A stretch of 64,000 bases of DNA from Cyanobium sp. ATX 6A2 (GTDB lineage Bacteria > Cyanobacteriota > Cyanobacteriia > PCC-6307 > Cyanobiaceae). Location: contig NZ_JAGQCU010000015.1 of assembly GCF_024346355.1 (NCBI RefSeq), positions 1-64,000 of the forward strand. The letters are read 5' to 3'. The notes beneath the pieces are model-generated. The model was not told the DNA's origin. It did no database searches and saw only the letters and a list, made by a program, of their open reading frames with translations. Positions 1 to 64,000 of this stretch are shown here, piece by piece; within the stretch, counting starts at the first letter, position 1; each line of letters starts with the position of its first letter. The position numbers and the translations under genes are program-made.

Positions 1-75
1 TTTCCGGTACATCTGCAGCGCTCAGCAGTTGTAGCAATCCGCGATTGCCCTGATCGAGGCCACTTTATCGGGTCT

Positions 76-387
76 CTATCGCTGAAACAAGCTGCGCTGC
101 AGTGGATCTGGCTTTTTCAGGAGTCCCCAATTATGCAAGAACCAACCCAGAATTGGATTAGAAGTTGAACTATTATTGTAGTACAACAGTAAATGCCTGA
201 GCGCTACAAATGTTAAAAACGCTGCCAAGGGAAATGGAAGTAGCAATATAAAAAGAAATTGGTTTGGGGCGTACCCCATCAGCTGGCTGATCTCTGATTG
301 GGTAAATTGCTTACTAAAAAAGACGTGCAGGATAGGAAGAAGTGCCAAAAGCCAAACTAAAGCTGTTGCCGCCAGAACCCAGATCAT
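76..387 (-). CDS. Small membrane protein of unknown function (integron cassette 2)
   Basis: The product is about 103 aa. It has an N-terminal hydrophobic helix (about residues 1-20), a second long hydrophobic segment (about 38-62), and a basic, polar C-terminus. I do not recognise a family. The start at 387 is preferred over an in-frame ATG at 411 because AAGGAG lies 7 bases upstream of it. The gene follows the attC on the minus strand, so it would be forward-oriented cargo of the second cassette. It is AT-richer than the chromosomal genes to the right, which fits acquired cassette DNA. No attC was seen between its stop and position 1. Confidence 0.6.
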   Translation of the reverse strand: MIWVLAATALVWLLALLPILHVFFSKQFTQSEISQLMGYAPNQFLFILLLPFPLAAFLTFVALRHLLLYYNNSSTSNPILGWFLHNWGLLKKPDPLQRSLFQR

Positions 388-497
388 AGACAGTCTCCTT
401 GAGTTTCTCATGGTTATTCATCAGAAGGGGCAACGCGACCGAAATCGATTACAAGCATACACAACTGATCATACCTTTATTGCATAACAGGGGTAGT

Positions 498-589
498 GCC
501 TAACGCTGCCCCTGAGTGGCAGGCAAGGGGCTTAAGGTGGCGATGCAGAGAGTGGCTGGCGGCCTGACCACTCGAGGGGCTGGTTAGAC
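498..589 (-). other. attC: attC recombination site
   Basis: The outer boxes are GCCTAAC (498-504) and GTTAGAC (583-589), matching RYYYAAC and GTTRRRY. Inside them the arms GCCCCT/GAGTGG (about 509-519) pair with CCACTC/AGGGGC (568-580). One unpaired C near 573 and short unpaired spacers lie next to the outer boxes. This imperfect hairpin with an extrahelical base is the hallmark of attC. The extra base lies in the right arm, so the site should be read on the minus strand, with the crossover box at 504-498. The loop is about 50 nt. Confidence 0.75.
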
Positions 590-835
590 AGCTATCATTA
601 CATTGTCAGCAATGCGTGCGGGCAATTGCAAAGCAAGCAGCGATTTAGATGTCAATACTATTGCTTGCCAGGGATTGCACAAGATTATAGACTCAGATGC
701 AGGCTCTACTTGGAATGACCAGTAACAAATACAAATTGACCAACGCCTCTGAGTCTGGCCTTATCTCAGAAAGCAGCTCCAGCATGCTGAGGATCCCTAG
801 AATAGAGTTTGGCATCCACATGGCCTTGAGGCGGC

Positions 836-1282
836 ATGAATGTCCCGCACGAATGCATAACCACCATGGTATCAGTGCGATTTGCCCTGGATCGGAAGTA
901 CGCCAATGCATCAATCACCTTACTTACCACTACAATAGTATTAATAACTGCTTTAATAAATGTGATCTTGCCTGGTCCTGCGCGAGCAGAGATGGCCGGA
1001 GGGTTTAACGTTATATACTCCAACAAGACTTGCTATAGAAATGACATCCCTGCACGTTGCGACGTCTATTATTCACCAAAGGACGTGACATGGCGGGTTC
1101 ACTGGAAGGATACTGGACTCATCGAGTATTATCTAAGGAGAGGTGGCAATTGGATTGAAGTCAGAAACTCTTACGGAGATAGAACTGGGGTCGCCGAGCT
1201 AATACCTGACAGGCAGATACTTCGCCTCATACGCACGGGGGGAGGGACGATCGGAACGGTAAAGATCTTTGACTTGGAGTAG
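836..1282 (+). CDS. Predicted secreted protein of unknown function (integron cassette 1)
   Basis: The product is 148 aa, with a long N-terminal segment containing a hydrophobic helix and ending in a PARA-type signal-peptidase motif. About 95 mature residues follow, with two cysteines (CYRNDIPARC) and alternating polar/hydrophobic strands. This suggests a small exported beta-rich protein, but no family is recognised. A GAGGCGG stretch precedes ATG 836; an internal ATG at 866 would still keep the signal peptide. It lies between the attC and the attI-like core, so it is cassette cargo. If the array reads on the minus strand this gene is inverted within its cassette and would need its own promoter. 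Confidence 0.6.
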   Translation: MNVPHECITTMVSVRFALDRKYANASITLLTTTIVLITALINVILPGPARAEMAGGFNVIYSNKTCYRNDIPARCDVYYSPKDVTWRVHWKDTGLIEYYLRRGGNWIEVRNSYGDRTGVAELIPDRQILRLIRTGGGTIGTVKIFDLE

Positions 1283-1315
1283 ATAGCGCTAAGCGCTTAG
1301 GTCGTGTTATTGCCT

Positions 1316-1322
1316 GTCTAAC
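1316..1322 (-). other. attI: Candidate attI core / first cassette junction
   Basis: GTCTAAC on the plus strand reads GTTAGAC on the minus strand, a GTTRRRY core. It lacks a complementary arm nearby, as expected of an attI point rather than an attC. It is also the exact complement of the outer box of the attC at 583-589, as required if both ends belong to the same circular cassette. It lies about 170 bp past the 3' end of the integrase gene. This is inference, because attI sites have no strong consensus beyond the core. Confidence 0.45.
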
Positions 1323-1492
1323 GCTGAATGGACGGGTCCTCATATTAAGGGCTTTTCCACTGTTTTTGCCGCCTATGCGTGGGTGCCTCTTCCGGCCGGC
1401 CCCCTTGAGAACGTCTGCTCTGCAGTGGTGCTTAGGTAAGTTGGATCCTTTCCGGCTTCGATGGGCGGATCCGCCTATAACAGTTCGGTGTG

Positions 1493-2464
1493 TTACAGAA
1501 GGTCGGCGGGGCTGGTCACCCCCAATGGGCCCCTGTTCAGCACGTGGGTGTAGATCATGGTGGTGTTGACGTCGTTGTGGCCCATCAGCTCCTGAATCGT
1601 GCGGATATCTTGGCCGCGCTCCAGCAGGTGGGTGGCGAACGAGTGCCGGAAGGTATGACATGTGGCAGGTGTCACGATTCCTGAGGCGAGCACCGCCCGC
1701 CGCACCGCCTTCTGGATCAGGCTGGGATCCAGGTGGTGCCGCCCCTGCTCTCCGGTATCGGCATTCTGCCAGCGGTGGTGTTGCGGGAACACCCATTGCC
1801 AGCCCCATTCCACTGGGGCATGGGGATATTTCCTCGCCAATGCGTGGGGCAGCTCGACCCTGCCATACCCCTCGGCAAGATCCTGGCGATGCATCCTGCG
1901 CACCCCCTCCAGATGTAAACGCAGCTTCTCTCCGACCGTTGCAGGCAACATCGTGCGCCGATCCTTGCCGCCTTTGCCCTGCCGCACCGTGATCTGCCGG
2001 CGCTGAAAATCCAGGTCATGCACTCGCAATCGCAACGCCTCCATCAACCGCAGCCCTCCCCCGTACAGCACGCCAGCCACCAGTGCTTCCACCCCGTCCA
2101 GTTGCTCCAGCACAGCTCGCACCTCCTCAACCGTCATCACCACCGGCAGCCGCCGCTTCGTCCTCGCCCTCACCACCCCCTCCAGATCCAGATCCCGCTC
2201 CAGCAACTCCCGATACAGAAACAGCAGCGCCGAGAGGGCCTGGTTCTGGGTGGATGGGCTCACCTGCCGTTCCACCGCCAGATGGGTGAGAAAGGCATTC
2301 ACCTCCTCGCTGCCCATCTCCCGCGGATGGCGCATGCCATGGAATTGCAGGAACCGTCTCAGCCACTGCTCGTAGGTTGCCACGGTGCGCTTCGCGTAGT
2401 GACGCGCCTGCAGCTCTTCGCGGTAGCGCTGGATCAGCCCCGGCGGGCGTGGAGTGTTCGCCAT
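1493..2464 (-). CDS. intI: Integron integrase (IntI-type tyrosine recombinase)
   Basis: This 323-aa tyrosine recombinase catalyses attI x attC and attC x attC recombination. The N-terminal SAM-like core-binding domain (about 10-95) is followed by the catalytic domain. Arg139 (GGGLRLME), Lys164/Lys167 (GKGGKDR), His270 and Arg273 (HTFRH), His296 (LMGHND) and Tyr305 (IYTHV) are all present. An IntI-specific insertion of about 35 residues ([12 protein letters not shown] ... EWGWQWVFP, about 204-228) and the C-terminal THVLNRG ending separate it from XerC/D. The start is placed at ATG 2464; a GTG at 2485 is possible. All catalytic residues are intact, so it may be functional. Confidence 0.9.
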
Positions 2465-2636
2465 CCCTCGGCTCTGGCCCACCACAACAGGATTGCCACC
2501 TCAGCCATGGACAGGCCTTTGCCCAAACCCGTTTCAGACCCAAGCCCATGGGCAGCGGTTGTTGCCCCTGTTGGCCACTGAGCTTCATGATGGAACCATG
2601 CCCTCATTCGCAAGCCGGCATCGGCCCGCACGCTCG

Positions 2637-2969
2637 ATGGACATCCCCTTTTCCCTCACCCTCAGCTTCGACGACCTCGAAGTGCTGCTGCTGGTGGAGA
2701 ACGGCGGCGCTTCGCCGCTGGAGGTGGAGGAGTCGTTGGGATTGGAACGGCATCAGACGAAAGCCCTGTTTCGCCACCTGGTACGCCGCGGTCTGCTCGA
2801 TTGGCAGGGCAGCCCCCATGCCCAGGGTGCTCTGCCCTGGCCCTGGCGCTTTGGCTCCACCGTCTTTCAGCTCACCCCGTTGGCCCGCAGTCTGCGGCGC
2901 GATCACGACTTCTCTGACACAGCTTTTGCCGCTTCTATCTTGCTCCCCGCATTGAAAGACAAGGTATGA
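2637..2969 (+). CDS. Hypothetical small protein, winged-helix-like
   Basis: The product is about 110 aa. Residues 10-60 look like a helix-turn-helix/winged-helix unit (SPLEVEESLGLERHQTKALF followed by RRGLLDWQG), so a DNA-binding role is possible but unproven. It is divergent from intI, with about 170 bp between the starts. Earlier in-frame starts (2454, 2598) would overlap the integrase and look like shadow sequence. It could be a chromosomal gene bordering the integron or a regulator of it. No GTTRRRY core was found between it and intI, arguing against a conventional attI here. Confidence 0.5.
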   Translation: MDIPFSLTLSFDDLEVLLLVENGGASPLEVEESLGLERHQTKALFRHLVRRGLLDWQGSPHAQGALPWPWRFGSTVFQLTPLARSLRRDHDFSDTAFAASILLPALKDKV

Positions 2970-3223
2970 GAATGGCGATAGTCTGTTCCATTCTTCTTGC
3001 CACAAATCCGCCTGACGGCGTCGGTCAGATGTGATTCGGCCATGGCCATTGATTGGTTAGTCCTTGAAGGATGGTCCTGGCGACGAAAGCCGGCCGCGCA
3101 GCGGCCAGGCAGAGGGCCATGGCCGCTGACCCCATGCCTTCCCTGAACCAGAACCAGCGGCTACCGGGATGAGCTCGAGAATCGACTGCTGGCAATCAGA
3201 TCAAAGCGAACCCTGAGAATCCC

Positions 3224-4768
3224 TCAAGCGCCCGCGGCCACCCAGCTGCCGTGCAGGCCGTGGGGGATGGCCAGGGGCAGCTCCAGCACCGCCTGCTCGC
3301 CCATGTCGGCGGCGTTGAGGATCACCAGATCGCTGGCGCAGCGGGCGCCGTTCCACACCACACAAAGCAGCCAGCCATCGTCCTCGGCGGCGGCATCGGC
3401 GCCGGGCCGGGGCACGAACACCGGCTCGCTCACGAACCCCCTGGGAGCGGCGCTCCATACCCGCCGCTCGCCGCTCACCAGATCAAGCTTCTCGATCGCC
3501 TGCAGGGGGTCGTTGCCCCGCTCCCGCTCGGCCACCGCCATCCAGGCGAAGCGGGGCTCGAGGCCCTGGCGGGCGGGGTGCACGGTGGCGAACTCGCAGC
3601 AGCGCTGCTCCAGCCAGTGCTGGCGCACCGCCCCGGCCGGATCGGCCTCGGCCCGCTCCAGATCGATGCGGCAGCGCAGCAGCTGGCCCTCGGGAATGCT
3701 CTCGAAGTCCACCGACCTGAAGTCGGTGTCCGGCCCGATCGAGGGGAAATCGGCGTAGTAGAGGGAATCCACCACCAGCTCGCCGCTGGCGCCATCCTCG
3801 AAGGCGTTGAGGTGGTGGAACACGAACCCCTCCGGGGCCGGCACCCGCAGGGGCTGGGGGTGGCGCTCGGCGGCGGCGCTGCCGGGCCGGGGGATCAGCC
3901 AGAACTGGCCGGCCTCGCCGGGTTTGGAGGCCAGGCACTGGGCGGCACCCTTCTGGCCGAACACGTAGGGCAGGGGGTTGAAGGCAATGGCGTTCTGCAG
4001 GAACACCGCCCACTGGGGGGTGATGGCGAAGTCGTGCAGGAAGGCGAAGCCACGAAAGCTGTCGCGGCGCTCGGCCAGGAGCTGGCCGGCGCGCACGCCG
4101 CTGCCCGGATCATCGGCAACGGCGAACTCCATCAGGCGGATGCTGCTGGTGGGGCCGGCCTTGACCCCGAAGGTCACCATCCGCCGCTCACCGTGGTGGC
4201 CGGGATCGAAGCGGGGGTGGGCGCTGAAGGCCTCGCCGGGCTTGAGCACGCCATCGAGCAGGGTGATGCCCCGGGTCTCCAGGGTGTCGGGGTCGAGGGC
4301 GTGGGGTTCAGCCGCCTCCCACAGGGCCAGGAGCTGATCGCCCAGGCGCACCACGTGGGTGTTGGCGATGTTCTTCAGCCGCAGATCGAAGGCGTTGGCC
4401 AGGGCCCCTCCGGGTTTCTGGGTGCCGAACACGCCCCGGTACACAAACCGGCCGGCCTCCTCCTCGGCCTGCCAGCCGGCGGTGCGCACGAAGCGGTTGC
4501 TGAGCTGGGCCTGGCCGCCCTCAAAGCGCAGGGCGGTGATCATGCCGTCGCCGTCGAAGGGATGGTGCACCCAGCGCCCACCCCGCTCCAGGCGGCCAGG
4601 ACCGTTGCGATAGAGACAGCCGCTGAGCTCGGGGGGAACGCTGCCCCGGGCCGCGTTGAGGGACACGGCGCTGAGCTCGCTGACCACATTGCGGAAGGCG
4701 CTGGCCCAGTCGGCCCGGTTGTAACTGGCGGACGGAGTGGGGGCCGAAGCGGTGGCGGCTGGGGTCAT
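3224..4768 (-). CDS. Carotenoid oxygenase (RPE65/CCD family)
   Basis: This 514-aa member of the retinal pigment epithelial membrane protein family is a non-haem Fe(II) enzyme that cleaves carotenoid or apocarotenoid double bonds. The family's His-containing blocks are visible: HPRFDPGHHGE, FLHDFAIT, FHHLNAFEDG and the C-terminal IPHGLHGSW. The N-terminal YRNGPGR and HHPFDGDGM motifs are also present. The length is typical of cyanobacterial CCDs. Its ATG overlaps the stop of the upstream ABC exporter (ATGA), so it is the last gene of the lipid-A run and probably translationally coupled. The substrate (apocarotenal or bicyclic carotenoid) cannot be told from sequence. Confidence 0.9.
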   Translation of the reverse strand: MTPAATASAPTPSASYNRADWASAFRNVVSELSAVSLNAARGSVPPELSGCLYRNGPGRLERGGRWVHHPFDGDGMITALRFEGGQAQLSNRFVRTAGWQAEEEAGRFVYRGVFGTQKPGGALANAFDLRLKNIANTHVVRLGDQLLALWEAAEPHALDPDTLETRGITLLDGVLKPGEAFSAHPRFDPGHHGERRMVTFGVKAGPTSSIRLMEFAVADDPGSGVRAGQLLAERRDSFRGFAFLHDFAITPQWAVFLQNAIAFNPLPYVFGQKGAAQCLASKPGEAGQFWLIPRPGSAAAERHPQPLRVPAPEGFVFHHLNAFEDGASGELVVDSLYYADFPSIGPDTDFRSVDFESIPEGQLLRCRIDLERAEADPAGAVRQHWLEQRCCEFATVHPARQGLEPRFAWMAVAERERGNDPLQAIEKLDLVSGERRVWSAAPRGFVSEPVFVPRPGADAAAEDDGWLLCVVWNGARCASDLVILNAADMGEQAVLELPLAIPHGLHGSWVAAGA

Positions 4769-6609
4769 GCGGGAGATATCGCGGCAGCGGTTGCGAATTG
4801 TGACGAAACTAAGCCCGTATAGACGCCGTCGCGAGCCAGCAGCTCGCCATGACGGCCGGTCTCCACCACCCGGCCGCCGGCGATCACGCATATGCGATCG
4901 GCGTTGACCACGGTGGACATCCGGTGGGCCACCACCAGCGTGGTGCGGTTGGCCATCAGACGATCGAGGGCCTCCTGCACCACCAGCTCAGAGGCCGAAT
5001 CCAGGGCCGAGGTGGCCTCATCGAGAAACAGGATCGGGGCGTTCTTGATCAGGGCCCGGGCGATGGCAATGCGCTGGCGCTGGCCCCCCGAGAGCATGGC
5101 GCCGTTCTCACCGATCAGGGTGTCGTAGCCCTCGCTCAACTGCTCGATGAAGCCATGGGCGTTGGCGGCCCGGGCCGCCGCCACGATCTCCTGCCGGCTG
5201 GCCCCTTCGCCACGGCCCTGGCCAGGGCCGTGGCCATAGGCGATGTTGCTGGCCACGGTGTCGTTGAACAGGAACGTGTTCTGATCCACCAGAGAGATCT
5301 GGGAGCGCAGATCGGCCAGGGAGATCTCACGCAGATCGAGGCCGTCGATGGTGATCTGCCCGGCGCCGGGGTCGTAGAAGCGACAGAAGAGATCGATGAT
5401 CGTGCTCTTGCCGCCGCCGCTCGGCCCCACCAGGGCCACGGTGCCCCCGTGGGGGATCTCCAGGTTGAGATCGCGGATCACCGGCTCCTGGTTGTAGGCG
5501 AAACACACCGCCTCAGCGCGCAGGGCCTGCCGGAACGGCCCCAGAGGCCTGGGCTGGAGGGGATCCACCGGGTCGGGCTCCGTATCGAGGATGGCGAACA
5601 GATCCCGGGACGCCGCCACCCCCTGCTGGAGCACGGCGTTGGCCTTGGCCAATCCCTTGAAGGGGGCGTAGCAGAGGTAGATGGAGGTGAGAAAGGCGAA
5701 GAAGCTGCCGGTGGTGCGGGTGCCGGCGATCACGGCCTCGCCGCCGTAGAGGAGCACGGCGCTGAAGCCCGCCGCACCAAGCAGCTCCATCAGAGGCTGG
5801 TTGGCGAGCTTGGCGCGGGTGGTGCGCAGGGCCGAGCGCAGCACCGAGCGGTTCTCCTGCTGGAAACGCTCCAGCTCATAGCCCTCCATGCCGAACACCT
5901 TCACCACCCGCGAGCCCACCACCGCCTCCTGCAGGGTGCCGGCCAGGCGGGCCAGGCTCGACTGGCCGCGGCTGGAGTGGCGCCGCACCTTGCGCGAGGA
6001 GCGCAGCACCGGCCAGACGCCGAGGGGGAAGAGGATGAAGGCCACCAGGGACAGCAGCCAGTCCTGGTAGAAGGCCACCAGCACCAGCACCAGCAGGGTG
6101 AGGCTGTCCTTGGCCAGGGAGGTGAGGCCATCGACGATGCCCGTCTTCACCAGGGTCACATCGCTGAGCAGGCGGGAGATCAGGCCGCTGGAGCTGCTGC
6201 GATCGATGTAGGCCTGGGGCAGCACCATCACCCGGGCGGCGAGCTGGGCGCGCAGGTCGGCCGTGATCCCCTGGCCCACGGATTCGGTGAGGTAGGAGCC
6301 CAGGTACTGGCACAGGGCCCTCAGGCCGATCACCACCAGGATCACCCCCGGCGCGGCGTAGAGCCGGGTGCGGTCACCACTGGGCAGCACCTGGTCGAAC
6401 AGGTAGCGGATCACCAGGGGCACCACCCCGGTGGAGGCCCCGTAGCCGAGGTTGAACAGGAAGGCCAGCAGGAAGGTGGGCCACAGATAGGGCCGGCCGT
6501 AGGCCAGCAGGCGGCGATAGGTGGAGCGGGGGCTGGAGCCGACGCCGGAAGCCGAGGCCGAGCCTGCAGCAGTGGCCGTGTCAGAGGAAGAGGCAGTGGT
6601 CTGGCTCAT
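4765..6609 (-). CDS. MsbA-like ABC exporter (fused permease and ATPase)
   Basis: This half-size ABC exporter of 614 aa has a Ser/Ala-rich N-terminus and a six-helix type I exporter domain (about 30-330). The ATPase domain contains Walker A GPSGGGKST, signature LSGGQRQR and Walker B ILFLDEATSALD, followed by the H-loop VVAHRMS. Placement after waaA, lpxK and lpxB suggests flipping of the lipid A core across the inner membrane. Cyanobacteria have many homologues, so the substrate is inferred from context. ATG 6609 overlaps the lpxB stop (ATGA), which supports this start over upstream in-frame starts that run through lpxB. Confidence 0.85.
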   Translation of the reverse strand: MSQTTASSSDTATAAGSASASGVGSSPRSTYRRLLAYGRPYLWPTFLLAFLFNLGYGASTGVVPLVIRYLFDQVLPSGDRTRLYAAPGVILVVIGLRALCQYLGSYLTESVGQGITADLRAQLAARVMVLPQAYIDRSSSSGLISRLLSDVTLVKTGIVDGLTSLAKDSLTLLVLVLVAFYQDWLLSLVAFILFPLGVWPVLRSSRKVRRHSSRGQSSLARLAGTLQEAVVGSRVVKVFGMEGYELERFQQENRSVLRSALRTTRAKLANQPLMELLGAAGFSAVLLYGGEAVIAGTRTTGSFFAFLTSIYLCYAPFKGLAKANAVLQQGVAASRDLFAILDTEPDPVDPLQPRPLGPFRQALRAEAVCFAYNQEPVIRDLNLEIPHGGTVALVGPSGGGKSTIIDLFCRFYDPGAGQITIDGLDLREISLADLRSQISLVDQNTFLFNDTVASNIAYGHGPGQGRGEGASRQEIVAAARAANAHGFIEQLSEGYDTLIGENGAMLSGGQRQRIAIARALIKNAPILFLDEATSALDSASELVVQEALDRLMANRTTLVVAHRMSTVVNADRICVIAGGRVVETGRHGELLARDGVYTGLVSSQFATAAAISPA

Positions 6610-7733
6610 GGCAGCAGCTCCAGCAGGGCATCGGCGGCGCGGCCGGAAGCGCCGGGGGGGCCCATGCGCCCGCGCAGGTCGGCGATGGCCGCCTCCACCC
6701 TGGAGCGCTCGGCCAGCAGACACTGCAGGGCCGCCACCAGCTCGGCGGGATTGACCCGCTCCTGCAGCAGCTCCGGGAAAACCACCCGGCCCAGGACCAC
6801 ATTGGGCAGGCCCAACAGCCGGTGGCGGGTGACCAGCCGGGCCAGCAGATAGGTGAGCCAGTTGAAGCGATACACAATCACATGGGGGCAGCCCAGCAGT
6901 GCCGCCTGCAGGGTGGCGGTGCCCGAGCTCACCAGGCCGGCATCGGCCGCATGCAGCAGGTTCACGGTGTCGTCGGCGATGCAGGGGATCGGCAGGGGGC
7001 CACCGCCGGCCGCCCGCTCCAGCACGGTGGGATCAATGGTGGAGGCCCGCAGCAGCACCACCTGCCAGCCCTGGCTGCGCAGCCGCTCGGCGGCGGCCAG
7101 CAGGGGGGGCAGCAACAGTCGGATCTCGCTGCGCCGGCTGCCGGGCATCAGCACCAGCAGGGGACGATCCGGATCCAGGCCATGGCGCCGGCGGGTCTGG
7201 GCCGGAGCGGCGGTGACCTGAATCTCATCGAGCAGGGGATGGCCCACGTAGCGGGCAAAGGCACGGCCATGGGCGTTGAAGAGGCCCTCCTCGAAGGGGA
7301 AGATCACCGCCAGGCGATCGATGAAGCCGGCCATGCGCCGGGCCCGTCCCCGCCCCCAGGCCCACACCTGGGGAGCGATGTAAAAAAACACCGGAATGCC
7401 GCGGCGGTGGGCCTCGCGGGCCACCATCAGGTTGAAGCCGGGGTAGTCGATCAGCACCACCAGGTCGGGACACCGGCGATCCATGTGGCGCTTCAGCAGG
7501 CGCATCACCCGGTGATGACGGCGGATGCTGCCGAGGATCTCCACCACCCCGGCGGCCGAGAGGCTGCTCACATCGGCCAAAAGCTCCATGCCGGCAGCCC
7601 GCAGCCGCACACCGCCCACCCCGCTCACCTGCAGATCGGGAACGCGGCGCCGCAGGGCCTGGAGCAGGGCGCCGCCGTGCAGATCCCCGGAGGCCTCACC
7701 GGCCACCAGCAGCAGCTCGCGGGCTTCAGCCAC
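6606..7733 (-). CDS. lpxB: Lipid-A-disaccharide synthase
   Basis: LpxB (375 aa) joins UDP-2,3-diacylglucosamine and lipid X to form the beta-1,6 disaccharide of lipid A at the inner membrane. Family motifs seen are GEASGDLHG near the N-terminus, VGGVRL, DYPGFN, PQVWAWGRGR and PGSRRSEIRLLLP. The length is normal for LpxB (about 380 aa). The best start is the GTG at 7733, which overlaps the lpxK stop by 8 bases and begins just before the first beta-strand. The longer upstream extension is a shadow of lpxK. Confidence 0.93.
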   Translation of the reverse strand: MAEARELLLVAGEASGDLHGGALLQALRRRVPDLQVSGVGGVRLRAAGMELLADVSSLSAAGVVEILGSIRRHHRVMRLLKRHMDRRCPDLVVLIDYPGFNLMVAREAHRRGIPVFFYIAPQVWAWGRGRARRMAGFIDRLAVIFPFEEGLFNAHGRAFARYVGHPLLDEIQVTAAPAQTRRRHGLDPDRPLLVLMPGSRRSEIRLLLPPLLAAAERLRSQGWQVVLLRASTIDPTVLERAAGGGPLPIPCIADDTVNLLHAADAGLVSSGTATLQAALLGCPHVIVYRFNWLTYLLARLVTRHRLLGLPNVVLGRVVFPELLQERVNPAELVAALQCLLAERSRVEAAIADLRGRMGPPGASGRAADALLELLP

Positions 7734-8781
7734 GTCGGCCCCAGCCGCGCCGGGCCAGCACGGCCTGCACCGCGTCGGCGAGCCGGGCCACGGCCTCCGG
7801 ATCGAGCCGCAGGCCCACGGGAACAACGGCGGCCCGCTCATCGGGGGCGAGCACGGCCGTGAGCCGCTGCCAGTCCTTGCCGGTGGTCACCAGGGTGGCG
7901 TTGTGCTGGTCCCGGGCCAGTTTCAACAACCGCTCCACATCGGCTCGAGCATAGGGATGGTGGTCGGGGAAGGCCTCACAGCCCACCAGCCGGCAGCCTT
8001 CCTCGCGCAGGGCAGCGAAGAACTTCTCCGGCAGGCCGATGCCGCAGAAGGCCAGCAGGGGGCGCTGACGCAGGGCGGGGGGCAGCTCCAAGCGGGCGGC
8101 GATCTGAAACCAGGGCCGACCGGCCGGCCAGGGCAGACCGGCCGGAGCGGCGCCGGCATCGTCAGCGGCGGCGGTGGCGGTGGCGGGCAGCGCACCGGTG
8201 AGCACCAGCAACTCGGCCCGGGCCAGGGCGGTGCGCCGCTCGCGCAGGGGGCCGGCAGGAAACAGCAGGCCATTCCCCAGCCGCCGCTGCCCATCCAGCA
8301 CGGTGACATCACAGTCGCGGGCCAGGGGCCAGTGCTGCAGACCGTCATCGAGCAGCAGCAGATCGGCACCGGCTTCCAGGGCCCGGCGGGCGGAGGCCAC
8401 CCGATCGGCACCGATCCACACCGCCAGTCCGGGCAGCCCCCGCAGCAGCTCCAGGGCCTCATCACCCACCGTGGCCGCGGTCATCCGCGGCTCCACCCGC
8501 AGCGGCTCGCGCCGGCCGCTGCCATAGCCGCGGCTGAGCAGCGCTGGCCGCCAGCCCCGCCCTGCCAGCTCCCGGGCCAGGGCGATCACCAGCGGCGTCT
8601 TGCCGGTGCCGCCCAGGGTGAGGTTGCCCACTGACACCACCGGCAGCGGCGGCTGCCAGGGCCTGGACTGGGCGCGGTGAATCCCCACCCCCAGCCCGTA
8701 GAGCCAGCCAAGGGGCCGCAGCAGCCAGGCCAGGGGGCCGGGCCGGGGCCGGTACCAGAAGCGGGGGGTGGCGAGCAGCAT
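7726..8781 (-). CDS. lpxK: Tetraacyldisaccharide 4'-kinase
   Basis: LpxK (351 aa) phosphorylates the 4' position of the lipid A disaccharide. A hydrophobic N-terminal segment (about 15-35) anchors it to the membrane. It is followed by the P-loop GNLTLGGTGKT, the SRGYGS motif, the LLLLDDGLQHW motif and the LFPAGPLRE motif, all typical of LpxK. ATG 8781 overlaps the waaA stop (TGATG). LpxK is often described as absent from marine picocyanobacteria, so its presence with waaA suggests a phosphorylated, Kdo-bearing lipid A here. Confidence 0.92.
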   Translation of the reverse strand: MLLATPRFWYRPRPGPLAWLLRPLGWLYGLGVGIHRAQSRPWQPPLPVVSVGNLTLGGTGKTPLVIALARELAGRGWRPALLSRGYGSGRREPLRVEPRMTAATVGDEALELLRGLPGLAVWIGADRVASARRALEAGADLLLLDDGLQHWPLARDCDVTVLDGQRRLGNGLLFPAGPLRERRTALARAELLVLTGALPATATAAADDAGAAPAGLPWPAGRPWFQIAARLELPPALRQRPLLAFCGIGLPEKFFAALREEGCRLVGCEAFPDHHPYARADVERLLKLARDQHNATLVTTGKDWQRLTAVLAPDERAAVVPVGLRLDPEAVARLADAVQAVLARRGWGRRG

Positions 8782-10172
8782 CAGTGGGGTGGCGACAGCT
8801 GGGCTGGCTGGGGCAGCGGAGCTGGCGGTGGCAGCGGGGCTGGCAGTGGCAGGCGCTCCAGAACTGTGGCGGCAATCTGGGCCGAGGGACCCTGCAGAGG
8901 CGGGAGCACGGCGGGCTCGGGCGGTTGCCCCAGCCAGGCGATCACCGCCTCCCAGGCGGCTGCGGCACTGCTGCAGCGCCGCAGCCAGCCGGACCGCTCC
9001 AGCTGCGCACTGATCTCGGCGAAGTTGGCCATGTCCGGCCCGCAGACCACCGGCCGACCGCCGCGCACCGGCTCGAGGGGGTTGTGGCCGCCGAGCTCGC
9101 GGCCGGCGACCCGGAAGCTGCCGCCCATCAGCACCAGGTCGGCGGCGGCGATCCACGACCCCATCAGACCGAGACCATCCACCACCACCACCGGCGGCGG
9201 CGGCGGCGGTGGCGGATCGAGGCAGGGCAGGGGATCTGCGGCCTCTTGCGCGTCACCGCAGGCCGGAGCCATCCGGCTCCACAGCTGGGCATCCAGGCCA
9301 CCAGAGCGCACCTGCTCGAGCAGCTGCGGCGCCCGCTGGGGATGGCGTGGCGCCAGCAGCAGCGCCGGCCGCCGGGGAGCCAGCTGGCGGCAGATCTGCG
9401 GCCAGGCCGCGAGCAACAACGCCTCCTCACCTGGGTGGCTGCTGGCAAACAGCAGCACCGGCCGCTGCGGCCACAGCCCCCGCAGTCGCTCCTGGCTGGG
9501 GCGGTGCACCGGCAGCGGCGGCGCATCCCACTTCGTGGAACCCAGGGCCAGGGCCGCGGGCGCCCCCAGCGACCGCAACCGCTGGGCATCGGCCGCCGAC
9601 TGGGCGAAACAGGCCTGACAGCGCCCATAGAGCCAGCGGCTGTAGCAGGGCAGGCGGTGGTGGCGCCGGTGGGAGCGGGCGCTGACGCGGGCATTGATCA
9701 ACAGCAGGCCCGGCATCGCATGCACCAGCTCCGGCCACAGCTCCGCCTCCGCCAGCAGACCCAGATCGGGGCGCCAGTGCAGGCGGAACAGGGCCATGGC
9801 CAGCCAGTGGTCGATCGGCACGAACTGGTGCAGCACGCCGGCCGGCAACAGGTTGGGGGCCAGGCGGGCGGCGGTGCGGGTGACGCTGGTGACCAGCACG
9901 GCCGGCGGCGGCCGCCGGGCGGCGTCGCAGGCCGCGGCCAGGGCCTCAAGCAGTGGTATCAGGCTGGTGAGCTCGCCCACGCTGGCGGCATGGATCCACA
10001 CCAGCGGGCCAGGGGGCCGGGGCCGGCTGGCCAGCCCCAGCCTCTCCGCCAGTCGCCCCGGCTCCTCGAGGCCGCGCCAGCTGCGCAGCAGCAGCAGCAG
10101 CAGCAACGCCGGCGTGAGCAGCACCGCCAGCAGCCGGTAGCTGAGCAGCAGCGCCTGCCGCCAGTGGCGCAT
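8781..10172 (-). CDS. waaA: 3-deoxy-D-manno-octulosonic acid (Kdo) transferase
   Basis: This GT30 glycosyltransferase (463 aa) adds Kdo from CMP-Kdo to the lipid A precursor. It has an N-terminal membrane helix (about 10-30) with an unusually Leu-rich stretch. Family motifs are IHAASVGE, VTSVTRT, EAELWPE, INARVSARS, GSTKWD, SSHPGEE and APRHPQR. Its ATG overlaps the DUF374 stop (TGATG). The C-terminus ends in a low-complexity Pro/Ala/Leu tail. CMP-Kdo synthesis genes (kdsA, kdsB) are not in this window. Confidence 0.92.
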   Translation of the reverse strand: MRHWRQALLLSYRLLAVLLTPALLLLLLLRSWRGLEEPGRLAERLGLASRPRPPGPLVWIHAASVGELTSLIPLLEALAAACDAARRPPPAVLVTSVTRTAARLAPNLLPAGVLHQFVPIDHWLAMALFRLHWRPDLGLLAEAELWPELVHAMPGLLLINARVSARSHRRHHRLPCYSRWLYGRCQACFAQSAADAQRLRSLGAPAALALGSTKWDAPPLPVHRPSQERLRGLWPQRPVLLFASSHPGEEALLLAAWPQICRQLAPRRPALLLAPRHPQRAPQLLEQVRSGGLDAQLWSRMAPACGDAQEAADPLPCLDPPPPPPPPVVVVDGLGLMGSWIAAADLVLMGGSFRVAGRELGGHNPLEPVRGGRPVVCGPDMANFAEISAQLERSGWLRRCSSAAAAWEAVIAWLGQPPEPAVLPPLQGPSAQIAATVLERLPLPAPLPPPAPLPQPAQLSPPH

Positions 10173-10840
10173 CAGCGGCGGCCCCCGCCCCTGGCCAGCG
10201 CCCGGGCCGCTTTGCAGCCGGTGGCCTCGAGAGCCTCGGCAAGAGCCGTGGCCTGGCCCGGCACCAGATAGAGGGGCGTGCCCAGGGCCAGCACAGCCCG
10301 GCCGAAGGGCAGGGGCAGCACGGAGCGATCCCAGGAGCTCAGCCGCCGGCGGCGACTGAGCGCCAGGCCCACGGGCACCACCGCGCAGCCCGACTGCCGT
10401 GCCAGATGGAGCACCCCGGCCTTCACCTGCCCGGCCGGTCCGCGAGGCCCATCAGGAGTGATGCACACCGACTGGCCGCTGCGCAACCGTCGCAGCAGCT
10501 GCCGGTAGGCGACCGCACCGCCCCGGGTGGAGGAGCCTTCCACCAGCTCCACCCCGTGCATGCGCGCGGCCACCCCCACGATGCGGGCATCGCGGTGGCT
10601 GCTGAGCAGCACCGCCACCGGCCGCCGGGCGTGGAGACGCAACAGCGGCATGAACAGCACGTTGCAGTGCCAGAGGGCGTAGATCACCGGAATCTGCCGG
10701 TTCAACAGCAGGTCTTCCGCCTGGGGAGTCACCCACACCCGGGTGCGACTGGTGAGCAGCACCAGCTGGCCGTAGGCATAGAGCAGGGCACCTGCCAGCC
10801 AGGCCAGGAACGGGTTGTGGAGCAGGTTGCGTTTCTTCAC
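10172..10840 (-). CDS. DUF374 lysophospholipid-acyltransferase-like protein
   Basis: This 222-aa protein has a hydrophobic N-terminus (about 10-30) and the DUF374/LPLAT-like core. Key blocks are ALWHCNVLFMP, SSHRDARIVG (the HxxxD-like catalytic block), GSSTRGG and TPDGPRGPAGQVKAG. The start is a GTG at 10840. It sits between psbJ (21 bp upstream) and waaA (overlapping), and DUF374 genes commonly neighbour waaA and lpxK. It probably acylates lipid A or another membrane lipid; the reaction of DUF374 proteins is not established from sequence. Confidence 0.85.
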   Translation of the reverse strand: MKKRNLLHNPFLAWLAGALLYAYGQLVLLTSRTRVWVTPQAEDLLLNRQIPVIYALWHCNVLFMPLLRLHARRPVAVLLSSHRDARIVGVAARMHGVELVEGSSTRGGAVAYRQLLRRLRSGQSVCITPDGPRGPAGQVKAGVLHLARQSGCAVVPVGLALSRRRRLSSWDRSVLPLPFGRAVLALGTPLYLVPGQATALAEALEATGCKAARALARGGGRR

Positions 10841-10861
10841 CGCGGCCGACTGCCGCAGGCC

Positions 10862-11062
10862 TCAGGCGGAGCCCACGCCGGCATAGGAGCCGTAGAAGAA
10901 CAGACCCACCACGAAGATCACGGCCATGCCGCCGGCGGTGGCCACAAGCCAGAGGGGGAGCACGCCCTCGGTCCAGCGGGAGCGCCAGGCCACAGCGGGA
11001 CGGCCATCGGGGAGACGGTCGGGGATGCGACCGTCGGGCATGGCAGATTTCTTGCCGCTCAT
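10862..11062 (-). CDS. psbJ: Photosystem II protein PsbJ
   Basis: The product is 66 aa with one membrane helix (about 37-58) followed by the conserved [11 protein letters not shown] ending. PsbJ helps electron flow and assembly around the QA/QB side of PSII. The N-terminus is longer and more basic than usual, which is common in alpha-cyanobacteria ([21 protein letters not shown]). It is the last of the psbEFLJ genes and lies 21 bp before the DUF374 gene, with no obvious terminator between them. Confidence 0.95.
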
Positions 11063-11078
11063 CGGATGGACTCCTGTA

Positions 11079-11204
11079 TCAGTTGAAGAAGTAACTGGTG
11101 AACAGCACACCGGTGACGAACACCACCAGCAGACCCAGATAGAGACTGGTGCGGTTCAGCTCAACCGGGAGGTTGTTGGGGTTGGGATTGCGTTGCAGGC
11201 CCAT
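11079..11204 (-). CDS. psbL: Photosystem II protein PsbL
   Basis: The product is 41 aa: [20 protein letters not shown], a single membrane helix, then the invariant SYFFN end. PsbL is a single-helix PSII subunit at the dimer interface, needed for QA function. It starts MGLQRNPN, two residues longer than the common 39-aa form. It lies between psbF and psbJ, with 16 bp to psbJ. Confidence 0.95.
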
Positions 11205-11253
11205 AGGTTCGGCTGGAGGTCAGCGGTGGTGAGGTGAATGAACGGCGCGCGCG

Positions 11254-11388
11254 TTAACGACGCACGAACTGCATCGCAGCCAGGGCCCCCAGGAAGAACA
11301 CCGTGGGGATGCCGAGAGCGTGAATAGAGGCCCAGCGCACCGTGAAGATCGGGTAGTTGCGCGGGGTGGTGGTGGGTGATTGGGTCAT
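11254..11388 (-). CDS. psbF: Cytochrome b559 subunit beta
   Basis: PsbF (44 aa) supplies one of the two axial His ligands of cytochrome b559 haem. His23 lies in [11 protein letters not shown], followed by the helix and a QFVRR end. It is separated from psbE by 3 bp and read in the same direction. Length and motif match the family. Confidence 0.96.
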
Positions 11389-11391
11389 GGG

Positions 11392-11640
11392 TTATTGCAG
11401 GCGCAGGTCAAGCTGGCTGCGGCCCTCATAGCGTTCGCTCACCACGGGAGCCTTGCTTTCCTGAGCCTGGAAGTAGGCGTCCGGACGGGGAGTACCGAAG
11501 GCGTCGTAGGCCAGACCGGTGGAGACGAACAGGAATCCGGCCAGGAAGATCGCTGGCAGGGTCACCGCGTGGATCACCCAGTAACGGATGCTGGTGATGA
11601 TTTCGAAGAACGGACGTTCTCCTGTGGAGCCGGCAGCCAT
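11392..11640 (-). CDS. psbE: Cytochrome b559 subunit alpha
   Basis: PsbE (82 aa) is the alpha subunit of cytochrome b559 in the PSII core. His24 in [12 protein letters not shown] is the haem ligand. It has a single membrane helix and a lumenal tail with the conserved TPRPDAYF segment. It is first in psbEFLJ, 96 bp downstream of the ycf48 stop, so the whole rubA-ycf48-psbEFLJ block can be one transcript. Confidence 0.97.
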
Positions 11641-11736
11641 GGCAACAAGCGTTCAGCTCAGGAATCCTAAGGGCAGGCCCTGAGGGCCCGGGAGCCTGGC
11701 AGGGCCATGGTTACAGAAGTTGGCGGGACGCGCGGC

Positions 11737-12756
11737 TCAGCCCACCCAGCGCAGCAGCGAGCCGCGCTCGCCGAGCACGAACCCCTTGCCATCTCCCGTG
11801 AACACGATGCGGGTGAAGTTGGAGGGCTGCTGCGCACCCACCGGATCGCGGCGCCAGGTGGTGCCGCCGTCATCGCTGGCCAGCAGGGTGCCGCTGCCGC
11901 CTCCGGCCCAGATGGTGCCGCGGGGATCCCAGGCCATGTCGAGGTAGCCATAGCCATTGGTGATCGGGATGATCGCCTTGCCCCACTGCTCGGGATCACC
12001 CACCTCCGGCCCGAAGCGCAGCTGGGCGCCGCGGGCCAGCATCCACAGGGGGCCATCAGGCTGAAAGCCCATCGACTGGAGGCGCTGGCTGCTGACGCGC
12101 TGGTGAACCTGCCAGGTGGGCTGGCCTGGATCCCAGGTGGAGAAGAAGTTGCCGAGGCTGCTCACACTCACGTAGCGGCCCTCGGGGCTGCGGCGCAGTT
12201 CCCGCACGGAGCCGGCGGCGTCCTCCACCCGGGCCTGCCAGCTGTTGCCACCGTCGGCGGTGTCGTAGACGGCGCCCACGTTGGTGGCCAGTTCTGCCTT
12301 GCCCCGGCCCAGTGACGTGATCAGGTAGGGCTCCCCGGGAAGCTTGGTGTCGAGGAACAGACGGCTCCAGTTGCTGCCGCCGTCGGTGCTGTGCAGAAGC
12401 AGTCCCGGCTGGCCGGCGATCCAGCCCTCCTGGCCGTCGAAATCGATACTGATCAGGCGGAAGTTCTCCTCCTCGGGCAGATCGAGGGCGCGCTCCTCCC
12501 AGCTGGCGCCGCCGTCGTTGGTTTCCAGGATCAGCCGGTTGCTGCCCACCAGGAAACCGTGGCTGTCATCGGAGAAGGCCACGGACAGGGGATTGGAGCC
12601 GGTGGCCAGGGGCACGGGCTGCCAGGGGCTGGTGTCGGCCACCGGCAGCCCGGTGGTGACACAACCGCTGAGACCGAAGCCCAGGCCGATCACCACCACC
12701 AGGCTGAGCAGCGGCGAGAGCAGCCGGCGCAGGGAACCGAGGAGGGCAGGCGTCAT
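11737..12756 (-). CDS. ycf48: PSII assembly factor Ycf48 (HCF136 homologue)
   Basis: Ycf48 (339 aa) is a seven-bladed beta-propeller that helps insert D1 during PSII assembly and repair. The signal peptide ends in a lipobox (LSGC, Cys32), so it is a thylakoid-lumen lipoprotein. Repeated blade motifs of the T(N/T)DGG(A/S)SW type are visible, such as ETNDGGASWEE, STDGGSNWSR and ASDDGGTTWRR. ATG 12756 overlaps the rubA stop (TGATG). Confidence 0.95.
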   Translation of the reverse strand: MTPALLGSLRRLLSPLLSLVVVIGLGFGLSGCVTTGLPVADTSPWQPVPLATGSNPLSVAFSDDSHGFLVGSNRLILETNDGGASWEERALDLPEEENFRLISIDFDGQEGWIAGQPGLLLHSTDGGSNWSRLFLDTKLPGEPYLITSLGRGKAELATNVGAVYDTADGGNSWQARVEDAAGSVRELRRSPEGRYVSVSSLGNFFSTWDPGQPTWQVHQRVSSQRLQSMGFQPDGPLWMLARGAQLRFGPEVGDPEQWGKAIIPITNGYGYLDMAWDPRGTIWAGGGSGTLLASDDGGTTWRRDPVGAQQPSNFTRIVFTGDGKGFVLGERGSLLRWVG

Positions 12757-13217
12757 CAGCGCAGGGAGTAGAGGGACAGGAAGAAAGCGAAGGCGAGGGC
12801 GAAGGCACCGAAGATCAGGACGTTCTTCTGGCCCGGGGTGAGCCGGTTCACGCCCAACCCGAAGTTGAGGTTCTCCTCAAAGCCGCTGGGCTTGCTGCGG
12901 GGGCCGATGTCCTGAAAGGCTCCCATGCGGCTGCGGCACACCGGGCAGCGGAACCTGGCCGGGTCGAGGTCGAGAAACGGCGTTCCCGCATCGATCCCCA
13001 CTTTCTTCACGCCCTCGGCGGGGTCGTACACGTAGCCGCAGCTGCGGCATTCGAAGCGGTGCACGGCGGGGTCATCCGCCGGCTCCGCTGCAGCCTGCTC
13101 AGTGGCTTGCGCGGCGGATTGCGCGGCGACGGCGCCCTCCACAGACCCATCCGGCAGGGGAACCTGGCCGGGATTGCTGCTGTCGGCGGTGGTCTCGGAG
13201 GCGGTCTCGTCGGTCAC
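12756..13217 (-). CDS. rubA: Membrane-anchored rubredoxin RubA
   Basis: RubA (153 aa) is a rubredoxin required for PSII (and in some species PSI) assembly. The Fe-binding Cys57/Cys60 (CRSCGYVYD) and Cys91/Cys94 (CPVCRSRMGAF) are intact, and a C-terminal helix (about 133-150) anchors it. The first 50 residues are an acidic, Ala-rich extension that looks disordered. It heads the rubA-ycf48-psbEFLJ block and is divergent from ndhC, so a promoter should lie in 13218-13291. Confidence 0.94.
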   Translation of the reverse strand: MTDETASETTADSSNPGQVPLPDGSVEGAVAAQSAAQATEQAAAEPADDPAVHRFECRSCGYVYDPAEGVKKVGIDAGTPFLDLDPARFRCPVCRSRMGAFQDIGPRSKPSGFEENLNFGLGVNRLTPGQKNVLIFGAFALAFAFFLSLYSLR

Positions 13218-13291
13218 CGGGATCGGGCGCGGCTACTGGACTCTAGTAACCGCTACGGATGCCAGACTGCGCGCCAGCTTGGGTTCACCCG

Positions 13292-13654
13292 ATGTTCGTG
13301 CTCTCCGGCTACGACGCCTTCCTGGGCTTTCTGCTGATCTCGGCAGCGGTGCCGGTGCTGGCGATCGTGACCAACAAGCTGCTGGCGCCGGGCAGCCGGG
13401 CGGGGGAGCGTCAGCTCACCTACGAGTCGGGCATGGAACCGATCGGCGGTGCCTGGATCCAGTTCAACATCCGCTATTACATGTTTGCTCTGGTCTTCGT
13501 GATCTTCGACGTGGAGACGGTGTTCCTCTACCCCTGGGCGGTGGCGTTCCACCGTCTGGGTGTGCTGGCCTTCATCGAAGCCCTGGTGTTCATCGCCATC
13601 CTGGTGGTGGCTCTGGCCTACGCCTGGCGCAAGGGCGCGCTGGAATGGAGCTGA
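13292..13654 (+). CDS. ndhC: NAD(P)H-quinone oxidoreductase subunit 3
   Basis: NdhC (120 aa with the start at ATG 13292, the standard family length) is a membrane-arm subunit of NDH-1 (photosynthetic complex I). It has three helices and the conserved loop [20 protein letters not shown], then [12 protein letters not shown]. An ORF extension to 13259 adds 11 poorly conserved residues and is less likely. It is first in ndhC-K-J. Confidence 0.95.
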
Positions 13655-13719
13655 TTCCGGCCTGAGCGGATCCGCCAGCGCTGATCCCGGCACCGTCGAC
13701 CCCAGCCCCGTCAGAACCC

Positions 13720-14496
13720 ATGACACCCCCAACTCCACCTGCCACCACCACTCCGGGCAGCCCCGGCCTGGGCGAGGCCCCGTCGATCCAGGCGCTCAAA
13801 GACGTGCGCGCGGCCAGCTGCGGGCCAGTCGGCTCGCCCACGGTGACCTCGGATCTCTCCGAGAACGTGATCCTCACCACCCTCGATGACATCCACAACT
13901 GGGCGCGGCTGAGCAGCCTCTGGCCCCTCCTCTACGGCACCGCCTGCTGCTTCATCGAGTTCGCCGCCCTGCTCGGCTCGCGGTTCGACTTCGACCGTTT
14001 CGGCCTGGTGCCCCGGTCCAGTCCCCGTCAGGCCGACCTGCTGATCGTGGCGGGCACGGTGACCATGAAGATGGGGCCGGCCCTGGTGCGTCTGTACGAA
14101 CAGATGCCCGAGCCCAAGTATGTGATCGCCATGGGCGCCTGCACGATCACCGGCGGGATGTTCAGTGCCGACTCCACCACGGCCGTGCGGGGGGTGGACA
14201 AGCTGATCCCGGTGGATCTCTACCTGCCCGGGTGCCCGCCACGGCCGGAAGCGATTTTCGACGCGGTGATCAAGCTGCGCAAGAAGGTGGGCAACGAGGC
14301 TCTGGCGGAGCGCGGCAACCTGCTGCCCACCCACCGCTACTGCACGGTGCCGCACCAGCTGGTGCCCACCGAGCCGATCGTGAACGGCCGCTACCTGCGC
14401 GCCGAAACCCAGCAGGCGGCCCTGGCCGCCGCCGCCGGCCTGCCCCTCGGCGCCCTCGCCGCCGAAAAAGTGACCCCATCCACCCCCCCTACCTGA
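13720..14496 (+). CDS. ndhK: NAD(P)H-quinone oxidoreductase subunit K
   Basis: NdhK (258 aa) carries the N2 [4Fe-4S] cluster of the NDH-1 peripheral arm. Cluster ligands are visible in [20 protein letters not shown] and [10 protein letters not shown]- and C-terminal Pro/Ala/Thr-rich extensions flank the conserved core. It is in the ndhC-K-J run, 65 bp after ndhC and 4 bp before ndhJ. Confidence 0.96.
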
Positions 14497-14500
14497 AGCC

Positions 14501-15043
14501 ATGCCTGAGGACACCACCCCAGTCCCGGTTGCCGGTGCGGTGAGCCGCTGGCTGAGCAGCCAGGGCTTCGAGCACCAGGCGCTCCCCGCCGACCACCTCG
14601 GGGTGGAGGTCATCGGCGTTGAGCCGGCTTTCCTCCCCCTGCTGGCCACCGCCCTGAAGGCCGACGGTTTCGACTATCTGCAGTGCCAGGGCGGCTACGA
14701 CGAGGGACCCGGAGGGCGGCTGGTGAGCTTTTACCACCTGGTGAAGCTGGGCTGCCTGGCCGATCAGAGCGAGGCTGTGCAGCATCTTCCGGCCGACGTC
14801 ACACCCCAGGAGGTACGCCTGAAGGTGTTTCTCAACCGCGACGGCGATCTCACCATCCCCACCCTCTATGGCCTGTTCCGGGGGGCCGACTGGCAGGAGC
14901 GCGAAACCTTCGACATGTTCGGCATCCGCTTCGAGGGCCACCCCCATCCCAAGCGGCTGCTGATGCCCGAGGACTGGAAGGGCTGGCCGCTGCGCAAGGA
15001 CTACGTGCAGCCCGACTTCTACGAAATGCAGGACGCCTACTGA
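14501..15043 (+). CDS. ndhJ: NAD(P)H-quinone oxidoreductase subunit J
   Basis: NdhJ (180 aa) is the 30-kDa (NuoC-like) hydrophilic subunit of NDH-1. The family signature [27 protein letters not shown] is near the C-terminus. It completes ndhC-K-J. Its 3' end overlaps the convergent yvcK-like gene by 7 bp. Confidence 0.95.
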
Positions 15044-16401
15044 ACCGGAGCGAGGCGACTGCGGCTGTTGCGGTAGAAGCGCATCACCGCCATTGCCAGG
15101 CTGCGGGGATCGTGGCGCAGGGCGTCACTGGATCGCCCGCCGTGCAGTGGCGCCTGCATCACCGTGTAACCGTGCCGGCGCAGGCGGCCGGCGTCGCACC
15201 CCACCGGTTTGGCCCCCTTGCGCCGGTATTGATCCAGCAGTTCGGTGTGCGGCAGGGTCTCCTGGGCCAGCACGGCCGTGAACAGGCGCTCCTCAACGCC
15301 AAGGCTGGCGAGCTGGGCCTCGATGGCCCTCAGATGGCCCTCCACATCAAGACCGTCGGTTTCCCCCGGTTGGGTCATCAGGTTGCAGATGTAGAGCCGC
15401 GGCGCCTTGCTGGCGGCGATGGCCTTCACCAGCTCGGGTACCAGCAGGTTGGGCAGCAACGAGGTGTAGAGGCTGCCCGGCCCGAGCACGATCAGATCGG
15501 CGTTGGCGATGGCCTCGATCGCCCGCGGCAGCGCCGGTGGCCGATCCGGCAGGCAGCCCAGGCGCACGATCGGGCTGGGTGCCCGGCTGATGGCGGATTC
15601 GCCCTCGATGCGTTCGCCGTTCTCGAGCTCGGCCCAGAGGCGCACATCGGCGGTGGTGGCGGGTACCACGTGACCCTGCACCGCCAGCACCCGGCTGCTG
15701 GCGGTGATCGCGGCCTCCAGGCTGCCGGTGATGGCGGTGAGGGCCGTGAGGAAGAGGTTGCCGAAGCTGTGGCCCTCCAGGCCGGTGCCGGCCGTGAAGC
15801 GGTACTGGAACAGGCGGGTGAGCAGCGGTTCCTCCCGGGCCAGGGCGGCCAGGCAGTTGCGGATGTCACCGGGGGGCTGCACCCCCAGCTCGCGGCGCAG
15901 CACGCCACTGCTGCCGCCGTCGTCGGCCACGGTGACGATGGCGGTGAGGTTGGAGCTGTAGCGCTTGATGCCGCTGAGGAGGGTGGAGAGGCCCGTACCG
16001 CCGCCGATGGCGACGATGCTGGGTCCGCGGTTGAGTCGGCCCTGGGCGGCGAGGGCGTCCACCAGCAGGGTGTCGCGGTCGGGAGCCAGGGCCTTCTGGA
16101 TTGTGCCGAAGCTACGGCTCTGGCCGAGCCAGATCAGGCCCGCACCGATCGCCAGCACCAGCGGGCCGGTGATCTTCCGCGGCAGCACCTGGGTGATGGC
16201 CTGCAGCAGCCACTGGATACCCGCCAGGGTCCAGTAGATGGGCTGCAGATCGGCCCACACCGCGGCCCCGAGCAAGGCGATCAGCAGGCCCAGGCCCGAG
16301 GTGAGCACCCAGCGCTTCACCACCAGGCCCGGCTGCAGCCAGCGCACCGCCCGACGGGAGCGGCTCACCAGGTCGCGCTGACGGCGATCACCGCGGCCCA
16401 C
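15037..16401 (-). CDS. YvcK/CofD-like protein (gluconeogenesis factor family)
   Basis: The core ([77 protein letters not shown]) defines the YvcK/YbhK branch of the CofD superfamily. YvcK binds UDP-sugars and influences envelope synthesis and carbon flux in Bacillus. Two membrane helices precede the core here, a common cyanobacterial arrangement. There is no good ATG; GTG 16401 gives 454 aa and clears most of the divergent ABC gene, but the exact start is uncertain. Confidence 0.85.
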
Positions 16402-16546
16402 CCAGCCCGGCCGGGATCGCCTTCGGAGCAGCCGGCGCGGTGGGGAGGGCGAGGCGGGAGGGTACAAGGCTGAGCGGATCGGGAAGGAAGGGAGCCGGGA
16501 GGGGGGGACGGATCGAGGACTGTGGAAACTGTAGGCAGGGCAGCCG

Positions 16547-17383
16547 GTGCCCCCCATCGAAGCTGGCAGGATCGACAGGCATCGGGTCGCAGCCCTGAAC
16601 CAACCCTCCGACACCCTGGCGGAGCTCCGCAACGTGACCATGCAGTGGGGGGACAACCGCGTGCTCGACGCGGTGGATCTCAGCCTGCGGCGGGGCGAGC
16701 AGCTGGTGGTGGTGGGACCGTCGGGATCGGGCAAATCCACGATCCTGCGGCTGCTGGCCGGGCTGCTGCTGCCCACCCGGGGCAGCGTGCTGATTCACGG
16801 CGAACAGCAGCGCTACCTGCGTCTCGATCAGCACGACCCCCCGGATGTGCGGCTGGTGTTCCAGAACCCCGCCCTGCTGGCCTCGCTCAGCGTGGAGCAG
16901 AACGTGGGCTTTCTGCTCTATCGCTTCGGCCACCTCAGCCAGGGGGAGATCCGCGAACGGGTGCGCCAGGCCCTGGAGGCCGTGGGTCTGGGGGGGATCG
17001 AGGAGCAGATGCCAGGCGAGCTCAGCGGCGGCATGCAGAAGCGGGTGAGCTTTGCCCGCGCCCTGATCCAGGACCCCAACCAGCCCGGCGATCGCATGCC
17101 CCTGCTGCTGTTCGACGAACCCACCGCGGGGCTCGACCCGGTGGCCTGCACGCGCATCGAGGATCTGATCGTGCGCACCACCGACCTCGCCGGTGCCAGC
17201 TCGGTGGTGGTGAGCCATGTGCACAGCACGATTGAGCGCACCGCGGAGCGGGTGGTGCTGCTCTACGAGGGCCGCTTCCGCTGGCAGGGAGACCTGGAGA
17301 GCTACCGCAGCACCGACAATCCCTATGTGGTGCAGTTCCGCAGCGGTAGCCTGCTTGGACCCATCCAGCCGGCGGAGGCCTGA
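16547..17383 (+). CDS. ABC transporter ATPase, MlaF/TGD3-like
   Basis: This 278-aa ATPase has Walker A GPSGSGKST, Q-loop VFQNPALLASLSV, signature LSGGMQKRVSFARAL and Walker B LLLFDEPTAGLDP, in the pattern of MlaF/TGD3. It is paired (3-bp gap) with an MCE-domain protein, so it probably powers phospholipid movement between envelope membranes. The permease (MlaE/TGD1) is not in this window. The start used is GTG 16547; a later start is possible, since the first 20 residues are poorly conserved. Confidence 0.9.
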   Translation: MPPIEAGRIDRHRVAALNQPSDTLAELRNVTMQWGDNRVLDAVDLSLRRGEQLVVVGPSGSGKSTILRLLAGLLLPTRGSVLIHGEQQRYLRLDQHDPPDVRLVFQNPALLASLSVEQNVGFLLYRFGHLSQGEIRERVRQALEAVGLGGIEEQMPGELSGGMQKRVSFARALIQDPNQPGDRMPLLLFDEPTAGLDPVACTRIEDLIVRTTDLAGASSVVVSHVHSTIERTAERVVLLYEGRFRWQGDLESYRSTDNPYVVQFRSGSLLGPIQPAEA

Positions 17384-17386
17384 TCG

Positions 17387-18421
17387 ATGCGCCGCTCCGT
17401 GCGTGAGGCGATCGTGGGCTTCTCCCTGCTGGCCGCCATCACCGGTGCCGTCAGCCTGACGCTGTGGCTGCGGGGACTGTCGCTGACGCGCCAGCACTGG
17501 ACGCTGGAGGCACGGTTCGAGGAAGCCGACGGCCTGGCGGTGCGCTCACCGGTGGTGTTCCGCGGCGTGATGGTGGGCAGCGTGCGCTCGGTGCAGATCA
17601 CGTCGGAAGCGGTGATCGCCCAGCTGGAGATCACCAACCCGTCGATCCGCCTGTCCCGGCCCACGGTGGCCGAGATCGGCCAGGTGTCGCTGCTGGGTGG
17701 GGAGGCCCAGGTGGTGCTGGTGAACCAGGGGGAGCCGCTGCCCGCCGACGCGCCCAGCCCCCGCTCGCGCGACTGTGACAGCGGGCGCATGCTCTGCGAC
17801 GGCGCCACGATCCGCGGCACCCAGGGCGCCAGCCTGGCCGCCGTCACCACGAAGCTGTTCCAGCTGCTCAACCAGGCCGAAGAGGAGAAGCTGTTCAGCA
17901 AGGTGTCCGATGTGGCCGCCAGCGTGGAGCAGACGGCCCGGCAGGCCGATGCCTTTCTCCAGGAGGGCCGCGGCCTGATGCAGGAGGGCAGCGGCCTGGT
18001 GCGTGAGGGGCAGTCGTTGCTGGGCAGCCTGGAGGGCTCGGTGCAGGAGGTGCAACCCACGGTCGCCAACATCAAAGCCAGTTCCGAACGGCTGCGGCAG
18101 CTGATGGCCCGGCTCGACGACCCGCAGATGGTGGCCGACCTGCAGCAGACGGTGGCCAACGCCGAACGGCTCACGGCCCAGTGGCGGGCGGTGGGCGGCG
18201 ACTTGCAGCAGCTGACCGCCGACCCCACCTTCATGAACGGACTGCGCAGCGTGTCCGTGGGCCTGGGGCAGTTCTTCGAGGAGCTCTACCCCGCCCAGAC
18301 GGGAGCGGCGCGGGAGCGGGCGGAACGGGATGGCGCCGGCGACGCGCTCCCATCGGCGGGCACGCCGATCCAGGCGCCAACCAAAGCGCCAGGCCCGAAA
18401 GAGCCGGCTAAACAGCGCTGA
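17387..18421 (+). CDS. MCE-domain lipid-transport protein, MlaD/TGD2-like
   Basis: This 344-aa protein has one N-terminal membrane helix (about 8-28) and an MCE domain (about 40-125) with [13 protein letters not shown] long helical region follows (about 150-275) with heptad-like repeats ([23 protein letters not shown]), and a Pro/Ala-rich tail. MCE proteins form rings that carry phospholipids between membranes, here with the preceding ATPase. The 3' end overlaps the convergent chlD by 14 bp. Confidence 0.9.
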
Positions 18422-20552
18422 TCGCCTCCATGGCGATGGCGGCGATCGCCTGGTCGCTGGCCTTGGGCAGCTGCACGTATTTGCCACCGGCAGCCTCGGC
18501 CAGGTCTCTGCCCATGCCGCTGCCGATGAACTTGCGCTCGGTGTCGATCACCAGCAGCTTGAGGCCGAGGGCTCGGTAGCGACTGGCCACCTGCTTCGCC
18601 TCCTCCTTGAGGTCCACCGGCTTCTCCCCCTCCAGCTGGGGCTGGCCGAGCGAACGGCCCAGGGGGACGTTGCCGCGGCCATCGGTGATGGCCACCACCA
18701 CCACCTGGCCCAGATCGCCGGTGGCCAGGGCGTTGGCACCCACGCGCGCGGCCTGGGAGAGGCCGTGGGCCAGGGGGGAGCCGCCACCGCAGGGCATCGA
18801 TTCGAGCCGCCGCCGGGCGGCGGTGATCGAGCGGGTGGGCGGCAACAGCACCTCGGCCTGCTCACCGCGGAAGGGGATCAGGGCGACTTCGTCGCGGTTT
18901 TCATAGGCCTCGGTGAGCAGCCGGATCACGGCCCCCTTGGCGCTCTGCATGCGGTTCAGCGCCATCGAACCGCTGGCGTCCACCAGGAAGATCACCAGGG
19001 CGCCGGCCTTGCGCTGCAGCAGCTTGGCGCGCAGGTCGCCGTCCTCCACCACCACCTTGCGGTGGGGCTGCCGCTCGCGGCGGGATTTCTGGTAGGGCGC
19101 CGCCGCGCGCAGGGTGGCGTCCACGGCAATGCGCTTCACCGGGCCGCGGGGCAGCATCGGCTTCACGTAGCGGCCGCGGGAGTCGCTGAACACCGCGGCC
19201 CGGCTGCCGCTGCCGCCGGTTCGGGCCTTGGCGGCGTTGAACACGAGCAGGTCGGGGTCCACGGCCACCGCTTCGGGATCGAGCAGGAATTCCTCCGGCA
19301 CCTGGGGCGGCGGCTGATCCTCCGGGGTGTCGTCGGGATCCTGCTCATCGGGCTCGTCGGGCTCGCTCTCGGGCTCTTCGGGCTCCTGCTCGTTCTCCGG
19401 CGGCTGGGGATCCTCCGGCGGCTGCTCGCCCTGGGGCGGTGGCGGAGGTGGTGGCGGCTCCAGCGGCTGCTCGGGATCGGGGGGCGGCAGCTGCAGGGCC
19501 CGCGGGGCGATCACCAGGCGCACGGCCACCTGCAGATCGTCGGCCTCCACCCGGTCACGGCCACTCAGGGCCGCGTGGGCCCGGGCCACCCGCACGGCGT
19601 AGAGCTCACTGCGGTGACCCTCCACACCGCCACGGATCGCCTCATTCACCAGATAGGCGATCTGCTCGCTGGCGATCTGCACATCCGGCAGCCACTGGCG
19701 GGCCAGGAGCAACTGGGTGGCCAGGGCATCGCTGTCCTCCTGCCAGCGGGCGCGGAAGCGGCCTGAGGCCTCGGCGTGCTCCATGGCACCGCGGCTGATT
19801 TCCACCCGCTGCTCCAGCTCCAGCACCTGGTTGGCACTGAGACAGATCGCGAAGCGATCGAGCAGGTGGTCGCGCACCGCCCCCTCCTCGGGGTTGAAGG
19901 TGGCGATCAGCAGGCAGCGGCAGGGGTGGCTCAGGCTCAGCCCCTCGCGCTCGATGCGGTTCTCACCGCTGCCCACCGCCGCCAGCATCAGATTGGTGAT
20001 GCCGTCGTCGAGCAGGTTGAGCTCATCCACGTAGAGCACACCGCGGTGCGCCTCGGCCAGCAGCCCCGGCTGAAACACGGCCTGGCCGCTGGCCAACGAG
20101 GCGGTGACATCCACCGAGCCCAGCAGCCGGTCTTCGGTGATGCCCAGCGGCACCTGAACGAACGGCGCGGGGATCACCTTGGTGGGCTGCAGGGCACTGG
20201 GGTCGGCCCTGTCGGGATCGGCCCCGAGGGCAACCAGGCGGGTGCGCGTGGCGTCATCCCACTCGTCGGGTCGCTGGGGGTCGATGTTGAGGGCCGCCGG
20301 CACCGGCTGGCCGGGGGCCGGGGTGCCCAGATCGAGCACGTCGATGGGCGGCAGCAGGGCATGCAGGCCGCGGGCCAGCACCGACTTGCCGGTGCCGCGG
20401 CCGCCGGCGATCACCACCCCGCCCAGGCCAGGATCCACGGCGGCCAGCAGCAGGGCCAGCTTGAGGGTGCCGTGACCGGTGATCGCCGCCAGGGGGAAGG
20501 CGCGAGCCGCTGCGCTGGCCGCGCCGGGGGTGGCCGTGCCGCTTGCAACCAT
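18408..20552 (-). CDS. chlD: Magnesium chelatase subunit D
   Basis: ChlD (714 aa) works with ChlI and ChlH to insert Mg into protoporphyrin IX, the first committed step of chlorophyll synthesis. It has an N-terminal AAA+ region (GGRGTGKSV near residue 50, [12 protein letters not shown]), then an acidic Pro/Glu-rich linker (about 370-445). The C-terminal integrin I domain has the MIDAS motif [10 protein letters not shown]. Its ATG shares a CATG with the divergent folK start, leaving no intergenic space. Confidence 0.95.
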
Positions 20553-21246
20553 GGAACGGTCCAGCCCCTGCGTCGTGCGCGCCAGTCTCGCTGATCAGGC
20601 CGAAGCCGCTGCGGGCGGCGCCCCAGACCTGGCCATCGCCCTGGGAGCCAACCTGCCCAGCCCGGCGGGTCCACCCCTGGCCACGCTGCTGGCGGTGCGG
20701 CCCCTGCTGGCGCGGGTGCTGGCCGACTGGCAGGCGGCGTTCTGCCGTCCAGCTCCCGGCGCCGGGGGCCGTCTGATCTGGTCGCCGCTGTTCCGCACCG
20801 CACCGGTGGGTGGGCCGGCGGATCAGCCGGCCTATCTCAATGCCGTGCTGCTGGTGCGGGGTGCCGGCAGCCCCGGCTGCGCCGCCGCCTGCGCCCTTCT
20901 CGAGCGCCTGCACCAGCTGGAGCGGCGTTTCGGCCGGCAGCGGCGCGAGCCGTGGGGGCCGCGCAGCCTCGACCTCGATCTGCTCTGGTGGGGCCGGCTG
21001 CGCTGCCGCGGTGGCGACCTGGAGCTTCCCCACCCCCGCTGGCGGCAGCGGGCCTTTGTGCTGGCGCCCCTGGCGGCGATCGCGGCAGCGCCCCCCCGGC
21101 CGGAGGCCCCCACAACCTGCGCCGCCCGGCAGATCTGCGCTCCGCTGACAGGCGAACACCTGGCCGAGGCTCTGGCCGCGGCCCTGGCTGCGGCCGACGA
21201 ACCGGCACCGCTGCGGCTGGCGGGCCGGCCAGGCTGGCCTGACTAG
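20551..21246 (+). CDS. folK: 2-amino-4-hydroxy-6-hydroxymethyldihydropteridine pyrophosphokinase
   Basis: FolK (up to 231 aa) transfers pyrophosphate from ATP to the pterin in folate synthesis. The core begins at [16 protein letters not shown] and YLNAVLLV are present, and the signature [18 protein letters not shown], then [15 protein letters not shown]. The start is uncertain: ATG 20551 overlaps the chlD start, and GTG 20575 would also precede the core. The C-terminal 50 residues are Ala-rich and beyond the usual family end. Confidence 0.9.
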
Positions 21247-21261
21247 GGTGCCTGGAGCCAG

Positions 21262-21750
21262 GTGCTTGCCGTGGTCAGTGCCGCCGACCGGGCCCACATG
21301 CGTCAAGCCATCGCCCTGATGCGCCAGGCCGGGGTGGTGGATCGCAGCGGTGGCCCCTTCGGAGCCGTGGTGGTGCGCGATGGGACGGTGCTCGGCGCCG
21401 CCGGCAACAGCGTGCTGCGGGACCACGACCCCACCGCCCACGCCGAGGTGAACGCCATCCGCCAGGCCTGCCGCGCCGTGGGCAGCCACGATCTCAGCGG
21501 CGCAGTGCTGTATGCCAGCGGTGAGTGCTGCCCGATGTGTTACGCGGCGGCCTACTGGGCCCGCATCGCCAAGGTGTATTTCGCCTCGCGCTGGAGCGAC
21601 TACGCCGATCTGTTCGACGACGCCCGCATCCACGCCGACATGGCCAGCCCGGCCGAGCAGCGACAGCTGGCTCCCGAGCCGCTGCTGCGGGAGGAGGCCC
21701 TGACGGTGTGGGCGGAGTTCCGGCAACTGGAGGACGGCGCCCGCTACTGA
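21262..21750 (+). CDS. Guanine-deaminase-like nucleoside deaminase
   Basis: This 162-aa zinc deaminase of the CDA superfamily has HAEVNAI (Zn ligand and catalytic Glu) and GECCPMCYAA (the two Zn Cys). The C-terminal part (YWARIAKVYFA, FDDARIHADM, WAEFRQL) resembles Bacillus GuaD more than TadA. It probably converts guanine to xanthine, or acts on a related base. GTG starts at 21262 and 21271 are both possible. It lies 15 bp after folK in a run of plus-strand genes. Confidence 0.85.
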   Translation: MLAVVSAADRAHMRQAIALMRQAGVVDRSGGPFGAVVVRDGTVLGAAGNSVLRDHDPTAHAEVNAIRQACRAVGSHDLSGAVLYASGECCPMCYAAAYWARIAKVYFASRWSDYADLFDDARIHADMASPAEQRQLAPEPLLREEALTVWAEFRQLEDGARY

Positions 21751-21789
21751 CGCTCCGGCGGCCATGCTGGTGGCAACCGCCCAGCCGCC

Positions 21790-22350
21790 ATGGCGCCCCT
21801 GCCGCCCCCCGAGCCCGCGCGCCACCTGGAAACCACCGCGGCCCTCGATGCCCGCAAGTTGCGCTTTGAGATCAACCGGGTGGAGTTGCCCATGGGGGTG
21901 GAGGGCCGCTTCGGGGTGATCAAGCATCCCGGCGCCTCACTGGCGGTGCCGGTGCTCAACGACGGCCGGGTGGTGATCCTGCGCCAGTACCGCTTCGCGG
22001 TGGCCGCCCGGCTGCTGGAGTTTCCGGCCGGCACCCTCGATCCGGGCGAGACGCCGCTCAGCACCATGAAACGGGAGCTGCAGGAGGAGGCGGGCTACAG
22101 CGCGACGCGCTGGGATCCACTCGGGGCCCTGCTGCCCTGCCCGGGCTATTCCGACGAGGTGATCCACCTGTTCCTGGCCCGCCAGCTCAGCCCCCTGGAG
22201 CAGCCCCCCGCCGGCGATGACGACGAAGACCTGGAGGTGCTGCTGTTGGAGCCGGCCGCGCTGGACGCCGCCCTGGCCAGCGGCGATGAATACCTCGACG
22301 GCAAGAGCGTGGCCGCCTGGCTGCGCGCCAAGCAGGTTCTGGGGCTCTGA
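21790..22350 (+). CDS. NUDIX hydrolase, ADP-ribose pyrophosphatase-like
   Basis: The product is 186 aa. The NUDIX box is visible as GTLDPGETPLSTMKRELQEEAGY, preceded by ILRQYRFA and LLEFPAG, as in ADP-ribose pyrophosphatases (NudF-like). It would hydrolyse ADP-ribose or a related nucleoside diphosphate sugar. The stop overlaps the ATG of the photolyase gene (TGATG), so the two are probably co-translated. Confidence 0.9.
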   Translation: MAPLPPPEPARHLETTAALDARKLRFEINRVELPMGVEGRFGVIKHPGASLAVPVLNDGRVVILRQYRFAVAARLLEFPAGTLDPGETPLSTMKRELQEEAGYSATRWDPLGALLPCPGYSDEVIHLFLARQLSPLEQPPAGDDDEDLEVLLLEPAALDAALASGDEYLDGKSVAAWLRAKQVLGL

Positions 22351-23861
22351 TGAGCCCAGCGCGCTGGCTGTTCTGGCACCGCCGCGATCTGCGCCTGGCC
22401 GACAACCTGGGCCTGGCGGCGGCGGCCGCCGCCACCCCTGCAGTGACGGGGGTGTTCCTGCTCGATCCGGCGATCCTGCAGGGCCCGGCCCAGGCGGGGA
22501 TTCCCGGCGATCTGGCGGCGGTGGCGCCGGCCCGGCTGTGGTTTCTGCAGGAGAGCCTGCAGGAGCTGGCCGAGGCCTGGCGGGCGGCCGGCAGCCGGCT
22601 GCTGGTGCTGCAAGGCGATCCCGAGCAGCTGCTGCCCCGCACCGCCGCCGCCCTGGGCGCCGCGGTGGTGGCCTGGAACCGCGACGTGGAGCCCTTCGCT
22701 CGCGAGCGCGACCGGCGGGTGGCGCGGGCGCTGCAGGCCGATGGGCGCAGGGTGCTGGCCGGCTGGGACCAGCTGCTGGTGGAGCCCGAGGCGCTGGCCA
22801 CCGGCGCAGGGGATCCCTACCGGGTGTACGGCCCCTACTGGCGCAGCTGGCGGCGGCGGGTGGAGCAGCTGGAGGCCCTGGGTTCGGCCGCCTCGGGGGG
22901 CATGGATCCCCTGGCGGCCCCGAACGCCCTGATCGACTGCGACCCCGCCCAGCTCAGCGGGCTGCCACTGGTGAGCCCGGAGCTGGAGCACGGCTTCAGC
23001 GGCGCCGACCTCTGCCCCTGCCGGCCCGGGGAAGCCGCAGCCCAGCAGCAACTGGCGGCCTTCTGCGCCGGCCTGGGCGGCAGCGGCCGCGCGGCGCCCC
23101 TGCTGGCCTACGACGAAGGCCGCAACATCCCGGGCGAGGCGGGCACCTCGGCCCTGAGTGCGGCGCTGAAGTTCGGCACGCTCAGCCCGCGCCAGGCCTG
23201 GGGGGCGGCCCAGCAGGCCCGCGGCACCGTGGCCGTGCTGGGCGGAGCCGAGGAGGCCATGGCCTCGATCGGGGTGTGGGAGCAGGAGCTGGCCTGGCGC
23301 GAGTTCTACCAGCAGGCCCTGTTCCACTTCCCCGCCCTGGCCGAGGGGCCCTACCGGCCCCAGTGGCGAGCCTTCCCCTGGGAGAACAGCCCCGAGCGCT
23401 TCGCCGCCTGGCGCCACGGGCTCACCGGCATGCCGATCATCGATGCGGCCATGCGTCAGCTGAATGAGAGCGGCTGGATGCACAACCGCTGCCGCATGAT
23501 CGTGGCCTCCTTCCTGGTGAAAGACCTGATCTGCGACTGGCGCTGGGGCGAGGCCGCCTTCATGGCCCGGCTGGTGGACGGCGATCTGGCTGCCAACAAC
23601 GGCGGCTGGCAGTGGAGCGCCAGCAGCGGCATGGACCCCAAGCCCCTGCGCATCTTCAACCCGGCCACCCAGGCCAGCAAGTTCGACCCCGAAGCCCGCT
23701 ACATCCGCCACTGGCTGCCGGAGCTGAAGCACGTGGCCACCCGCGATCTTCTCAGCGGCGAGATCGCCCCGCTGGAGCGCCGCGGCTACCCGGCGCCGCT
23801 TGTGAACCACAAAACCCAGCAGGCGCGCTTCAAGGCGCTCTACGCCGGCATCCGGGGCTAG
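22350..23861 (+). CDS. phrA: Deoxyribodipyrimidine photolyase (CPD, class I)
   Basis: This 503-aa photolyase repairs UV-induced cyclobutane pyrimidine dimers using blue light. The N-terminal alpha/beta antenna domain starts WLFWHRRDLRLADN. The C-terminal FAD domain has WREFYQQALFHFP, DAAMRQLNESGWMHNRCRM and DGDLAANNGGWQWSASSG. Overall it resembles the Anacystis (8-HDF antenna) type. It is intact and translationally coupled to the NUDIX gene, with a second photolyase-like gene 2.4 kb further on. Confidence 0.94.
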   Translation: MSPARWLFWHRRDLRLADNLGLAAAAAATPAVTGVFLLDPAILQGPAQAGIPGDLAAVAPARLWFLQESLQELAEAWRAAGSRLLVLQGDPEQLLPRTAAALGAAVVAWNRDVEPFARERDRRVARALQADGRRVLAGWDQLLVEPEALATGAGDPYRVYGPYWRSWRRRVEQLEALGSAASGGMDPLAAPNALIDCDPAQLSGLPLVSPELEHGFSGADLCPCRPGEAAAQQQLAAFCAGLGGSGRAAPLLAYDEGRNIPGEAGTSALSAALKFGTLSPRQAWGAAQQARGTVAVLGGAEEAMASIGVWEQELAWREFYQQALFHFPALAEGPYRPQWRAFPWENSPERFAAWRHGLTGMPIIDAAMRQLNESGWMHNRCRMIVASFLVKDLICDWRWGEAAFMARLVDGDLAANNGGWQWSASSGMDPKPLRIFNPATQASKFDPEARYIRHWLPELKHVATRDLLSGEIAPLERRGYPAPLVNHKTQQARFKALYAGIRG

Positions 23862-23864
23862 GGA

Positions 23865-25004
23865 TCAGGCCACCAGGGGCTGCACAGCGGGCATCAGCCT
23901 GTGCAGGGCCTCGATCACCCGCCGCTGTCGGGCCTCGCCCAGCTCGGGGAAGATCGGCAGGCTGAGCACCTCCTCGCAGAGACGCTCGGTGACCGGCAAG
24001 GACCCCGGGCCATAGCCGAGGCTCTCGTAGGCGGGCTGGCGGTGGATCGGGATCGGGTAGTAGATGATCGTGCTCACCCCGGCCTCCTGCAGCTGCTGCT
24101 TGAGCCAGTCGCGGCAGTGCAGCTCTTCGGTGGGGGTGACCCGCAGCACGTATTGGTTCCAGCTGTGGCCCACCGGGCCGGGGGCAGGCAGGCTGAGACC
24201 GGGCAGATCGACCAGCTGGCGCCCGTAATGGCTGGCCAGCTCACGGCGGGCTTCGAGCCAGCGCTGCAGATGGGGCAGTTTCACCGCCAGCACGGCGGCC
24301 TGGATGGCATCGAGGCGGCTGTTGTAGCCGAGGGCGGTGTGCAGGTAGCGGCGCGGCATGCCGTGCACCGCCAGCTCCCGCACCCGCTGGGCCAGCTCCG
24401 GATCACGGCAGCTAACGGCGCCGCCATCACCGGCAGCCCCGAGGTTCTTGGTGGGGAAGAAGCTGAAACAGCCGGCATCGCCCCAGCTGCCCACGGGCCG
24501 GCCCGCCCAGGTGGCGCCGGTGGCCTGGGCACAGTCTTCGATCACATGCAGGCCATGGCGCTCGGCGATGGCGCACACCCGCTCCATGTCCACGGGCCGG
24601 CCGAACAGGTGCACCGGCAGCAGGGCACGGGTGGCCGGGGTGATCGCCGATTCCAGCTGATCGAGGTTGATCAGGTAGCTGCTCTCCAGCACGTCCACGA
24701 ACACCGGCGTGGCGCCCACGGCACTGATCGCCTCGGCGGTGGCAAAGAAGCTGAAGGAGGGGGTGATCACCTCATCGCCGGGTCCGATGCCCAGCCCCCG
24801 CAGGGCCAGCACCAGGGCATCGGTGCCGCTGTTGCAGCCCACGGCGTGGGGAACGCCGCAGGCGGCGGCGAAATCGCGCTCGAAGTCGGCGGTGACGGCC
24901 CCGCCGATGTACTGCCCGCTGCGCAACACCCCCAGCACGGCCTGATCAAGGGCGTCGCCGAGCTCCTGGATCTGGTCGCCCAGGCTGAAGGGAGGCACAG
25001 TCAT
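23865..25004 (-). CDS. DegT/DnrJ/EryC1-family PLP aminotransferase
   Basis: This 379-aa sugar-aminotransferase-type enzyme has GCNSGTDALVLALRGLGIGPGDEVITPSFSF near the N-terminus. VIEDCAQATGA and the PLP-lysine block SFFPTKNLGAAGDGG follow. YNSRLDAIQAAVL and YYPIPIHRQPAY are also present. It probably transaminates a UDP-keto-sugar for surface polysaccharide. It is convergent with phrA (3-bp gap) and its substrate is unknown. Confidence 0.9.
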   Translation of the reverse strand: MTVPPFSLGDQIQELGDALDQAVLGVLRSGQYIGGAVTADFERDFAAACGVPHAVGCNSGTDALVLALRGLGIGPGDEVITPSFSFFATAEAISAVGATPVFVDVLESSYLINLDQLESAITPATRALLPVHLFGRPVDMERVCAIAERHGLHVIEDCAQATGATWAGRPVGSWGDAGCFSFFPTKNLGAAGDGGAVSCRDPELAQRVRELAVHGMPRRYLHTALGYNSRLDAIQAAVLAVKLPHLQRWLEARRELASHYGRQLVDLPGLSLPAPGPVGHSWNQYVLRVTPTEELHCRDWLKQQLQEAGVSTIIYYPIPIHRQPAYESLGYGPGSLPVTERLCEEVLSLPIFPELGEARQRRVIEALHRLMPAVQPLVA

Positions 25005-25036
25005 CGCAGGACTTTACGCGGCCCGGCCGGTGGGGA

Positions 25037-25672
25037 TCAGCGGGCCCATTCCGGTTCCTCGCCTGGATGCCACTTGATGTTGCAGCCGATCGCCGGGCGC
25101 TGCTCCGCCGCCACCGGCTCACCGGCCAGCACCGCCGCGATGGCGGCGCGGATGTCGCGGCCATCGCGGGGCTCGGCGTTGCCGGGGCGGCTGGCGTCGA
25201 GCTGGCCCCGGTACACCAGGCGCGACACGCCATCAGCCGCCGGGGCGAACAGGAAGGGGTCGGGGGTGCAGGCGGCCCGGAAGGCCCGGGCCAGCTGCTG
25301 GCCTTCATCGAACAGGTAGGGGAAGCGCCAGCCATGGCGTTCGGCCTGGGCGCGCAGGCCCTCCGGGCCGTCCTGGGGATGGGTGGCGGTGCTGTTGCTG
25401 GAGATCGCCAGCAGGGCCAGGGGCGGCTGGGGGGCCGCTGCAGTGGGGGTGGCGACGTGGGCCTGCAGCCGGGTGATCTCCGGCTCAACGTGCTTCACGA
25501 ACGGACAGTGGGCGCAGAGAAACAACACCAGCAGGGGCCGCTGGCCCAGGGTTTCGAGCTGCAGCGGCTCGCCGCTCACCTGGCGGGCGCGGCCGGCCGC
25601 CAGCACGGCGCTGATCGCCGTGAACGGCAGCGCCGTGCCCAGGGGAAGCATGGTGGAGGGCGTCAGCGCCAT
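25037..25672 (-). CDS. Thioredoxin-fold redoxin (AhpC/TSA-like)
   Basis: This 211-aa thioredoxin-like protein has the motif LFLCAHCPFVKHVEPEI near residue 50, a CxxC variant (CAHC) typical of a cyanobacterial redoxin group. ISSNSTATHPQD and FPYLFDEGQQLARAF are also present. No signal peptide is evident, so it is probably cytoplasmic. A role in thiol redox or peroxide handling is inferred from fold only. Confidence 0.85.
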   Translation of the reverse strand: MALTPSTMLPLGTALPFTAISAVLAAGRARQVSGEPLQLETLGQRPLLVLFLCAHCPFVKHVEPEITRLQAHVATPTAAAPQPPLALLAISSNSTATHPQDGPEGLRAQAERHGWRFPYLFDEGQQLARAFRAACTPDPFLFAPAADGVSRLVYRGQLDASRPGNAEPRDGRDIRAAIAAVLAGEPVAAEQRPAIGCNIKWHPGEEPEWAR

Positions 25673-25690
25673 GGGGCCGTTCAGCGAGCA

Positions 25691-26239
25691 ATGCCAGCAG
25701 TCAAGTTAGGGAGGGTGCGACACGGGGGATCGCTGGCCGGAACCCTGGTGGCGGCCCTGCTGGCCAGTGGCTGCATCCCAGCCCATCGCGCCCCCAGCTG
25801 GGCCATCTACCCGCTGCAGCGGCGCACCGCCCACGACGGCCTGGCGGTGGTGAGCCAGCCCAATGGCTACGGGCTGCACATCTGGATCGGCACCGACACC
25901 AGCGAGAGCGGCATCTGCCAGCCGCGCTGGAATCCCGACCCGGCACGGCTGTTCAACGGCAATGGCACGGCCCCGTTCAGCTCAGGACTGGCCAGCCGGG
26001 AGGAGTTCTTCGCCGCCGTGGCCCGCAGCGACGTGCGGCGCGCCCTGCGGGAGCAGAGCGAAGCCCTCTGCCAGGCCCGCGATCCCCGCCGCAGCTTCCG
26101 CTGGCTGGAGCCACCCCGCTCGGCCGATGAGGTGAAGGCCGAGGCGTTGCCGCTGCTGCAGGAGGAGGACCTGCTCAGCGACCCGGAGACCGTGCAGCGG
26201 CAGGAGGAGCAGCTGCTCAACCCTGACCGGAGCGACTGA
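25691..26239 (+). CDS. Hypothetical lipoprotein
   Basis: The product is 182 aa with an N-terminal signal ending in a lipobox LLASGC (Cys about residue 28), so it is predicted to be membrane-anchored by lipid. The mature part has a short conserved-looking block (GYGLHIWIGTDTSESGICQPRW) and an acidic C-terminus. I do not recognise a family. It is divergent from the redoxin gene (18 bp apart) and its 3' end overlaps the convergent photolyase-like gene by 23 bp. Confidence 0.75.
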   Translation: MPAVKLGRVRHGGSLAGTLVAALLASGCIPAHRAPSWAIYPLQRRTAHDGLAVVSQPNGYGLHIWIGTDTSESGICQPRWNPDPARLFNGNGTAPFSSGLASREEFFAAVARSDVRRALREQSEALCQARDPRRSFRWLEPPRSADEVKAEALPLLQEEDLLSDPETVQRQEEQLLNPDRSD

Positions 26240-27530
26240 ACCCCGCCCAGACGAGAGGCTCGACCCGGCGCCAGTAGCGCGAGAAGCGGCGCAGATCCGG
26301 GGCACCGGCACCATCCAGCGGCAGGTCCACGAAGGGGTCGGGCTCCAGCACCTGCAGCGGCAGAGCCCCAGCCACCTGCCGGGCGATCGCCGCGAAGCGA
26401 GGGTCCACGGCCCGGCTGGTGACGATGCCGTCCGAGCCCGCCGCGGCCGCGGCCGCCAGCAGCTCGGCGGCCACATCGCCTTCGCCCACGGCCACCGGGA
26501 GCTCCGCCAGGCATGCGCGCAGAAAGCGCAGCCGCCCCGGTGCCAGGGGCTCACCGCCCGTGGTGCTGGTGCGTCCGGCGATCAGCTCGGCATCGAACAC
26601 GAACAGCGCCGGCGCAGTGGGGTGGGCCTTGAGCGCCGGGTTGGCGGGACCGAGGGCCTCGCCGTGTACCCACACCAGCGGCCGATGCGGCGGGGCGGCA
26701 CACGGGGCGGCACAGGGGGTGATCCGCTGCGGCTCCGCGTCGGTGGGGGCGCCGAAGCGGCTGGAATCCTGGACCATGACAGGCCGGAACAGCCGCGCCT
26801 GCAGCTCTTCATAGGGGGCCTCGAACGGGCAGTCGCGGCCGGCCCGGGGGCAGTGGCGGCAGTAGCGACCGCCGCTGTAGCGCTCGAGGTTGTCGCGGTT
26901 GAAGATGTAGGGCTTGCTGCTGAAGCTGCTGGCCAGCCACTGCCAGCTGAGGTTGTTGCTGGCCGGGTCGCCATCGAGCAGGTGCTGCAGGAACCAGGCG
27001 GCACCGGCCTGCCAGCGCACCCGGCGCCAGTGCACCAGATAGCTGGCGAGCCACATCCGGGCGTGGTTGTGCAGCCAGCCCGTGGCCATCAGCTCCGTGG
27101 CAAAGGCGTCGATGCAGGCCAGGCCGGTGCTGGCAGCGGCCACATCGGTGGGCAGGTCCGGCGCGTAGCTGGCCGGGTGATGGCCGGTCTTGAGGGGCTC
27201 GAGGTCGCTCCAGATGCCATCCCCCAGCAGCAACCAGAGCCGCTGCCAGTAGTCACGCCAGCCCAGCTCGTTGATCAGTTTTCCGGCAATCCGGCGCCCC
27301 TCGGCCTGGCGCTCGGGCTGGCCGTAGCCACGGGCCCGCAGCCAGGCGAACACGGCCTCGCGCACCTCCGCCAGGGTGAGCACGCCATGGCGGATGTACG
27401 GCGAGAGGCGGGTGACGGCCCCGTCGAGGTGGTTGCGGGTGGCGCCGTAGGCCCGCGGATCGATCGCCGCCAGGCGCTGCTCAGCCGCCCGGCGGCCGCC
27501 GGGAAGCGGAGGCACATTCGCCGGTTCCAT
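26217..27530 (-). CDS. Photolyase/cryptochrome-like protein with permuted domain order
   Basis: This 437-aa protein begins directly with the helical FAD-binding domain (about 1-245): TRLSPYIRHG, ELGWRDYWQRLW, GWLHNHARMWLASYL and DGDPASNNLSWQWLAS. The Rossmann-like antenna domain comes last: PLVWVHGEALGPANPALKA, LFVFDAEL, RLRFLRACLAELP. Normal photolyases have the opposite order. Between the domains is a Cys cluster (YCRHCPRAGRDCPF, C-x2-C-x6-C) that might hold metal. ATG 27530 is preferred over GTG 27554. The function (repair or photosensing) is not clear. Confidence 0.85.
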   Translation of the reverse strand: MEPANVPPLPGGRRAAEQRLAAIDPRAYGATRNHLDGAVTRLSPYIRHGVLTLAEVREAVFAWLRARGYGQPERQAEGRRIAGKLINELGWRDYWQRLWLLLGDGIWSDLEPLKTGHHPASYAPDLPTDVAAASTGLACIDAFATELMATGWLHNHARMWLASYLVHWRRVRWQAGAAWFLQHLLDGDPASNNLSWQWLASSFSSKPYIFNRDNLERYSGGRYCRHCPRAGRDCPFEAPYEELQARLFRPVMVQDSSRFGAPTDAEPQRITPCAAPCAAPPHRPLVWVHGEALGPANPALKAHPTAPALFVFDAELIAGRTSTTGGEPLAPGRLRFLRACLAELPVAVGEGDVAAELLAAAAAAGSDGIVTSRAVDPRFAAIARQVAGALPLQVLEPDPFVDLPLDGAGAPDLRRFSRYWRRVEPLVWAGFSRSGQG

Positions 27531-27573
27531 GGCCAGCCTCGGCAACCCGGCCACGATCCTCGCTGCAGCACGG

Positions 27574-28257
27574 TCATGGCGGTGCTGGAGCCGGAAGCAT
27601 CGCGACAGCGCCCACGTACCCCTCAGGAAGGTGGAGGCGCCAATGGCGCGTCAGCTGGCAGAGGCCAGGGGGCGGTGCGGCGGCCAGACCCCAGCCTCCG
27701 GCCTTGAGTTCGGCCTCGAGCTGGCACCAGGCCTGCAGGAAGGCTGCTCGTTGTTCGGCCTGGGGCTGTTCGAGGAGGGCCTCAACCTGTTGACTCGAAA
27801 ACAGCCGGCGTGCAATCGGCTCCCAGTCCAGATCAGCCCGCTGCTTCTCCACATCAACCCCGACGGGCCGATTCGGATGCAGTGCCAGAAGAATGAGTGC
27901 TCCGGAATGGCTGATGTTGAACTGTGGTCCACCCGGACAATAGGGTTTGCCGTTGAAACCCACTTCAACAGGAACAGACGACGCGGGAGTATTCAGGACA
28001 TGCGCGAGGAGGTGGCGCAATAATCCTCGCCCCAGAAGAAAGCGATCCCGGTCACCAGTAAGGCGATACGCTGAATGCCGCTGTCGCTCCTCAGGCGAGA
28101 GAGTGGAGGCAAAGTCGGCCATAAGATCCTGCGAGACACCACTGCGTCGATCCAGACAGAAGAGAAGAGGTTCACTCGGAAAACCGATCAAGAACCGCAG
28201 GGATTCGGCAATGGAAGCGGGATGACCCGAGGTCAACATCAGAGGACTCAAATCCAT
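27574..28257 (-). CDS. 4'-phosphopantetheinyl transferase (Sfp/HetI type)
   Basis: This 227-aa enzyme attaches phosphopantetheine to carrier domains, here most likely those of the adjacent NRPS. The family blocks are GRGLLRHLLA, GKPYCPGGPQFNISHSG, VGVDVEKQ and WCQLEAELKAGG. The last is a WxxLEA version of the usual WxxKEA. The start at 28257 has a strong AGGGAGG six bases upstream; ATG 28290 lacks it. It is downstream of the last NRPS gene by 116 bp and is likely co-transcribed. Confidence 0.9.
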   Translation of the reverse strand: MDLSPLMLTSGHPASIAESLRFLIGFPSEPLLFCLDRRSGVSQDLMADFASTLSPEERQRHSAYRLTGDRDRFLLGRGLLRHLLAHVLNTPASSVPVEVGFNGKPYCPGGPQFNISHSGALILLALHPNRPVGVDVEKQRADLDWEPIARRLFSSQQVEALLEQPQAEQRAAFLQAWCQLEAELKAGGWGLAAAPPPGLCQLTRHWRLHLPEGYVGAVAMLPAPAPP

Positions 28258-28373
28258 AGATAGCCTCCCTGGCCCATATCTCCGCGGCATATCTTCAAAG
28301 ATTAATCAACGCCGGACAGGCTCCAGAAACAATCTAGAATAGGCATCCCGAGCAAGGCATAATTGATATCACG

Positions 28374-31300
28374 CTAGGACAGAACAATGGCTTTGATCGT
28401 GTCTGCCAAGCCTCGAAGATTGGACGACTGAAAGAAAGCGCCATGCACCCCAGGGATAAATGACACCGAATGCGATCCGCGCCCAAACGACCGCCTGAGC
28501 GATCGCCGAATAATCTCTTCAGGCAACTGGCGAGAAGCAATTGATGCAGTGCCCTGCTCATCGATCTCTCCAGAAGGAGCGCGGAAGGGATTCTGAAAAC
28601 TGTCAGTGCCGTAAAGAATCACCGTACCTTTACTCCAACACAAAACCCGCTGTTGAATCAGCCACATCGAGGGCTCCATCAGGATAAGCGTTCTTACACT
28701 CCTGCCATGGGCGACCAAGTGCCAAGCAATAGCATTGGCAATAATGCCCGCCTGGCAATTACCACCGATCACAAATGGCTCAATTGATGGCTGAATCTCG
28801 AGAATCTCTCGTGCGTACAAGCCAGCCACCTCATACAGAAGAGCAGGGTCAAAATAAATTTGGCGAGCGTTGTCAAGTTCATGGGCAGACCTCATGCCAT
28901 GCACACGCACTGCCCCCATCAATGCCCCAGCAAGACCCTCAAACTCATCAGCTCCCTGAAAACACCAGAACAAACTTGGAAGGGACGATTCACTGCCAAT
29001 CGTCCGGATAAACTGGTGACCTGGTGCAAGCAGTCCAGGCCAATGCGCAAGCATTGTCAACTGCTGTTCTACAAACTGATGCACCTGAGCTGGACCTACA
29101 AGTCGCTCCAGACCGGGCCGCTCCGACTCGTGCCATGAATACTCCAAGCCCTTGGAGCCATTAGCTTTTTGAAGAAACTCCGAGAACGCATTAATTGTTG
29201 GGAAAGAAAAATACCGCGCAACGGGTACCTGCACACCCAATGCCGCATCTACGATTTCCTTCAGCTGCATGGTAAGGAGCGAATGCCCCCCAACCGCAAA
29301 GAAGTTGTCGGTGATTCCGAACTCCCCGTGCCCCAGCACCTCCGTCCAGATCTCGTGCAACATCCGCTCAAGCTCCGTCGTCGGCTCCACCCGACGCTCC
29401 AGATCACCCGCGAACGACGGCTCCGGCAGAGCCTTTCGGTCCAGCTTGCCGTTGCTCGTCAGCGGCAGTGACTTCAGTTCAAACAGTGCCGCAGGCACCA
29501 TGTACTCCGGCAGCCGCTCGGCCAGAAAGCTCCGCAGCTCCTCCCCCGATACCTGGGCTGCTGCCTTGCCAACCCAGTAGCCAATCAGCCTCGGATTGGA
29601 AGGATCGTCCTGCCGCATCACCACCACCGCCTGCGACACGCCAGGGTGCGCCAGCAGGTTCGCCTCGATCTCGCCCGGCTCGATCCGGAAGCCGCGCAGC
29701 TTGATCTGCTCATCCATCCGCCCGTGGAAGGCCAGCGTCCCGTCGGGGTTCCAGCTCGCCAGATCTCCCGACTTGTACAACCGAGCAGTGGGATCAGATG
29801 AGAACGGATCCGGGATGAACTTCTCTGCCGTCAGCTCGGGCTGATTCAGATACCCACGCGCCAGTCCCGCTCCGCCGATGTGCAGTTCGCCAGGCACTCC
29901 GATCGGGCAGGGGTGACCAAAGTCGTCGAGGACTTGCACCGCCGTCATGGCGATGGGCCGGCCCAGCGGCACCCCCCAAGGCTCCTCCAGCAGTTCGCCT
30001 GCACCCAGGCTCTTGCACGAGGTGAAGGTCGTGTTCTCGGTAGGGCCGTAACCGTTGATCAGCTCATGGCCAGGCGGGAAAGCTCCGAGCAGACGTCGCA
30101 CATGCTCAACGGAAAGCACGTCTCCACCCGCCAGCACCTGCCGCACACCGGCCAGGGCCGCCAGTTGGCTGTCCACCATCGCGTTAAACAGGCCTGCGGT
30201 GAGCCAGAGGGTGGTGATCCCCTTGGCTGTCAGCAGCTCAGCCAGCTCAGGCAGGGCCACCTTCCCCGCTGGCGCAACCACAAGCGTGCCGCCATTCAGC
30301 AACGGACCCCAGATCTCGAAGGTGGCGGCATCGAACGCCACCGGCGCCAGCTGCAGCACCGCACTGCCGGCCCCAAACTGGAATCCATTCACCGGATCCA
30401 CCAGCCGCAGAATGGAGCGGTGCTCGATTGCCACACCCTTGGGAGTCCCGGTGGAACCGGAGGTGTAGGTGACATAGGCCAGTGGACGCATGGATGCGGC
30501 AGCGGCGGGTGGAAGGGGAGCGTTGATGACGGCTAGTCCCTCTTGGTTGATCAGAACCTGGCCGCCTGCCTCTTTCAGCAACAGCTGCCGCCGGGCATCC
30601 GGCCACTCCGGATCCAGCGGCAGGTATGCCCCACCCGCCTTCAGGACCGCCAGCAGCGACACGATCAGCTCCACCGATCGCTCCAGGCACACCCCCACGA
30701 TCACCTCAGGGCCCACTCCCAGTTCCCGCAGGTGATGCGCCAGCTGGTTCGCTCGCCCATTCAGCTCGGCATAGCTCAGCTCCTGGTCCTCAAACACCAG
30801 CGCCGTCGCCTCCGGTGTTCGCTCCACCTGCTGCTCGAACAGCTGGTGCACGCACACCTCCGGCACCTCGATCCGCGGGCCCTCCTGCCAGCTCTCGATC
30901 AGCTCGCGCTCGGCCTCAGGCAGCAGATTCAGCGTCTCTGCGGCCGCATCGGGTGTCTGCAGCGCCGAGCTGAGCAGCGTGATCAGATGCCGGCTCAGAC
31001 GTTCGATCCGTTCCCCATCGAACAGATCCCTCGCGTAAACGAGATTTCCCTGGATCCCACCATCCTTTCTCCTGCGCAGGAAGAACTCCAGATCAAAGCG
31101 TGAGGCCGCCGCCGCCGCCGAAAGCGACTCCACCTCCAGGTCCGCGAAGTTCTGCAGAGTCGACCCCGGCAGCTCCATCAGCTGCACCATCACCTGCACC
31201 AGCGGGTTCCGGCTCGTGTCCCGCTCCACCTCCAGCGCCTCCACCATCTGCTCGAACGGCAGCTCCTGGTGCTCATACGCTCCAATCGACCGCTCCCTCA

Positions 31301-32246
31301 CCTGGGCCAGCAGCTCCCGGAAGCTCTGGCCAGCCGCAAAACGGGTACGCACCGGCAGCGTGTTGATGAAAAACCCGATCAGCGCCTCCAGATCCGAGTG
31401 GTTCCTCCCCCAGATCGGCACCCCGATCGCCACATCCTCCTGCCGGCTGTAGCGGTGCAGCAGCAGCGCCACCACCGCCACCAGACCCATCTGCAGCGTC
31501 GCTCCCTCCCTCCGGCACAGCTCCTCAAACGGTCCCAGCAGCTCCGCACCGATCGCGAACGACACGCTCCCGCCACGGTGCGACGGCATCGCCGGACGGC
31601 CGCGGTCCCCCGGCAGCTCCAGGGGCTCCAGACCCTCCAGCTCACCGGACCAATACTGCGTCAGCTTCCGCAGACGCTCGCCGCTCAGGCGCTGCCGCTG
31701 CCACGCCGCGTAGTCCTGGTACTGCACCCGAAGCGGCGCCAGCTCGGGGCTTCGGCCCGTGCAATGCGCGTTGTACAGCTCCGTCAGATCGCGGGCAAGA
31801 ACAGATTGCGACCACCCGTCCGAGGCGATGTGGTGGTGGTTCACCAGCAGCACATGCTCGTCGGCAGTCACCTGGAGCAATCGTGCGCGGAGCAGCACTC
31901 CGGAGGTCAGATCAAAGGGCGTGCTGCGCTCCTCCTCCAGCCACTCCTCGATCACTGCCTCTGAATTGCGCTCTCCCAGCTCCTCGGTTGCCAGAACAAA
32001 GGCCCCCGGCGGATGGATGATCTGCAGCACCTCGCTCCCCTGCAGCCGGAACGACGTGCGCAACGTCGCATGACGCTCGATCAGACCCCCCAGCGCACGC
32101 TCCAGTGCCCGCATATCCAGAGCACCACGCAACCGCCACAGCCTTGGCATGTGATAAGCGGTGAGCCCTGGCTCCAGCTGCTGCAGAAACCACAGCCGGC
32201 TCTGTGCATACGACGCCGGAAAGGCCTGCACCTGCACTGCTGTCAT
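28374..32246 (-). CDS. NRPS termination module: C-A-T-TE
   Basis: This 1290-aa protein has C (1-440, HHIASDG with His138/His139), A (about 455-960, YTSGSTGTPKG, NGYGPTE, K in LTSNGKLDRKALP), T (FFAVGGHSLL near 1010) and TE (about 1085-1290). Aligning A by eye gives the code D-A-F-W-L-G-G-T-F-K, close to known valine codes. The TE nucleophile is Cys1164 (GGNCQAG) instead of Ser, with His1268 (GVHGAFF) as the probable catalytic His. The start overlaps the upstream NRPS stop (ATGA). It would add the last residue (Val-like) and release the product. Confidence 0.93.
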   Translation of the reverse strand: MTAVQVQAFPASYAQSRLWFLQQLEPGLTAYHMPRLWRLRGALDMRALERALGGLIERHATLRTSFRLQGSEVLQIIHPPGAFVLATEELGERNSEAVIEEWLEEERSTPFDLTSGVLLRARLLQVTADEHVLLVNHHHIASDGWSQSVLARDLTELYNAHCTGRSPELAPLRVQYQDYAAWQRQRLSGERLRKLTQYWSGELEGLEPLELPGDRGRPAMPSHRGGSVSFAIGAELLGPFEELCRREGATLQMGLVAVVALLLHRYSRQEDVAIGVPIWGRNHSDLEALIGFFINTLPVRTRFAAGQSFRELLAQVRERSIGAYEHQELPFEQMVEALEVERDTSRNPLVQVMVQLMELPGSTLQNFADLEVESLSAAAAASRFDLEFFLRRRKDGGIQGNLVYARDLFDGERIERLSRHLITLLSSALQTPDAAAETLNLLPEAERELIESWQEGPRIEVPEVCVHQLFEQQVERTPEATALVFEDQELSYAELNGRANQLAHHLRELGVGPEVIVGVCLERSVELIVSLLAVLKAGGAYLPLDPEWPDARRQLLLKEAGGQVLINQEGLAVINAPLPPAAAASMRPLAYVTYTSGSTGTPKGVAIEHRSILRLVDPVNGFQFGAGSAVLQLAPVAFDAATFEIWGPLLNGGTLVVAPAGKVALPELAELLTAKGITTLWLTAGLFNAMVDSQLAALAGVRQVLAGGDVLSVEHVRRLLGAFPPGHELINGYGPTENTTFTSCKSLGAGELLEEPWGVPLGRPIAMTAVQVLDDFGHPCPIGVPGELHIGGAGLARGYLNQPELTAEKFIPDPFSSDPTARLYKSGDLASWNPDGTLAFHGRMDEQIKLRGFRIEPGEIEANLLAHPGVSQAVVVMRQDDPSNPRLIGYWVGKAAAQVSGEELRSFLAERLPEYMVPAALFELKSLPLTSNGKLDRKALPEPSFAGDLERRVEPTTELERMLHEIWTEVLGHGEFGITDNFFAVGGHSLLTMQLKEIVDAALGVQVPVARYFSFPTINAFSEFLQKANGSKGLEYSWHESERPGLERLVGPAQVHQFVEQQLTMLAHWPGLLAPGHQFIRTIGSESSLPSLFWCFQGADEFEGLAGALMGAVRVHGMRSAHELDNARQIYFDPALLYEVAGLYAREILEIQPSIEPFVIGGNCQAGIIANAIAWHLVAHGRSVRTLILMEPSMWLIQQRVLCWSKGTVILYGTDSFQNPFRAPSGEIDEQGTASIASRQLPEEIIRRSLRRSFGRGSHSVSFIPGVHGAFFQSSNLRGLADTIKAIVLS
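30600..32200 (-). repeat. Long near-identical segment, copy A (C domain and A N-terminal part)
   Basis: This segment of the last NRPS module matches 33810-35420 at very high similarity in both DNA and protein (for example the LRVQYQDYAAWQRQRLSGERLRKLTQYW block). It points to recent module duplication or gene conversion and is a likely site of recombination or assembly collapse. Confidence 0.75.
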
Positions 32247-35200
32247 GGGAGCTCGAACGGGATGGGCGTGGCCATGGGGATGGCAGTGGCTGGTTCATTC
32301 CCCTCAGTACTCCAGTCTGCAGATTCCACCAAGGCAGCCAGACCCGCAATCGTGGGGCTCTGGAAGACCGCCGCCAGCGACGGCCCGCGGCCGAACGCCT
32401 GCTCGATCCGCGTCACCAGGCGCACCGCCGCCAGCGAATGCCCCCCGACCGCAAAGAAGTTGTCCGTGATCCCGAACTCTCCGTGCCCCAGCACCTCCGT
32501 CCAGATCCCGTACAGCGTCCGCTCCAGCTCGCTCGTCGGCTCCACACGCCGCTCCAGATCACCCGCGAACGACGGCTCCGGCAGCGCCTTGCGGTTCAGC
32601 TTGCCGTTGCTCGTCAGCGGCAGGCTCTCCAGTTCCACAAACCCCGCCGGCACCATGTACTCCGGCAGCCGCTCGGCCAGGAAGCTCCGCAGCTTCTCGG
32701 CGCTGTCTGCTCCGGCAGCACCTTTTTCGGGAACCCAGTAGGCGATCAGACGCGGGTTGGACGGATCGTCCTGCCGCAGCACCACCACCGCCTGCGACAC
32801 AGCCGGATGCTCCAGCAGGTTCGCCTCGATCTCGCCCGGTTCGATCCGGAATCCACGCAGCTTGATCTGCTGATCAATCCGCCCGTGGAACGCCAGTGTC
32901 CCGTCTGGATTCCAGCTCGCCAGATCTCCCGATTTATACAGCCGAGCTGCCGGATCTGATGACAAAGGATCCGGGATGAACTTCTCCGCCGTCAGCTCGG
33001 GTTGATTCAGATACCCGCGCGCCAATCCCGCTCCGCCAATGTGCAGCTCGCCGGGGACACCAATAGGGCAGGATCTCAGCGCCCCATCAAGAATCAGGAT
33101 CGTTGTATTATGCAGCGGCCTGCCAATCGAGATTGCGGCAGAATCCCGGACTCGCTCATAGCTGATTCCGGCGCACCCAGGGGCTTCCGTTGTTCCATAC
33201 AGATGCAGAAGGCTGACGCCCTGCTTTTCGCAAAGCCGAGCTGCAAGGGAAGGCTTTAGCGATTCTCCGATCGCTATCAGCCTGGAAGAATTCAGCCCGT
33301 GCAGTCCACAACTGACCAGCTCCTCCCAGTGACTTGGTGTCGCCTGGATACGCGTGATGCGCCTGTCAGAGACCAGCATGGCCAGCCCGCCAGGAGACAT
33401 TCTCTGTGATTCAGATGCCAGAATTGCGACGCATCCCTTGGTGAGAGGGAAAATAGTTTCCCGAAGGGATATGTCAAATCCAAAGGAACTAAGCCCCAAT
33501 ATGGCCTCCGATCCCGTCAGCCCCCATTCCCTGCATACGGAAAGGCATTTCAGCGTAGCCACTCGGTGGGTGATTTCGATCCCTTTCGGCGTACCGGTCG
33601 ACCCCGACGTAAAAATGACGTAAGCCAGTCCACCTACGCTTTCTGGCCTTGACTGCAGATTGTCGGCAGACTTTATCCAGACTGCATCTGAAGCCACACC
33701 GATGAAGCAAATAGTGCCGCCCTCTAAAGCCATCCTGGCTTCATTCTTGCTTCCAATCATGTATTGACAGCTCGCTTGATTCAAGACAAGCCCGGTGCGG
33801 CTCTCTGGCCACTCCGGATCCAGCGGCAGGTAAGCCCCACCAGCCTTCAAAATCGCCAGCAGCGACACGATCAGCTCCACCGATCGCTCCAGGCACACCC
33901 CAACAATCACCTCAGGGCCCACTCCCAGATCCCTCAGGTGATGGGCCAGCTGGTTCGCACGCGCATTCAGTTCGGCATAGCTCAGTTCCTGGTCCTCAAA
34001 CACCAGCGCCGTCGCCTCCGGCGTGCGCTCCACCTGTTGCTCGAACAGCTGGTGCACGCACACCTCGGGCAGCTCGATCCGCGGGCCCTCCTGCCAGCTC
34101 TCGATCAGCTCGCGCTCCGCCTCAGGCAGCAGATTCAGCGCCTCTGCGGCCGCATCGGGGGTCTGCAGTGCCGACCTCAGCAACGTCTGCAGATGCCGGC
34201 TCAGACGCTCGATCCGTTCCCCATCGAACAGATCCCTTGCATAGGCGATCGAACCCCTCAGGCCCCCATCGGCACCGCGGCGCAGATAGAACGACAGATC
34301 CAGCTTCGACGATTCACTCTTGGTCGGCAGGCTCTCCACCTCCAGATCCTCACAGTTCTGCAGCGTCGACTCCGGCAGCTCCATCAGCTGCACCATCACC
34401 TGCACCAGCGGGTTCCGGCTCGTGTCCCGCTCCACATTCAGCGCCTCCACCATCTGCTCGAACGGCAGCTCCTGGTGCTCATACGCTCCGATCGACCGCT
34501 CCCTCACCTGCGCCAGCAGCTCACGGAAGCTCTGGCCGGCCGCAAAACGGGTACGCACCGGCAAAGTGTTGATGAAAAACCCCATCAACAGCTCCAGATC
34601 AGGGTGATTCCGACCCCAGATCGGTACACCGATCGCAAAATCATCCTGCCGGCTGTAGCGGTGCAGCAGCAGCGCCACCACCGCCAGGAGCCCCATCTGC
34701 AGCGTTGCCCCCTCCCTCCGGCACAGCTCCTCAAAGAGCTGCAGCAGCTCCGCACCGATCTCGAACGACACGCTCCCGCCACGGTGTGAAGGCATCGCCG
34801 GTCGGGCACGATCCCCAGGCAGCTCCAGAGGCTCGAGGCCCTCGAGCTCCCCGATCCAATACTGCGTCAGCTTCCGCAGACGCTCGCCGCTCAGGCGCTG
34901 CCGTTGCCAGGCCGCGTAGTCCTGGTACTGCACACGCAGCGGCGCCAGCCGTGGCTCCCGGTTCCCGTGCTGGGCGTTGTATAGCTCCGTCAGATCACGG
35001 GCAAGAACAGAGCGCGACCAGCCGTCCGAGGCGATGTGGTGGTGGTTCACCAGCAGCACATGCTCCTCAGCTGTCACCTGCAGCAGTCGTGCACGCAGCA
35101 ACATTCCGGAGCTCAGATCAAATGGGGTGCGGCGGTCCTCCTCCAGCCACTCCTCGATCACCTCCTCCCCATCCCGCTCTCCCAGCTCCTCCACCGCCAG

Positions 35201-35446
35201 CGCAAAGGCTCCCGGCGGATGGATCAGCTGCAGCACCTCGCTCCCCTGCAGTCGGAACGAGCTCCGCAACGTCCCATGCCGCTCGATCAGGCCTCCCAGC
35301 GCACGCTCCAGAGCCCCCTCGTCCAGCTCACCCCGCAGACGCCACACCGCTGGCATGTGGTACGCCGTCAGATCCGGCTCTAGCTGCTGCAGAAACCACA
35401 GACGGCTCTGGGCGGAGGACGCATGAAAGGCCTGTAGTGCGTTCAC
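32243..35446 (-). CDS. NRPS extension module: C-A-T
   Basis: This 1067-aa protein has an intact C domain (NHHHIASDGW), an A domain (FTSGSTGTPKG, LYGTTE) and T (FFAVGGHSLAA). It is near-identical to the downstream module in C and in both ends of A, but the substrate-binding core (about residues 545-795) is unrelated. The by-eye code is D-I-R-Q-I-I-L-G-C-K, which I cannot assign. Both ends overlap the neighbours as ATGA, so it is translationally coupled. There is no epimerase or methyltransferase domain. Confidence 0.92.
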   Translation of the reverse strand: MNALQAFHASSAQSRLWFLQQLEPDLTAYHMPAVWRLRGELDEGALERALGGLIERHGTLRSSFRLQGSEVLQLIHPPGAFALAVEELGERDGEEVIEEWLEEDRRTPFDLSSGMLLRARLLQVTAEEHVLLVNHHHIASDGWSRSVLARDLTELYNAQHGNREPRLAPLRVQYQDYAAWQRQRLSGERLRKLTQYWIGELEGLEPLELPGDRARPAMPSHRGGSVSFEIGAELLQLFEELCRREGATLQMGLLAVVALLLHRYSRQDDFAIGVPIWGRNHPDLELLMGFFINTLPVRTRFAAGQSFRELLAQVRERSIGAYEHQELPFEQMVEALNVERDTSRNPLVQVMVQLMELPESTLQNCEDLEVESLPTKSESSKLDLSFYLRRGADGGLRGSIAYARDLFDGERIERLSRHLQTLLRSALQTPDAAAEALNLLPEAERELIESWQEGPRIELPEVCVHQLFEQQVERTPEATALVFEDQELSYAELNARANQLAHHLRDLGVGPEVIVGVCLERSVELIVSLLAILKAGGAYLPLDPEWPESRTGLVLNQASCQYMIGSKNEARMALEGGTICFIGVASDAVWIKSADNLQSRPESVGGLAYVIFTSGSTGTPKGIEITHRVATLKCLSVCREWGLTGSEAILGLSSFGFDISLRETIFPLTKGCVAILASESQRMSPGGLAMLVSDRRITRIQATPSHWEELVSCGLHGLNSSRLIAIGESLKPSLAARLCEKQGVSLLHLYGTTEAPGCAGISYERVRDSAAISIGRPLHNTTILILDGALRSCPIGVPGELHIGGAGLARGYLNQPELTAEKFIPDPLSSDPAARLYKSGDLASWNPDGTLAFHGRIDQQIKLRGFRIEPGEIEANLLEHPAVSQAVVVLRQDDPSNPRLIAYWVPEKGAAGADSAEKLRSFLAERLPEYMVPAGFVELESLPLTSNGKLNRKALPEPSFAGDLERRVEPTSELERTLYGIWTEVLGHGEFGITDNFFAVGGHSLAAVRLVTRIEQAFGRGPSLAAVFQSPTIAGLAALVESADWSTEGNEPATAIPMATPIPFELP
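33810..35420 (-). repeat. Long near-identical segment, copy B (C domain and A N-terminal part)
   Basis: Partner of 30600-32200. A second homologous pair, 29300-29900 and 32430-33060, covers the C-terminal A subdomain and carrier of the same modules. Only the A-domain cores between the two pairs differ. Confidence 0.75.
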
Positions 35447-38400
35447 GGGAGATCGAGCTGGATCGGGGCGGCAATCTGGATGGCGGTGGCTTGGTCGAGT
35501 TTCTCAGCTACCCATTCTCCTCGATCCGGCAATGCAACCAGCCCCGCAATCGTGGGGTGCTGGAACACCGCCGCCAGCGCTAGCGCGCGCCCGAACGTCT
35601 GCTCGATGCGAGACACCAGCCGGGCAGCAGCCAGGGAGTGACCACCGATCTGGAAGAAGTTATCCGTGATCCCGAACTCTTCATGCCCCAGCACCTCCAC
35701 CCAGATCCCATGCAGCGTCCGCTCCAGCTCGCTGGCGGGCTCAACCCGCTGCTGCGAATCGCTGGCAAAGGACGGAGCGGGCAGGGCCCGCCGATCCAGC
35801 TTGCCGTTGCTCGTCAGTGGCAGCGCCTCGAGCTGCACGAAAGCCGAGGGCACCATGTAGTCAGGCAGGCGCTTAGCGAGGAAGGAGCGAAGCTGTTCGC
35901 TCGTGGCTGAGGGGGAGGATGGAGTAGTAGCCTCCCCTACCCAGTAACCGATCAGGCGCGGATTGACAGGGTCGTCCTGGCGCAGCACCACCACCGCCTG
36001 CGACACACCGGGGTGCTCCAACAGATTCACCTCGATCTCTCCAGGCTCGATCCGGAAGCCCCGCAGCTTGATCTGGTGATCAATCCGGCCGTGGAAAGCC
36101 AGTGTCCCGTCGGGATTCCAGCTCGCCAGATCCCCCGACTTGTACAGCCTAGCCACTGGATCAGATGAAAACGGATCCGGAATGAACTTCTCGGCCGTGA
36201 GCTCGGGGTTGTTGAGGTAGCCGCGTGCCAAACCCTTTCCTCCGATGTGCAGCTCCCCGGGGATGCCAATCGGGCAGGGGTGGCCTGAACCATCCAGAAC
36301 CCGCGTAACCGTCTCAGGCAATGGAACACCGATGGGAGCAAGTTTGGCCTGCTGACCAACAGATATGTCATGGGTTGTTGAGTATATGGTTGTCTCTGTT
36401 GGCCCATAGGTGTGAGTAAGTCGATGCCCCTGTGTCAGAGGGAATTTTCCCGCAAGGTCAGCGGTCAATGGCTCAGCCGAGGCAAAGGCATGGGTTGGAA
36501 TGGAAGGGACAAATCCGGCATCGAAGACTGCCTGCCATTGCGAAGATGACATCGACAATCGATCGCACCCAGCTCTATGGATCAGGCCGATCAGACACCT
36601 AGGATCCTGACATTCATCCAAGGTGGCGACAACCACGCTTGCACCGGCTGCAAGTGGAATCAGTGTGGTTCTCAGCGTCATGTCGAAGCTGAACGAACCG
36701 TTGCAGAGAACACGCCGATCCAGGCCTAGATCCCAGCGCAGAAGCAGATCTTGACCCCTAAGCAGCAATCCCCCATGCTCAATAAGAACCCCCTTTGGAG
36801 CCCCGGCTGAGCCTGACGTATAGACAACATAGGCAAGCTGATTCCTGTCAACAGGGATCGAAGGATTCCGCCCTGATGGAGCCGAGGCTGCCGGAAGAGA
36901 GGGGTACAAAGGCATCGCCAGAATGCCTATTCTGTCCTCAGCCTGATCGTCATCGACAACACGGAGCCTCGGGGAGGCATCGTCAGACACGAGATTCTTT
37001 CTGGAAACAGGCCAAGCAGAATCAATCGCCAGGAAAGCAGAGCCAGCCTTCAGACAGGCAAGCGTTGCAACGATCCAATGGTGAGGACGAGATAGCTCAA
37101 GAGCCACAATGTCTCCAGGGCCAGCACCACAATCAATCAGCTTCCAGGACAGAACATTGGCCCAGATATTCAGATCGGCATAGGTGAGCTCGATATCATT
37201 TTGCAAGTCTTGCTGCGAGTTGTGAGAGCTGGTCGGCTGCGATCGTCGGGGGACCTGAAAGATCAGCGCAATGGCATCCGGCGTCCGTTCCACCTGCTGC
37301 TCGAACAGCTCATGCAGGCAGAGGTCCGGCACCTCAATCTCGGGGCCCTGCTGCCAGCTCTCGATCAGCTGCCGCTCAGCTTCCGGCATCAGGTTCATGG
37401 AGCCGGCAGGGGCATCGGGAGCCTCCAGCAGCGACGCGAGCAACGTCTGCAGATGGGTGGTGAGCCGCTCAATCCGCTCGGCCTCAAAAAGATCGCTGGT
37501 ATAGCTGACAGTTCCTTGCAGGCCTTGATCAGCCGTGCGGCACAATTGAAATGACAGATCAACCTTGGAAGCAGTGCCCTTGGCCGCAAGCTGCTCCACC
37601 TGCAGACCCTCCATGCCCTGCAGCGAAGCATCCGGCAGTTCCATCAGCTGAAGAATCACCTGCACCAGCGGGTTCCGGCTGGTGTCCCGCTCCATCTGCA
37701 GCGCCTCCACCATCTGCTCGAACGGCAGCTCCTCGTGTTCGTAGGCCTGGACTGAAGTGTCCTTCACCTGCCGGAGCAGCTCCCGGAAGCTCTGCTCGCG
37801 CTGGAAGCGGGTACGGATCGGCAGCGTGTTGATGAAAAAACCGATCAACGGCTCCAGATCAGGGTGATTCCGACCCCAGATCGGTACACCGATCGCAAAG
37901 TCATCCTGGCGGCTATACCGGTGCAGCAGCAGCGCCACCAACGCCAGCAGGCCCATCTGCAACGTTGCTCCTTCCGTGCGGCACAGCTCTTCGAATGGCC
38001 GCAGCAGCTCAGCCTCGATCCGAAACGACACGCGCCCGCCCACGTAGCTGGGCGACGCTGGCCTCGTGTGATCCCACGGCAGTTCCAGTGGCTGCAGACC
38101 GATCAGCTGAGGCATCCAGTAGTCCTTCAGCTGCTGCAGCCTCTGCCCTCCGAGGCGCTCACGCTGCCAGGCCGCATAGTCCTGGTAGTGAACGGTGAGC
38201 GGCGGGAGCTGAGGCGAACGGTTGGAGTGGTGGGCGTTGTACAGCTCAATGAGATCTCGATGCAGCACGCTGAGCGACCACCCATCCGAGGCAATGTGGT
38301 GGTGGTTCAAGAGCAGCACATGCTCCTGGTCATCCACCGCCAGAAGACGAGCTCGTAGCAGCACACCTGAAGCCAGATCGAACGGGGTGCTGCGCTCCTC

Positions 38401-38835
38401 CTCCAGCCAGCCCTTGATGACCTCCTCCGCATTCCGACCGCCCAAGGTGTCGGCTGTCAGGGGGAAAGCAACGGAAGGGTGAAGGATCTGCAAGACCTTT
38501 CCTTGCTCCAGCCGGAAAGAGGTGCACAAGGTGGGATGGCGCTCGCTCAGCGCGACGAGAGCCGCATGCAGGGCCTGAACATCCAGCTCACCCCGCAGCC
38601 GCCACAGGGCTGGCATGTGGTATGTCGTCAGCTCCGGCTGCAGCTGCTGCAAAAGCCACAACCGGCTCTGGGCAAAGGAGGCCTGATAGGCCTGGCAGCC
38701 CGCCGGCCAGTCACCTGCCAGAGGCTCCGCGGCGGGAATGACAGGAGTCGCCGCCGATCGCCCGGGAGCGGCAGACACGAACGAGGCCAGCCGCCGGAGG
38801 CGTTCCAGCCGGGAAGACTGAGAGGAACCGCTCAT
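35443..38835 (-). CDS. NRPS extension module: C-A-T (first in line)
   Basis: This 1130-aa protein has an N-terminal linker (about 1-45) that may dock to an upstream carrier. A C domain (NHHHIASDGW), A (VYTSGSAGAPKG, TYGPTE) and T (FFQIGGHSLAA) follow. The by-eye A code is D-M-R-S-F-S-T-I-Y-K, unassigned. It shares an Arg at the third code position with the next module (FDMTLR versus FDISLR). ATG 38835 overlaps the upstream lyase-like stop (ATGA), which supports this start over 38973. Its C domain would accept the starter acyl group. Confidence 0.92.
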   Translation of the reverse strand: MSGSSQSSRLERLRRLASFVSAAPGRSAATPVIPAAEPLAGDWPAGCQAYQASFAQSRLWLLQQLQPELTTYHMPALWRLRGELDVQALHAALVALSERHPTLCTSFRLEQGKVLQILHPSVAFPLTADTLGGRNAEEVIKGWLEEERSTPFDLASGVLLRARLLAVDDQEHVLLLNHHHIASDGWSLSVLHRDLIELYNAHHSNRSPQLPPLTVHYQDYAAWQRERLGGQRLQQLKDYWMPQLIGLQPLELPWDHTRPASPSYVGGRVSFRIEAELLRPFEELCRTEGATLQMGLLALVALLLHRYSRQDDFAIGVPIWGRNHPDLEPLIGFFINTLPIRTRFQREQSFRELLRQVKDTSVQAYEHEELPFEQMVEALQMERDTSRNPLVQVILQLMELPDASLQGMEGLQVEQLAAKGTASKVDLSFQLCRTADQGLQGTVSYTSDLFEAERIERLTTHLQTLLASLLEAPDAPAGSMNLMPEAERQLIESWQQGPEIEVPDLCLHELFEQQVERTPDAIALIFQVPRRSQPTSSHNSQQDLQNDIELTYADLNIWANVLSWKLIDCGAGPGDIVALELSRPHHWIVATLACLKAGSAFLAIDSAWPVSRKNLVSDDASPRLRVVDDDQAEDRIGILAMPLYPSLPAASAPSGRNPSIPVDRNQLAYVVYTSGSAGAPKGVLIEHGGLLLRGQDLLLRWDLGLDRRVLCNGSFSFDMTLRTTLIPLAAGASVVVATLDECQDPRCLIGLIHRAGCDRLSMSSSQWQAVFDAGFVPSIPTHAFASAEPLTADLAGKFPLTQGHRLTHTYGPTETTIYSTTHDISVGQQAKLAPIGVPLPETVTRVLDGSGHPCPIGIPGELHIGGKGLARGYLNNPELTAEKFIPDPFSSDPVARLYKSGDLASWNPDGTLAFHGRIDHQIKLRGFRIEPGEIEVNLLEHPGVSQAVVVLRQDDPVNPRLIGYWVGEATTPSSPSATSEQLRSFLAKRLPDYMVPSAFVQLEALPLTSNGKLDRRALPAPSFASDSQQRVEPASELERTLHGIWVEVLGHEEFGITDNFFQIGGHSLAAARLVSRIEQTFGRALALAAVFQHPTIAGLVALPDRGEWVAEKLDQATAIQIAAPIQLDLP

Positions 38836-39683
38836 GGCCACAGTGAATCCTTGAGCACCTCCTGGCACTCGCTGAGCGACACCCCATGCCTGAGGCTGTC
38901 GGAGAAGGGCAACTGCTCCTCGGTCAAACTCATCAGCTGCTGTTCGATTGCCCGCTGGGCGGCGAACAGACACGGGGTGCTATAGAGGAGTAGGTTGAGA
39001 CCCAGCCGGCCCAGGGTTTCACGATCGCAGGGTGGAGTGCGGCCACCGCCGATCACGTTGGCCACTACTGAGCAGCGCACCGAAGATCGGATCGCTGCAA
39101 GCAGATCGAGATCATCCAGCCCATCGGCAAGAACCGCGTCGCAGCCCTCGGCTTCGAAGGCACGGACGCGCCTGAGGATCTCCTCAGGGTCGGTGGCGTC
39201 GGTGCGTGCCACGACGACGAGACTATCACGTGCGTCAAGGACCGCTCGAAGCTTCAGCAGATACTCCTCCAGCGGCAGAATCTCCTTGCCGTGAAGATGC
39301 CCGCAGCGACGGGGGCGGCGCTGATCCTCGAGCACGATCCCCGACGCTCCTGCCCGTTCCACCGCATGCGCCACGTGAGCCGCCATCGTGGCGTCACCGA
39401 AGCCATCGTCGAGGTCCACCAGCAGATGGTGGTGGGGAAAGGCATGGCGGAGCCTGTGCACGAAGGTGAGTAGATCACTCCAGGCCATGAAACCCACATC
39501 GGGAAGGCCATAGGTACTGGCTGCCAACCCGAAGCCACTGACGAAGAGGGTGTCGAACCGGGACGCAGCCAGCCGGGCGCTGAATAGGTCGTAGATGCCG
39601 ATGAACGGAACTGGACGGACCACATTGGCGGCCTGATCATTTGCAGCCAGCAGCTGACGCAGAACAGATCCTGGTGTTTTCAT
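38832..39683 (-). CDS. Isocitrate lyase/PEP mutase superfamily enzyme
   Basis: This 283-aa TIM-barrel enzyme has VDLDDGFGDATMAAH (Mg-binding Asp), IVLEDQRRPRRCGHLHGKE (the catalytic Cys block of the C-C lyase branch) and VARTDA. The RCGH Cys argues for a lyase (methylisocitrate-lyase or oxalacetase-like) rather than PEP mutase, whose equivalent block lacks it. It is coupled to NRPS-1 (ATGA) and lies 12 bp after the free C domain, so it probably makes or trims a precursor acid. The substrate is unknown. Confidence 0.85.
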   Translation of the reverse strand: MKTPGSVLRQLLAANDQAANVVRPVPFIGIYDLFSARLAASRFDTLFVSGFGLAASTYGLPDVGFMAWSDLLTFVHRLRHAFPHHHLLVDLDDGFGDATMAAHVAHAVERAGASGIVLEDQRRPRRCGHLHGKEILPLEEYLLKLRAVLDARDSLVVVARTDATDPEEILRRVRAFEAEGCDAVLADGLDDLDLLAAIRSSVRCSVVANVIGGGRTPPCDRETLGRLGLNLLLYSTPCLFAAQRAIEQQLMSLTEEQLPFSDSLRHGVSLSECQEVLKDSLWP

Positions 39684-39695
39684 CGTGAGGCAATC

Positions 39696-41087
39696 TCAGG
39701 CATTGGTGACCACCAGACCGCGGTCTGGGCCATCAAGCAAACCGCCAAGAAGAGCTTTCATTCTTTCGAATAGAACGTCGATACCTTGCTCGGAAAAGCG
39801 ATCCGTTGAGTAGATGATCTTGACCTGAAGAGAACCGCCAGGAAGGTGACGAAAGCGAAATTCCAGTTCATGGCGAGCCCGCTGGGATGGGGAAGGGAGC
39901 CTCCGAACGGCAAGCCTCTGAAGGGCGGGCCGCCAGGGCAGATCCATGAGCTGAACCACCACAGGGACACAGGCATGGGGAGGCTGCCGCGGCCAGAGGG
40001 CATCTTCCAGAATCGCGTAGGGGAGATCCTGATGGTCGTAGGCCTGCAGGCAAGAGCTGCGAACCCGACCCAGAAGAGTCCGAAAGGATGGAGCCCTAGA
40101 CAGATGAATACGGATGACAAGAAGGTTGACGAACGACCCCATCAGACTCTCCAGAGAAGGATGGCGGCGTCCGGCCACCGGGATGCCGATGCCGATGTCC
40201 TCCTGACCGCCATGGGTGTGGAGCAGCGCCGCGACCAGGGCGAGAAGCCCCATGGAGAGGGTGACTGCGGCACTGCTGCAGAGATTCGCCAGCCCCGCCA
40301 CAAGCGATGGCGCCAACTGGAAGTAGCTGGAGCGGCCACGGTACGTGAGTTGGGGCTGCGCCGGGTGGTCGGCCGGGAGGATGATGCTGGGAAGGTGATT
40401 GAGGACCATTCGCCAATGCCTCAGAAGGGTGTCGCGATCCCTTGGGGCGAGGCTCCTCCGTTGCCAGCGAGCGAAGTCGACATAGCGGAGCGGCAGCTTT
40501 GGCAGCGGACTGCCCGCACCCTCCAGAGCCGCGGCATACAGAACCGCCAGCTCCCGGTAGAGGACGGTTCGGGACCAGCCATCAAAGACGCTGTAGTGGA
40601 AGACGAGCAACAGCACGTGCTCTCCCTGACGGCACTGGAGGAGCAGAGCGCGCATCAGCGGTCCGTGGTCGAGATCGAAGGGGCGCTCAAGCTCCTGCTG
40701 CATCCTTGCCGTGAGCTCTTCCGAGCCTGCGCTGTGTCGCAGCGTTTCCACCTGCAGATCCACGCCTTGGGCCGGGGCCACGATCTGCATGAGGTCCTCA
40801 CCGCCGGGCTGGTATGTGGTGCGCAGAGGTTCATGGCGCTCGACCAGACGTTCCAGAGCCAGCTTCAGCGCCGCCGGTTGGAGCTCTCCCTGCAGATGCA
40901 GGGCGTCAGGGATGGCACAAGCCGTGCCATCGCTGTACTGGTCGAGGCGCCAGAAGCGGAGTTGGGTGAACGAGGCCGCGAACGCCGGGTGACCGTGCGG
41001 CGCGGGAAAGCCCAGAGGGCTGGCAGGAGGCAGGGGGCTCGGGGCGAGCTTACGGAGCCGCTGCAGGCGTGAGCGTTCAGGGGCCAT
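39696..41087 (-). CDS. Free-standing condensation domain with altered active site
   Basis: This 463-aa protein is one C domain with a short N-terminal linker. The HHxxxDG motif reads HYSVFDG (His164, Tyr165, Asp169), so the second, catalytic His is replaced by Tyr. The rest of the fold is conserved (RFWRLDQYSDG, FARWQRRSLAPRD, YRGRSSYFQL, GIGIPVAGRRHPSLESLMGSF). It may be a non-catalytic partner or a C domain with different chemistry. Its ATG overlaps the ligase-carrier stop by 11 bp. A vestige of a second copy lies at 47791-47886. Confidence 0.88.
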   Translation of the reverse strand: MAPERSRLQRLRKLAPSPLPPASPLGFPAPHGHPAFAASFTQLRFWRLDQYSDGTACAIPDALHLQGELQPAALKLALERLVERHEPLRTTYQPGGEDLMQIVAPAQGVDLQVETLRHSAGSEELTARMQQELERPFDLDHGPLMRALLLQCRQGEHVLLLVFHYSVFDGWSRTVLYRELAVLYAAALEGAGSPLPKLPLRYVDFARWQRRSLAPRDRDTLLRHWRMVLNHLPSIILPADHPAQPQLTYRGRSSYFQLAPSLVAGLANLCSSAAVTLSMGLLALVAALLHTHGGQEDIGIGIPVAGRRHPSLESLMGSFVNLLVIRIHLSRAPSFRTLLGRVRSSCLQAYDHQDLPYAILEDALWPRQPPHACVPVVVQLMDLPWRPALQRLAVRRLPSPSQRARHELEFRFRHLPGGSLQVKIIYSTDRFSEQGIDVLFERMKALLGGLLDGPDRGLVVTNA

Positions 41088-42894
41088 GCTGCCCTTCCTC
41101 CATGGCAGCGAGGGCATGGTCGATCCGCTCCTCCAGCTCAGCCGCCAGCATCCGGAGCGTGGGGTAGCGGAACAGGAGAGTGGCCGGCAGGTCAAGCGGA
41201 ATCTCGCTGTTGAGGCGGGAGATCACCTGCTGACCTGTGAGCGAATCACCGCCCAAGGCGAAGAAGTTGCTCGCGCGCGACGGCACAGGGATGCCCAGCA
41301 CGGCAGCGAAGATCTGCCCCACCAACTCCTCCACCTCTCCCTGAGGCGGCTCCTCCATCGGAGAGAGGAGATTGTCCAGCTTCGCGGCCAGGCCGATCCG
41401 CTGGAACTTTCCTGTCGGGCCCTTCGGCACCTCATCGACCGTCACAATCCGACTCGGCACCTGATGAGGAGCCAGGCGGGCAAAGCAGTGGACACGAAGG
41501 TCCTCTTCAGAGGCAAGCGCACCCGCTCGAAGAACAACGACAGCTGCCACGTCCTCGCCAAGGGTGGGATGGGGCACGGAGAAGCAGAGGGCCTGCTCCA
41601 CGGCGGGGTGCTCCATCAACGCCTCATCAACCTGCCGGGGAATCACCTTCTCCCCGCCGCGATTGATCATCTCCTTGAGGCGGCCTGTGAGCCGTAGAAC
41701 ACCATCGTGATCCAACGATCCCTCGTCTCCGGTGAGGAACCAGCGTTCTCCGCTGGGGCTCACAACCCATCCGGATTCCGTACCTTCGTACCCAGTTGTG
41801 ACGTTCTCTCCGTTGATCGAGACTTCCCCGTAGGTACCGGGGGGAAGCGGATGAAAGGCCTCATCGAGAATGGCCACTTGGGGCCCCGCCGAACGGCCAA
41901 CGCTGCCATAATATCGTAGAGAAGGCGGCAGACGGTTGCTACAGATTAGTGAAGCAGTCTCTGTCATTCCATAGGCCTCAATCACGGGAACGCGGAAGGT
42001 TACCTCAAGGGCTTGCTGCAGCGATGGCGACAGGGCAGCTGAAGCGGAGCGAAGGAATCTCAAGGCGGGGACTGTCATGTCATGGCGATTATCTGATTTC
42101 TGCTCAGATAAAACCGATCTTAGGAGCGCCTGAAGAAGGGTAGGACTGGCAGACATCCATGTGGGAGCGCGGCAGAAGAATCTCTCGACAAGGCTCGGCA
42201 AGAGTGCGTTGGCAGGGAACAAAATCTTGCCTCTGCTCACGAGAGGAGCGAGAAGACATGTAACAATGCCATGAATATGGAAGAAAGGCATAGCCACAAG
42301 ACAGCAGTCGTCGGGCCCGAGGTTCAGTACCTCAGCTGTGCCCGCAGCCGCAACTAGCAGGTTGGCATGGGTGAGGGGCACCACTTTGGGACGGGAAGTG
42401 GTGCCTGAAGTCTGCAGCACGAGGCAGGGTGATGTGCAAAGAGCATAGTCTTCAACTTGATTGTACAAGCCACTATTAGAAACACCCTGGCATGCGACGA
42501 ATCGACTCGAATCGAGGAGGGGCAGTCCTATGCCCTGAACGACACGATCCAGGCGAGGTGGAGCAAGTCCGGCAATGAGTACGGCACGAACATGCATTCT
42601 CTCGAGTTCCTCTCGGAGGGCGTCCTCGTTGAGGCTTGGGTCCACCGGTGCGGCCACTGCTGCTGCCATTGCGGCAAGTAGGGCGACAGCGGTATCCCGG
42701 CCATGAGTACCCCACACAGCCACTCGGTGCTCCCTAGATACACCGGCCTCTCGAAGACCTTGGATCACAGCATCGACGGCACCCGCCAACTCTGCAGAAC
42801 TGAGGGTCCCCTCCGCTCCGAAAAAGACTGTCTGATCGGGGTGACTGAGGGCTGCGTCTCTGAGCAGGTCCCTAATCGTGGCGGGATGCCTCAA
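41077..42894 (-). CDS. Acyl-AMP ligase with C-terminal carrier domain (copy 1)
   Basis: This 605-aa protein has an acyl-CoA-synthetase-type adenylation domain (LQTSGTTSRPKVVP, PFFHIHGIV, EAYGMTE, TGDEGSLDHDG, RLKEMINRGGEK, PTGKFQR) fused to a carrier domain (FFALGGDSLTGQQ near 550). It lacks the NRPS FDxxx amino-acid pocket and resembles oxalate/short-acid-CoA ligases, so a carboxylic acid is expected. It likely loads the starter unit for the following C domains. The A core is AT-richer than its 3' part. It lies 19 bp after the VOC gene. Confidence 0.9.
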   Translation of the reverse strand: MRHPATIRDLLRDAALSHPDQTVFFGAEGTLSSAELAGAVDAVIQGLREAGVSREHRVAVWGTHGRDTAVALLAAMAAAVAAPVDPSLNEDALREELERMHVRAVLIAGLAPPRLDRVVQGIGLPLLDSSRFVACQGVSNSGLYNQVEDYALCTSPCLVLQTSGTTSRPKVVPLTHANLLVAAAGTAEVLNLGPDDCCLVAMPFFHIHGIVTCLLAPLVSRGKILFPANALLPSLVERFFCRAPTWMSASPTLLQALLRSVLSEQKSDNRHDMTVPALRFLRSASAALSPSLQQALEVTFRVPVIEAYGMTETASLICSNRLPPSLRYYGSVGRSAGPQVAILDEAFHPLPPGTYGEVSINGENVTTGYEGTESGWVVSPSGERWFLTGDEGSLDHDGVLRLTGRLKEMINRGGEKVIPRQVDEALMEHPAVEQALCFSVPHPTLGEDVAAVVVLRAGALASEEDLRVHCFARLAPHQVPSRIVTVDEVPKGPTGKFQRIGLAAKLDNLLSPMEEPPQGEVEELVGQIFAAVLGIPVPSRASNFFALGGDSLTGQQVISRLNSEIPLDLPATLLFRYPTLRMLAAELEERIDHALAAMEEGQHGP

Positions 42895-42913
42895 GGAGAA
42901 AAAACAAGGTGGA

Positions 42914-43312
42914 TCAGATCATCATAGCGAGATGTTCATAAAACTTGAATTCCAGCAAGTTATTAGAGGGATCTAACAGGAAGAATGTAGTGTGCTGTTC
43001 GGGCTGACCAGAGAAACGAACGAATGGCTGCCTGAAGAAGGGGATTCCTCGAGACCTTGCCCGCAGCAGGATGTTCTCATAATCATCTCTCTGCCGAAAG
43101 GTGATTCCGAAGTGGCGGGGATACATCTTTGGCTCCGGTGCCACGTCATCCGGGGCTAGATGACAGACCAGCTGATCACCGAAGAAGTCTATGGTAATGC
43201 GATCTTGGTAACGGCGAGCAACGCTACACCCGAGCTGAGTGTAGAAGGACGCTGTCTGCTCCAGCTCTGCGCAGGGTATTGCTAGGTGAAAAGCATTCGC
43301 TGGATCTCTCAT
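42914..43312 (-). CDS. VOC (glyoxalase/bleomycin-resistance fold) protein
   Basis: This 132-aa vicinal-oxygen-chelate protein has FHLAIPCAELEQTASFYTQLGC at the start, RHFGITF in the middle and FFLLDPSNNLLEFKFYEH at the end. His9 and Glu in LLEFK are probable metal ligands. Members catalyse isomerase, epimerase, lyase or dioxygenase reactions, or bind toxic products. ATG 43312 overlaps the comA-like stop (ATGA), so the two proteins are probably made together and may act in sequence. Confidence 0.85.
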   Translation of the reverse strand: MRDPANAFHLAIPCAELEQTASFYTQLGCSVARRYQDRITIDFFGDQLVCHLAPDDVAPEPKMYPRHFGITFRQRDDYENILLRARSRGIPFFRQPFVRFSGQPEQHTTFFLLDPSNNLLEFKFYEHLAMMI

Positions 43313-44067
43313 GAGGAGTAAATACCGAAGGTGTCGGCTCGCAGGCCCAGTCGAAGGCTTTCGAGGGCCAAGCTATCAGTGAATCGAATGTTGGCGAGAT
43401 TCACACTCGGACCCAGCGCATGAATGAGGAGGGCTTGTTGGTCTTTTGCCGGGGCCTCGAAGATGAGGCGATCAATAGGCAGATCACTATCGATGATAGC
43501 ATCGAGGAGATTCCTACGCAGTTCGCCATTCGGGTGATATAACCCGCTGGTTCCGCTCTCCCGGGACTCGAGAATCACATAGGAAGCGCCGGCGTCTAGG
43601 TCTGCGCGGATCTGCCGGATCCACTCCGCAGGGGGGTCGCCACCAGCAGCAGGTCGCTTGGAGCCGACCTCGCTGAGGACACTAAACTCGTGGGCGAAGC
43701 TGGAAATGTAGCGCGCTCGGTCATGAGGCTCAAGCTGAATAGAGTCCGTTGAGATCTCAACCAACCTGCATCCGAATGCGCGGCACCATTGCCGAAAAGC
43801 ATCCACTCGGAGACTTGCCACTGCCTTTTCGAAAAGTGTGCCCCCGAAGAATCCATAGACCTGATTCGCTTCTAATATCTCAAACTTTCTGGGGAGATCC
43901 TTTGTGATCAAGGAACTACCCCAGCCGAACTTTACATGATCAATGCACGGGCCATGACTCTCAATCACGTCACGAAAATGGCCATCGGGCACGCCTGGAT
44001 CCAAGAGGCTGGTGAGACCCTTCAGCCTAGGCTTGCCAGCACGTTGAGGGAGATCAATGGGCAGCAA
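43309..44067 (-). CDS. Phosphosulfolactate synthase (ComA) homologue
   Basis: This 252-aa TIM barrel carries the ComA family blocks: KGLTSLLDPG, IDHVKFGWGSSL, LVEISTDSI, SEVGSKRP, YVILESRESGTSGLY, and FEAPAKDQQALLIHALGPSVNLANI. ComA adds sulfite to PEP to give phosphosulfolactate, the first step to coenzyme M and to sulfolactate. The start is a TTG at 44067, directly preceded in frame by TAG, with GGGAG about 12 bases upstream. It heads the long minus-strand operon. No comB, comC or comDE is present in the window. Confidence 0.88.
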   Translation of the reverse strand: MLPIDLPQRAGKPRLKGLTSLLDPGVPDGHFRDVIESHGPCIDHVKFGWGSSLITKDLPRKFEILEANQVYGFFGGTLFEKAVASLRVDAFRQWCRAFGCRLVEISTDSIQLEPHDRARYISSFAHEFSVLSEVGSKRPAAGGDPPAEWIRQIRADLDAGASYVILESRESGTSGLYHPNGELRRNLLDAIIDSDLPIDRLIFEAPAKDQQALLIHALGPSVNLANIRFTDSLALESLRLGLRADTFGIYSS

Positions 44068-44515
44068 TTGCTATCTGCACTCCCGTCAGTATTGCTCAAT
44101 GATACCATGCACGAGGCATCGCGATAGGCTTGCCATTGAGTTTCCAGCCAATCGAATGTGAACAAGCTGGACGAGCAGAGTTGCTGCAGCTGCTCGGGGT
44201 TGCATACACTATGGCCGTCTAGTTGAAGACATCAGGCGGCAGGTGCACGGCTGCTTCGTGGGGTGCAGAAAGCCAAGCTGATGGCGGCTAAGCGGGTACT
44301 GATAAGGTCCTGAACTGCTAGCAGGCCTCCTGGCCCGGTCCAGACAGTCCCGCACGTTTCCATAGAGAAAGGCCCTCACATCAGCTCTGGCAGGCCATCG
44401 GCATAAGGCGAGTGTACCTGCAGCCAGCGGCTACAGGGAACGCCAATGAGGGACGATGCGACGCGCGAAAACCCTTGGCGCGACACCTAAAAGGTTTCCC
44501 TTCCATGCCAGATAG
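44068..44515. other. Divergent intergenic region between comA-like and MaoC-A-T genes
   Basis: This 450-bp stretch without a convincing gene separates two divergent genes, so it must carry promoters for both directions. I see no clear -35/-10 pair, operator repeat or RNA gene. Short fragments translate into protein-like stretches broken by stops on the plus strand (about 44135-44220). This could be decayed coding sequence, but nothing recognisable. Confidence 0.4.
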
Positions 44516-47491
44516 GTGATATACCGCATAATGCTGGTAGGCAGTGTCAGCTTCCCCATGCAATCCATGACCCGATCACTAGCCGCCTTCGCTGAGGCGT
44601 CTCGCTCCATGATCGGGGTACGCTCGGAAGAGCGGCCTCCATGGAACACGGTCGCAACTCCCGATGCCATCCGTCAGTTTGCCTTCTGCATTGGCGATGA
44701 CAATCCCCTATGGGTAGATTCCACCTATGCAGAATCAGGACCTCATGGGTGCCTGAGTGCGCCTCCCACCTTTTTGCTCTCCGTACTTTATCCGGTCCTG
44801 CATGGAGCAGCTGTTGACTTTACTCCAACCTTCTTGATAAGTGAACTTGAATGCCACTTTTACCAGCCTATTCTTGTTGGTGATGCTCTTGACCCGGAAG
44901 CGATTCTTCGAGATGTGTTTGCGGGAATTGATCGAGCCGGGCGCCAGGTGGTCTACCTCGTTACGGAAACGAATTACCATAACGAGGCCGGGAGCGTGGT
45001 TGGCTCTATCAATACAACTCTGGCCGTCATAGATCTCAGCGCCGACGAGTTATTGGTGGATAGAAATATTCATGCCTACACTCCATCAGAGTTGAATGAC
45101 ATTGCTCACTCCCTAAAGGCAGAAACCCGGTCAGGTGGACATGGGATTGAGCCCCGATCTCTTCGAGTTGGGCATCGTCTCCCGTCTAGGGTCCGCGGGC
45201 CATTGACGATTGGCGACCTGATCTGTTGGCAAGCAGCCATCGGGCCTCCATACAGAGGAAATCGCCTTGCATACCTGGACCTTCTTGATCGACCCCACAC
45301 CTCCACGACTCTCCCAGGGGTGGGTTGGCCAGTTCGCTACTCCCAGCAGCATGAGGATGGGCGGATTTCAACGCAGCGAGGTATGCCTGCGCCCTTCGAC
45401 AACGCCACCATGCGTGCCGCATGGATTGGAACTATGGTCACAGACTGGATAGGTGACAGAGGTATCTTACGAGGACTCCGTGTGAACGCAACGTCCCCGG
45501 TTCTCTACGGGGATGTGACCAGGTACGAAGGGAGTGTAACCCGGCTGTCTCACGATCTGAATCAGAGTTTCTTGGAGGTGGCTGTAGAGGGACGGAACCA
45601 ACTTGGTGAATTAACAACTGTGGCCCTCGCTGAGGTTGCTGTTCCGTGCCCGCGCCTAAGCACCTCTTTCAGCAGGCCAAGCCGCACGCCTAGGGTGGCT
45701 TCTTTGAGTGCGAATCCTGATGTGACGCAACGGTGCACTGCATCTGATCTCCTCCACGCTGCTGCAATGGCTGGGCCATCCGCTCCAGCTATTCGAGCGA
45801 ATGGAAAGCTCCTGAAGCATGGAGAGCTTGATATCAGAATCAATCAGATGTCCAGAGCTCTATTGGAGAACGGGGTCAAGCCGGGAAGCTTAATCGCCAT
45901 CTGCTTGGATCGCTCATTGGAATCATTCATTCTGCTGCTCGCTTGTGCCCGGGCAGGAGCCGCGGCGGTCCCCTTGGACAATACCTATCCAATCGATAGG
46001 CTTGCGCGCATCCTTGAAGTTGTCAAGCCTACATATGTCGTGACGAATCCTGGAGCACTTGATCTGCCGCTGGTCACTCAAGTGGACGCCTTAGCATACA
46101 AAGATCTCAGTGAGTTGGCCGTCCAGCAAGTCGAAACTCCACCTAGTGTTCGGCCTAGTCCTGCAGATCCTGCTTACGTCCTGTTCACATCAGGCTCCAG
46201 GGGAGTGCCTAAGCCAGTGACGATTTCACATGGCTGTCTCGGCAGCTATCTGGGCGCTCTATCTCGTCGAATAACTCTCACCTCGGAGGACGTATTCCTT
46301 CACACAGCCTCTCTTGCTTTTTCGGCCGCTGTGAGACAGTTATGGCTGCCGCTTGTGCGAGGGGCTTGCCTGGAAGTGGCTGATGACGAAGCCAGGAGAT
46401 CGCCTCAACGAATCCTGGAACTAATTCAGACCCGAAAGATCTCTGCCTGGGACACTGTCCCGAGCATACTGGAAGCCACTCTTGATTACATCGAGACTGC
46501 ACATCAGAGTGACCAGCCAAAGGCGGTGGCCGATTCTCTCATGAGCATCTACTTAACAGGAGAACCACTAGAATGGCAGACAGTGCGTAGCCTTCAGCGC
46601 ATTACAGGCACTCGTATATCAATACACAACCTATATAGTCAGACCGAAACGGGTGGAACGATCAGCACTTTTGACATTGCAAGTGACCAGATTACAGACT
46701 CCGGAATGGTACCACTTGGCCAGCCTTTAGACGATGTAGTGATTGACATCTTGGATGCCGATTATAACCGTCTTCAGCGGGGGAAGCCGGGAGAAATAGC
46801 TGTTACTGGAACGCGCTTTGAAGATGAAACTCACCTGGAGCAGCTGATCAATGCCCAATCTATTAGAACGGGTGATCTCGGGATTCTGCACAGCAATGGA
46901 GCACTGGAGGCACTCGGTCGAGTAGACGACCTCATCAAGATACGAGGCTTTCGAGTGCAGTTAGGTGACGTTCAAGCTGCACTGATGGCCCACCCCCTAG
47001 TGAGCAAAAATATTGTGCTTGTTGATCAAGATGGGCACCTTGGCACCGAGCATAAACTTATTGCCTATTGGGTTTCGAGCGCAAAAGGGAAAGCGACAAC
47101 GGAGGAACTTCAGGCTTTTGTCCGTCCACGCCTGCCAGATTACATGATACCAGCAGCATTCGTGGAACTTGAAGCACTTCCTCTAACTATTAACGGGAAG
47201 GTGGATCGCAACGCCCTGCCACCTGCTTCCTTCACCGGCACAAAGCAGACCCGAGTGCCACCCCAAACACCACTCCAAATCAAGCTCCATGCCATATGGG
47301 CTGAAGTCCTCGGACATCACGACTTCGGAGTCACCGATAATTTCTTTGAAGTTGGTGGCCACTCACTGGCCGCAACACGAATTGCATCTCGTATTCAGAT
47401 CGAATGGGGAAAGGCTCCACCATTGGCCTTTTTCTTCCAGAACCCCAACATTGCGGCACTGGAAAAAATACTGCTTGCCACCGCGCAATAG
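44516..47491 (+). CDS. MaoC-MaoC-adenylation-carrier fusion protein
   Basis: This 991-aa protein has two hot-dog domains: a MaoC_N-type (about 35-175, FCIGDDNPLWVDSTYAESG, APPTFLLS) and a second (about 210-380, GMPAPFDNATMRAAWIGTMVTDWIGD). An A domain follows (about 405-900, FTSGSRGVPKP, YSQTETG, TGDLG, NGKVDRNALP), then a carrier (FFEVGGHSLAA near 950). The A pocket reads FSAAVR where amino-acid activators have FDxxxx, so Asp235 is lost and a non-amino acid is likely. The gene is AT-richer and reads against its neighbours. GTG 44516 is arbitrary; ATGs at 44531, 44567 and 44609 are possible. Confidence 0.88.
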   Translation: MIYRIMLVGSVSFPMQSMTRSLAAFAEASRSMIGVRSEERPPWNTVATPDAIRQFAFCIGDDNPLWVDSTYAESGPHGCLSAPPTFLLSVLYPVLHGAAVDFTPTFLISELECHFYQPILVGDALDPEAILRDVFAGIDRAGRQVVYLVTETNYHNEAGSVVGSINTTLAVIDLSADELLVDRNIHAYTPSELNDIAHSLKAETRSGGHGIEPRSLRVGHRLPSRVRGPLTIGDLICWQAAIGPPYRGNRLAYLDLLDRPHTSTTLPGVGWPVRYSQQHEDGRISTQRGMPAPFDNATMRAAWIGTMVTDWIGDRGILRGLRVNATSPVLYGDVTRYEGSVTRLSHDLNQSFLEVAVEGRNQLGELTTVALAEVAVPCPRLSTSFSRPSRTPRVASLSANPDVTQRCTASDLLHAAAMAGPSAPAIRANGKLLKHGELDIRINQMSRALLENGVKPGSLIAICLDRSLESFILLLACARAGAAAVPLDNTYPIDRLARILEVVKPTYVVTNPGALDLPLVTQVDALAYKDLSELAVQQVETPPSVRPSPADPAYVLFTSGSRGVPKPVTISHGCLGSYLGALSRRITLTSEDVFLHTASLAFSAAVRQLWLPLVRGACLEVADDEARRSPQRILELIQTRKISAWDTVPSILEATLDYIETAHQSDQPKAVADSLMSIYLTGEPLEWQTVRSLQRITGTRISIHNLYSQTETGGTISTFDIASDQITDSGMVPLGQPLDDVVIDILDADYNRLQRGKPGEIAVTGTRFEDETHLEQLINAQSIRTGDLGILHSNGALEALGRVDDLIKIRGFRVQLGDVQAALMAHPLVSKNIVLVDQDGHLGTEHKLIAYWVSSAKGKATTEELQAFVRPRLPDYMIPAAFVELEALPLTINGKVDRNALPPASFTGTKQTRVPPQTPLQIKLHAIWAEVLGHHDFGVTDNFFEVGGHSLAATRIASRIQIEWGKAPPLAFFFQNPNIAALEKILLATAQ

Positions 47492-47790
47492 ACGTCGACT
47501 GTACCCTGCAGTAGAATACATGTCCGCAGCCTGTATGCCCCGGAAATCTATTCTTAGCAAGATATCTTGCTCGTTTTGCAGGGACTAACACTACCTGCGC
47601 CTTGCAGTCATCGCAAACGCATTGCCTTTGCTGAGTTCCTGCCATGGCTGGGAGTCCACTCCCTTGCAGTCGTCCGACTTCCCTCAAGGCATGTTTACTG
47701 CCAGAGGCCCACCCCTCCGCCATGAGGAGCACAGAAATCCGAGCCTTCGATCCATCTCCGAGTCAGCAAGCACTCAGCCCCAGTTCGCGC
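47492..47790. other. Intergenic region downstream of the MaoC-A-T gene
   Basis: This is about 300 bp between the plus-strand fusion gene and the vestigial C-domain start. No gene, RNA or clear rho-independent terminator is visible. It looks like decayed sequence left after the second ligase-C duplication lost its C gene. Confidence 0.4.
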
Positions 47791-47886
47791 TCAGCTCCGG
47801 TGTGGATCACCAAGCTGTTCTGCTGACGAATGTGATTTGACACAACACCGGCGGAGCTGCACAAGACGTGAGCGCTCAGGGGCCAT
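47791..47886 (-). pseudogene. Vestigial start of a second free condensation-domain gene
   Basis: The reading frame begins MAPERSRL, the same first eight residues as the free C domain at 41087 (MAPERSRL). It starts at the same position relative to its ligase-carrier neighbour (11-bp overlap). After about 23 bases the DNA similarity is lost and the frame stops after 31 codons. This shows that the ligase-carrier plus C pair was duplicated as a unit and the second C gene was then lost. Confidence 0.65.
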
Positions 47887-49696
47887 GCTCCTCCTCCAGA
47901 GCAGCCAGGGCATGGTCGATCCGCTCCTCGAGCTCAGCCGCCAGCGTCTTGGGCGTGGGGAAGCGGAACAGGAGGGTGGCGGGCAAGTCGAGCGGAATCT
48001 GGGTGTTGAGCCTGGAGATCACCTGCTGACCCGTGAGGGAATCGCCCCCCAGGGCGAAGAAGTTGCTCGTGCGCGACGGCAGTGGAACCCGCAGCACGGC
48101 AGCGAAGATCTCCCCCACCAACTCCTCCACCTCTCCCTCAAGCGGCTCCTCCAGCGGCGCCAGCAGGGCGCTCAGCCTCTCGGCCAAACCGATCCGCTGC
48201 AGCTTGCCTGTGGGTCCCTTCGGCAGCTCATCGGTCAGCAGGACCCGGCTGGGCACCTGATGGGGGGCCAGCCGGGCGAAGCAGTGGCCCCGCAGTTCGT
48301 CTTCGGAGGCGGACCCAGGGGATCCCAGGACCACGGCGGCAACCACGTCCTCTCCGAGACTGGGATGGGGCACGGCAAAGCACACGGCCTGCTCAACGGC
48401 GGGGTGCTCCAGCAGGGCCTCATCGACCTGGCGGGGGATCACCTTCTCCCCGCCCCGGTTGATCATCTCCTTGAGGCGACCTGTGAGCCGGAGCACACCG
48501 TGGCGATCCAACGATCCCTCGTCTCCGGTGAGGAACCAGCGGGACCCATCCGGGCTGGTGACCCAGCCATCGCCCGCCGTCTCGAGATAGCCCGCCGTGA
48601 CGTTGACGCCACGGATGGCAACCTCACCCACGTCCCCGGCAGGCAGCTGTTGGTGATTGGGCCCGAGCACGGCCACCTGCGGCCCGGCCGCGAAGCCGAC
48701 ACTGCCGGACAGGCGCAAGACCGGGGGGAGGCGGTTGCTGCAGATCTGGTGGGCCGCTTCGGTCATGCCGTAGGCCTCGATCACCGGCACACCGAACATC
48801 AATTCCAGCCGTTGCGCGAGCGCAGGGGCCAGCGGCGCCGAGGACGAACGGATCAGGCGCAGTGCATGCCCCGGCCCAGCAGTGCCCTCCGGCCCGCAGG
48901 CTCTCACCAGGCCCTGCAGAAGCGTGGGCACAGCCGACAGCCAGGTGGCCTGAGACCTTCGGATCAGCTCGAGCAGCTCAGCCCCGGGGAGCGGCTCGCT
49001 GCAGATCACGCTGCCACCGGAGAGCAGGGGGGCGAGCAGGCCGGCAACGATGCCATGGATGTGGAACAGCGGCATCACCGCAAGGCTGCGATCCACCGGC
49101 TTCAGTTGCAGCACCTCAGCCACATGGCCGGCAGAGGCCAGAAGATTCGCGTGGGAGAGGGGCACCACCTTCGGCCTCGAGGTGGTGCCGGAGGTCTGCA
49201 GCAGCAGGGCCAGATCCGAGGGCTGGGGTGCAGACAGGAAAGGCTGCGGCAAAGAGGTCGCCTCACCGCTTACGGGCAGGGGGGCAAGCCTGCGCACACG
49301 AAGTCCCAGCCCAGCCGCCGCCGCGAGCAGGGCCGGCGGCGGCTGGGAATCGGTGAGCACCAGGCTGACCGCCAGGCGCTGGAGGTCGTCCCGATGGGTG
49401 GATTCCGGGGCCCGGGGGTTGAGGGGAGCCGCAACGGCCTGGGTCATGGTGCCGATCAGGGCGGCCGCAGCCTGGGGGCCCGGTGCAGACACCAGAGCCA
49501 CCCGGTCCTCCCGGCCGATACCGTCCGCCTGCAGCGTCCCCCACACCTCGGACATGGCTGCGACAAGGCCAGTCCAATCGAACCTGGCTCCGGCGGGATC
49601 GAGCAGAACCGGATCTCCGGTATTCACGCGCTCACCCGCCTGCAGAAGCTCGAGCAGGGTGCGAGGAGCAGTGCCCGGAGAGGAGGAGGCGCTCAT
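47876..49696 (-). CDS. Acyl-AMP ligase with C-terminal carrier domain (copy 2)
   Basis: This 606-aa paralogue of the ligase-carrier protein at 41077-42894 has the same motifs (LQTSGTTSRPKVVP, PLFHIHGIV, EAYGMTE, RLKEMINRGGEKVIPRQVDEAL, carrier FFALGGDSLTGQQ). The C-terminal half is very close to copy 1 and the N-terminal half is much more diverged, so the two may load different acids. Its ATG overlaps the TPP-enzyme stop (ATGA). The GC-rich composition matches the host better than copy 1. Confidence 0.9.
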   Translation of the reverse strand: MSASSSPGTAPRTLLELLQAGERVNTGDPVLLDPAGARFDWTGLVAAMSEVWGTLQADGIGREDRVALVSAPGPQAAAALIGTMTQAVAAPLNPRAPESTHRDDLQRLAVSLVLTDSQPPPALLAAAAGLGLRVRRLAPLPVSGEATSLPQPFLSAPQPSDLALLLQTSGTTSRPKVVPLSHANLLASAGHVAEVLQLKPVDRSLAVMPLFHIHGIVAGLLAPLLSGGSVICSEPLPGAELLELIRRSQATWLSAVPTLLQGLVRACGPEGTAGPGHALRLIRSSSAPLAPALAQRLELMFGVPVIEAYGMTEAAHQICSNRLPPVLRLSGSVGFAAGPQVAVLGPNHQQLPAGDVGEVAIRGVNVTAGYLETAGDGWVTSPDGSRWFLTGDEGSLDRHGVLRLTGRLKEMINRGGEKVIPRQVDEALLEHPAVEQAVCFAVPHPSLGEDVVAAVVLGSPGSASEDELRGHCFARLAPHQVPSRVLLTDELPKGPTGKLQRIGLAERLSALLAPLEEPLEGEVEELVGEIFAAVLRVPLPSRTSNFFALGGDSLTGQQVISRLNTQIPLDLPATLLFRFPTPKTLAAELEERIDHALAALEEEHGP

Positions 49697-51426
49697 GCTC
49701 CGTCCGCTGCCGTGGAGGATGGGTCCACAAGCGTATTGACGAGCAGGGGCTTTCCACTGCCCAGACCCGTGGACAGGGCTTGGTGCAGATGCTCAGCCGT
49801 GCTGGCCTGGCAGGCGGGGAACCCGAGGCCAGTGGCCACCTGGTCGTAGGCGAGGGCGCTCTGGAAGGCATGCACCCTTTCCGGATGATCGGGGGGGAGC
49901 TTGGTGATCTGATTCAGCGAACCCACGGCGCCGTCGTTGTTGACGACGAGCACCACGAAGGGCAAGCGATGTCGAACGGCGGTCTCCAGTTCGATGGCGC
50001 CCATCCCGAAGGCGAAATCCCCCGTCACCAGCAGCAGCGGCCGGGTGGGGTGGTGGAGCCGGGCGGCCATGGCAAAGGGAACTCCGGTGCCCATGCAGCC
50101 ATTCCAGCCCGGATCGAGGAAGAGGAACGGGTGCTCGCGATCCAGGAAGCGGTGAGCTGCTTCGAGGGTGATCTTTCCATCGACCACAAGAAAGGCCTCG
50201 GGGGGGATGACCGCCCGGATGATCTCGAACACCTCGCGGATCGTGAGACGGGCGGCTTCTGAGGCGGATGATTCGCTCGCAGGCCGTGCATCACCAACGG
50301 GCTCGCAGGCCCGCAGCATTGCCCTCTGGGGTGCCTCAGGCGCCGGGGAGCGCTGCGCCAGACGGTTGAGGAGCAACCCGGGATCAGCTGCCCACCGCTC
50401 CCCACGCTCCGCCAGCGTGGGGGGGAGCTCCGTCACGTCGCTGACGAGAATCACGGCCGCTCCCGGATCGATCTCAGCGCCGAAGCGCAGGCGCCAGTCG
50501 AGATCAGCACCGAACAGCACCACCAGATCGGCCTGGGCCAGCACCCCGGCGCGGGATTCCGCACCATGCACGGCGAAGGGATGACTCTCCGCCAGCACGC
50601 CTCGCACCAGGGGGAAGCTCACGACCGGCAGCGACAGCCGCTCCAGCCACCCACGGACCTGTGCGAGGTCGAGTCGCCAGCGCACCCCATCGCCGAGAAT
50701 CAGAACGGGATTGCGGGCGGCCCGCAGCCGCCGAGCGAGCCCATCGACGAGCCGATCCTCGAGCGAAGGGGAGTCCCAAACCAACGGTTCGACGGGCCCC
50801 GGATCCACGATCCTTGCGCCAAGCACGTCTTCCGGCAGGTCGAGGTACACGGGGCCGGGCCGACCACAGCGTGCAGTCCGCACAGCCTCGTGGAGTAGCC
50901 GGGGAATGTCAGCTGGGGCGTGGGCACAGCCCGTCCATTTGGCGATCGGTTGGATCAGGCTGGCGGCATCAAGCTGCTGGAAGTGCCCCCTCTGCCCTCC
51001 ATGAGCGGCACGCCGACCACCGAGAACCAGGAGGGGCCAGCCGTTGTCCCGTGCCACCAGGATGCCGGTAATGGCATTGGTCACCGCCGGCCCGGGTGAG
51101 AGCACCACGGCACCGCACTGGGTTCCCGCCACAAAGGCCGCCGCGGCCGTCATCAGCGTGGCCCCCGCCTGGGTTCGGGTGCCCAGCACCCGCAGGCCCC
51201 TCGCGGCACAGGCGCTGTAGATGCCATGCACGGGCGTCCCGCCCACACCGGCGATCCACGTGAACTCCAGCGCAGCGAGAGTGCTCGCCACCAGTTCACT
51301 GCCACTCACCAGGGCAGGCTGGCATTGGCCCCTCTGCCGCAGGAGACCGAGCCGGCCCGCTCTGTCCCACCGCGGGGAACCTTCAGGATCGACAGGGGCC
51401 GTCGGTGGCTCGGGAATTGCCGTCAT
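49693..51426 (-). CDS. Thiamine-diphosphate-dependent enzyme (2-hydroxyacyl-CoA lyase / oxalyl-CoA decarboxylase-like)
   Basis: This 577-aa protein has the three domains of the acetolactate-synthase superfamily. The PYR domain reads LGTRTQAGATLM where family members have RHEQAA, so the catalytic Glu becomes Gln86. The TPP-binding motif GDFAFGMGAIELETAVRHRLPFVVLVVNN is intact, and DPGWNGCMGTGVPFAMAA is typical of the oxalyl-CoA decarboxylase branch. Coupling to ligase-carrier copy 2 suggests it acts on, or makes, the acid that ligase loads. The start is ATG 51426; GTG 51441 is possible. Confidence 0.85.
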   Translation of the reverse strand: MTAIPEPPTAPVDPEGSPRWDRAGRLGLLRQRGQCQPALVSGSELVASTLAALEFTWIAGVGGTPVHGIYSACAARGLRVLGTRTQAGATLMTAAAAFVAGTQCGAVVLSPGPAVTNAITGILVARDNGWPLLVLGGRRAAHGGQRGHFQQLDAASLIQPIAKWTGCAHAPADIPRLLHEAVRTARCGRPGPVYLDLPEDVLGARIVDPGPVEPLVWDSPSLEDRLVDGLARRLRAARNPVLILGDGVRWRLDLAQVRGWLERLSLPVVSFPLVRGVLAESHPFAVHGAESRAGVLAQADLVVLFGADLDWRLRFGAEIDPGAAVILVSDVTELPPTLAERGERWAADPGLLLNRLAQRSPAPEAPQRAMLRACEPVGDARPASESSASEAARLTIREVFEIIRAVIPPEAFLVVDGKITLEAAHRFLDREHPFLFLDPGWNGCMGTGVPFAMAARLHHPTRPLLLVTGDFAFGMGAIELETAVRHRLPFVVLVVNNDGAVGSLNQITKLPPDHPERVHAFQSALAYDQVATGLGFPACQASTAEHLHQALSTGLGSGKPLLVNTLVDPSSTAADGA

Positions 51427-51634
51427 CTGGATTGTCAGCACAGCGCGAATCCGGGCGGGTGAAGCCGGGTGGGGATTGGCTGCACATCGCTCGTGGTGCC
51501 GGGGTGATCATGGCCTGGATTCACCCACCGGAACAGGGCGGCAACGTTCCGACCCTGCCGGCCGGGGAAAGCGGGCCTTCCCTGGAGGAGAATCGCCGGA
51601 TGGCACCACCACGCCCGTTCCTGCACGTTCTCCC

Positions 51635-52417
51635 ATGCTCCTCGATCTGCGCGGCAAGAAGGCCCTGGTCACCGGCATCGCCAACAACAAGTCGATCGCC
51701 TGGGGCATCGCCCAGCAGCTGCACGCGGCCGGCTGTGAGCTGGGGGTCACCTATCTGCCGGATGAGAAGGGACGCTTCGAGGGCAAGGTGCGCGACCTCA
51801 CCGCGCCGCTGAATCCCTCGCTGTTCGAGCCCCTGAACGTGCAGGAGCCGGCCCAGATCGAGGCGGTGTTCGCGAAGGTGAAAGACCAGTGGGGCGGCAT
51901 CGACGTGCTGGTGCACTGCCTGGCCTTCGCCGGCAAAGAGGAGCTGATCGGCGATTACTCCGCCATCAGCCCCGAGGGCTTCGCCCGCGCCCTGGAGGTG
52001 AGCGCCTACTCGCTGGCGCCCCTGTGCCGCTATGCCAAGCCCCTGTTCAACCCGGGCGGCAGCGTGATCACGCTCACCTACCTGGGGGCCGAGCGGGCGA
52101 TCCCCAACTACAACGTGATGGGGGTGGCCAAGGCGGCCCTGGAGGCCTCGGTGCGCTACCTGGCCGCCGAACTGGGCCCGGAGCAGCAGGTGCGCGTGAA
52201 CGCCATCAGCGCCGGCCCGATCCGCACATTGGCGAGCAGCGCCATCGGCGGCATCCTCGACATGATCCACAACGTGGAGGGGAAGGCCCCCCTGCGCCGC
52301 ACCGTGACCCAGGAGGAGGTGGGCGCCACCGCCGCCTTCCTGGCCAGCCCCCTGGCCTCCGGCATCACCGGCCAGGTGATCTACGTGGACGCCGGCTACT
52401 GCATCACGGGGATGTGA
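51635..52417 (+). CDS. fabI: Enoyl-[acyl-carrier-protein] reductase (NADH)
   Basis: FabI (260 aa) reduces enoyl-ACP in the last step of each fatty-acid elongation cycle. Motifs are VTGIANNKSIAWGIA, HCLAFAGKEEL, the catalytic Tyr/Lys in YNVMGVAKAALE, and SAGPIRTLAS. It is intact and divergent from the TPP-enzyme gene. The 190-bp gap 51442-51634 must hold its promoter, and the 3' end overlaps the vapC gene. Confidence 0.96.
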   Translation: MLLDLRGKKALVTGIANNKSIAWGIAQQLHAAGCELGVTYLPDEKGRFEGKVRDLTAPLNPSLFEPLNVQEPAQIEAVFAKVKDQWGGIDVLVHCLAFAGKEELIGDYSAISPEGFARALEVSAYSLAPLCRYAKPLFNPGGSVITLTYLGAERAIPNYNVMGVAKAALEASVRYLAAELGPEQQVRVNAISAGPIRTLASSAIGGILDMIHNVEGKAPLRRTVTQEEVGATAAFLASPLASGITGQVIYVDAGYCITGM

Positions 52418-52694
52418 GCGGGTTGCGAACGCGCAAGCCGGGGAAGCGGCGGAAATCGCTGTCGACCGAACAGAGCGTGCAGTCGTGCTCGATGGCCAGA
52501 GCGGCCAGATGGGCATCGCTGGTGAGATTGCCGGCCGTGCCGGCCTCCTGGATCAACAGACGCAGCACACTCCAGGGAAGGGCAATCGCCTCATTTCCGT
52601 TGAACGTGGTCTCCAACCAGGCCTTGGCCTGGTTGTGCTGGGGACTCTCCTGCAGAGAGGCATAGAGCCAGAGATTGGTGTCAATCAGAATCAA
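52404..52694 (-). CDS. VapC-like PIN-domain toxin, internally shortened
   Basis: The PIN-domain protein is only 96 aa (typical VapC about 130). The start MILIDTNLWLYAS (first acidic residue) and the end GNLTSDAHLAALAIEHDCTLCSVDSDFRRFPGL (last acidic residues) are normal. The ALPWSVL strand, however, runs straight into RLLIQEAGTAGN, so about 35-40 middle residues are missing in frame. It starts with TTG overlapping the antitoxin stop. The 3' end overlaps fabI by 14 bp. The toxin may be inactive or altered. Confidence 0.75.
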   Translation of the reverse strand: MILIDTNLWLYASLQESPQHNQAKAWLETTFNGNEAIALPWSVLRLLIQEAGTAGNLTSDAHLAALAIEHDCTLCSVDSDFRRFPGLRVRNPLTSP

Positions 52695-52957
52695 CGGCCC
52701 TGCCGCAGTTTCTCGATCAGGAGTTCAGCCTCCAGGGCTGCCGCCAGCTGATTGGCTTTGGTGAGATCCACCCCCGGAGCCAGGGCACCGATCGAGAACG
52801 TGGGACAGCGGTAAGGATTTCGCTGGGGGGACGCTGGCTGATTGAGGCCCGCCCGCAGGGTGTCGTTCACCACCTGCTTGAAGGGCTTGCCCATGTCCAG
52901 TGCCTTCTGGCGCAGCTGGCGCAGCAGGGCAGCGTCGATGGTGAGGGTGGTGCGCAT
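52691..52957 (-). CDS. VapB-like antitoxin (ribbon-helix-helix)
   Basis: This 88-aa protein begins MRTTLTIDAALLRQLRQKALDMGKPFKQVVNDTLRAGL, a ribbon-helix-helix DNA-binding segment. The C-terminal tail would wrap the toxin. ATG 52957 is preferred over 52996. The gene overlaps vapC by 4 bases (TTGA), the usual toxin-antitoxin arrangement. It probably represses its own promoter in 52958-53087. Confidence 0.8.
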   Translation of the reverse strand: MRTTLTIDAALLRQLRQKALDMGKPFKQVVNDTLRAGLNQPASPQRNPYRCPTFSIGALAPGVDLTKANQLAAALEAELLIEKLRQGR

Positions 52958-53087
52958 GGCATCAAGATGCGTATGCCACAGGCATCGTGGCATCATCCAT
53001 GGCTCGGCGCCGTGGTCCGCCTGGCGGCTGGCTTCGGCATGATCAACAGGCGTTGATCGCCGCCCCTCCCCTCACCACGGGTTCCCC

Positions 53088-53720
53088 ATGCAGAACGGCA
53101 CCGCCAGACCGCCAGCCCGCACAGGCGACATCCACCGCGTCACCGGCGAAACCGATGTGCGCGTGCAGCTCAACCTCGACGGCAGCGGCCGCTGCCAGGT
53201 GGGCACCGGCGTGCCCTTCCTCGATCACATGCTCCATCAGCTCGCCAGCCATGGCCTGCTCGACCTGGAGATCAGCGCCGAGGGCGACACCCACATCGAC
53301 GATCACCACACCAACGAGGACGTGGGCATCGCCGTGGGTCAGGCCCTCGCCCAGGCCCTGGGCGACCGGCGCGGCATCCAGCGCTTCGGGCATTTCCTGG
53401 CGCCCCTGGATGAGGCCCTGGTGCAGGTGGCGCTCGACTGCTCCGGCCGGCCCCACCTCAGCTACGACCTGGCCATTCCAGCCCAGAAGATCGGCAGCTA
53501 CGACACCGAGCTGGTGAAGGAGTTCTTCGTGGCGGTGGTAAACAACAGCGGACTCACCCTGCACATCCGCCAGCTGGCGGGGGCCAACGCCCACCACATC
53601 GTGGAGGCCTGCTTCAAGGCCTTCGCCCGGGCCCTGCGCCTGGCCACCGAGATCGACCCGCGCCGGGCCGGCGCCGTGCCCAGCAGCAAGGGGGTGCTGG
53701 AGCGGGCCGGAGCGGGCTAA
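53088..53720 (+). CDS. hisB: Imidazoleglycerol-phosphate dehydratase
   Basis: HisB (210 aa) removes water from imidazole-glycerol phosphate in histidine synthesis. Signatures are [30 protein letters not shown] and [19 protein letters not shown], which carry the Mn-binding His/Glu. It is a monofunctional enzyme of normal length. Its stop overlaps the convergent lpxI stop by 4 bases. Confidence 0.96.
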
Positions 53721-54547
53721 CGCAGGGCGGGTCGGGCCCAGAGAAACAGGCCGTGACGCTCGGCCTCCGCCATGGTCTGGTCGGCATCGAGCAGCAAAAC
53801 GCCGCGGGCCTCCCAGGCGATGCCGGCAAGGCCGGCTGCGGCCGCCTTGGCCACGGTGACCGGGCCGATGGCCGGTAGATCCATGCGCCGGTCCTGGTTG
53901 GTTTTGGGCGCCTTGTAGAGCACGCCGGAACGGGTGCCCTGCGGGGGCCGCTCGCGGGTGCTCGCCACCCACTCGAGCATGGCGTCGGTGCCGGGCAGGG
54001 ATTCGGTGGCCAGGCACAGCCCAGCGGCCACCACCGCCCCCTGGCCCACGTCCACCGCCGAGATCACCTCAACGATGTCGGCCGCCCGCTGCACATCAGC
54101 GCGATCCATCTCACTCGGCACGCAGCTGGCGTAGAGGCCCGGCTCCGGCAGCAGGTGGGGGGCCACCTCCTCCACGCCCACCACCTCCAGGCCCAGTTCC
54201 TCGATGATCTCGGCCAGGGAGCGCAGGGAGGCGTCGTCGCCCTTGCGCAGGGAGGCCAGGATGCGCGGCGCGGCCATCAGGGTGGAGCCCTCGAAGCGCA
54301 GGGGGTTGAGCACGCGGGGCCGCTGGAACTTACCCACCATCACCACCTGGCGGATGCCGCGCCGCTCCAGCGAGCGAAAGAAGGAGATAGAGCGCTCGAA
54401 GTAGAACTCCTCGGCCTCGTCGAGCTCCACCTCCACGCCGTGGGGATGGAAACAGAGGTGGGAGCGGCCGGAGGCCTCCAGGGCGCGGGAGAGCATGCGG
54501 GGCAGCACTCCAGAACCGGCGATGATGGCGAGGTTGGGATCTCCCAT
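53717..54547 (-). CDS. lpxI: UDP-2,3-diacylglucosamine pyrophosphatase LpxI (DUF1009)
   Basis: LpxI (276 aa) makes lipid X for LpxB and replaces LpxH in many bacteria. Family motifs are [46 protein letters not shown]-type (GTDAMLEWV) and [18 protein letters not shown] 54547 precedes the first strand closely. With lpxB and lpxK it completes three lipid-A steps in one window, although it lies 44 kb away from the other two. Confidence 0.93.
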
Positions 54548-54635
54548 CCGGGCCGGTTGCTCTGGCGGGGTGTCGCTGGCAGTCAACAGCCCGCAACCCG
54601 GCCCCTGCCGTCGTGAGTGGACAGGTGCTGGGGCG

Positions 54636-55958
54636 TCATGCCACCGGCTCCCGGCGCGCCAGGAGCTGCCTGAGCACATCCACCAGAGCGGCGATGGCCA
54701 GCCGCTGCTCGGGGCGCTCCCCGCGCAGATCCTTGAGCACCGCCAGCCCCTCGCTGGCCTCGGCGTCGCCGATCACGGCGGCGAAGCGGGCTCCGGAGCG
54801 GTCGGCGCGGCGGAACTGCTTGGCAAAGGCGGCACCGCTGCCATCGAGCTCCACCACCAGCCCGGAGGCCCGGCAGCGGCGCGCCACCGGCAGGGCCAGG
54901 GCCTCGGCGGCCTCACCGCGGCTCACCACATAGAGATCGGGCACGGCGGCCGGGGCGCTGACGTGGGCCGCCTGGCTGAGCAGCAGCACCAGCCGCTCCA
55001 TGCCCAGGGCCCAGCCGATCGCCGGGGTGGGCGCACCGCCCAGCTGCTGCACCAGGCCGTCGTAGCGGCCGCCGCCGCACACGGTGGCCTGGGCCCCCAG
55101 CTGGCTGCTGGTGATCTCGAAGGCGGTGTGGCTGTAGTAGTCGAGGCCGCGCACCAGCCGGGGGTTGAGCTCAAAGGGGATGGCCAGGGCCTCCAGCCCC
55201 TGGCGCACCCGGGCGAAGCGCTCGTGGCTCTCGCCGCACAGGGCATCGGCCAGGGTGGGGGCACCGGCCAGCAGGGTCTGGGTGTCGGGCACCTTGGAAT
55301 CGAGCACCCGCAGGGGGTTGGTGGCGATGCGCTGCTGGGAGTCGGGATCGAGGCGCTCGCGGTGGGCCTCGAGCCAGGCCACCAGCTCACCGCGGTAGCG
55401 GGCGCGGTCGTCGGGGCTGCCGAGGGTGTTGAGCTCCAGGGCCAGGCCCCCCACCCCCAGATCGGCGAGCAGATCCCAGGCGATGGCGATCGCCTCCACA
55501 TCGCTACGGGCATCGGCGAAGCCGAGCAGCTCCAGGCCGATCTGGTGGAACTGGCGCTGGCGGCCGGCCTGGGGCCGCTCGTAGCGGAACATCGGCCCGC
55601 CGTACCAGAGCCGCTGCGGGCCCTGGCTGAGCAGGCCGTGCTGAATGGCGGCCCGCACCACCGAAGCGGTGCCCTCGGGCCGCAGGGTGCAGCTGCGCTC
55701 GCCGCGGTCGAGGAAGGTGTACATCTCCTTGCCCACCACGTCGGTGGCCTCACCGATGCCGCGGGCGAACAGCTCGGTGACCTCCAGCAGCGGCGTGCGG
55801 ATCTCGGCCACGGCGGCGCGGCGGAAGTGCTCGCGGGCGCTGGCCTCCACGTGCTGCCAGAGCCCGATGGCGTCGGGCAGCAGGTCGACCATGCCGCGCA
55901 GGCTCTGGAGCGAAGGCAAGCCGGATCGGGGCGAATGGATTGAGTCTGCCTGGCTCAC
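54636..55958 (-). CDS. hisS: Histidyl-tRNA synthetase
   Basis: HisS (440 aa) charges tRNA-His. It has RGMVDLLPD at the start, class II motif 2 ([28 protein letters not shown]), the His-binding block [28 protein letters not shown], and motif 3 (GWALGMERL). The start is GTG 55958, 10 bp after the epimerase stop; the long upstream extension is a shadow of that gene. A C-terminal anticodon-binding domain is present. Confidence 0.95.
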
Positions 55959-55968
55959 GGGGCAGCGC

Positions 55969-57008
55969 TCAGCCGTGGTGCCTGCGATACCAGGCCGCGA
56001 AGCGCTCCACCCCCTCCTCCAGGGGCGTGAACGGCCGGAAGCCCACCCAGGCCTCCAGCAGGGTGGTGTCGGCCGCGGTGGCCTCCACATCGCCGGGCTG
56101 CAGGGGCAGGAAGGTTTTGATCGCCTCGCGGCCCAGGGAGCGCTCCAGGGCAGCGATGAAGCGCAGCAGCTCCACCGGCTGGCTGTTGCCGATGTTGAAC
56201 AGGCGGTGCGGCGCCCAGCTGGTGGCGGGATCGGGCGCGGCGGCATCGAAATCCGGATCGGCCGTGGCCGGTTTGTGGAGGCAGCGGATCACCCCCTCCA
56301 CCACATCGTCGATGTAGGTGAAGTCGCGCCGCATGCGGCCGTGGTTGAACACCCGGATGGGCTCGCCGGCCAGGATCGCCTTGGCGAACAGCATCGGTGC
56401 CATGTCCGGCCGGCCCCAAGGGCCGTACACGGTGAAGAAGCGCAGGCCCGTGGCGCTCAGCCCATAGAGGTGGCTGTAGCTGTGGGCCATCAGCTCGTTG
56501 GCCTTCTTGGTGGCGGCGTAGAGGCTCACCGGGTGGTTCACCGGCTGGCGCTCGCTGAAGGGCAGGTTGGTGTTGCCGCCATACACCGAGCTGCTGGAGC
56601 TGTACACCAGGTGGGCGACGCCGTGGTGGCGGCAGCCCTCGAGAATGGCGCTGAAGCCCACCAGATTGCTCTGGATGTAGGCGGTGGGATTGTCGATCGA
56701 GTGGCGCACGCCGGCCTGGGCCGCCAGGTGGATCACCCGATCGGGCCGCTCCCGCGCAAACAGCTCCGCCACGGCCTTGGCGTCGGTGATGTCGATGGCG
56801 TGGAAGCCCCAGCCGCCCCCCCCCTGAGCGCCCGAGGCGGCCCCGGCGGCGGCGGCGATCCGCTCCAGCCGGGCCCGCTTGAGGGCAGGGTCATAGTAGG
56901 GGCTGAGGTTGTCGAGGCCGATCACCCGCTCGCCGCGCTGCAGCAGGCTTTCGCACACGGCGGCGCCGATGAAGCCGGCGGCGCCGGTGACCAGGACCGG
57001 GGCCGGCA

Positions 57009-57009
<1 letters not shown>
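55969..57009 (-). CDS. UDP-glucuronate 4-epimerase
   Basis: This 346-aa extended SDR has [12 protein letters not shown] (NAD-binding), [42 protein letters not shown] (catalytic Tyr/Lys) and [12 protein letters not shown]. The last two blocks are typical of UDP-GlcA 4-epimerases, which make UDP-galacturonate. ATG 57009 overlaps the upstream UXS stop, so the two are coupled. With UXS and UGDH it forms a UDP-uronic-acid supply unit for surface polysaccharide. Confidence 0.9.
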
Positions 57010-57953
<944 letters not shown>

Positions 57954-57956
57954 CGT

Positions 57957-59357
57957 TCAGCCCTCCCCCACGGTCCACACGTTCAGCCCCGCCGCCCGCG
58001 CCGCCGCCCCATCGGCCTTGGCCCGCGCGTCGAACAGCCAGGCCGGCTGCCGCATCACCGCCGCGATCGCCACCCAGTCGATCTGGGCAAACTGCTGCCA
58101 TTCGGTGAGCAGCAGCAGCGCATCGGCGCCGCTGGCGGCCTGCACCACATCCGGCACCAGCCGCCAGCTGCCGTCTCCCTCGCCTTCGCCGGAGGCCTGG
58201 CCCAGATCCTGCGCCATCTGCCCCTCGCTCACCTTCGGGTCCACGATCTGCAGCACCGCCCCCTCCTCCAGCAGGTCTTGGCAGATCCGGATCGCCGGTG
58301 ATTCGCGTGTGTCGTTCGTATCGGCCTTGAAGGCAAACCCCAGCACCCCGATCCGTTTCCCCGTCACCGTGCCGAACAGCCTGGTCACCACCAGCCGCGC
58401 GATCCGCCGCTGCTGCCATGTGTTCAGCGTTACCACCTGCTCCCAGTAAGCCGCCACCTCCGCCAGTCCGTAGTGCCGGCACAGATACACCAGATTGAGG
58501 ATGTCCTTCTGAAAGCAGCTGCCCCCGAACCCCGGGCCGGCCTGCAGGAATTTCGAACCGATGCGGCTGTCGGCCCCGATCGCCTTGGCCACCTCGCGCA
58601 CATCGGCCCCTGTCGCCTCACAGAAGGCGGCGATGCCATTGATCGAGCTGATCCGCTGGGCCAGGAAGGCGTTGGCGGTGAGCTTGCTCAGCTCGCTGCT
58701 CCACAGGTTGGTGGTGAGGATCCGCTCTTCCGGCACCCACTGGCCGTAGATCGCCGCCAGGGCCGCGATCGCTTGCGGGTCTTCCCCGCCGATCAGCACC
58801 CGATCGGGAGCCTCCAGATCGCCGATCGCTGTGCCCTCGGCCAGGAATTCGGGGTTGGAGAGAACGGCAAACGTGCGATCACCATTGCCGCCGGGGGCAC
58901 CTGCGGGGGCGGCGGCCAGGATCGTCTTCACCGCCTCAGCCGTGCGCACCGGCAGGGTGCTCTTCTCCACCACGATTGTGTGGCCCTTTGCCGCCTTGGC
59001 CACGGTGCGGGCGCTGGCCTCCACCCACTTGAGATCGCTGGCCTGGCCCGCACCCAGGCCCTTCGTCTTGGTGGGGGTGTTCACCGACAGGAACACCATG
59101 TCGGCCGCCGCGATCGCCGCCTCCACCTCGGTGGAGAAGTGCAGGTTGCGGCCCCGGCAGCGGCCCACCACCGCATCCAGCCCCGGCTCATACACCGGCA
59201 GCTTGCTCAGGTCGGGATCATTCCAGGCCGCGATCCGCTCGGCATTCAGGTCCACCACCGTCACCTGCACATCCGGGCAGCGATCGGCGATCACCGCCAT
59301 CGTGGGGCCGCCCACGTAGCCCGCGCCGATGCAGCAGATGCAATGAATTCCGCTCAC
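57957..59357 (-). CDS. UDP-glucose 6-dehydrogenase
   Basis: This 466-aa enzyme oxidises UDP-glucose to UDP-glucuronate, the substrate of the next two genes. It has IGAGYVGGPTMAVIA, VNTPTKTKGLGAGQASDL, VEKSTLPVRTAE, the catalytic Cys block GPGFGGSCFQKD, and GFAFKADTNDTRESPAI. These match the animal-like UGDH subfamily, which is common in picocyanobacteria. The start is GTG 59357. Confidence 0.94.
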   Translation of the reverse strand: MSGIHCICCIGAGYVGGPTMAVIADRCPDVQVTVVDLNAERIAAWNDPDLSKLPVYEPGLDAVVGRCRGRNLHFSTEVEAAIAAADMVFLSVNTPTKTKGLGAGQASDLKWVEASARTVAKAAKGHTIVVEKSTLPVRTAEAVKTILAAAPAGAPGGNGDRTFAVLSNPEFLAEGTAIGDLEAPDRVLIGGEDPQAIAALAAIYGQWVPEERILTTNLWSSELSKLTANAFLAQRISSINGIAAFCEATGADVREVAKAIGADSRIGSKFLQAGPGFGGSCFQKDILNLVYLCRHYGLAEVAAYWEQVVTLNTWQQRRIARLVVTRLFGTVTGKRIGVLGFAFKADTNDTRESPAIRICQDLLEEGAVLQIVDPKVSEGQMAQDLGQASGEGEGDGSWRLVPDVVQAASGADALLLLTEWQQFAQIDWVAIAAVMRQPAWLFDARAKADGAAARAAGLNVWTVGEG

Positions 59358-59383
59358 ACAATCGATTCGGCGCGTCGGCGACG

Positions 59384-60196
59384 TTACGACGCGTCCTCCA
59401 CCGGGTCCTGCGGGCGCAGGGTGGTCCACTCGATCTGCTCAATGGAGCCCAGGGTGCTGAAGTCGTTGGTGCCGATGGCCAGCTCCAGCAGATCGGGGCG
59501 TCCGGCCAACAGCCGCAGTCCGTCACCAAGGGCAAGGCGGCGTTCTTCTCCCTTCTGGAGCGTGCCCATGAACACGCGTCGACCATCAAGGGTCTGCAGC
59601 TCCAGCCAGCATTCGCCCTGGGCCCGCAGGAGCAGGCTGTCTGGGCTCAGGGGGGCGGCATCCGGGCTGGGTTCAGCCTCCTCGGCGGCAGGGGGCGCGG
59701 GCGCGGCGGGGGTGGGCGCGGCGGGAGCGGCGAGCTGAGGCGTGCGGGAGCGGTTCCACAGGCCCAGCGCCGCCACCAAAGCAGCCACCACCAGGGCCGT
59801 GATCGCAGACAACAGGATCAGGCGGGCCGGGCCCTGCCGAGCCGCTGGCGTGGCTTCGGAGGCAGCCGGCTCAGGGGCCACGGCGCTGGGAGTTGGGTCT
59901 TCGGATGAGTCCACTGCAGCGGCCGGCAGGGCCGCCGAAGATTCGCCGCCCTGGAGAGCACGCTCGATCTGCTGCTGCAGGCCCTGCCGCTCATCCAGCA
60001 GGCGGCGGATGTTTTGGGCGACATCGCGCAACTGGTGCTGGAATTTACCTTCGTAAATCGACGGCAACTCCTCGATCAGCCCCTGGTACTCCTCCAGTTC
60101 GGCCTTGACGCTCTCGAGTTCCTGTTCGAGAGCCTCGGTGGAGGTGTCGTCGGCCTCGGGATCGCTGGAGAAACCAGGGGCAGGGGGTTGGTTCAC
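59384..60196 (-). CDS. Membrane protein with coiled coil and RodZ-C-like domain
   Basis: The 270-aa product has an acidic coiled coil (about 20-85), a low-complexity linker, one membrane helix (about 125-147), a Pro/Ala-rich stretch (about 150-185) and a C-terminal beta-rich domain. That domain (ECWLELQTLDGRRVFMGTLQKGEERRL) resembles the DUF4115 domain at the C-terminus of RodZ. The HTH found in true RodZ is missing. It could be an envelope or pilus-associated protein, but function is not known. Confidence 0.75.
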   Translation of the reverse strand: MNQPPAPGFSSDPEADDTSTEALEQELESVKAELEEYQGLIEELPSIYEGKFQHQLRDVAQNIRRLLDERQGLQQQIERALQGGESSAALPAAAVDSSEDPTPSAVAPEPAASEATPAARQGPARLILLSAITALVVAALVAALGLWNRSRTPQLAAPAAPTPAAPAPPAAEEAEPSPDAAPLSPDSLLLRAQGECWLELQTLDGRRVFMGTLQKGEERRLALGDGLRLLAGRPDLLELAIGTNDFSTLGSIEQIEWTTLRPQDPVEDAS

Positions 60197-60370
60197 CGGA
60201 AAGACAGGCCTGACGACCTGAGGTCGTGGAGGGAGGGGGTGCGGGCCAGCCGGTCCATGGCCGTCTCAACAGGACGGTAGCCCGAGAGTGTTCCGGGGCC
60301 AAGACAGCAGACCCGTGCCCAGAGGCTTCAGCACGGCAGGTGCATCGCGGCATGCATGGGGCCGGAAACG

Positions 60371-60400
60371 TTGACTCCCATTCAAGCGCCCCCCTAATCT
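60371..60400 (+). promoter_or_regulatory. Candidate sigma-70-type promoter
   Basis: TTGACT (60371-60376) and TAATCT (60395-60400) are separated by 18 bp and lie 20 bp before the start of the hypothetical gene at 60420, which is preceded by AGGTGG. Both hexamers differ from consensus in one position. Confidence 0.55.
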
Positions 60401-60419
60401 GAGCGAAACAGGTGGTGGC

Positions 60420-61334
60420 ATGGCCAACGAGGTTCGACTACTCGGCAGAAAGCCAGAGAATGATTTCGATATTCCCTATCGAAAGACATATTTCGGAAGC
60501 GATCGCAATGATCGCTTCGTAATGCGACGACAAAGCGACTTCTACACGAGCGTCTTCGCCTATGGAGGGCAAGGAAAAAACAGCCTCGAACTTCCCTTTT
60601 CCACAAGCGACATCAGCTACTCCTCAATCACGCGGGGCGGCACTTTTTCCATACAGTTTAGAACAGCAATTGGAGAGAATCAGTCGCCGCCTCAAACAGT
60701 TCAGGCCATTGGCGTTCGCAGAGTAGATCTGCTGGACGGAACCCTGAGAATAGGCAGAATATTTCGTGACGAGTTCGGCTCGAGCTTGCCGAAACTTCCT
60801 GCGCAGGCCCGAACACGCTGGATTTCCAACGGCCGCTGGGATGAGTTTGATCAGAAACAAGGAGCCCTTGACACGCTCACCGGAAAATCGAGAGGGGCCA
60901 ATAACTTTTATCTCAGCGGCGCCAACTTCGACGCCATCATCGAAGGCTCCAAATCCGGAAAGGCAGTCGATACACTCTTTTTCGACGAATACGAAAGTGA
61001 GATCGACGTCTTTCTACGCAAAGCCGGCAACGCCAACCTACGGGTCAGATTCGTTGATGTCGACGATTCCGAGCAAACTCGCGTGGCCTTGTTCAAGGCA
61101 CGCAACCTGGAACGGCTCGTTCTCCGTGACACCTATTTCGAGCGCGGCAGAAACCGTTGGCGCAGGCGCGACGGCCAGCCGATCGACGAATTTGGGTTAG
61201 CCGAGCCCACCCCCTTGGAGGAGCAACCCAACTTCGTGCGCCCCCCGGGGAGCTCGGTCTTCAATCCGATTCCAGACGATATTTTCAATCCAGAGTTTGA
61301 CAGGCCGCCAACGACGGAACCGCTTCTCGCCTGA
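60420..61334 (+). CDS. Hypothetical protein, possible surface or exported protein
   Basis: The product is 304 aa with no recognised family. It has no classical signal peptide. The N-terminus contains FGSDRNDRFVMRR, loosely like calcium-binding RTX nonapeptide sequence, and the rest is beta-rich and highly charged. The C-terminus is Pro-rich (FVRPPGSSVFNPIPDDIFNPEFDRPP). It is AT-richer than its neighbours, has its own candidate promoter and sits convergent to pilQ, which suggests an accessory gene. Export by type I secretion is possible but unproven. Confidence 0.6.
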   Translation: MANEVRLLGRKPENDFDIPYRKTYFGSDRNDRFVMRRQSDFYTSVFAYGGQGKNSLELPFSTSDISYSSITRGGTFSIQFRTAIGENQSPPQTVQAIGVRRVDLLDGTLRIGRIFRDEFGSSLPKLPAQARTRWISNGRWDEFDQKQGALDTLTGKSRGANNFYLSGANFDAIIEGSKSGKAVDTLFFDEYESEIDVFLRKAGNANLRVRFVDVDDSEQTRVALFKARNLERLVLRDTYFERGRNRWRRRDGQPIDEFGLAEPTPLEEQPNFVRPPGSSVFNPIPDDIFNPEFDRPPTTEPLLA

Positions 61335-61355
61335 GGGTAATTGGTCGTCTCGACT

Positions 61356-63623
61356 CTAGAACCCTTGATCTGGCCCAGGGGCACCCAGGAGACTTCGAAC
61401 GGTGTTGGCCGACGGCTGAAAACCATAACCAAACATACCGCCGTCATCATCATTGATGATACGTGGCGACACCAATATCACCAGTTCGCGCTTCTCACGC
61501 TGATTGACTGTCGCCCTGAAGAACTGACCAATCAGGGGGATATCTCCCAGAATCGGCCACTTGGACACCTCCGAGCGCGTGAAATCGGAAATCACACCGG
61601 TGAGGATCAGAGTCTGACCGTCACGGACACGGAGTGCCCCCGTATCAAGACTGCGGATGCTGAGGATGTTCAACGGGGCACCACATCCCGACGGTGCAGG
61701 CTCCTGATCAACCACCGCCGAAATGCTGGGCGAGAGGGTGAAGGTGACAAAACCATTGTCGTCGATCTTCTCCACACGTGCTCCAAGCACCAATCCAGCC
61801 GTGGACAGCTCGGGGGTGCAGCTGATCACGCCTTGAGTTTCGTTGGTTTCGTAGTTGGTAACCACGTTTGTACCAACCCGAACGACGCCTTCATTGGCCC
61901 GCCGTCTGCCAATGGGCGAATCGATGCCGATATCCCGAATCCCTTGGCGAACATCATCATCGATGTCCTGAACGCTGCCCTCTGTCCCCGAGCGCAACAG
62001 GGAGGCATTCTCCTGGAGGATCAGGGTGGGGCTTGCGAGCAGCTTGGTGTTTCGAGAAACGATCTGAGCCCGAAGGAAATTGAAGAACTCGTTTTCCGGA
62101 TAGGCCAGGCCGGGGTTGGCTGCAGGTGGACTGAAGCCCAGACCGGGATTTACCTCAGCAGCACCGGGCCTGAAGGTGGGCGGAAGTGCACGACCGAACG
62201 CCCCCAGTAGTGAGCCCCGGTCATTGACGATGAACGTGTCCCCCCAGCGGATGGCGAAGCTGTTGTCGATCTCGGTGTCGTTACCAAGATCCACGTCCAG
62301 AATCTTGAGTGAAAGCGCAACCTGTCGCTGCCTGAGATCGAGCTGCTTGAGGTAATGCTCTCCGATCGCTATGATGTCGGGCGATCCAACCATGGTGATG
62401 GTCCCCAGGCGGGTGTCCGTGGTGGCCCGCAGGCCCACCAGGGGGCCACGGGCAGCACCGAATTCACGCACCTGTGTGACCGCCTGGCTCTGCGTGGTCT
62501 GAGAGGCCAGACTGCGGGCAACCAGGTCGGATTCAGCGACACCTGATGTCACCGAAGTGATGATGGTGTCTGTTTTGGTAATCGTAGCGCCCAAGTTGGC
62601 CAGGTAATCGGCTGCGGCATTAGGGCCAACCTGATTCAAACGATACACCTTGGAGACCTGAGCTCCGATCCCACTGCCAAGGGCATTGGGGCCCGCAAAG
62701 ATCACGTTGCCCTCGCGCTTTCCCTGAAGTCCCGCAGACAACAGAGTGGTATTCATCGCGTTGGAGTAGCTCTCATTGCGGAAGGCCACCGAAATTGGTC
62801 GCGCGCCGGCTGAGGCTGCCGGGTCGGAGGTGGTGTTGTCCACATAGGCGAATCCATAGCCCCCGAGCTGGGCTAGCGCCATCAGGGCATCACGGGCCGG
62901 GGCGTTCTTGAGCGTCATCGTCACCGGCGGTCCGGAGACGTTGAGGAAGCCGGGGCTGCGCATCGTCATCGTGCCCACCGCCATGTCCCCCAGCGGTGGT
63001 GCCACGGCCCGGGGCTGCAACGGCGGGGCGTAGGTGGGCAGCGGCACGGCGCCAGGCTGGCTGAGATTGGCGCGGTTAACCTGCAGCCGGGCCTGGGGCA
63101 CGGGGGAGGCGAAAGTGAGGATCAGATCCCGGCCGTCGGAGCTCACCACCGGACGGCCCAGATTGATGCCGGGGGAGGCCTCAACGGACAGCATGAAGTT
63201 GCCGTCAGAACCGTCAAAACTGACGGATTGAAAGCCCAGCTCCGGCATCGACAGCCGCTGCGGGCCATTGCGCAGGCCGGAGGCCGAAGGCACAGACAGG
63301 CGGCCCTGCCACCTGGAGGCGGTGCCCGATTGCTGCAACTGAGGACTGCTGCCAGCCCCCTCGATCACCAGCTCCACCGCATCGGGGAACCGCCGGGCGC
63401 GAAGCTGGAGCTCGTTGGTTCCGGCCCGCGAGGCCTGGGCCAGCAGATCCTCAGCAGGCGCGGCTGCGGGCTCGGTTGGCTCAGGGCTCTTGGCCTCAAC
63501 CGGAACTCCCACCAGAGGCAGGGATGCAGCGCCAGCTGCGAGAGCCGCAGCCAGGAAACGGGTGTGTGGTGACCGCGCCAACGCCTGAAACCGCATCGTG
63601 AAGGGACTGTACCGAGAGTTCAT
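61356..63623 (-). CDS. pilQ: Type IV pilus secretin PilQ
   Basis: PilQ (755 aa) forms the outer-membrane pore for type IV pili. It has a signal peptide (about 20-45), AMIN-like domains (about 65-210), secretin N domains (about 235-400) and the secretin channel (about 430-730). The channel includes the secretin signature region VRDGQTLILTGVI and WPILGDIPLIGQFFR. A long insertion with FRPGAAEVNPGLGFSPPAANPG lies in the channel region. An alternative start is ATG 63596. It belongs to the pilM-N-O-Q type arrangement with the next gene. Confidence 0.94.
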   Translation of the reverse strand: MNSRYSPFTMRFQALARSPHTRFLAAALAAGAASLPLVGVPVEAKSPEPTEPAAAPAEDLLAQASRAGTNELQLRARRFPDAVELVIEGAGSSPQLQQSGTASRWQGRLSVPSASGLRNGPQRLSMPELGFQSVSFDGSDGNFMLSVEASPGINLGRPVVSSDGRDLILTFASPVPQARLQVNRANLSQPGAVPLPTYAPPLQPRAVAPPLGDMAVGTMTMRSPGFLNVSGPPVTMTLKNAPARDALMALAQLGGYGFAYVDNTTSDPAASAGARPISVAFRNESYSNAMNTTLLSAGLQGKREGNVIFAGPNALGSGIGAQVSKVYRLNQVGPNAAADYLANLGATITKTDTIITSVTSGVAESDLVARSLASQTTQSQAVTQVREFGAARGPLVGLRATTDTRLGTITMVGSPDIIAIGEHYLKQLDLRQRQVALSLKILDVDLGNDTEIDNSFAIRWGDTFIVNDRGSLLGAFGRALPPTFRPGAAEVNPGLGFSPPAANPGLAYPENEFFNFLRAQIVSRNTKLLASPTLILQENASLLRSGTEGSVQDIDDDVRQGIRDIGIDSPIGRRRANEGVVRVGTNVVTNYETNETQGVISCTPELSTAGLVLGARVEKIDDNGFVTFTLSPSISAVVDQEPAPSGCGAPLNILSIRSLDTGALRVRDGQTLILTGVISDFTRSEVSKWPILGDIPLIGQFFRATVNQREKRELVILVSPRIINDDDGGMFGYGFQPSANTVRSLLGAPGPDQGF

Positions 63624-63652
63624 GGGTTCAACACCAGCGGTGGCGGGTTTGT

Positions 63653-64000
63653 TCAGGTGGGGGGTTGGCCATCACCAGTGGGGGCTGAATCGCCGGCTTC
63701 TGCTGGAGCCGCAGAGGCCCCATTACCCGAAGGTGCGGTGTAGTACGTGAGCAGCAACTTGAGTTGCGGCGCCGTGGGCTTGGGAGCATTCGCGGCAGGC
63801 TCTGGAGCACCGGCCGGGGTGGGCAGCTCCACCAGCGAGATGGCGAAATCACTCGGCACCACCAGCAAGCTGAGGCGCTCCACGGCCCGCACGAAGGCCA
63901 GCAGGTTGGGGTAGGGGCCCTGGGCCGTGAGCAGCACCGTTTCCTTGGCCAGACCCGCTGCCTCAAGGGGGGGCTTGGGGGCCGCTTCAGCCGGGGCTTC
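63653..64000 (-). CDS. pilO: Type IV pilus assembly protein PilO, C-terminal part (5' end outside the window)
   Basis: The reading frame is open to the window edge and its C-terminal 115 residues are visible. ETVLLTAQGPYPNLLAFVRAVERLSLLVVPSDF is characteristic of the PilO ferredoxin-like domain, followed by a low-complexity, Ala/Pro-rich tail. PilO with PilN forms the inner-membrane alignment ring of type IV pili. It ends 29 bp before pilQ and is likely co-transcribed with it. Confidence 0.8.
   Translation of the reverse strand, partial: EAPAEAAPKPPLEAAGLAKETVLLTAQGPYPNLLAFVRAVERLSLLVVPSDFAISLVELPTPAGAPEPAANAPKPTAPQLKLLLTYYTAPSGNGASAAPAEAGDSAPTGDGQPPT

Follow-up and report, generated by a model that had tools for sequence, protein, structure and literature searches.

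Results

Gene content and borders of the locus

The window, i.e. the whole stretch of 64,000 nucleotides from Cyanobium sp. ATX 6A2 that was analysed, harbors an NRPS cluster of 11 pathway genes and a gene for a 4'-phosphopantetheinyl transferase (PPTase). All of them are open frames with a family match in profile searches, and this includes every gene named in the first-pass annotation of this DNA. Eight genes, from the gene of the phosphosulfolactate synthase family (ComA) to the module carrying the probable thioesterase, share one orientation, and no overlap or gap between neighbors exceeds 19 bp; at four junctions the overlap is 4 bp. The genes for the acid ligase-carrier ligT_b and the TPP enzyme also overlap by 4 bp. 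GC content is 0.612 across 28374-51441 versus 0.713 and 0.695 in the flanks and is uneven inside the block (VOC 0.509, MaoC-A-T 0.534, ligT_b 0.692, TPP enzyme 0.682).

The block is absent from all five same-genus relatives examined (of 12 listed), since their photolyase-FabI spacing is too short to hold it. The PPTase gene (27574-28290, minus strand; Pfam AASDHPPT_N/ACPS) has a low GC content of 0.607, yet it may be a resident neighbor because three of these five relatives carry a PPTase gene at the same site; possibly, the resident enzyme serves the carriers of the cluster. The NRPS pathway itself was probably acquired horizontally. Comparison of the cluster with phages, an Rfam search of positions 26000-53000 and a tRNA search gave no match, and no convincing repeats were found at the cluster borders. 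Gene content, operon structure, protein families, pocket residues, absence from relatives and the recurrence of parts in other genomes are direct observations.

Peptide assembly genes

As proposed in the first-pass annotation, three C-A-T modules are encoded, all on the minus strand: module 3 (28374-32246), module 2 (32243-35446) and module 1 (CAT1, 35443-38835). Each has Condensation, AMP-binding and PP-binding matches, and the motifs HHHIASDG and GGHSL are present. The open frame of CAT1 is longer than the gene, which probably starts at the internal ATG at 38835. The adenylation code of module 3 (DAFWLGGTFK) agrees with the Val-like final residue suggested earlier, so that a Val-like end of the peptide is highly likely from the code. 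Modules 1 (DMRSFSTIYK) and 2 (DIRQIILGCK) have both Asp235 and Arg239; from Arg239, these modules probably load acidic or side-chain-linked amino acids. Ww423, from a genome without a ComA match, has a DMR-type code as well.

The C-terminal domain of module 3 carries the motif GGNCQAG. Its match to the Pfam thioesterase family is weak (23.3 bits, below the cut-off of 26.4), and its structure was predicted with moderate confidence (pLDDT 66) with the thioesterase domains of NocB and SulM among the best, low-scoring Foldseek hits. The Cys-thioesterase anticipated by the first-pass annotation is probable, and this domain would probably release the product.

The free condensation domain claimed earlier (39696-41087, minus strand; probable start at the internal ATG at 41087) was recovered with a strong Pfam match of 261 bits despite its altered motif: it reads FHYSVFDG (HYxxxDG) and lacks the second His of HHxxxDG.

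The MaoC-A-T fusion (44516-47491, plus strand) was likewise recognized correctly, with a FAS1_DH(MaoC)-A-T match. Its MaoC region is predicted to adopt a double hot-dog fold (pLDDT 87.8; top Foldseek hits of MaoC type), resembling MaoC dehydratases and mesaconyl-/itaconyl-CoA hydratases. The proteins of this type from all five clusters share the code SARD[LYM]TLGTK (here SARDYTLGTK), in which Arg239 is present and the amino-binding Asp235 is absent. This combination suggests a dicarboxylic acid, and for a dicarboxylic acid without an alpha-amino group as substrate we see even chances. A substrate made by ComA was considered for this protein and rejected, as three of the five genomes with the code (G166, G413 and G414) have no ComA match, an absence weakened for G413 and G414 whose genome completeness is not given.

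ComA and its neighbors

ComA (43309-44067, minus strand), the first gene of the eight-gene run, matches PF02679 with 246.6 bits. Its best solved match is 1u83 (240 bits), presumably a Bacillus subtilis protein, and with 200.9 it stays under the cut-off of the archaeal equivalog (280). ComA would very probably form phosphosulfolactate. The adjacent VOC (Glyoxalase) protein (42914-43312, minus strand) is a putative ComA partner, and His/His/Glu are conserved among three ComA-adjacent VOC proteins. A ComB-family phosphatase is encoded in the source genome outside the block; this family is common and occurs in 7 of 14 control genomes. A metagenome-assembled genome (MAG) of the Nitrospiraceae shows a ligT–ComB–ComA–VOC run on a 7.1-kb contig. 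Together with the genomic ComB, this run supports the PEP plus sulfite chemistry first proposed for the operon. Neither a sulfolactate dehydrogenase or aminotransferase nor ComC or ComDE is among the genes of the block.

In the phylum sample of 386 genomes, four have ComA, and in three of these no such cluster lies within the ~60 kb read around it. We therefore discarded ComA as a general marker of these clusters. A scan of genome contigs with ComA alone gave 43 candidate stretches and no relative. In the phylum of the Nitrospiraceae MAG, ComA is present in 23 of 395 genomes; among the 24 loci, read for ~1.5 kb on each side and in some cases cut by contig ends, VOC together with ligT was found only in this MAG. 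A Geminocystis plasmid encodes a VOC homolog with no ComA annotated alongside.

Acid ligase-carriers

The cluster encodes two acid ligase-carriers, ligT_a (41077-42894) and ligT_b (47876-49696), both on the minus strand. Oxalate–CoA ligases take the first four places among the PDB sequences matched by each of them (259 to 179 bits for ligT_a, with 172 for the entry that follows; 287 to 203 bits for ligT_b, followed by 171). Behind these, malonyl-CoA synthetases form the next class among the PDB matches of ligT_b. The pocket of ligT_b (FHIHG, RSSSA and TEAAHQ; code HGASRSAHQK) conforms to the AAE3-type pattern of FH[IV]HG, RS.S and a His at position 319 of AtAAE3. In ligT_a, this His is replaced by Ser (TETASL), and its pocket departs from the AAE3 type. 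We assume that the AAE3-type pocket residues contact oxalate. No paper confirming this role was found, including the available part of PMC9301600.

Among seven carrier-fused ligases, four keep the pocket His and three have lost it, while it is kept in nine of nine standalone ligases (the nine best of a longer list) and in three solved proteins; the statistic of 0.018 for this comparison ignores kinship and is a description only. Both ComA-linked ligTs belong to the three without His. They are not sisters, and their losses are independent. The third is Ww423, and therefore the loss is not specific to ComA. Quite likely ligT_b loads oxalate, and ligT_a may load a ComA-derived sulfonate, with a chance just short of even.

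TPP enzyme and lyase

The TPP enzyme (49693-51441, minus strand) is most similar to oxalyl-CoA decarboxylases/2-hydroxyacyl-CoA lyases among PDB sequences (222 bits) and contains all three TPP-enzyme domains. At the position of the usual catalytic Glu it has Gln91, whereas all six homologs read have Glu; such a replacement is expected to cripple other TPP enzymes. We only tentatively propose that this protein acts on an oxalyl-carrier. Its plasmid relatives all share less than 60% identity, with 12 matches listed at 28–30%. An alternative ATG start of the gene lies at 51426.

The lyase of the ICL/PEP-mutase superfamily (38832-39683, minus strand; Pfam PEP_mutase/ICL) was compared with several equivalogs. 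It reaches 142.4 bits for methylisocitrate lyase (cut-off 353), 113 bits for carboxyvinyl-carboxyphosphonate phosphorylmutase (below cut-off) and 52.6 bits for PEP mutase (cut-off 319.55). With a score of about 53 bits that far below the cut-off, we rejected the reading of this protein as a PEP mutase. Of the chemistry suggested in the first-pass annotation, the ComA arm is supported and PEP mutase chemistry of this protein is not, and the kinship of both ligTs and the TPP enzyme to oxalate or oxalyl enzymes had been missed. The best solved match is petal death protein (128.7 bits); the second, carboxyvinyl-carboxyphosphonate phosphorylmutase (112.6 bits), counts against an oxalate reading. 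The lyase carries RCGH and LYS motifs. At the LYS position, Ser is shared with petal death protein, whereas Pro is found in dimethylmalate lyase and Cys in the compared methylisocitrate lyase; this Ser may be a marker of oxaloacetate acetylhydrolase/petal death protein. Its motif YSTPCLF differs from the ICL-superfamily paralogs of two other cyanobacteria. On these grounds, oxalate formation by the lyase appears evenly balanced. A separate bacterial oxalate synthase exists according to the available part of PMC5028181.

Related clusters

Clusters that resemble this one in part are also found in distant bacteria, so that the chemistry can be tested. The comparison of cluster proteins covered 10 loci (L026-L035) of at least 80, and gene content differs between clusters. 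The Nitrospiraceae genome bin with the ComA run also holds ligT-C, MaoC-A-T and lyase genes; as this is a metagenome bin of unstated completeness with the parts on three contigs, their linkage is not established and misbinning is possible. In this bin, Nitrospiraceae UBA8639, the lyase homolog sits between A-T and C-A-T-TE. In another cyanobacterium (G300), a lyase homolog with 58% identity overlaps a ligT by 4 bp; the genome lacks ComA, and no MaoC or TPP gene lies within the 52 kb read. The arms can therefore occur apart and do not have to contribute to a single product. An Embleya locus encodes a YSTPCLF lyase alongside IucA/IucC and a siderophore-interacting protein.

Discussion

Our analysis suggests that one arm of the pathway probably makes and loads oxalate, because both ligTs are nearest to oxalate–CoA ligases, ligT_b has the corresponding pocket and overlaps the TPP gene, and the lyase scores far below the PEP mutase cut-off and has a homolog that adjoins a ligT in G300. 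Since ligTs and TPP enzyme are closest to oxalate or oxalyl enzymes, we rate an oxalate arm no less likely than a sulfonate arm. We infer all substrates, the order of the arms and the product from sequence. In the proposed route, the lyase would form oxalate, probably from oxaloacetate, and ligT_b would adenylate it and hold it as oxalyl-S-carrier, which the TPP enzyme could decarboxylate or take through a carrier-bound C–C bond step. In a further arm, ComA would join sulfite and PEP, the ComB-family phosphatase encoded elsewhere would remove the phosphate, VOC would modify the product and ligT_a would load the sulfonated acid. MaoC-A-T would load a dicarboxylic acid and hydrate or dehydrate it on its carrier. 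The free condensation domain and modules 1 and 2 would assemble the chain with the Val-like module 3, and the Cys-thioesterase would release it. That oxalate and sulfonate arms feed the NRPS to yield a polyanionic short acyl-peptide is plausible, though we place it slightly below an even chance. The wider reading of a new NRPS class in at least Cyanobacteriota and Nitrospirota, in which paralogous ligases adenylate oxalate and a PEP/sulfite-derived sulfonate, each onto its dedicated carrier, a TPP enzyme with an altered activation site performs one-carbon or C–C chemistry on an oxalyl-carrier, MaoC-A-T supplies a hydrated diacid and the product is a polyanionic, perhaps metal-binding peptide, is rather unlikely in its entirety.

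Other readings have to be weighed; they are not mutually exclusive, and their probabilities need not add up to one. The first-pass annotation had favored a sulfonated or PEP-derived acyl tripeptide. On this reading, the product would contain no oxalate, the sulfite route would be the main precursor route, and both ligTs, lyase and TPP enzyme (e.g. as sulfopyruvate decarboxylase) would serve it. ComA indeed heads the eight-gene run, the ComB family is present in the genome and the ligT–ComB–ComA–VOC run exists elsewhere. However, G300 pairs lyase and ligT without a ComA match, the oxalate-type pocket of ligT_b is unaltered and the TPP enzyme resembles oxalyl/hydroxyacyl enzymes, so that we consider this reading improbable. 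We give a similarly poor chance to a route in which ComA supplies cysteate, with sulfopyruvate as intermediate and an aminotransferase of the housekeeping type, and in which module 1 or 2 loads cysteate via Arg239 while ligT_a loads something else. Both modules keep Asp235, have Arg239 and share the gene run with ComA, but the DMR-type code recurs in Ww423 in the absence of a ComA match and the Nitrospiraceae 7.1-kb contig has ComA beside a ligT and no such module.

The substitutions in the free condensation domain (HYxxxDG), the TPP enzyme (Glu to Gln) and ligT_a (His to Ser) could reflect new chemistry or decay. If these proteins lost catalytic residues, the cluster would be a mosaic in partial decay making a simpler acyl-Val-type peptide, which would also agree with the variable gene content among clusters. 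Against this, the frames are open and mostly coupled by overlaps, and the His loss of ligT_a is paralleled independently in another ComA-linked ligT; overall, decay seems unlikely. It is also of low probability that the small acid used by lyase and ligTs is a different one (e.g. a malonate or an alpha-keto acid) and that the likeness to oxalate ligases is ancestry only. Malonyl-CoA synthetases as next class for ligT_b and the YSTPCLF lyase in the siderophore-type locus of Embleya, where another acid may form, fit this idea, whereas the pocket residues of ligT_b match those of the oxalate ligases in the alignment.

The oxalate arm resembles CoA-dependent oxalate catabolism in plants, where the AAE3 oxalyl-CoA synthetase is followed by oxalyl-CoA decarboxylase (available part of PMC8004701), in that the ligase and TPP enzyme families lie side by side here. 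Unlike in the plant system as described there, the ligase is carrier-fused, duplicated and part of an NRPS cluster, and the TPP enzyme has Gln for the catalytic Glu. The lyase has its best solved match and the Ser in common with the petal death protein/oxaloacetate acetylhydrolase branch but differs from it by its own YSTPCLF motif and its linkage to NRPS or siderophore genes.

The ComA/ComB route to sulfolactate serves coenzyme M synthesis in methanogens and provides spore sulfolactate in Bacillus. Here, both families are likewise present in the genome, and one Nitrospiraceae MAG contig carries them together with genes for VOC and a ligase-carrier; in contrast to the known route, ComA is coupled to an acid ligase-carrier and an NRPS, with no ComC or ComDE in the block. 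The thioesterase of SulM, the sulfazecin synthetase, uses a Cys nucleophile, and the module 3 domain resembles those of SulM and NocB in its thioesterase-like predicted fold, at low structural scores, and in the Cys at the nucleophile elbow. MaoC shares the predicted double hot-dog fold with the mesaconyl-/itaconyl-CoA hydratases MeaC (8hgn) and PaIch (8huc) but is fused to A-T in an NRPS and only 9–13% identical. Microcystin synthetase domains that take side-chain-linked Glu or MeAsp carry Arg at 239, as do modules 1 and 2 and MaoC-A-T, while the remaining code positions differ; we found no paper on these Arg239 codes.

To our knowledge, neither carrier-bound oxalate nor sulfite-derived acyl units are among the known NRPS building blocks, and our full-text literature search recognized no paper on an oxalyl-NRPS or a sulfolactate-nonribosomal pathway. 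If the proposed pathway is true, two related ligase pairs, oxalate-type and ComA-linked, become available for comparison, and the conserved adenylation code SARD[LYM]TLGTK and the TPP enzyme without catalytic Glu can each be tested with a single purified protein.

Results and discussion

The candidate NRPS cluster of Cyanobium sp. ATX 6A2 (about 28374-51441) lies on contig 7 of a 3.0 Mb genome. All genes named by the first-pass annotation could be recovered: every gene of the block is an open frame and matched its own family in profile searches of the window. ComA, the VOC gene, ligase-carrier ligT_a, a free condensation (C) domain, an ICL/PEP-mutase-superfamily protein (hereafter lyase) and the modules CAT1, CAT2 and CAT3-TE form a single minus-strand run in which no overlap or gap exceeds 19 bp. 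The MaoC-A-T gene is divergent to this eight-gene run, and a TPP enzyme (49693..51441, minus strand) and a second ligase-carrier, ligT_b, form another minus-strand pair. LigT_b, the TPP enzyme and the lyase would make up a proposed oxalate arm, and ComA, VOC and ligT_a a proposed sulfite arm. NRPS, ComA/ComB, oxalate ligase, OXC-like, ICL-superfamily and MaoC families are each known. As far as our search of the open-licence PMC literature reaches, their combination on carriers is undescribed, and none of the papers listed there could be seen to treat oxalyl or phosphosulfolactate/sulfolactate units in NRPS.

LigT_a (41077..42894, minus strand) and ligT_b (47876..49696, minus strand) share 59% identity, and oxalate–CoA ligases are the first matches of both among solved structures. 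Using the GrsA ruler, we read the pocket code HGASRSAHQK in ligT_b. The code is identical in the ligT of G300, a genome of the same family but another genus, and similar in G206 (HGATRSAHQK) and in ligT-C, a Nitrospiraceae ligase-carrier fused to a C domain (HGGTRSAHQK). The pocket positions align with H214, H216, S289 and H319 of AtAAE3 (numbered along the solved chain), some of which presumably contact oxalate, and were kept in all nine standalone cyanobacterial ligases read, the best nine of a longer list. Upstream of the G300 ligT, a short frame (offsets 23578-24003 of the joined stretch) retains only a ligT C-terminal end and an intact-looking carrier domain. In G206 (L152:9347-14076), a ligase-T with an oxalate-type pocket is fused to a thioesterase whose elbow has Cys (GECVGG); a sulfotransferase and a DegT aminotransferase come next.

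Among solved structures, the TPP enzyme is nearest to oxalyl-CoA decarboxylase/2-hydroxyacyl-CoA lyase; it carries Gln91 where 6/6 homologs read have Glu. AAE3 followed by OXC is reported as an oxalate route in Arabidopsis (PMC8004701). The lyase (38832..39683, minus strand) reached no NCBIfam cut-off; its nearest solved structure is petal death protein, followed by carboxyvinyl-carboxyphosphonate phosphorylmutase. Its YSTPCLF motif recurs in Nitrospiraceae, Embleya, Streptomyces, Kitasatospora and G300 and is absent from the lyase paralogs of the cyanobacteria S06 and UBA2566. In Embleya sp. NBC_00896 (L021:10063-21758), such a lyase belongs to a siderophore-like locus with genes for IucA/IucC, a siderophore-interacting protein, an ATP-grasp protein and DUF364 (heavy-metal chelation).

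The MaoC part was matched in 7/292 genomes of the cyanobacterial sample, strongly only in its own and in G166. A genome-contig scan with this part kept 80 of 567 relatives, seven of which share 43–47% identity with it. Four of these (L027–L030, from UBA2566, S06, the gammaproteobacterium Ww423 and Nitrospiraceae UBA8639) are MaoC-A-T NRPS proteins; L026, L031 and L032 have no fused A-T. All five A domains, including that of the window, carry the code SARD[LYM]TLGTK, in which Arg239 is present and the amino group-binding Asp235 is absent. The modelled MaoC fold (pLDDT 87.8) matches MaoC dehydratases and mesaconyl-CoA and itaconyl-CoA hydratases. In the simplest reading, MaoC-A-T would load a dicarboxylic acid and hydrate or dehydrate it in its carrier-bound form.

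The A domains of modules 1 and 2 have both Asp235 and Arg239, which, by analogy with microcystin synthetase, would fit acidic residues joined via the side chain. Module 3 has the code DAFWLGGTFK, the same as in S06, Nitrospiraceae and G300; it is Val-like by comparison with known codes, in agreement with the Val-like end residue proposed earlier. The thioesterase elbow contains Cys in the window (GGNCQAG), S06 (GGYCFGG) and G206, and Ser in G300, UBA2566 and Nitrospiraceae. The domain order of Nitrospiraceae ligT-C matches ligT_a–free C of the window. However, its C motif is HHxxxDG whereas the free C has HYxxxDG, and the latter may therefore be inactive or altered.

The first-pass assignment of ComA holds, with a clear match to both the family profile and a solved structure. 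A ComB-family phosphatase is present in the genome outside the block; this family is common, being found in 7/14 control genomes. A 7.1-kb contig of Nitrospiraceae UBA8639, a metagenome bin whose contigs L030, L124/L125 and L158 are united by bin assignment alone, encodes, in this order and on one strand, ligT, ComB (139.7 bits), ComA and VOC, the last two at 45% and 58% identity, respectively. A beta-eliminating lyase (L158:793-2178) faces the ComA–VOC genes of this bin. The pocket His is gone from both ComA-linked ligTs, being Ser in ligT_a and, in translation, Pro in the UBA8639 protein. These losses are independent, since the tree groups ligT_a, ligT_b and the G300 ligT at 100/100 and places the UBA8639 ligT outside. 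His loss is suggestive of a changed acid but does not prove a sulfonate; the Ww423 ligT has Thr at this position in a genome without a ComA match.

Of three further cyanobacterial ComA loci, one has ComA–VOC with neither ligT nor NRPS. In G352 (L005:5334-13403) it adjoins Mrp/Mnh-antiporter-type subunits, an ion channel, a solute-binding protein and a dicarboxylate symporter, with no NRPS in the stretches read around it. In five genomes of the Nitrospiraceae phylum (L160, L165, L167, L168, L170), a distant ComA adjoins an ICL-superfamily gene with 31-38% identity to the lyase; judged by eye, a PrpD-like frame is also near in L165, L167 and L168 and a citrate-synthase-like frame in L170.

The strongest rival explanation is partial decay of the cluster, because three catalytic-looking residues differ. 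Two observations argue against decay: the frames are open and coupled, and the His loss is paralleled in the second ComA-linked ligT. A purely sulfonate pathway is disfavoured, because G300 has the lyase–ligT pair in a genome with no ComA match. The two G300 genes share a 4-bp overlap and precede NRPS genes; the 52 kb read there contain no MaoC, TPP or free-standing C. The ligTs might also act on other acids. These explanations overlap, so that our estimates for them do not sum to one.

The GC content of the block is 0.612 compared to 0.70–0.71 outside; unlike this average, ligT_b (0.69) and TPP (0.68) are close to the genome level. In each of the five same-genus relatives read, out of 12, only about 0.1 to 2.7 kb separates photolyase from FabI, leaving no room for the block, and a PPTase (27574..28290, minus strand, in the window) is present at this site in three of them. 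Thus, the NRPS block was probably inserted here beside or together with a PPTase. In the window the cluster lies between photolyase/PPTase and FabI (27503-51613), and the related G300 cluster lies on the opposite side of FabI (L149:2720-3634), from which the FabI neighbourhood is a possible insertion hot spot.
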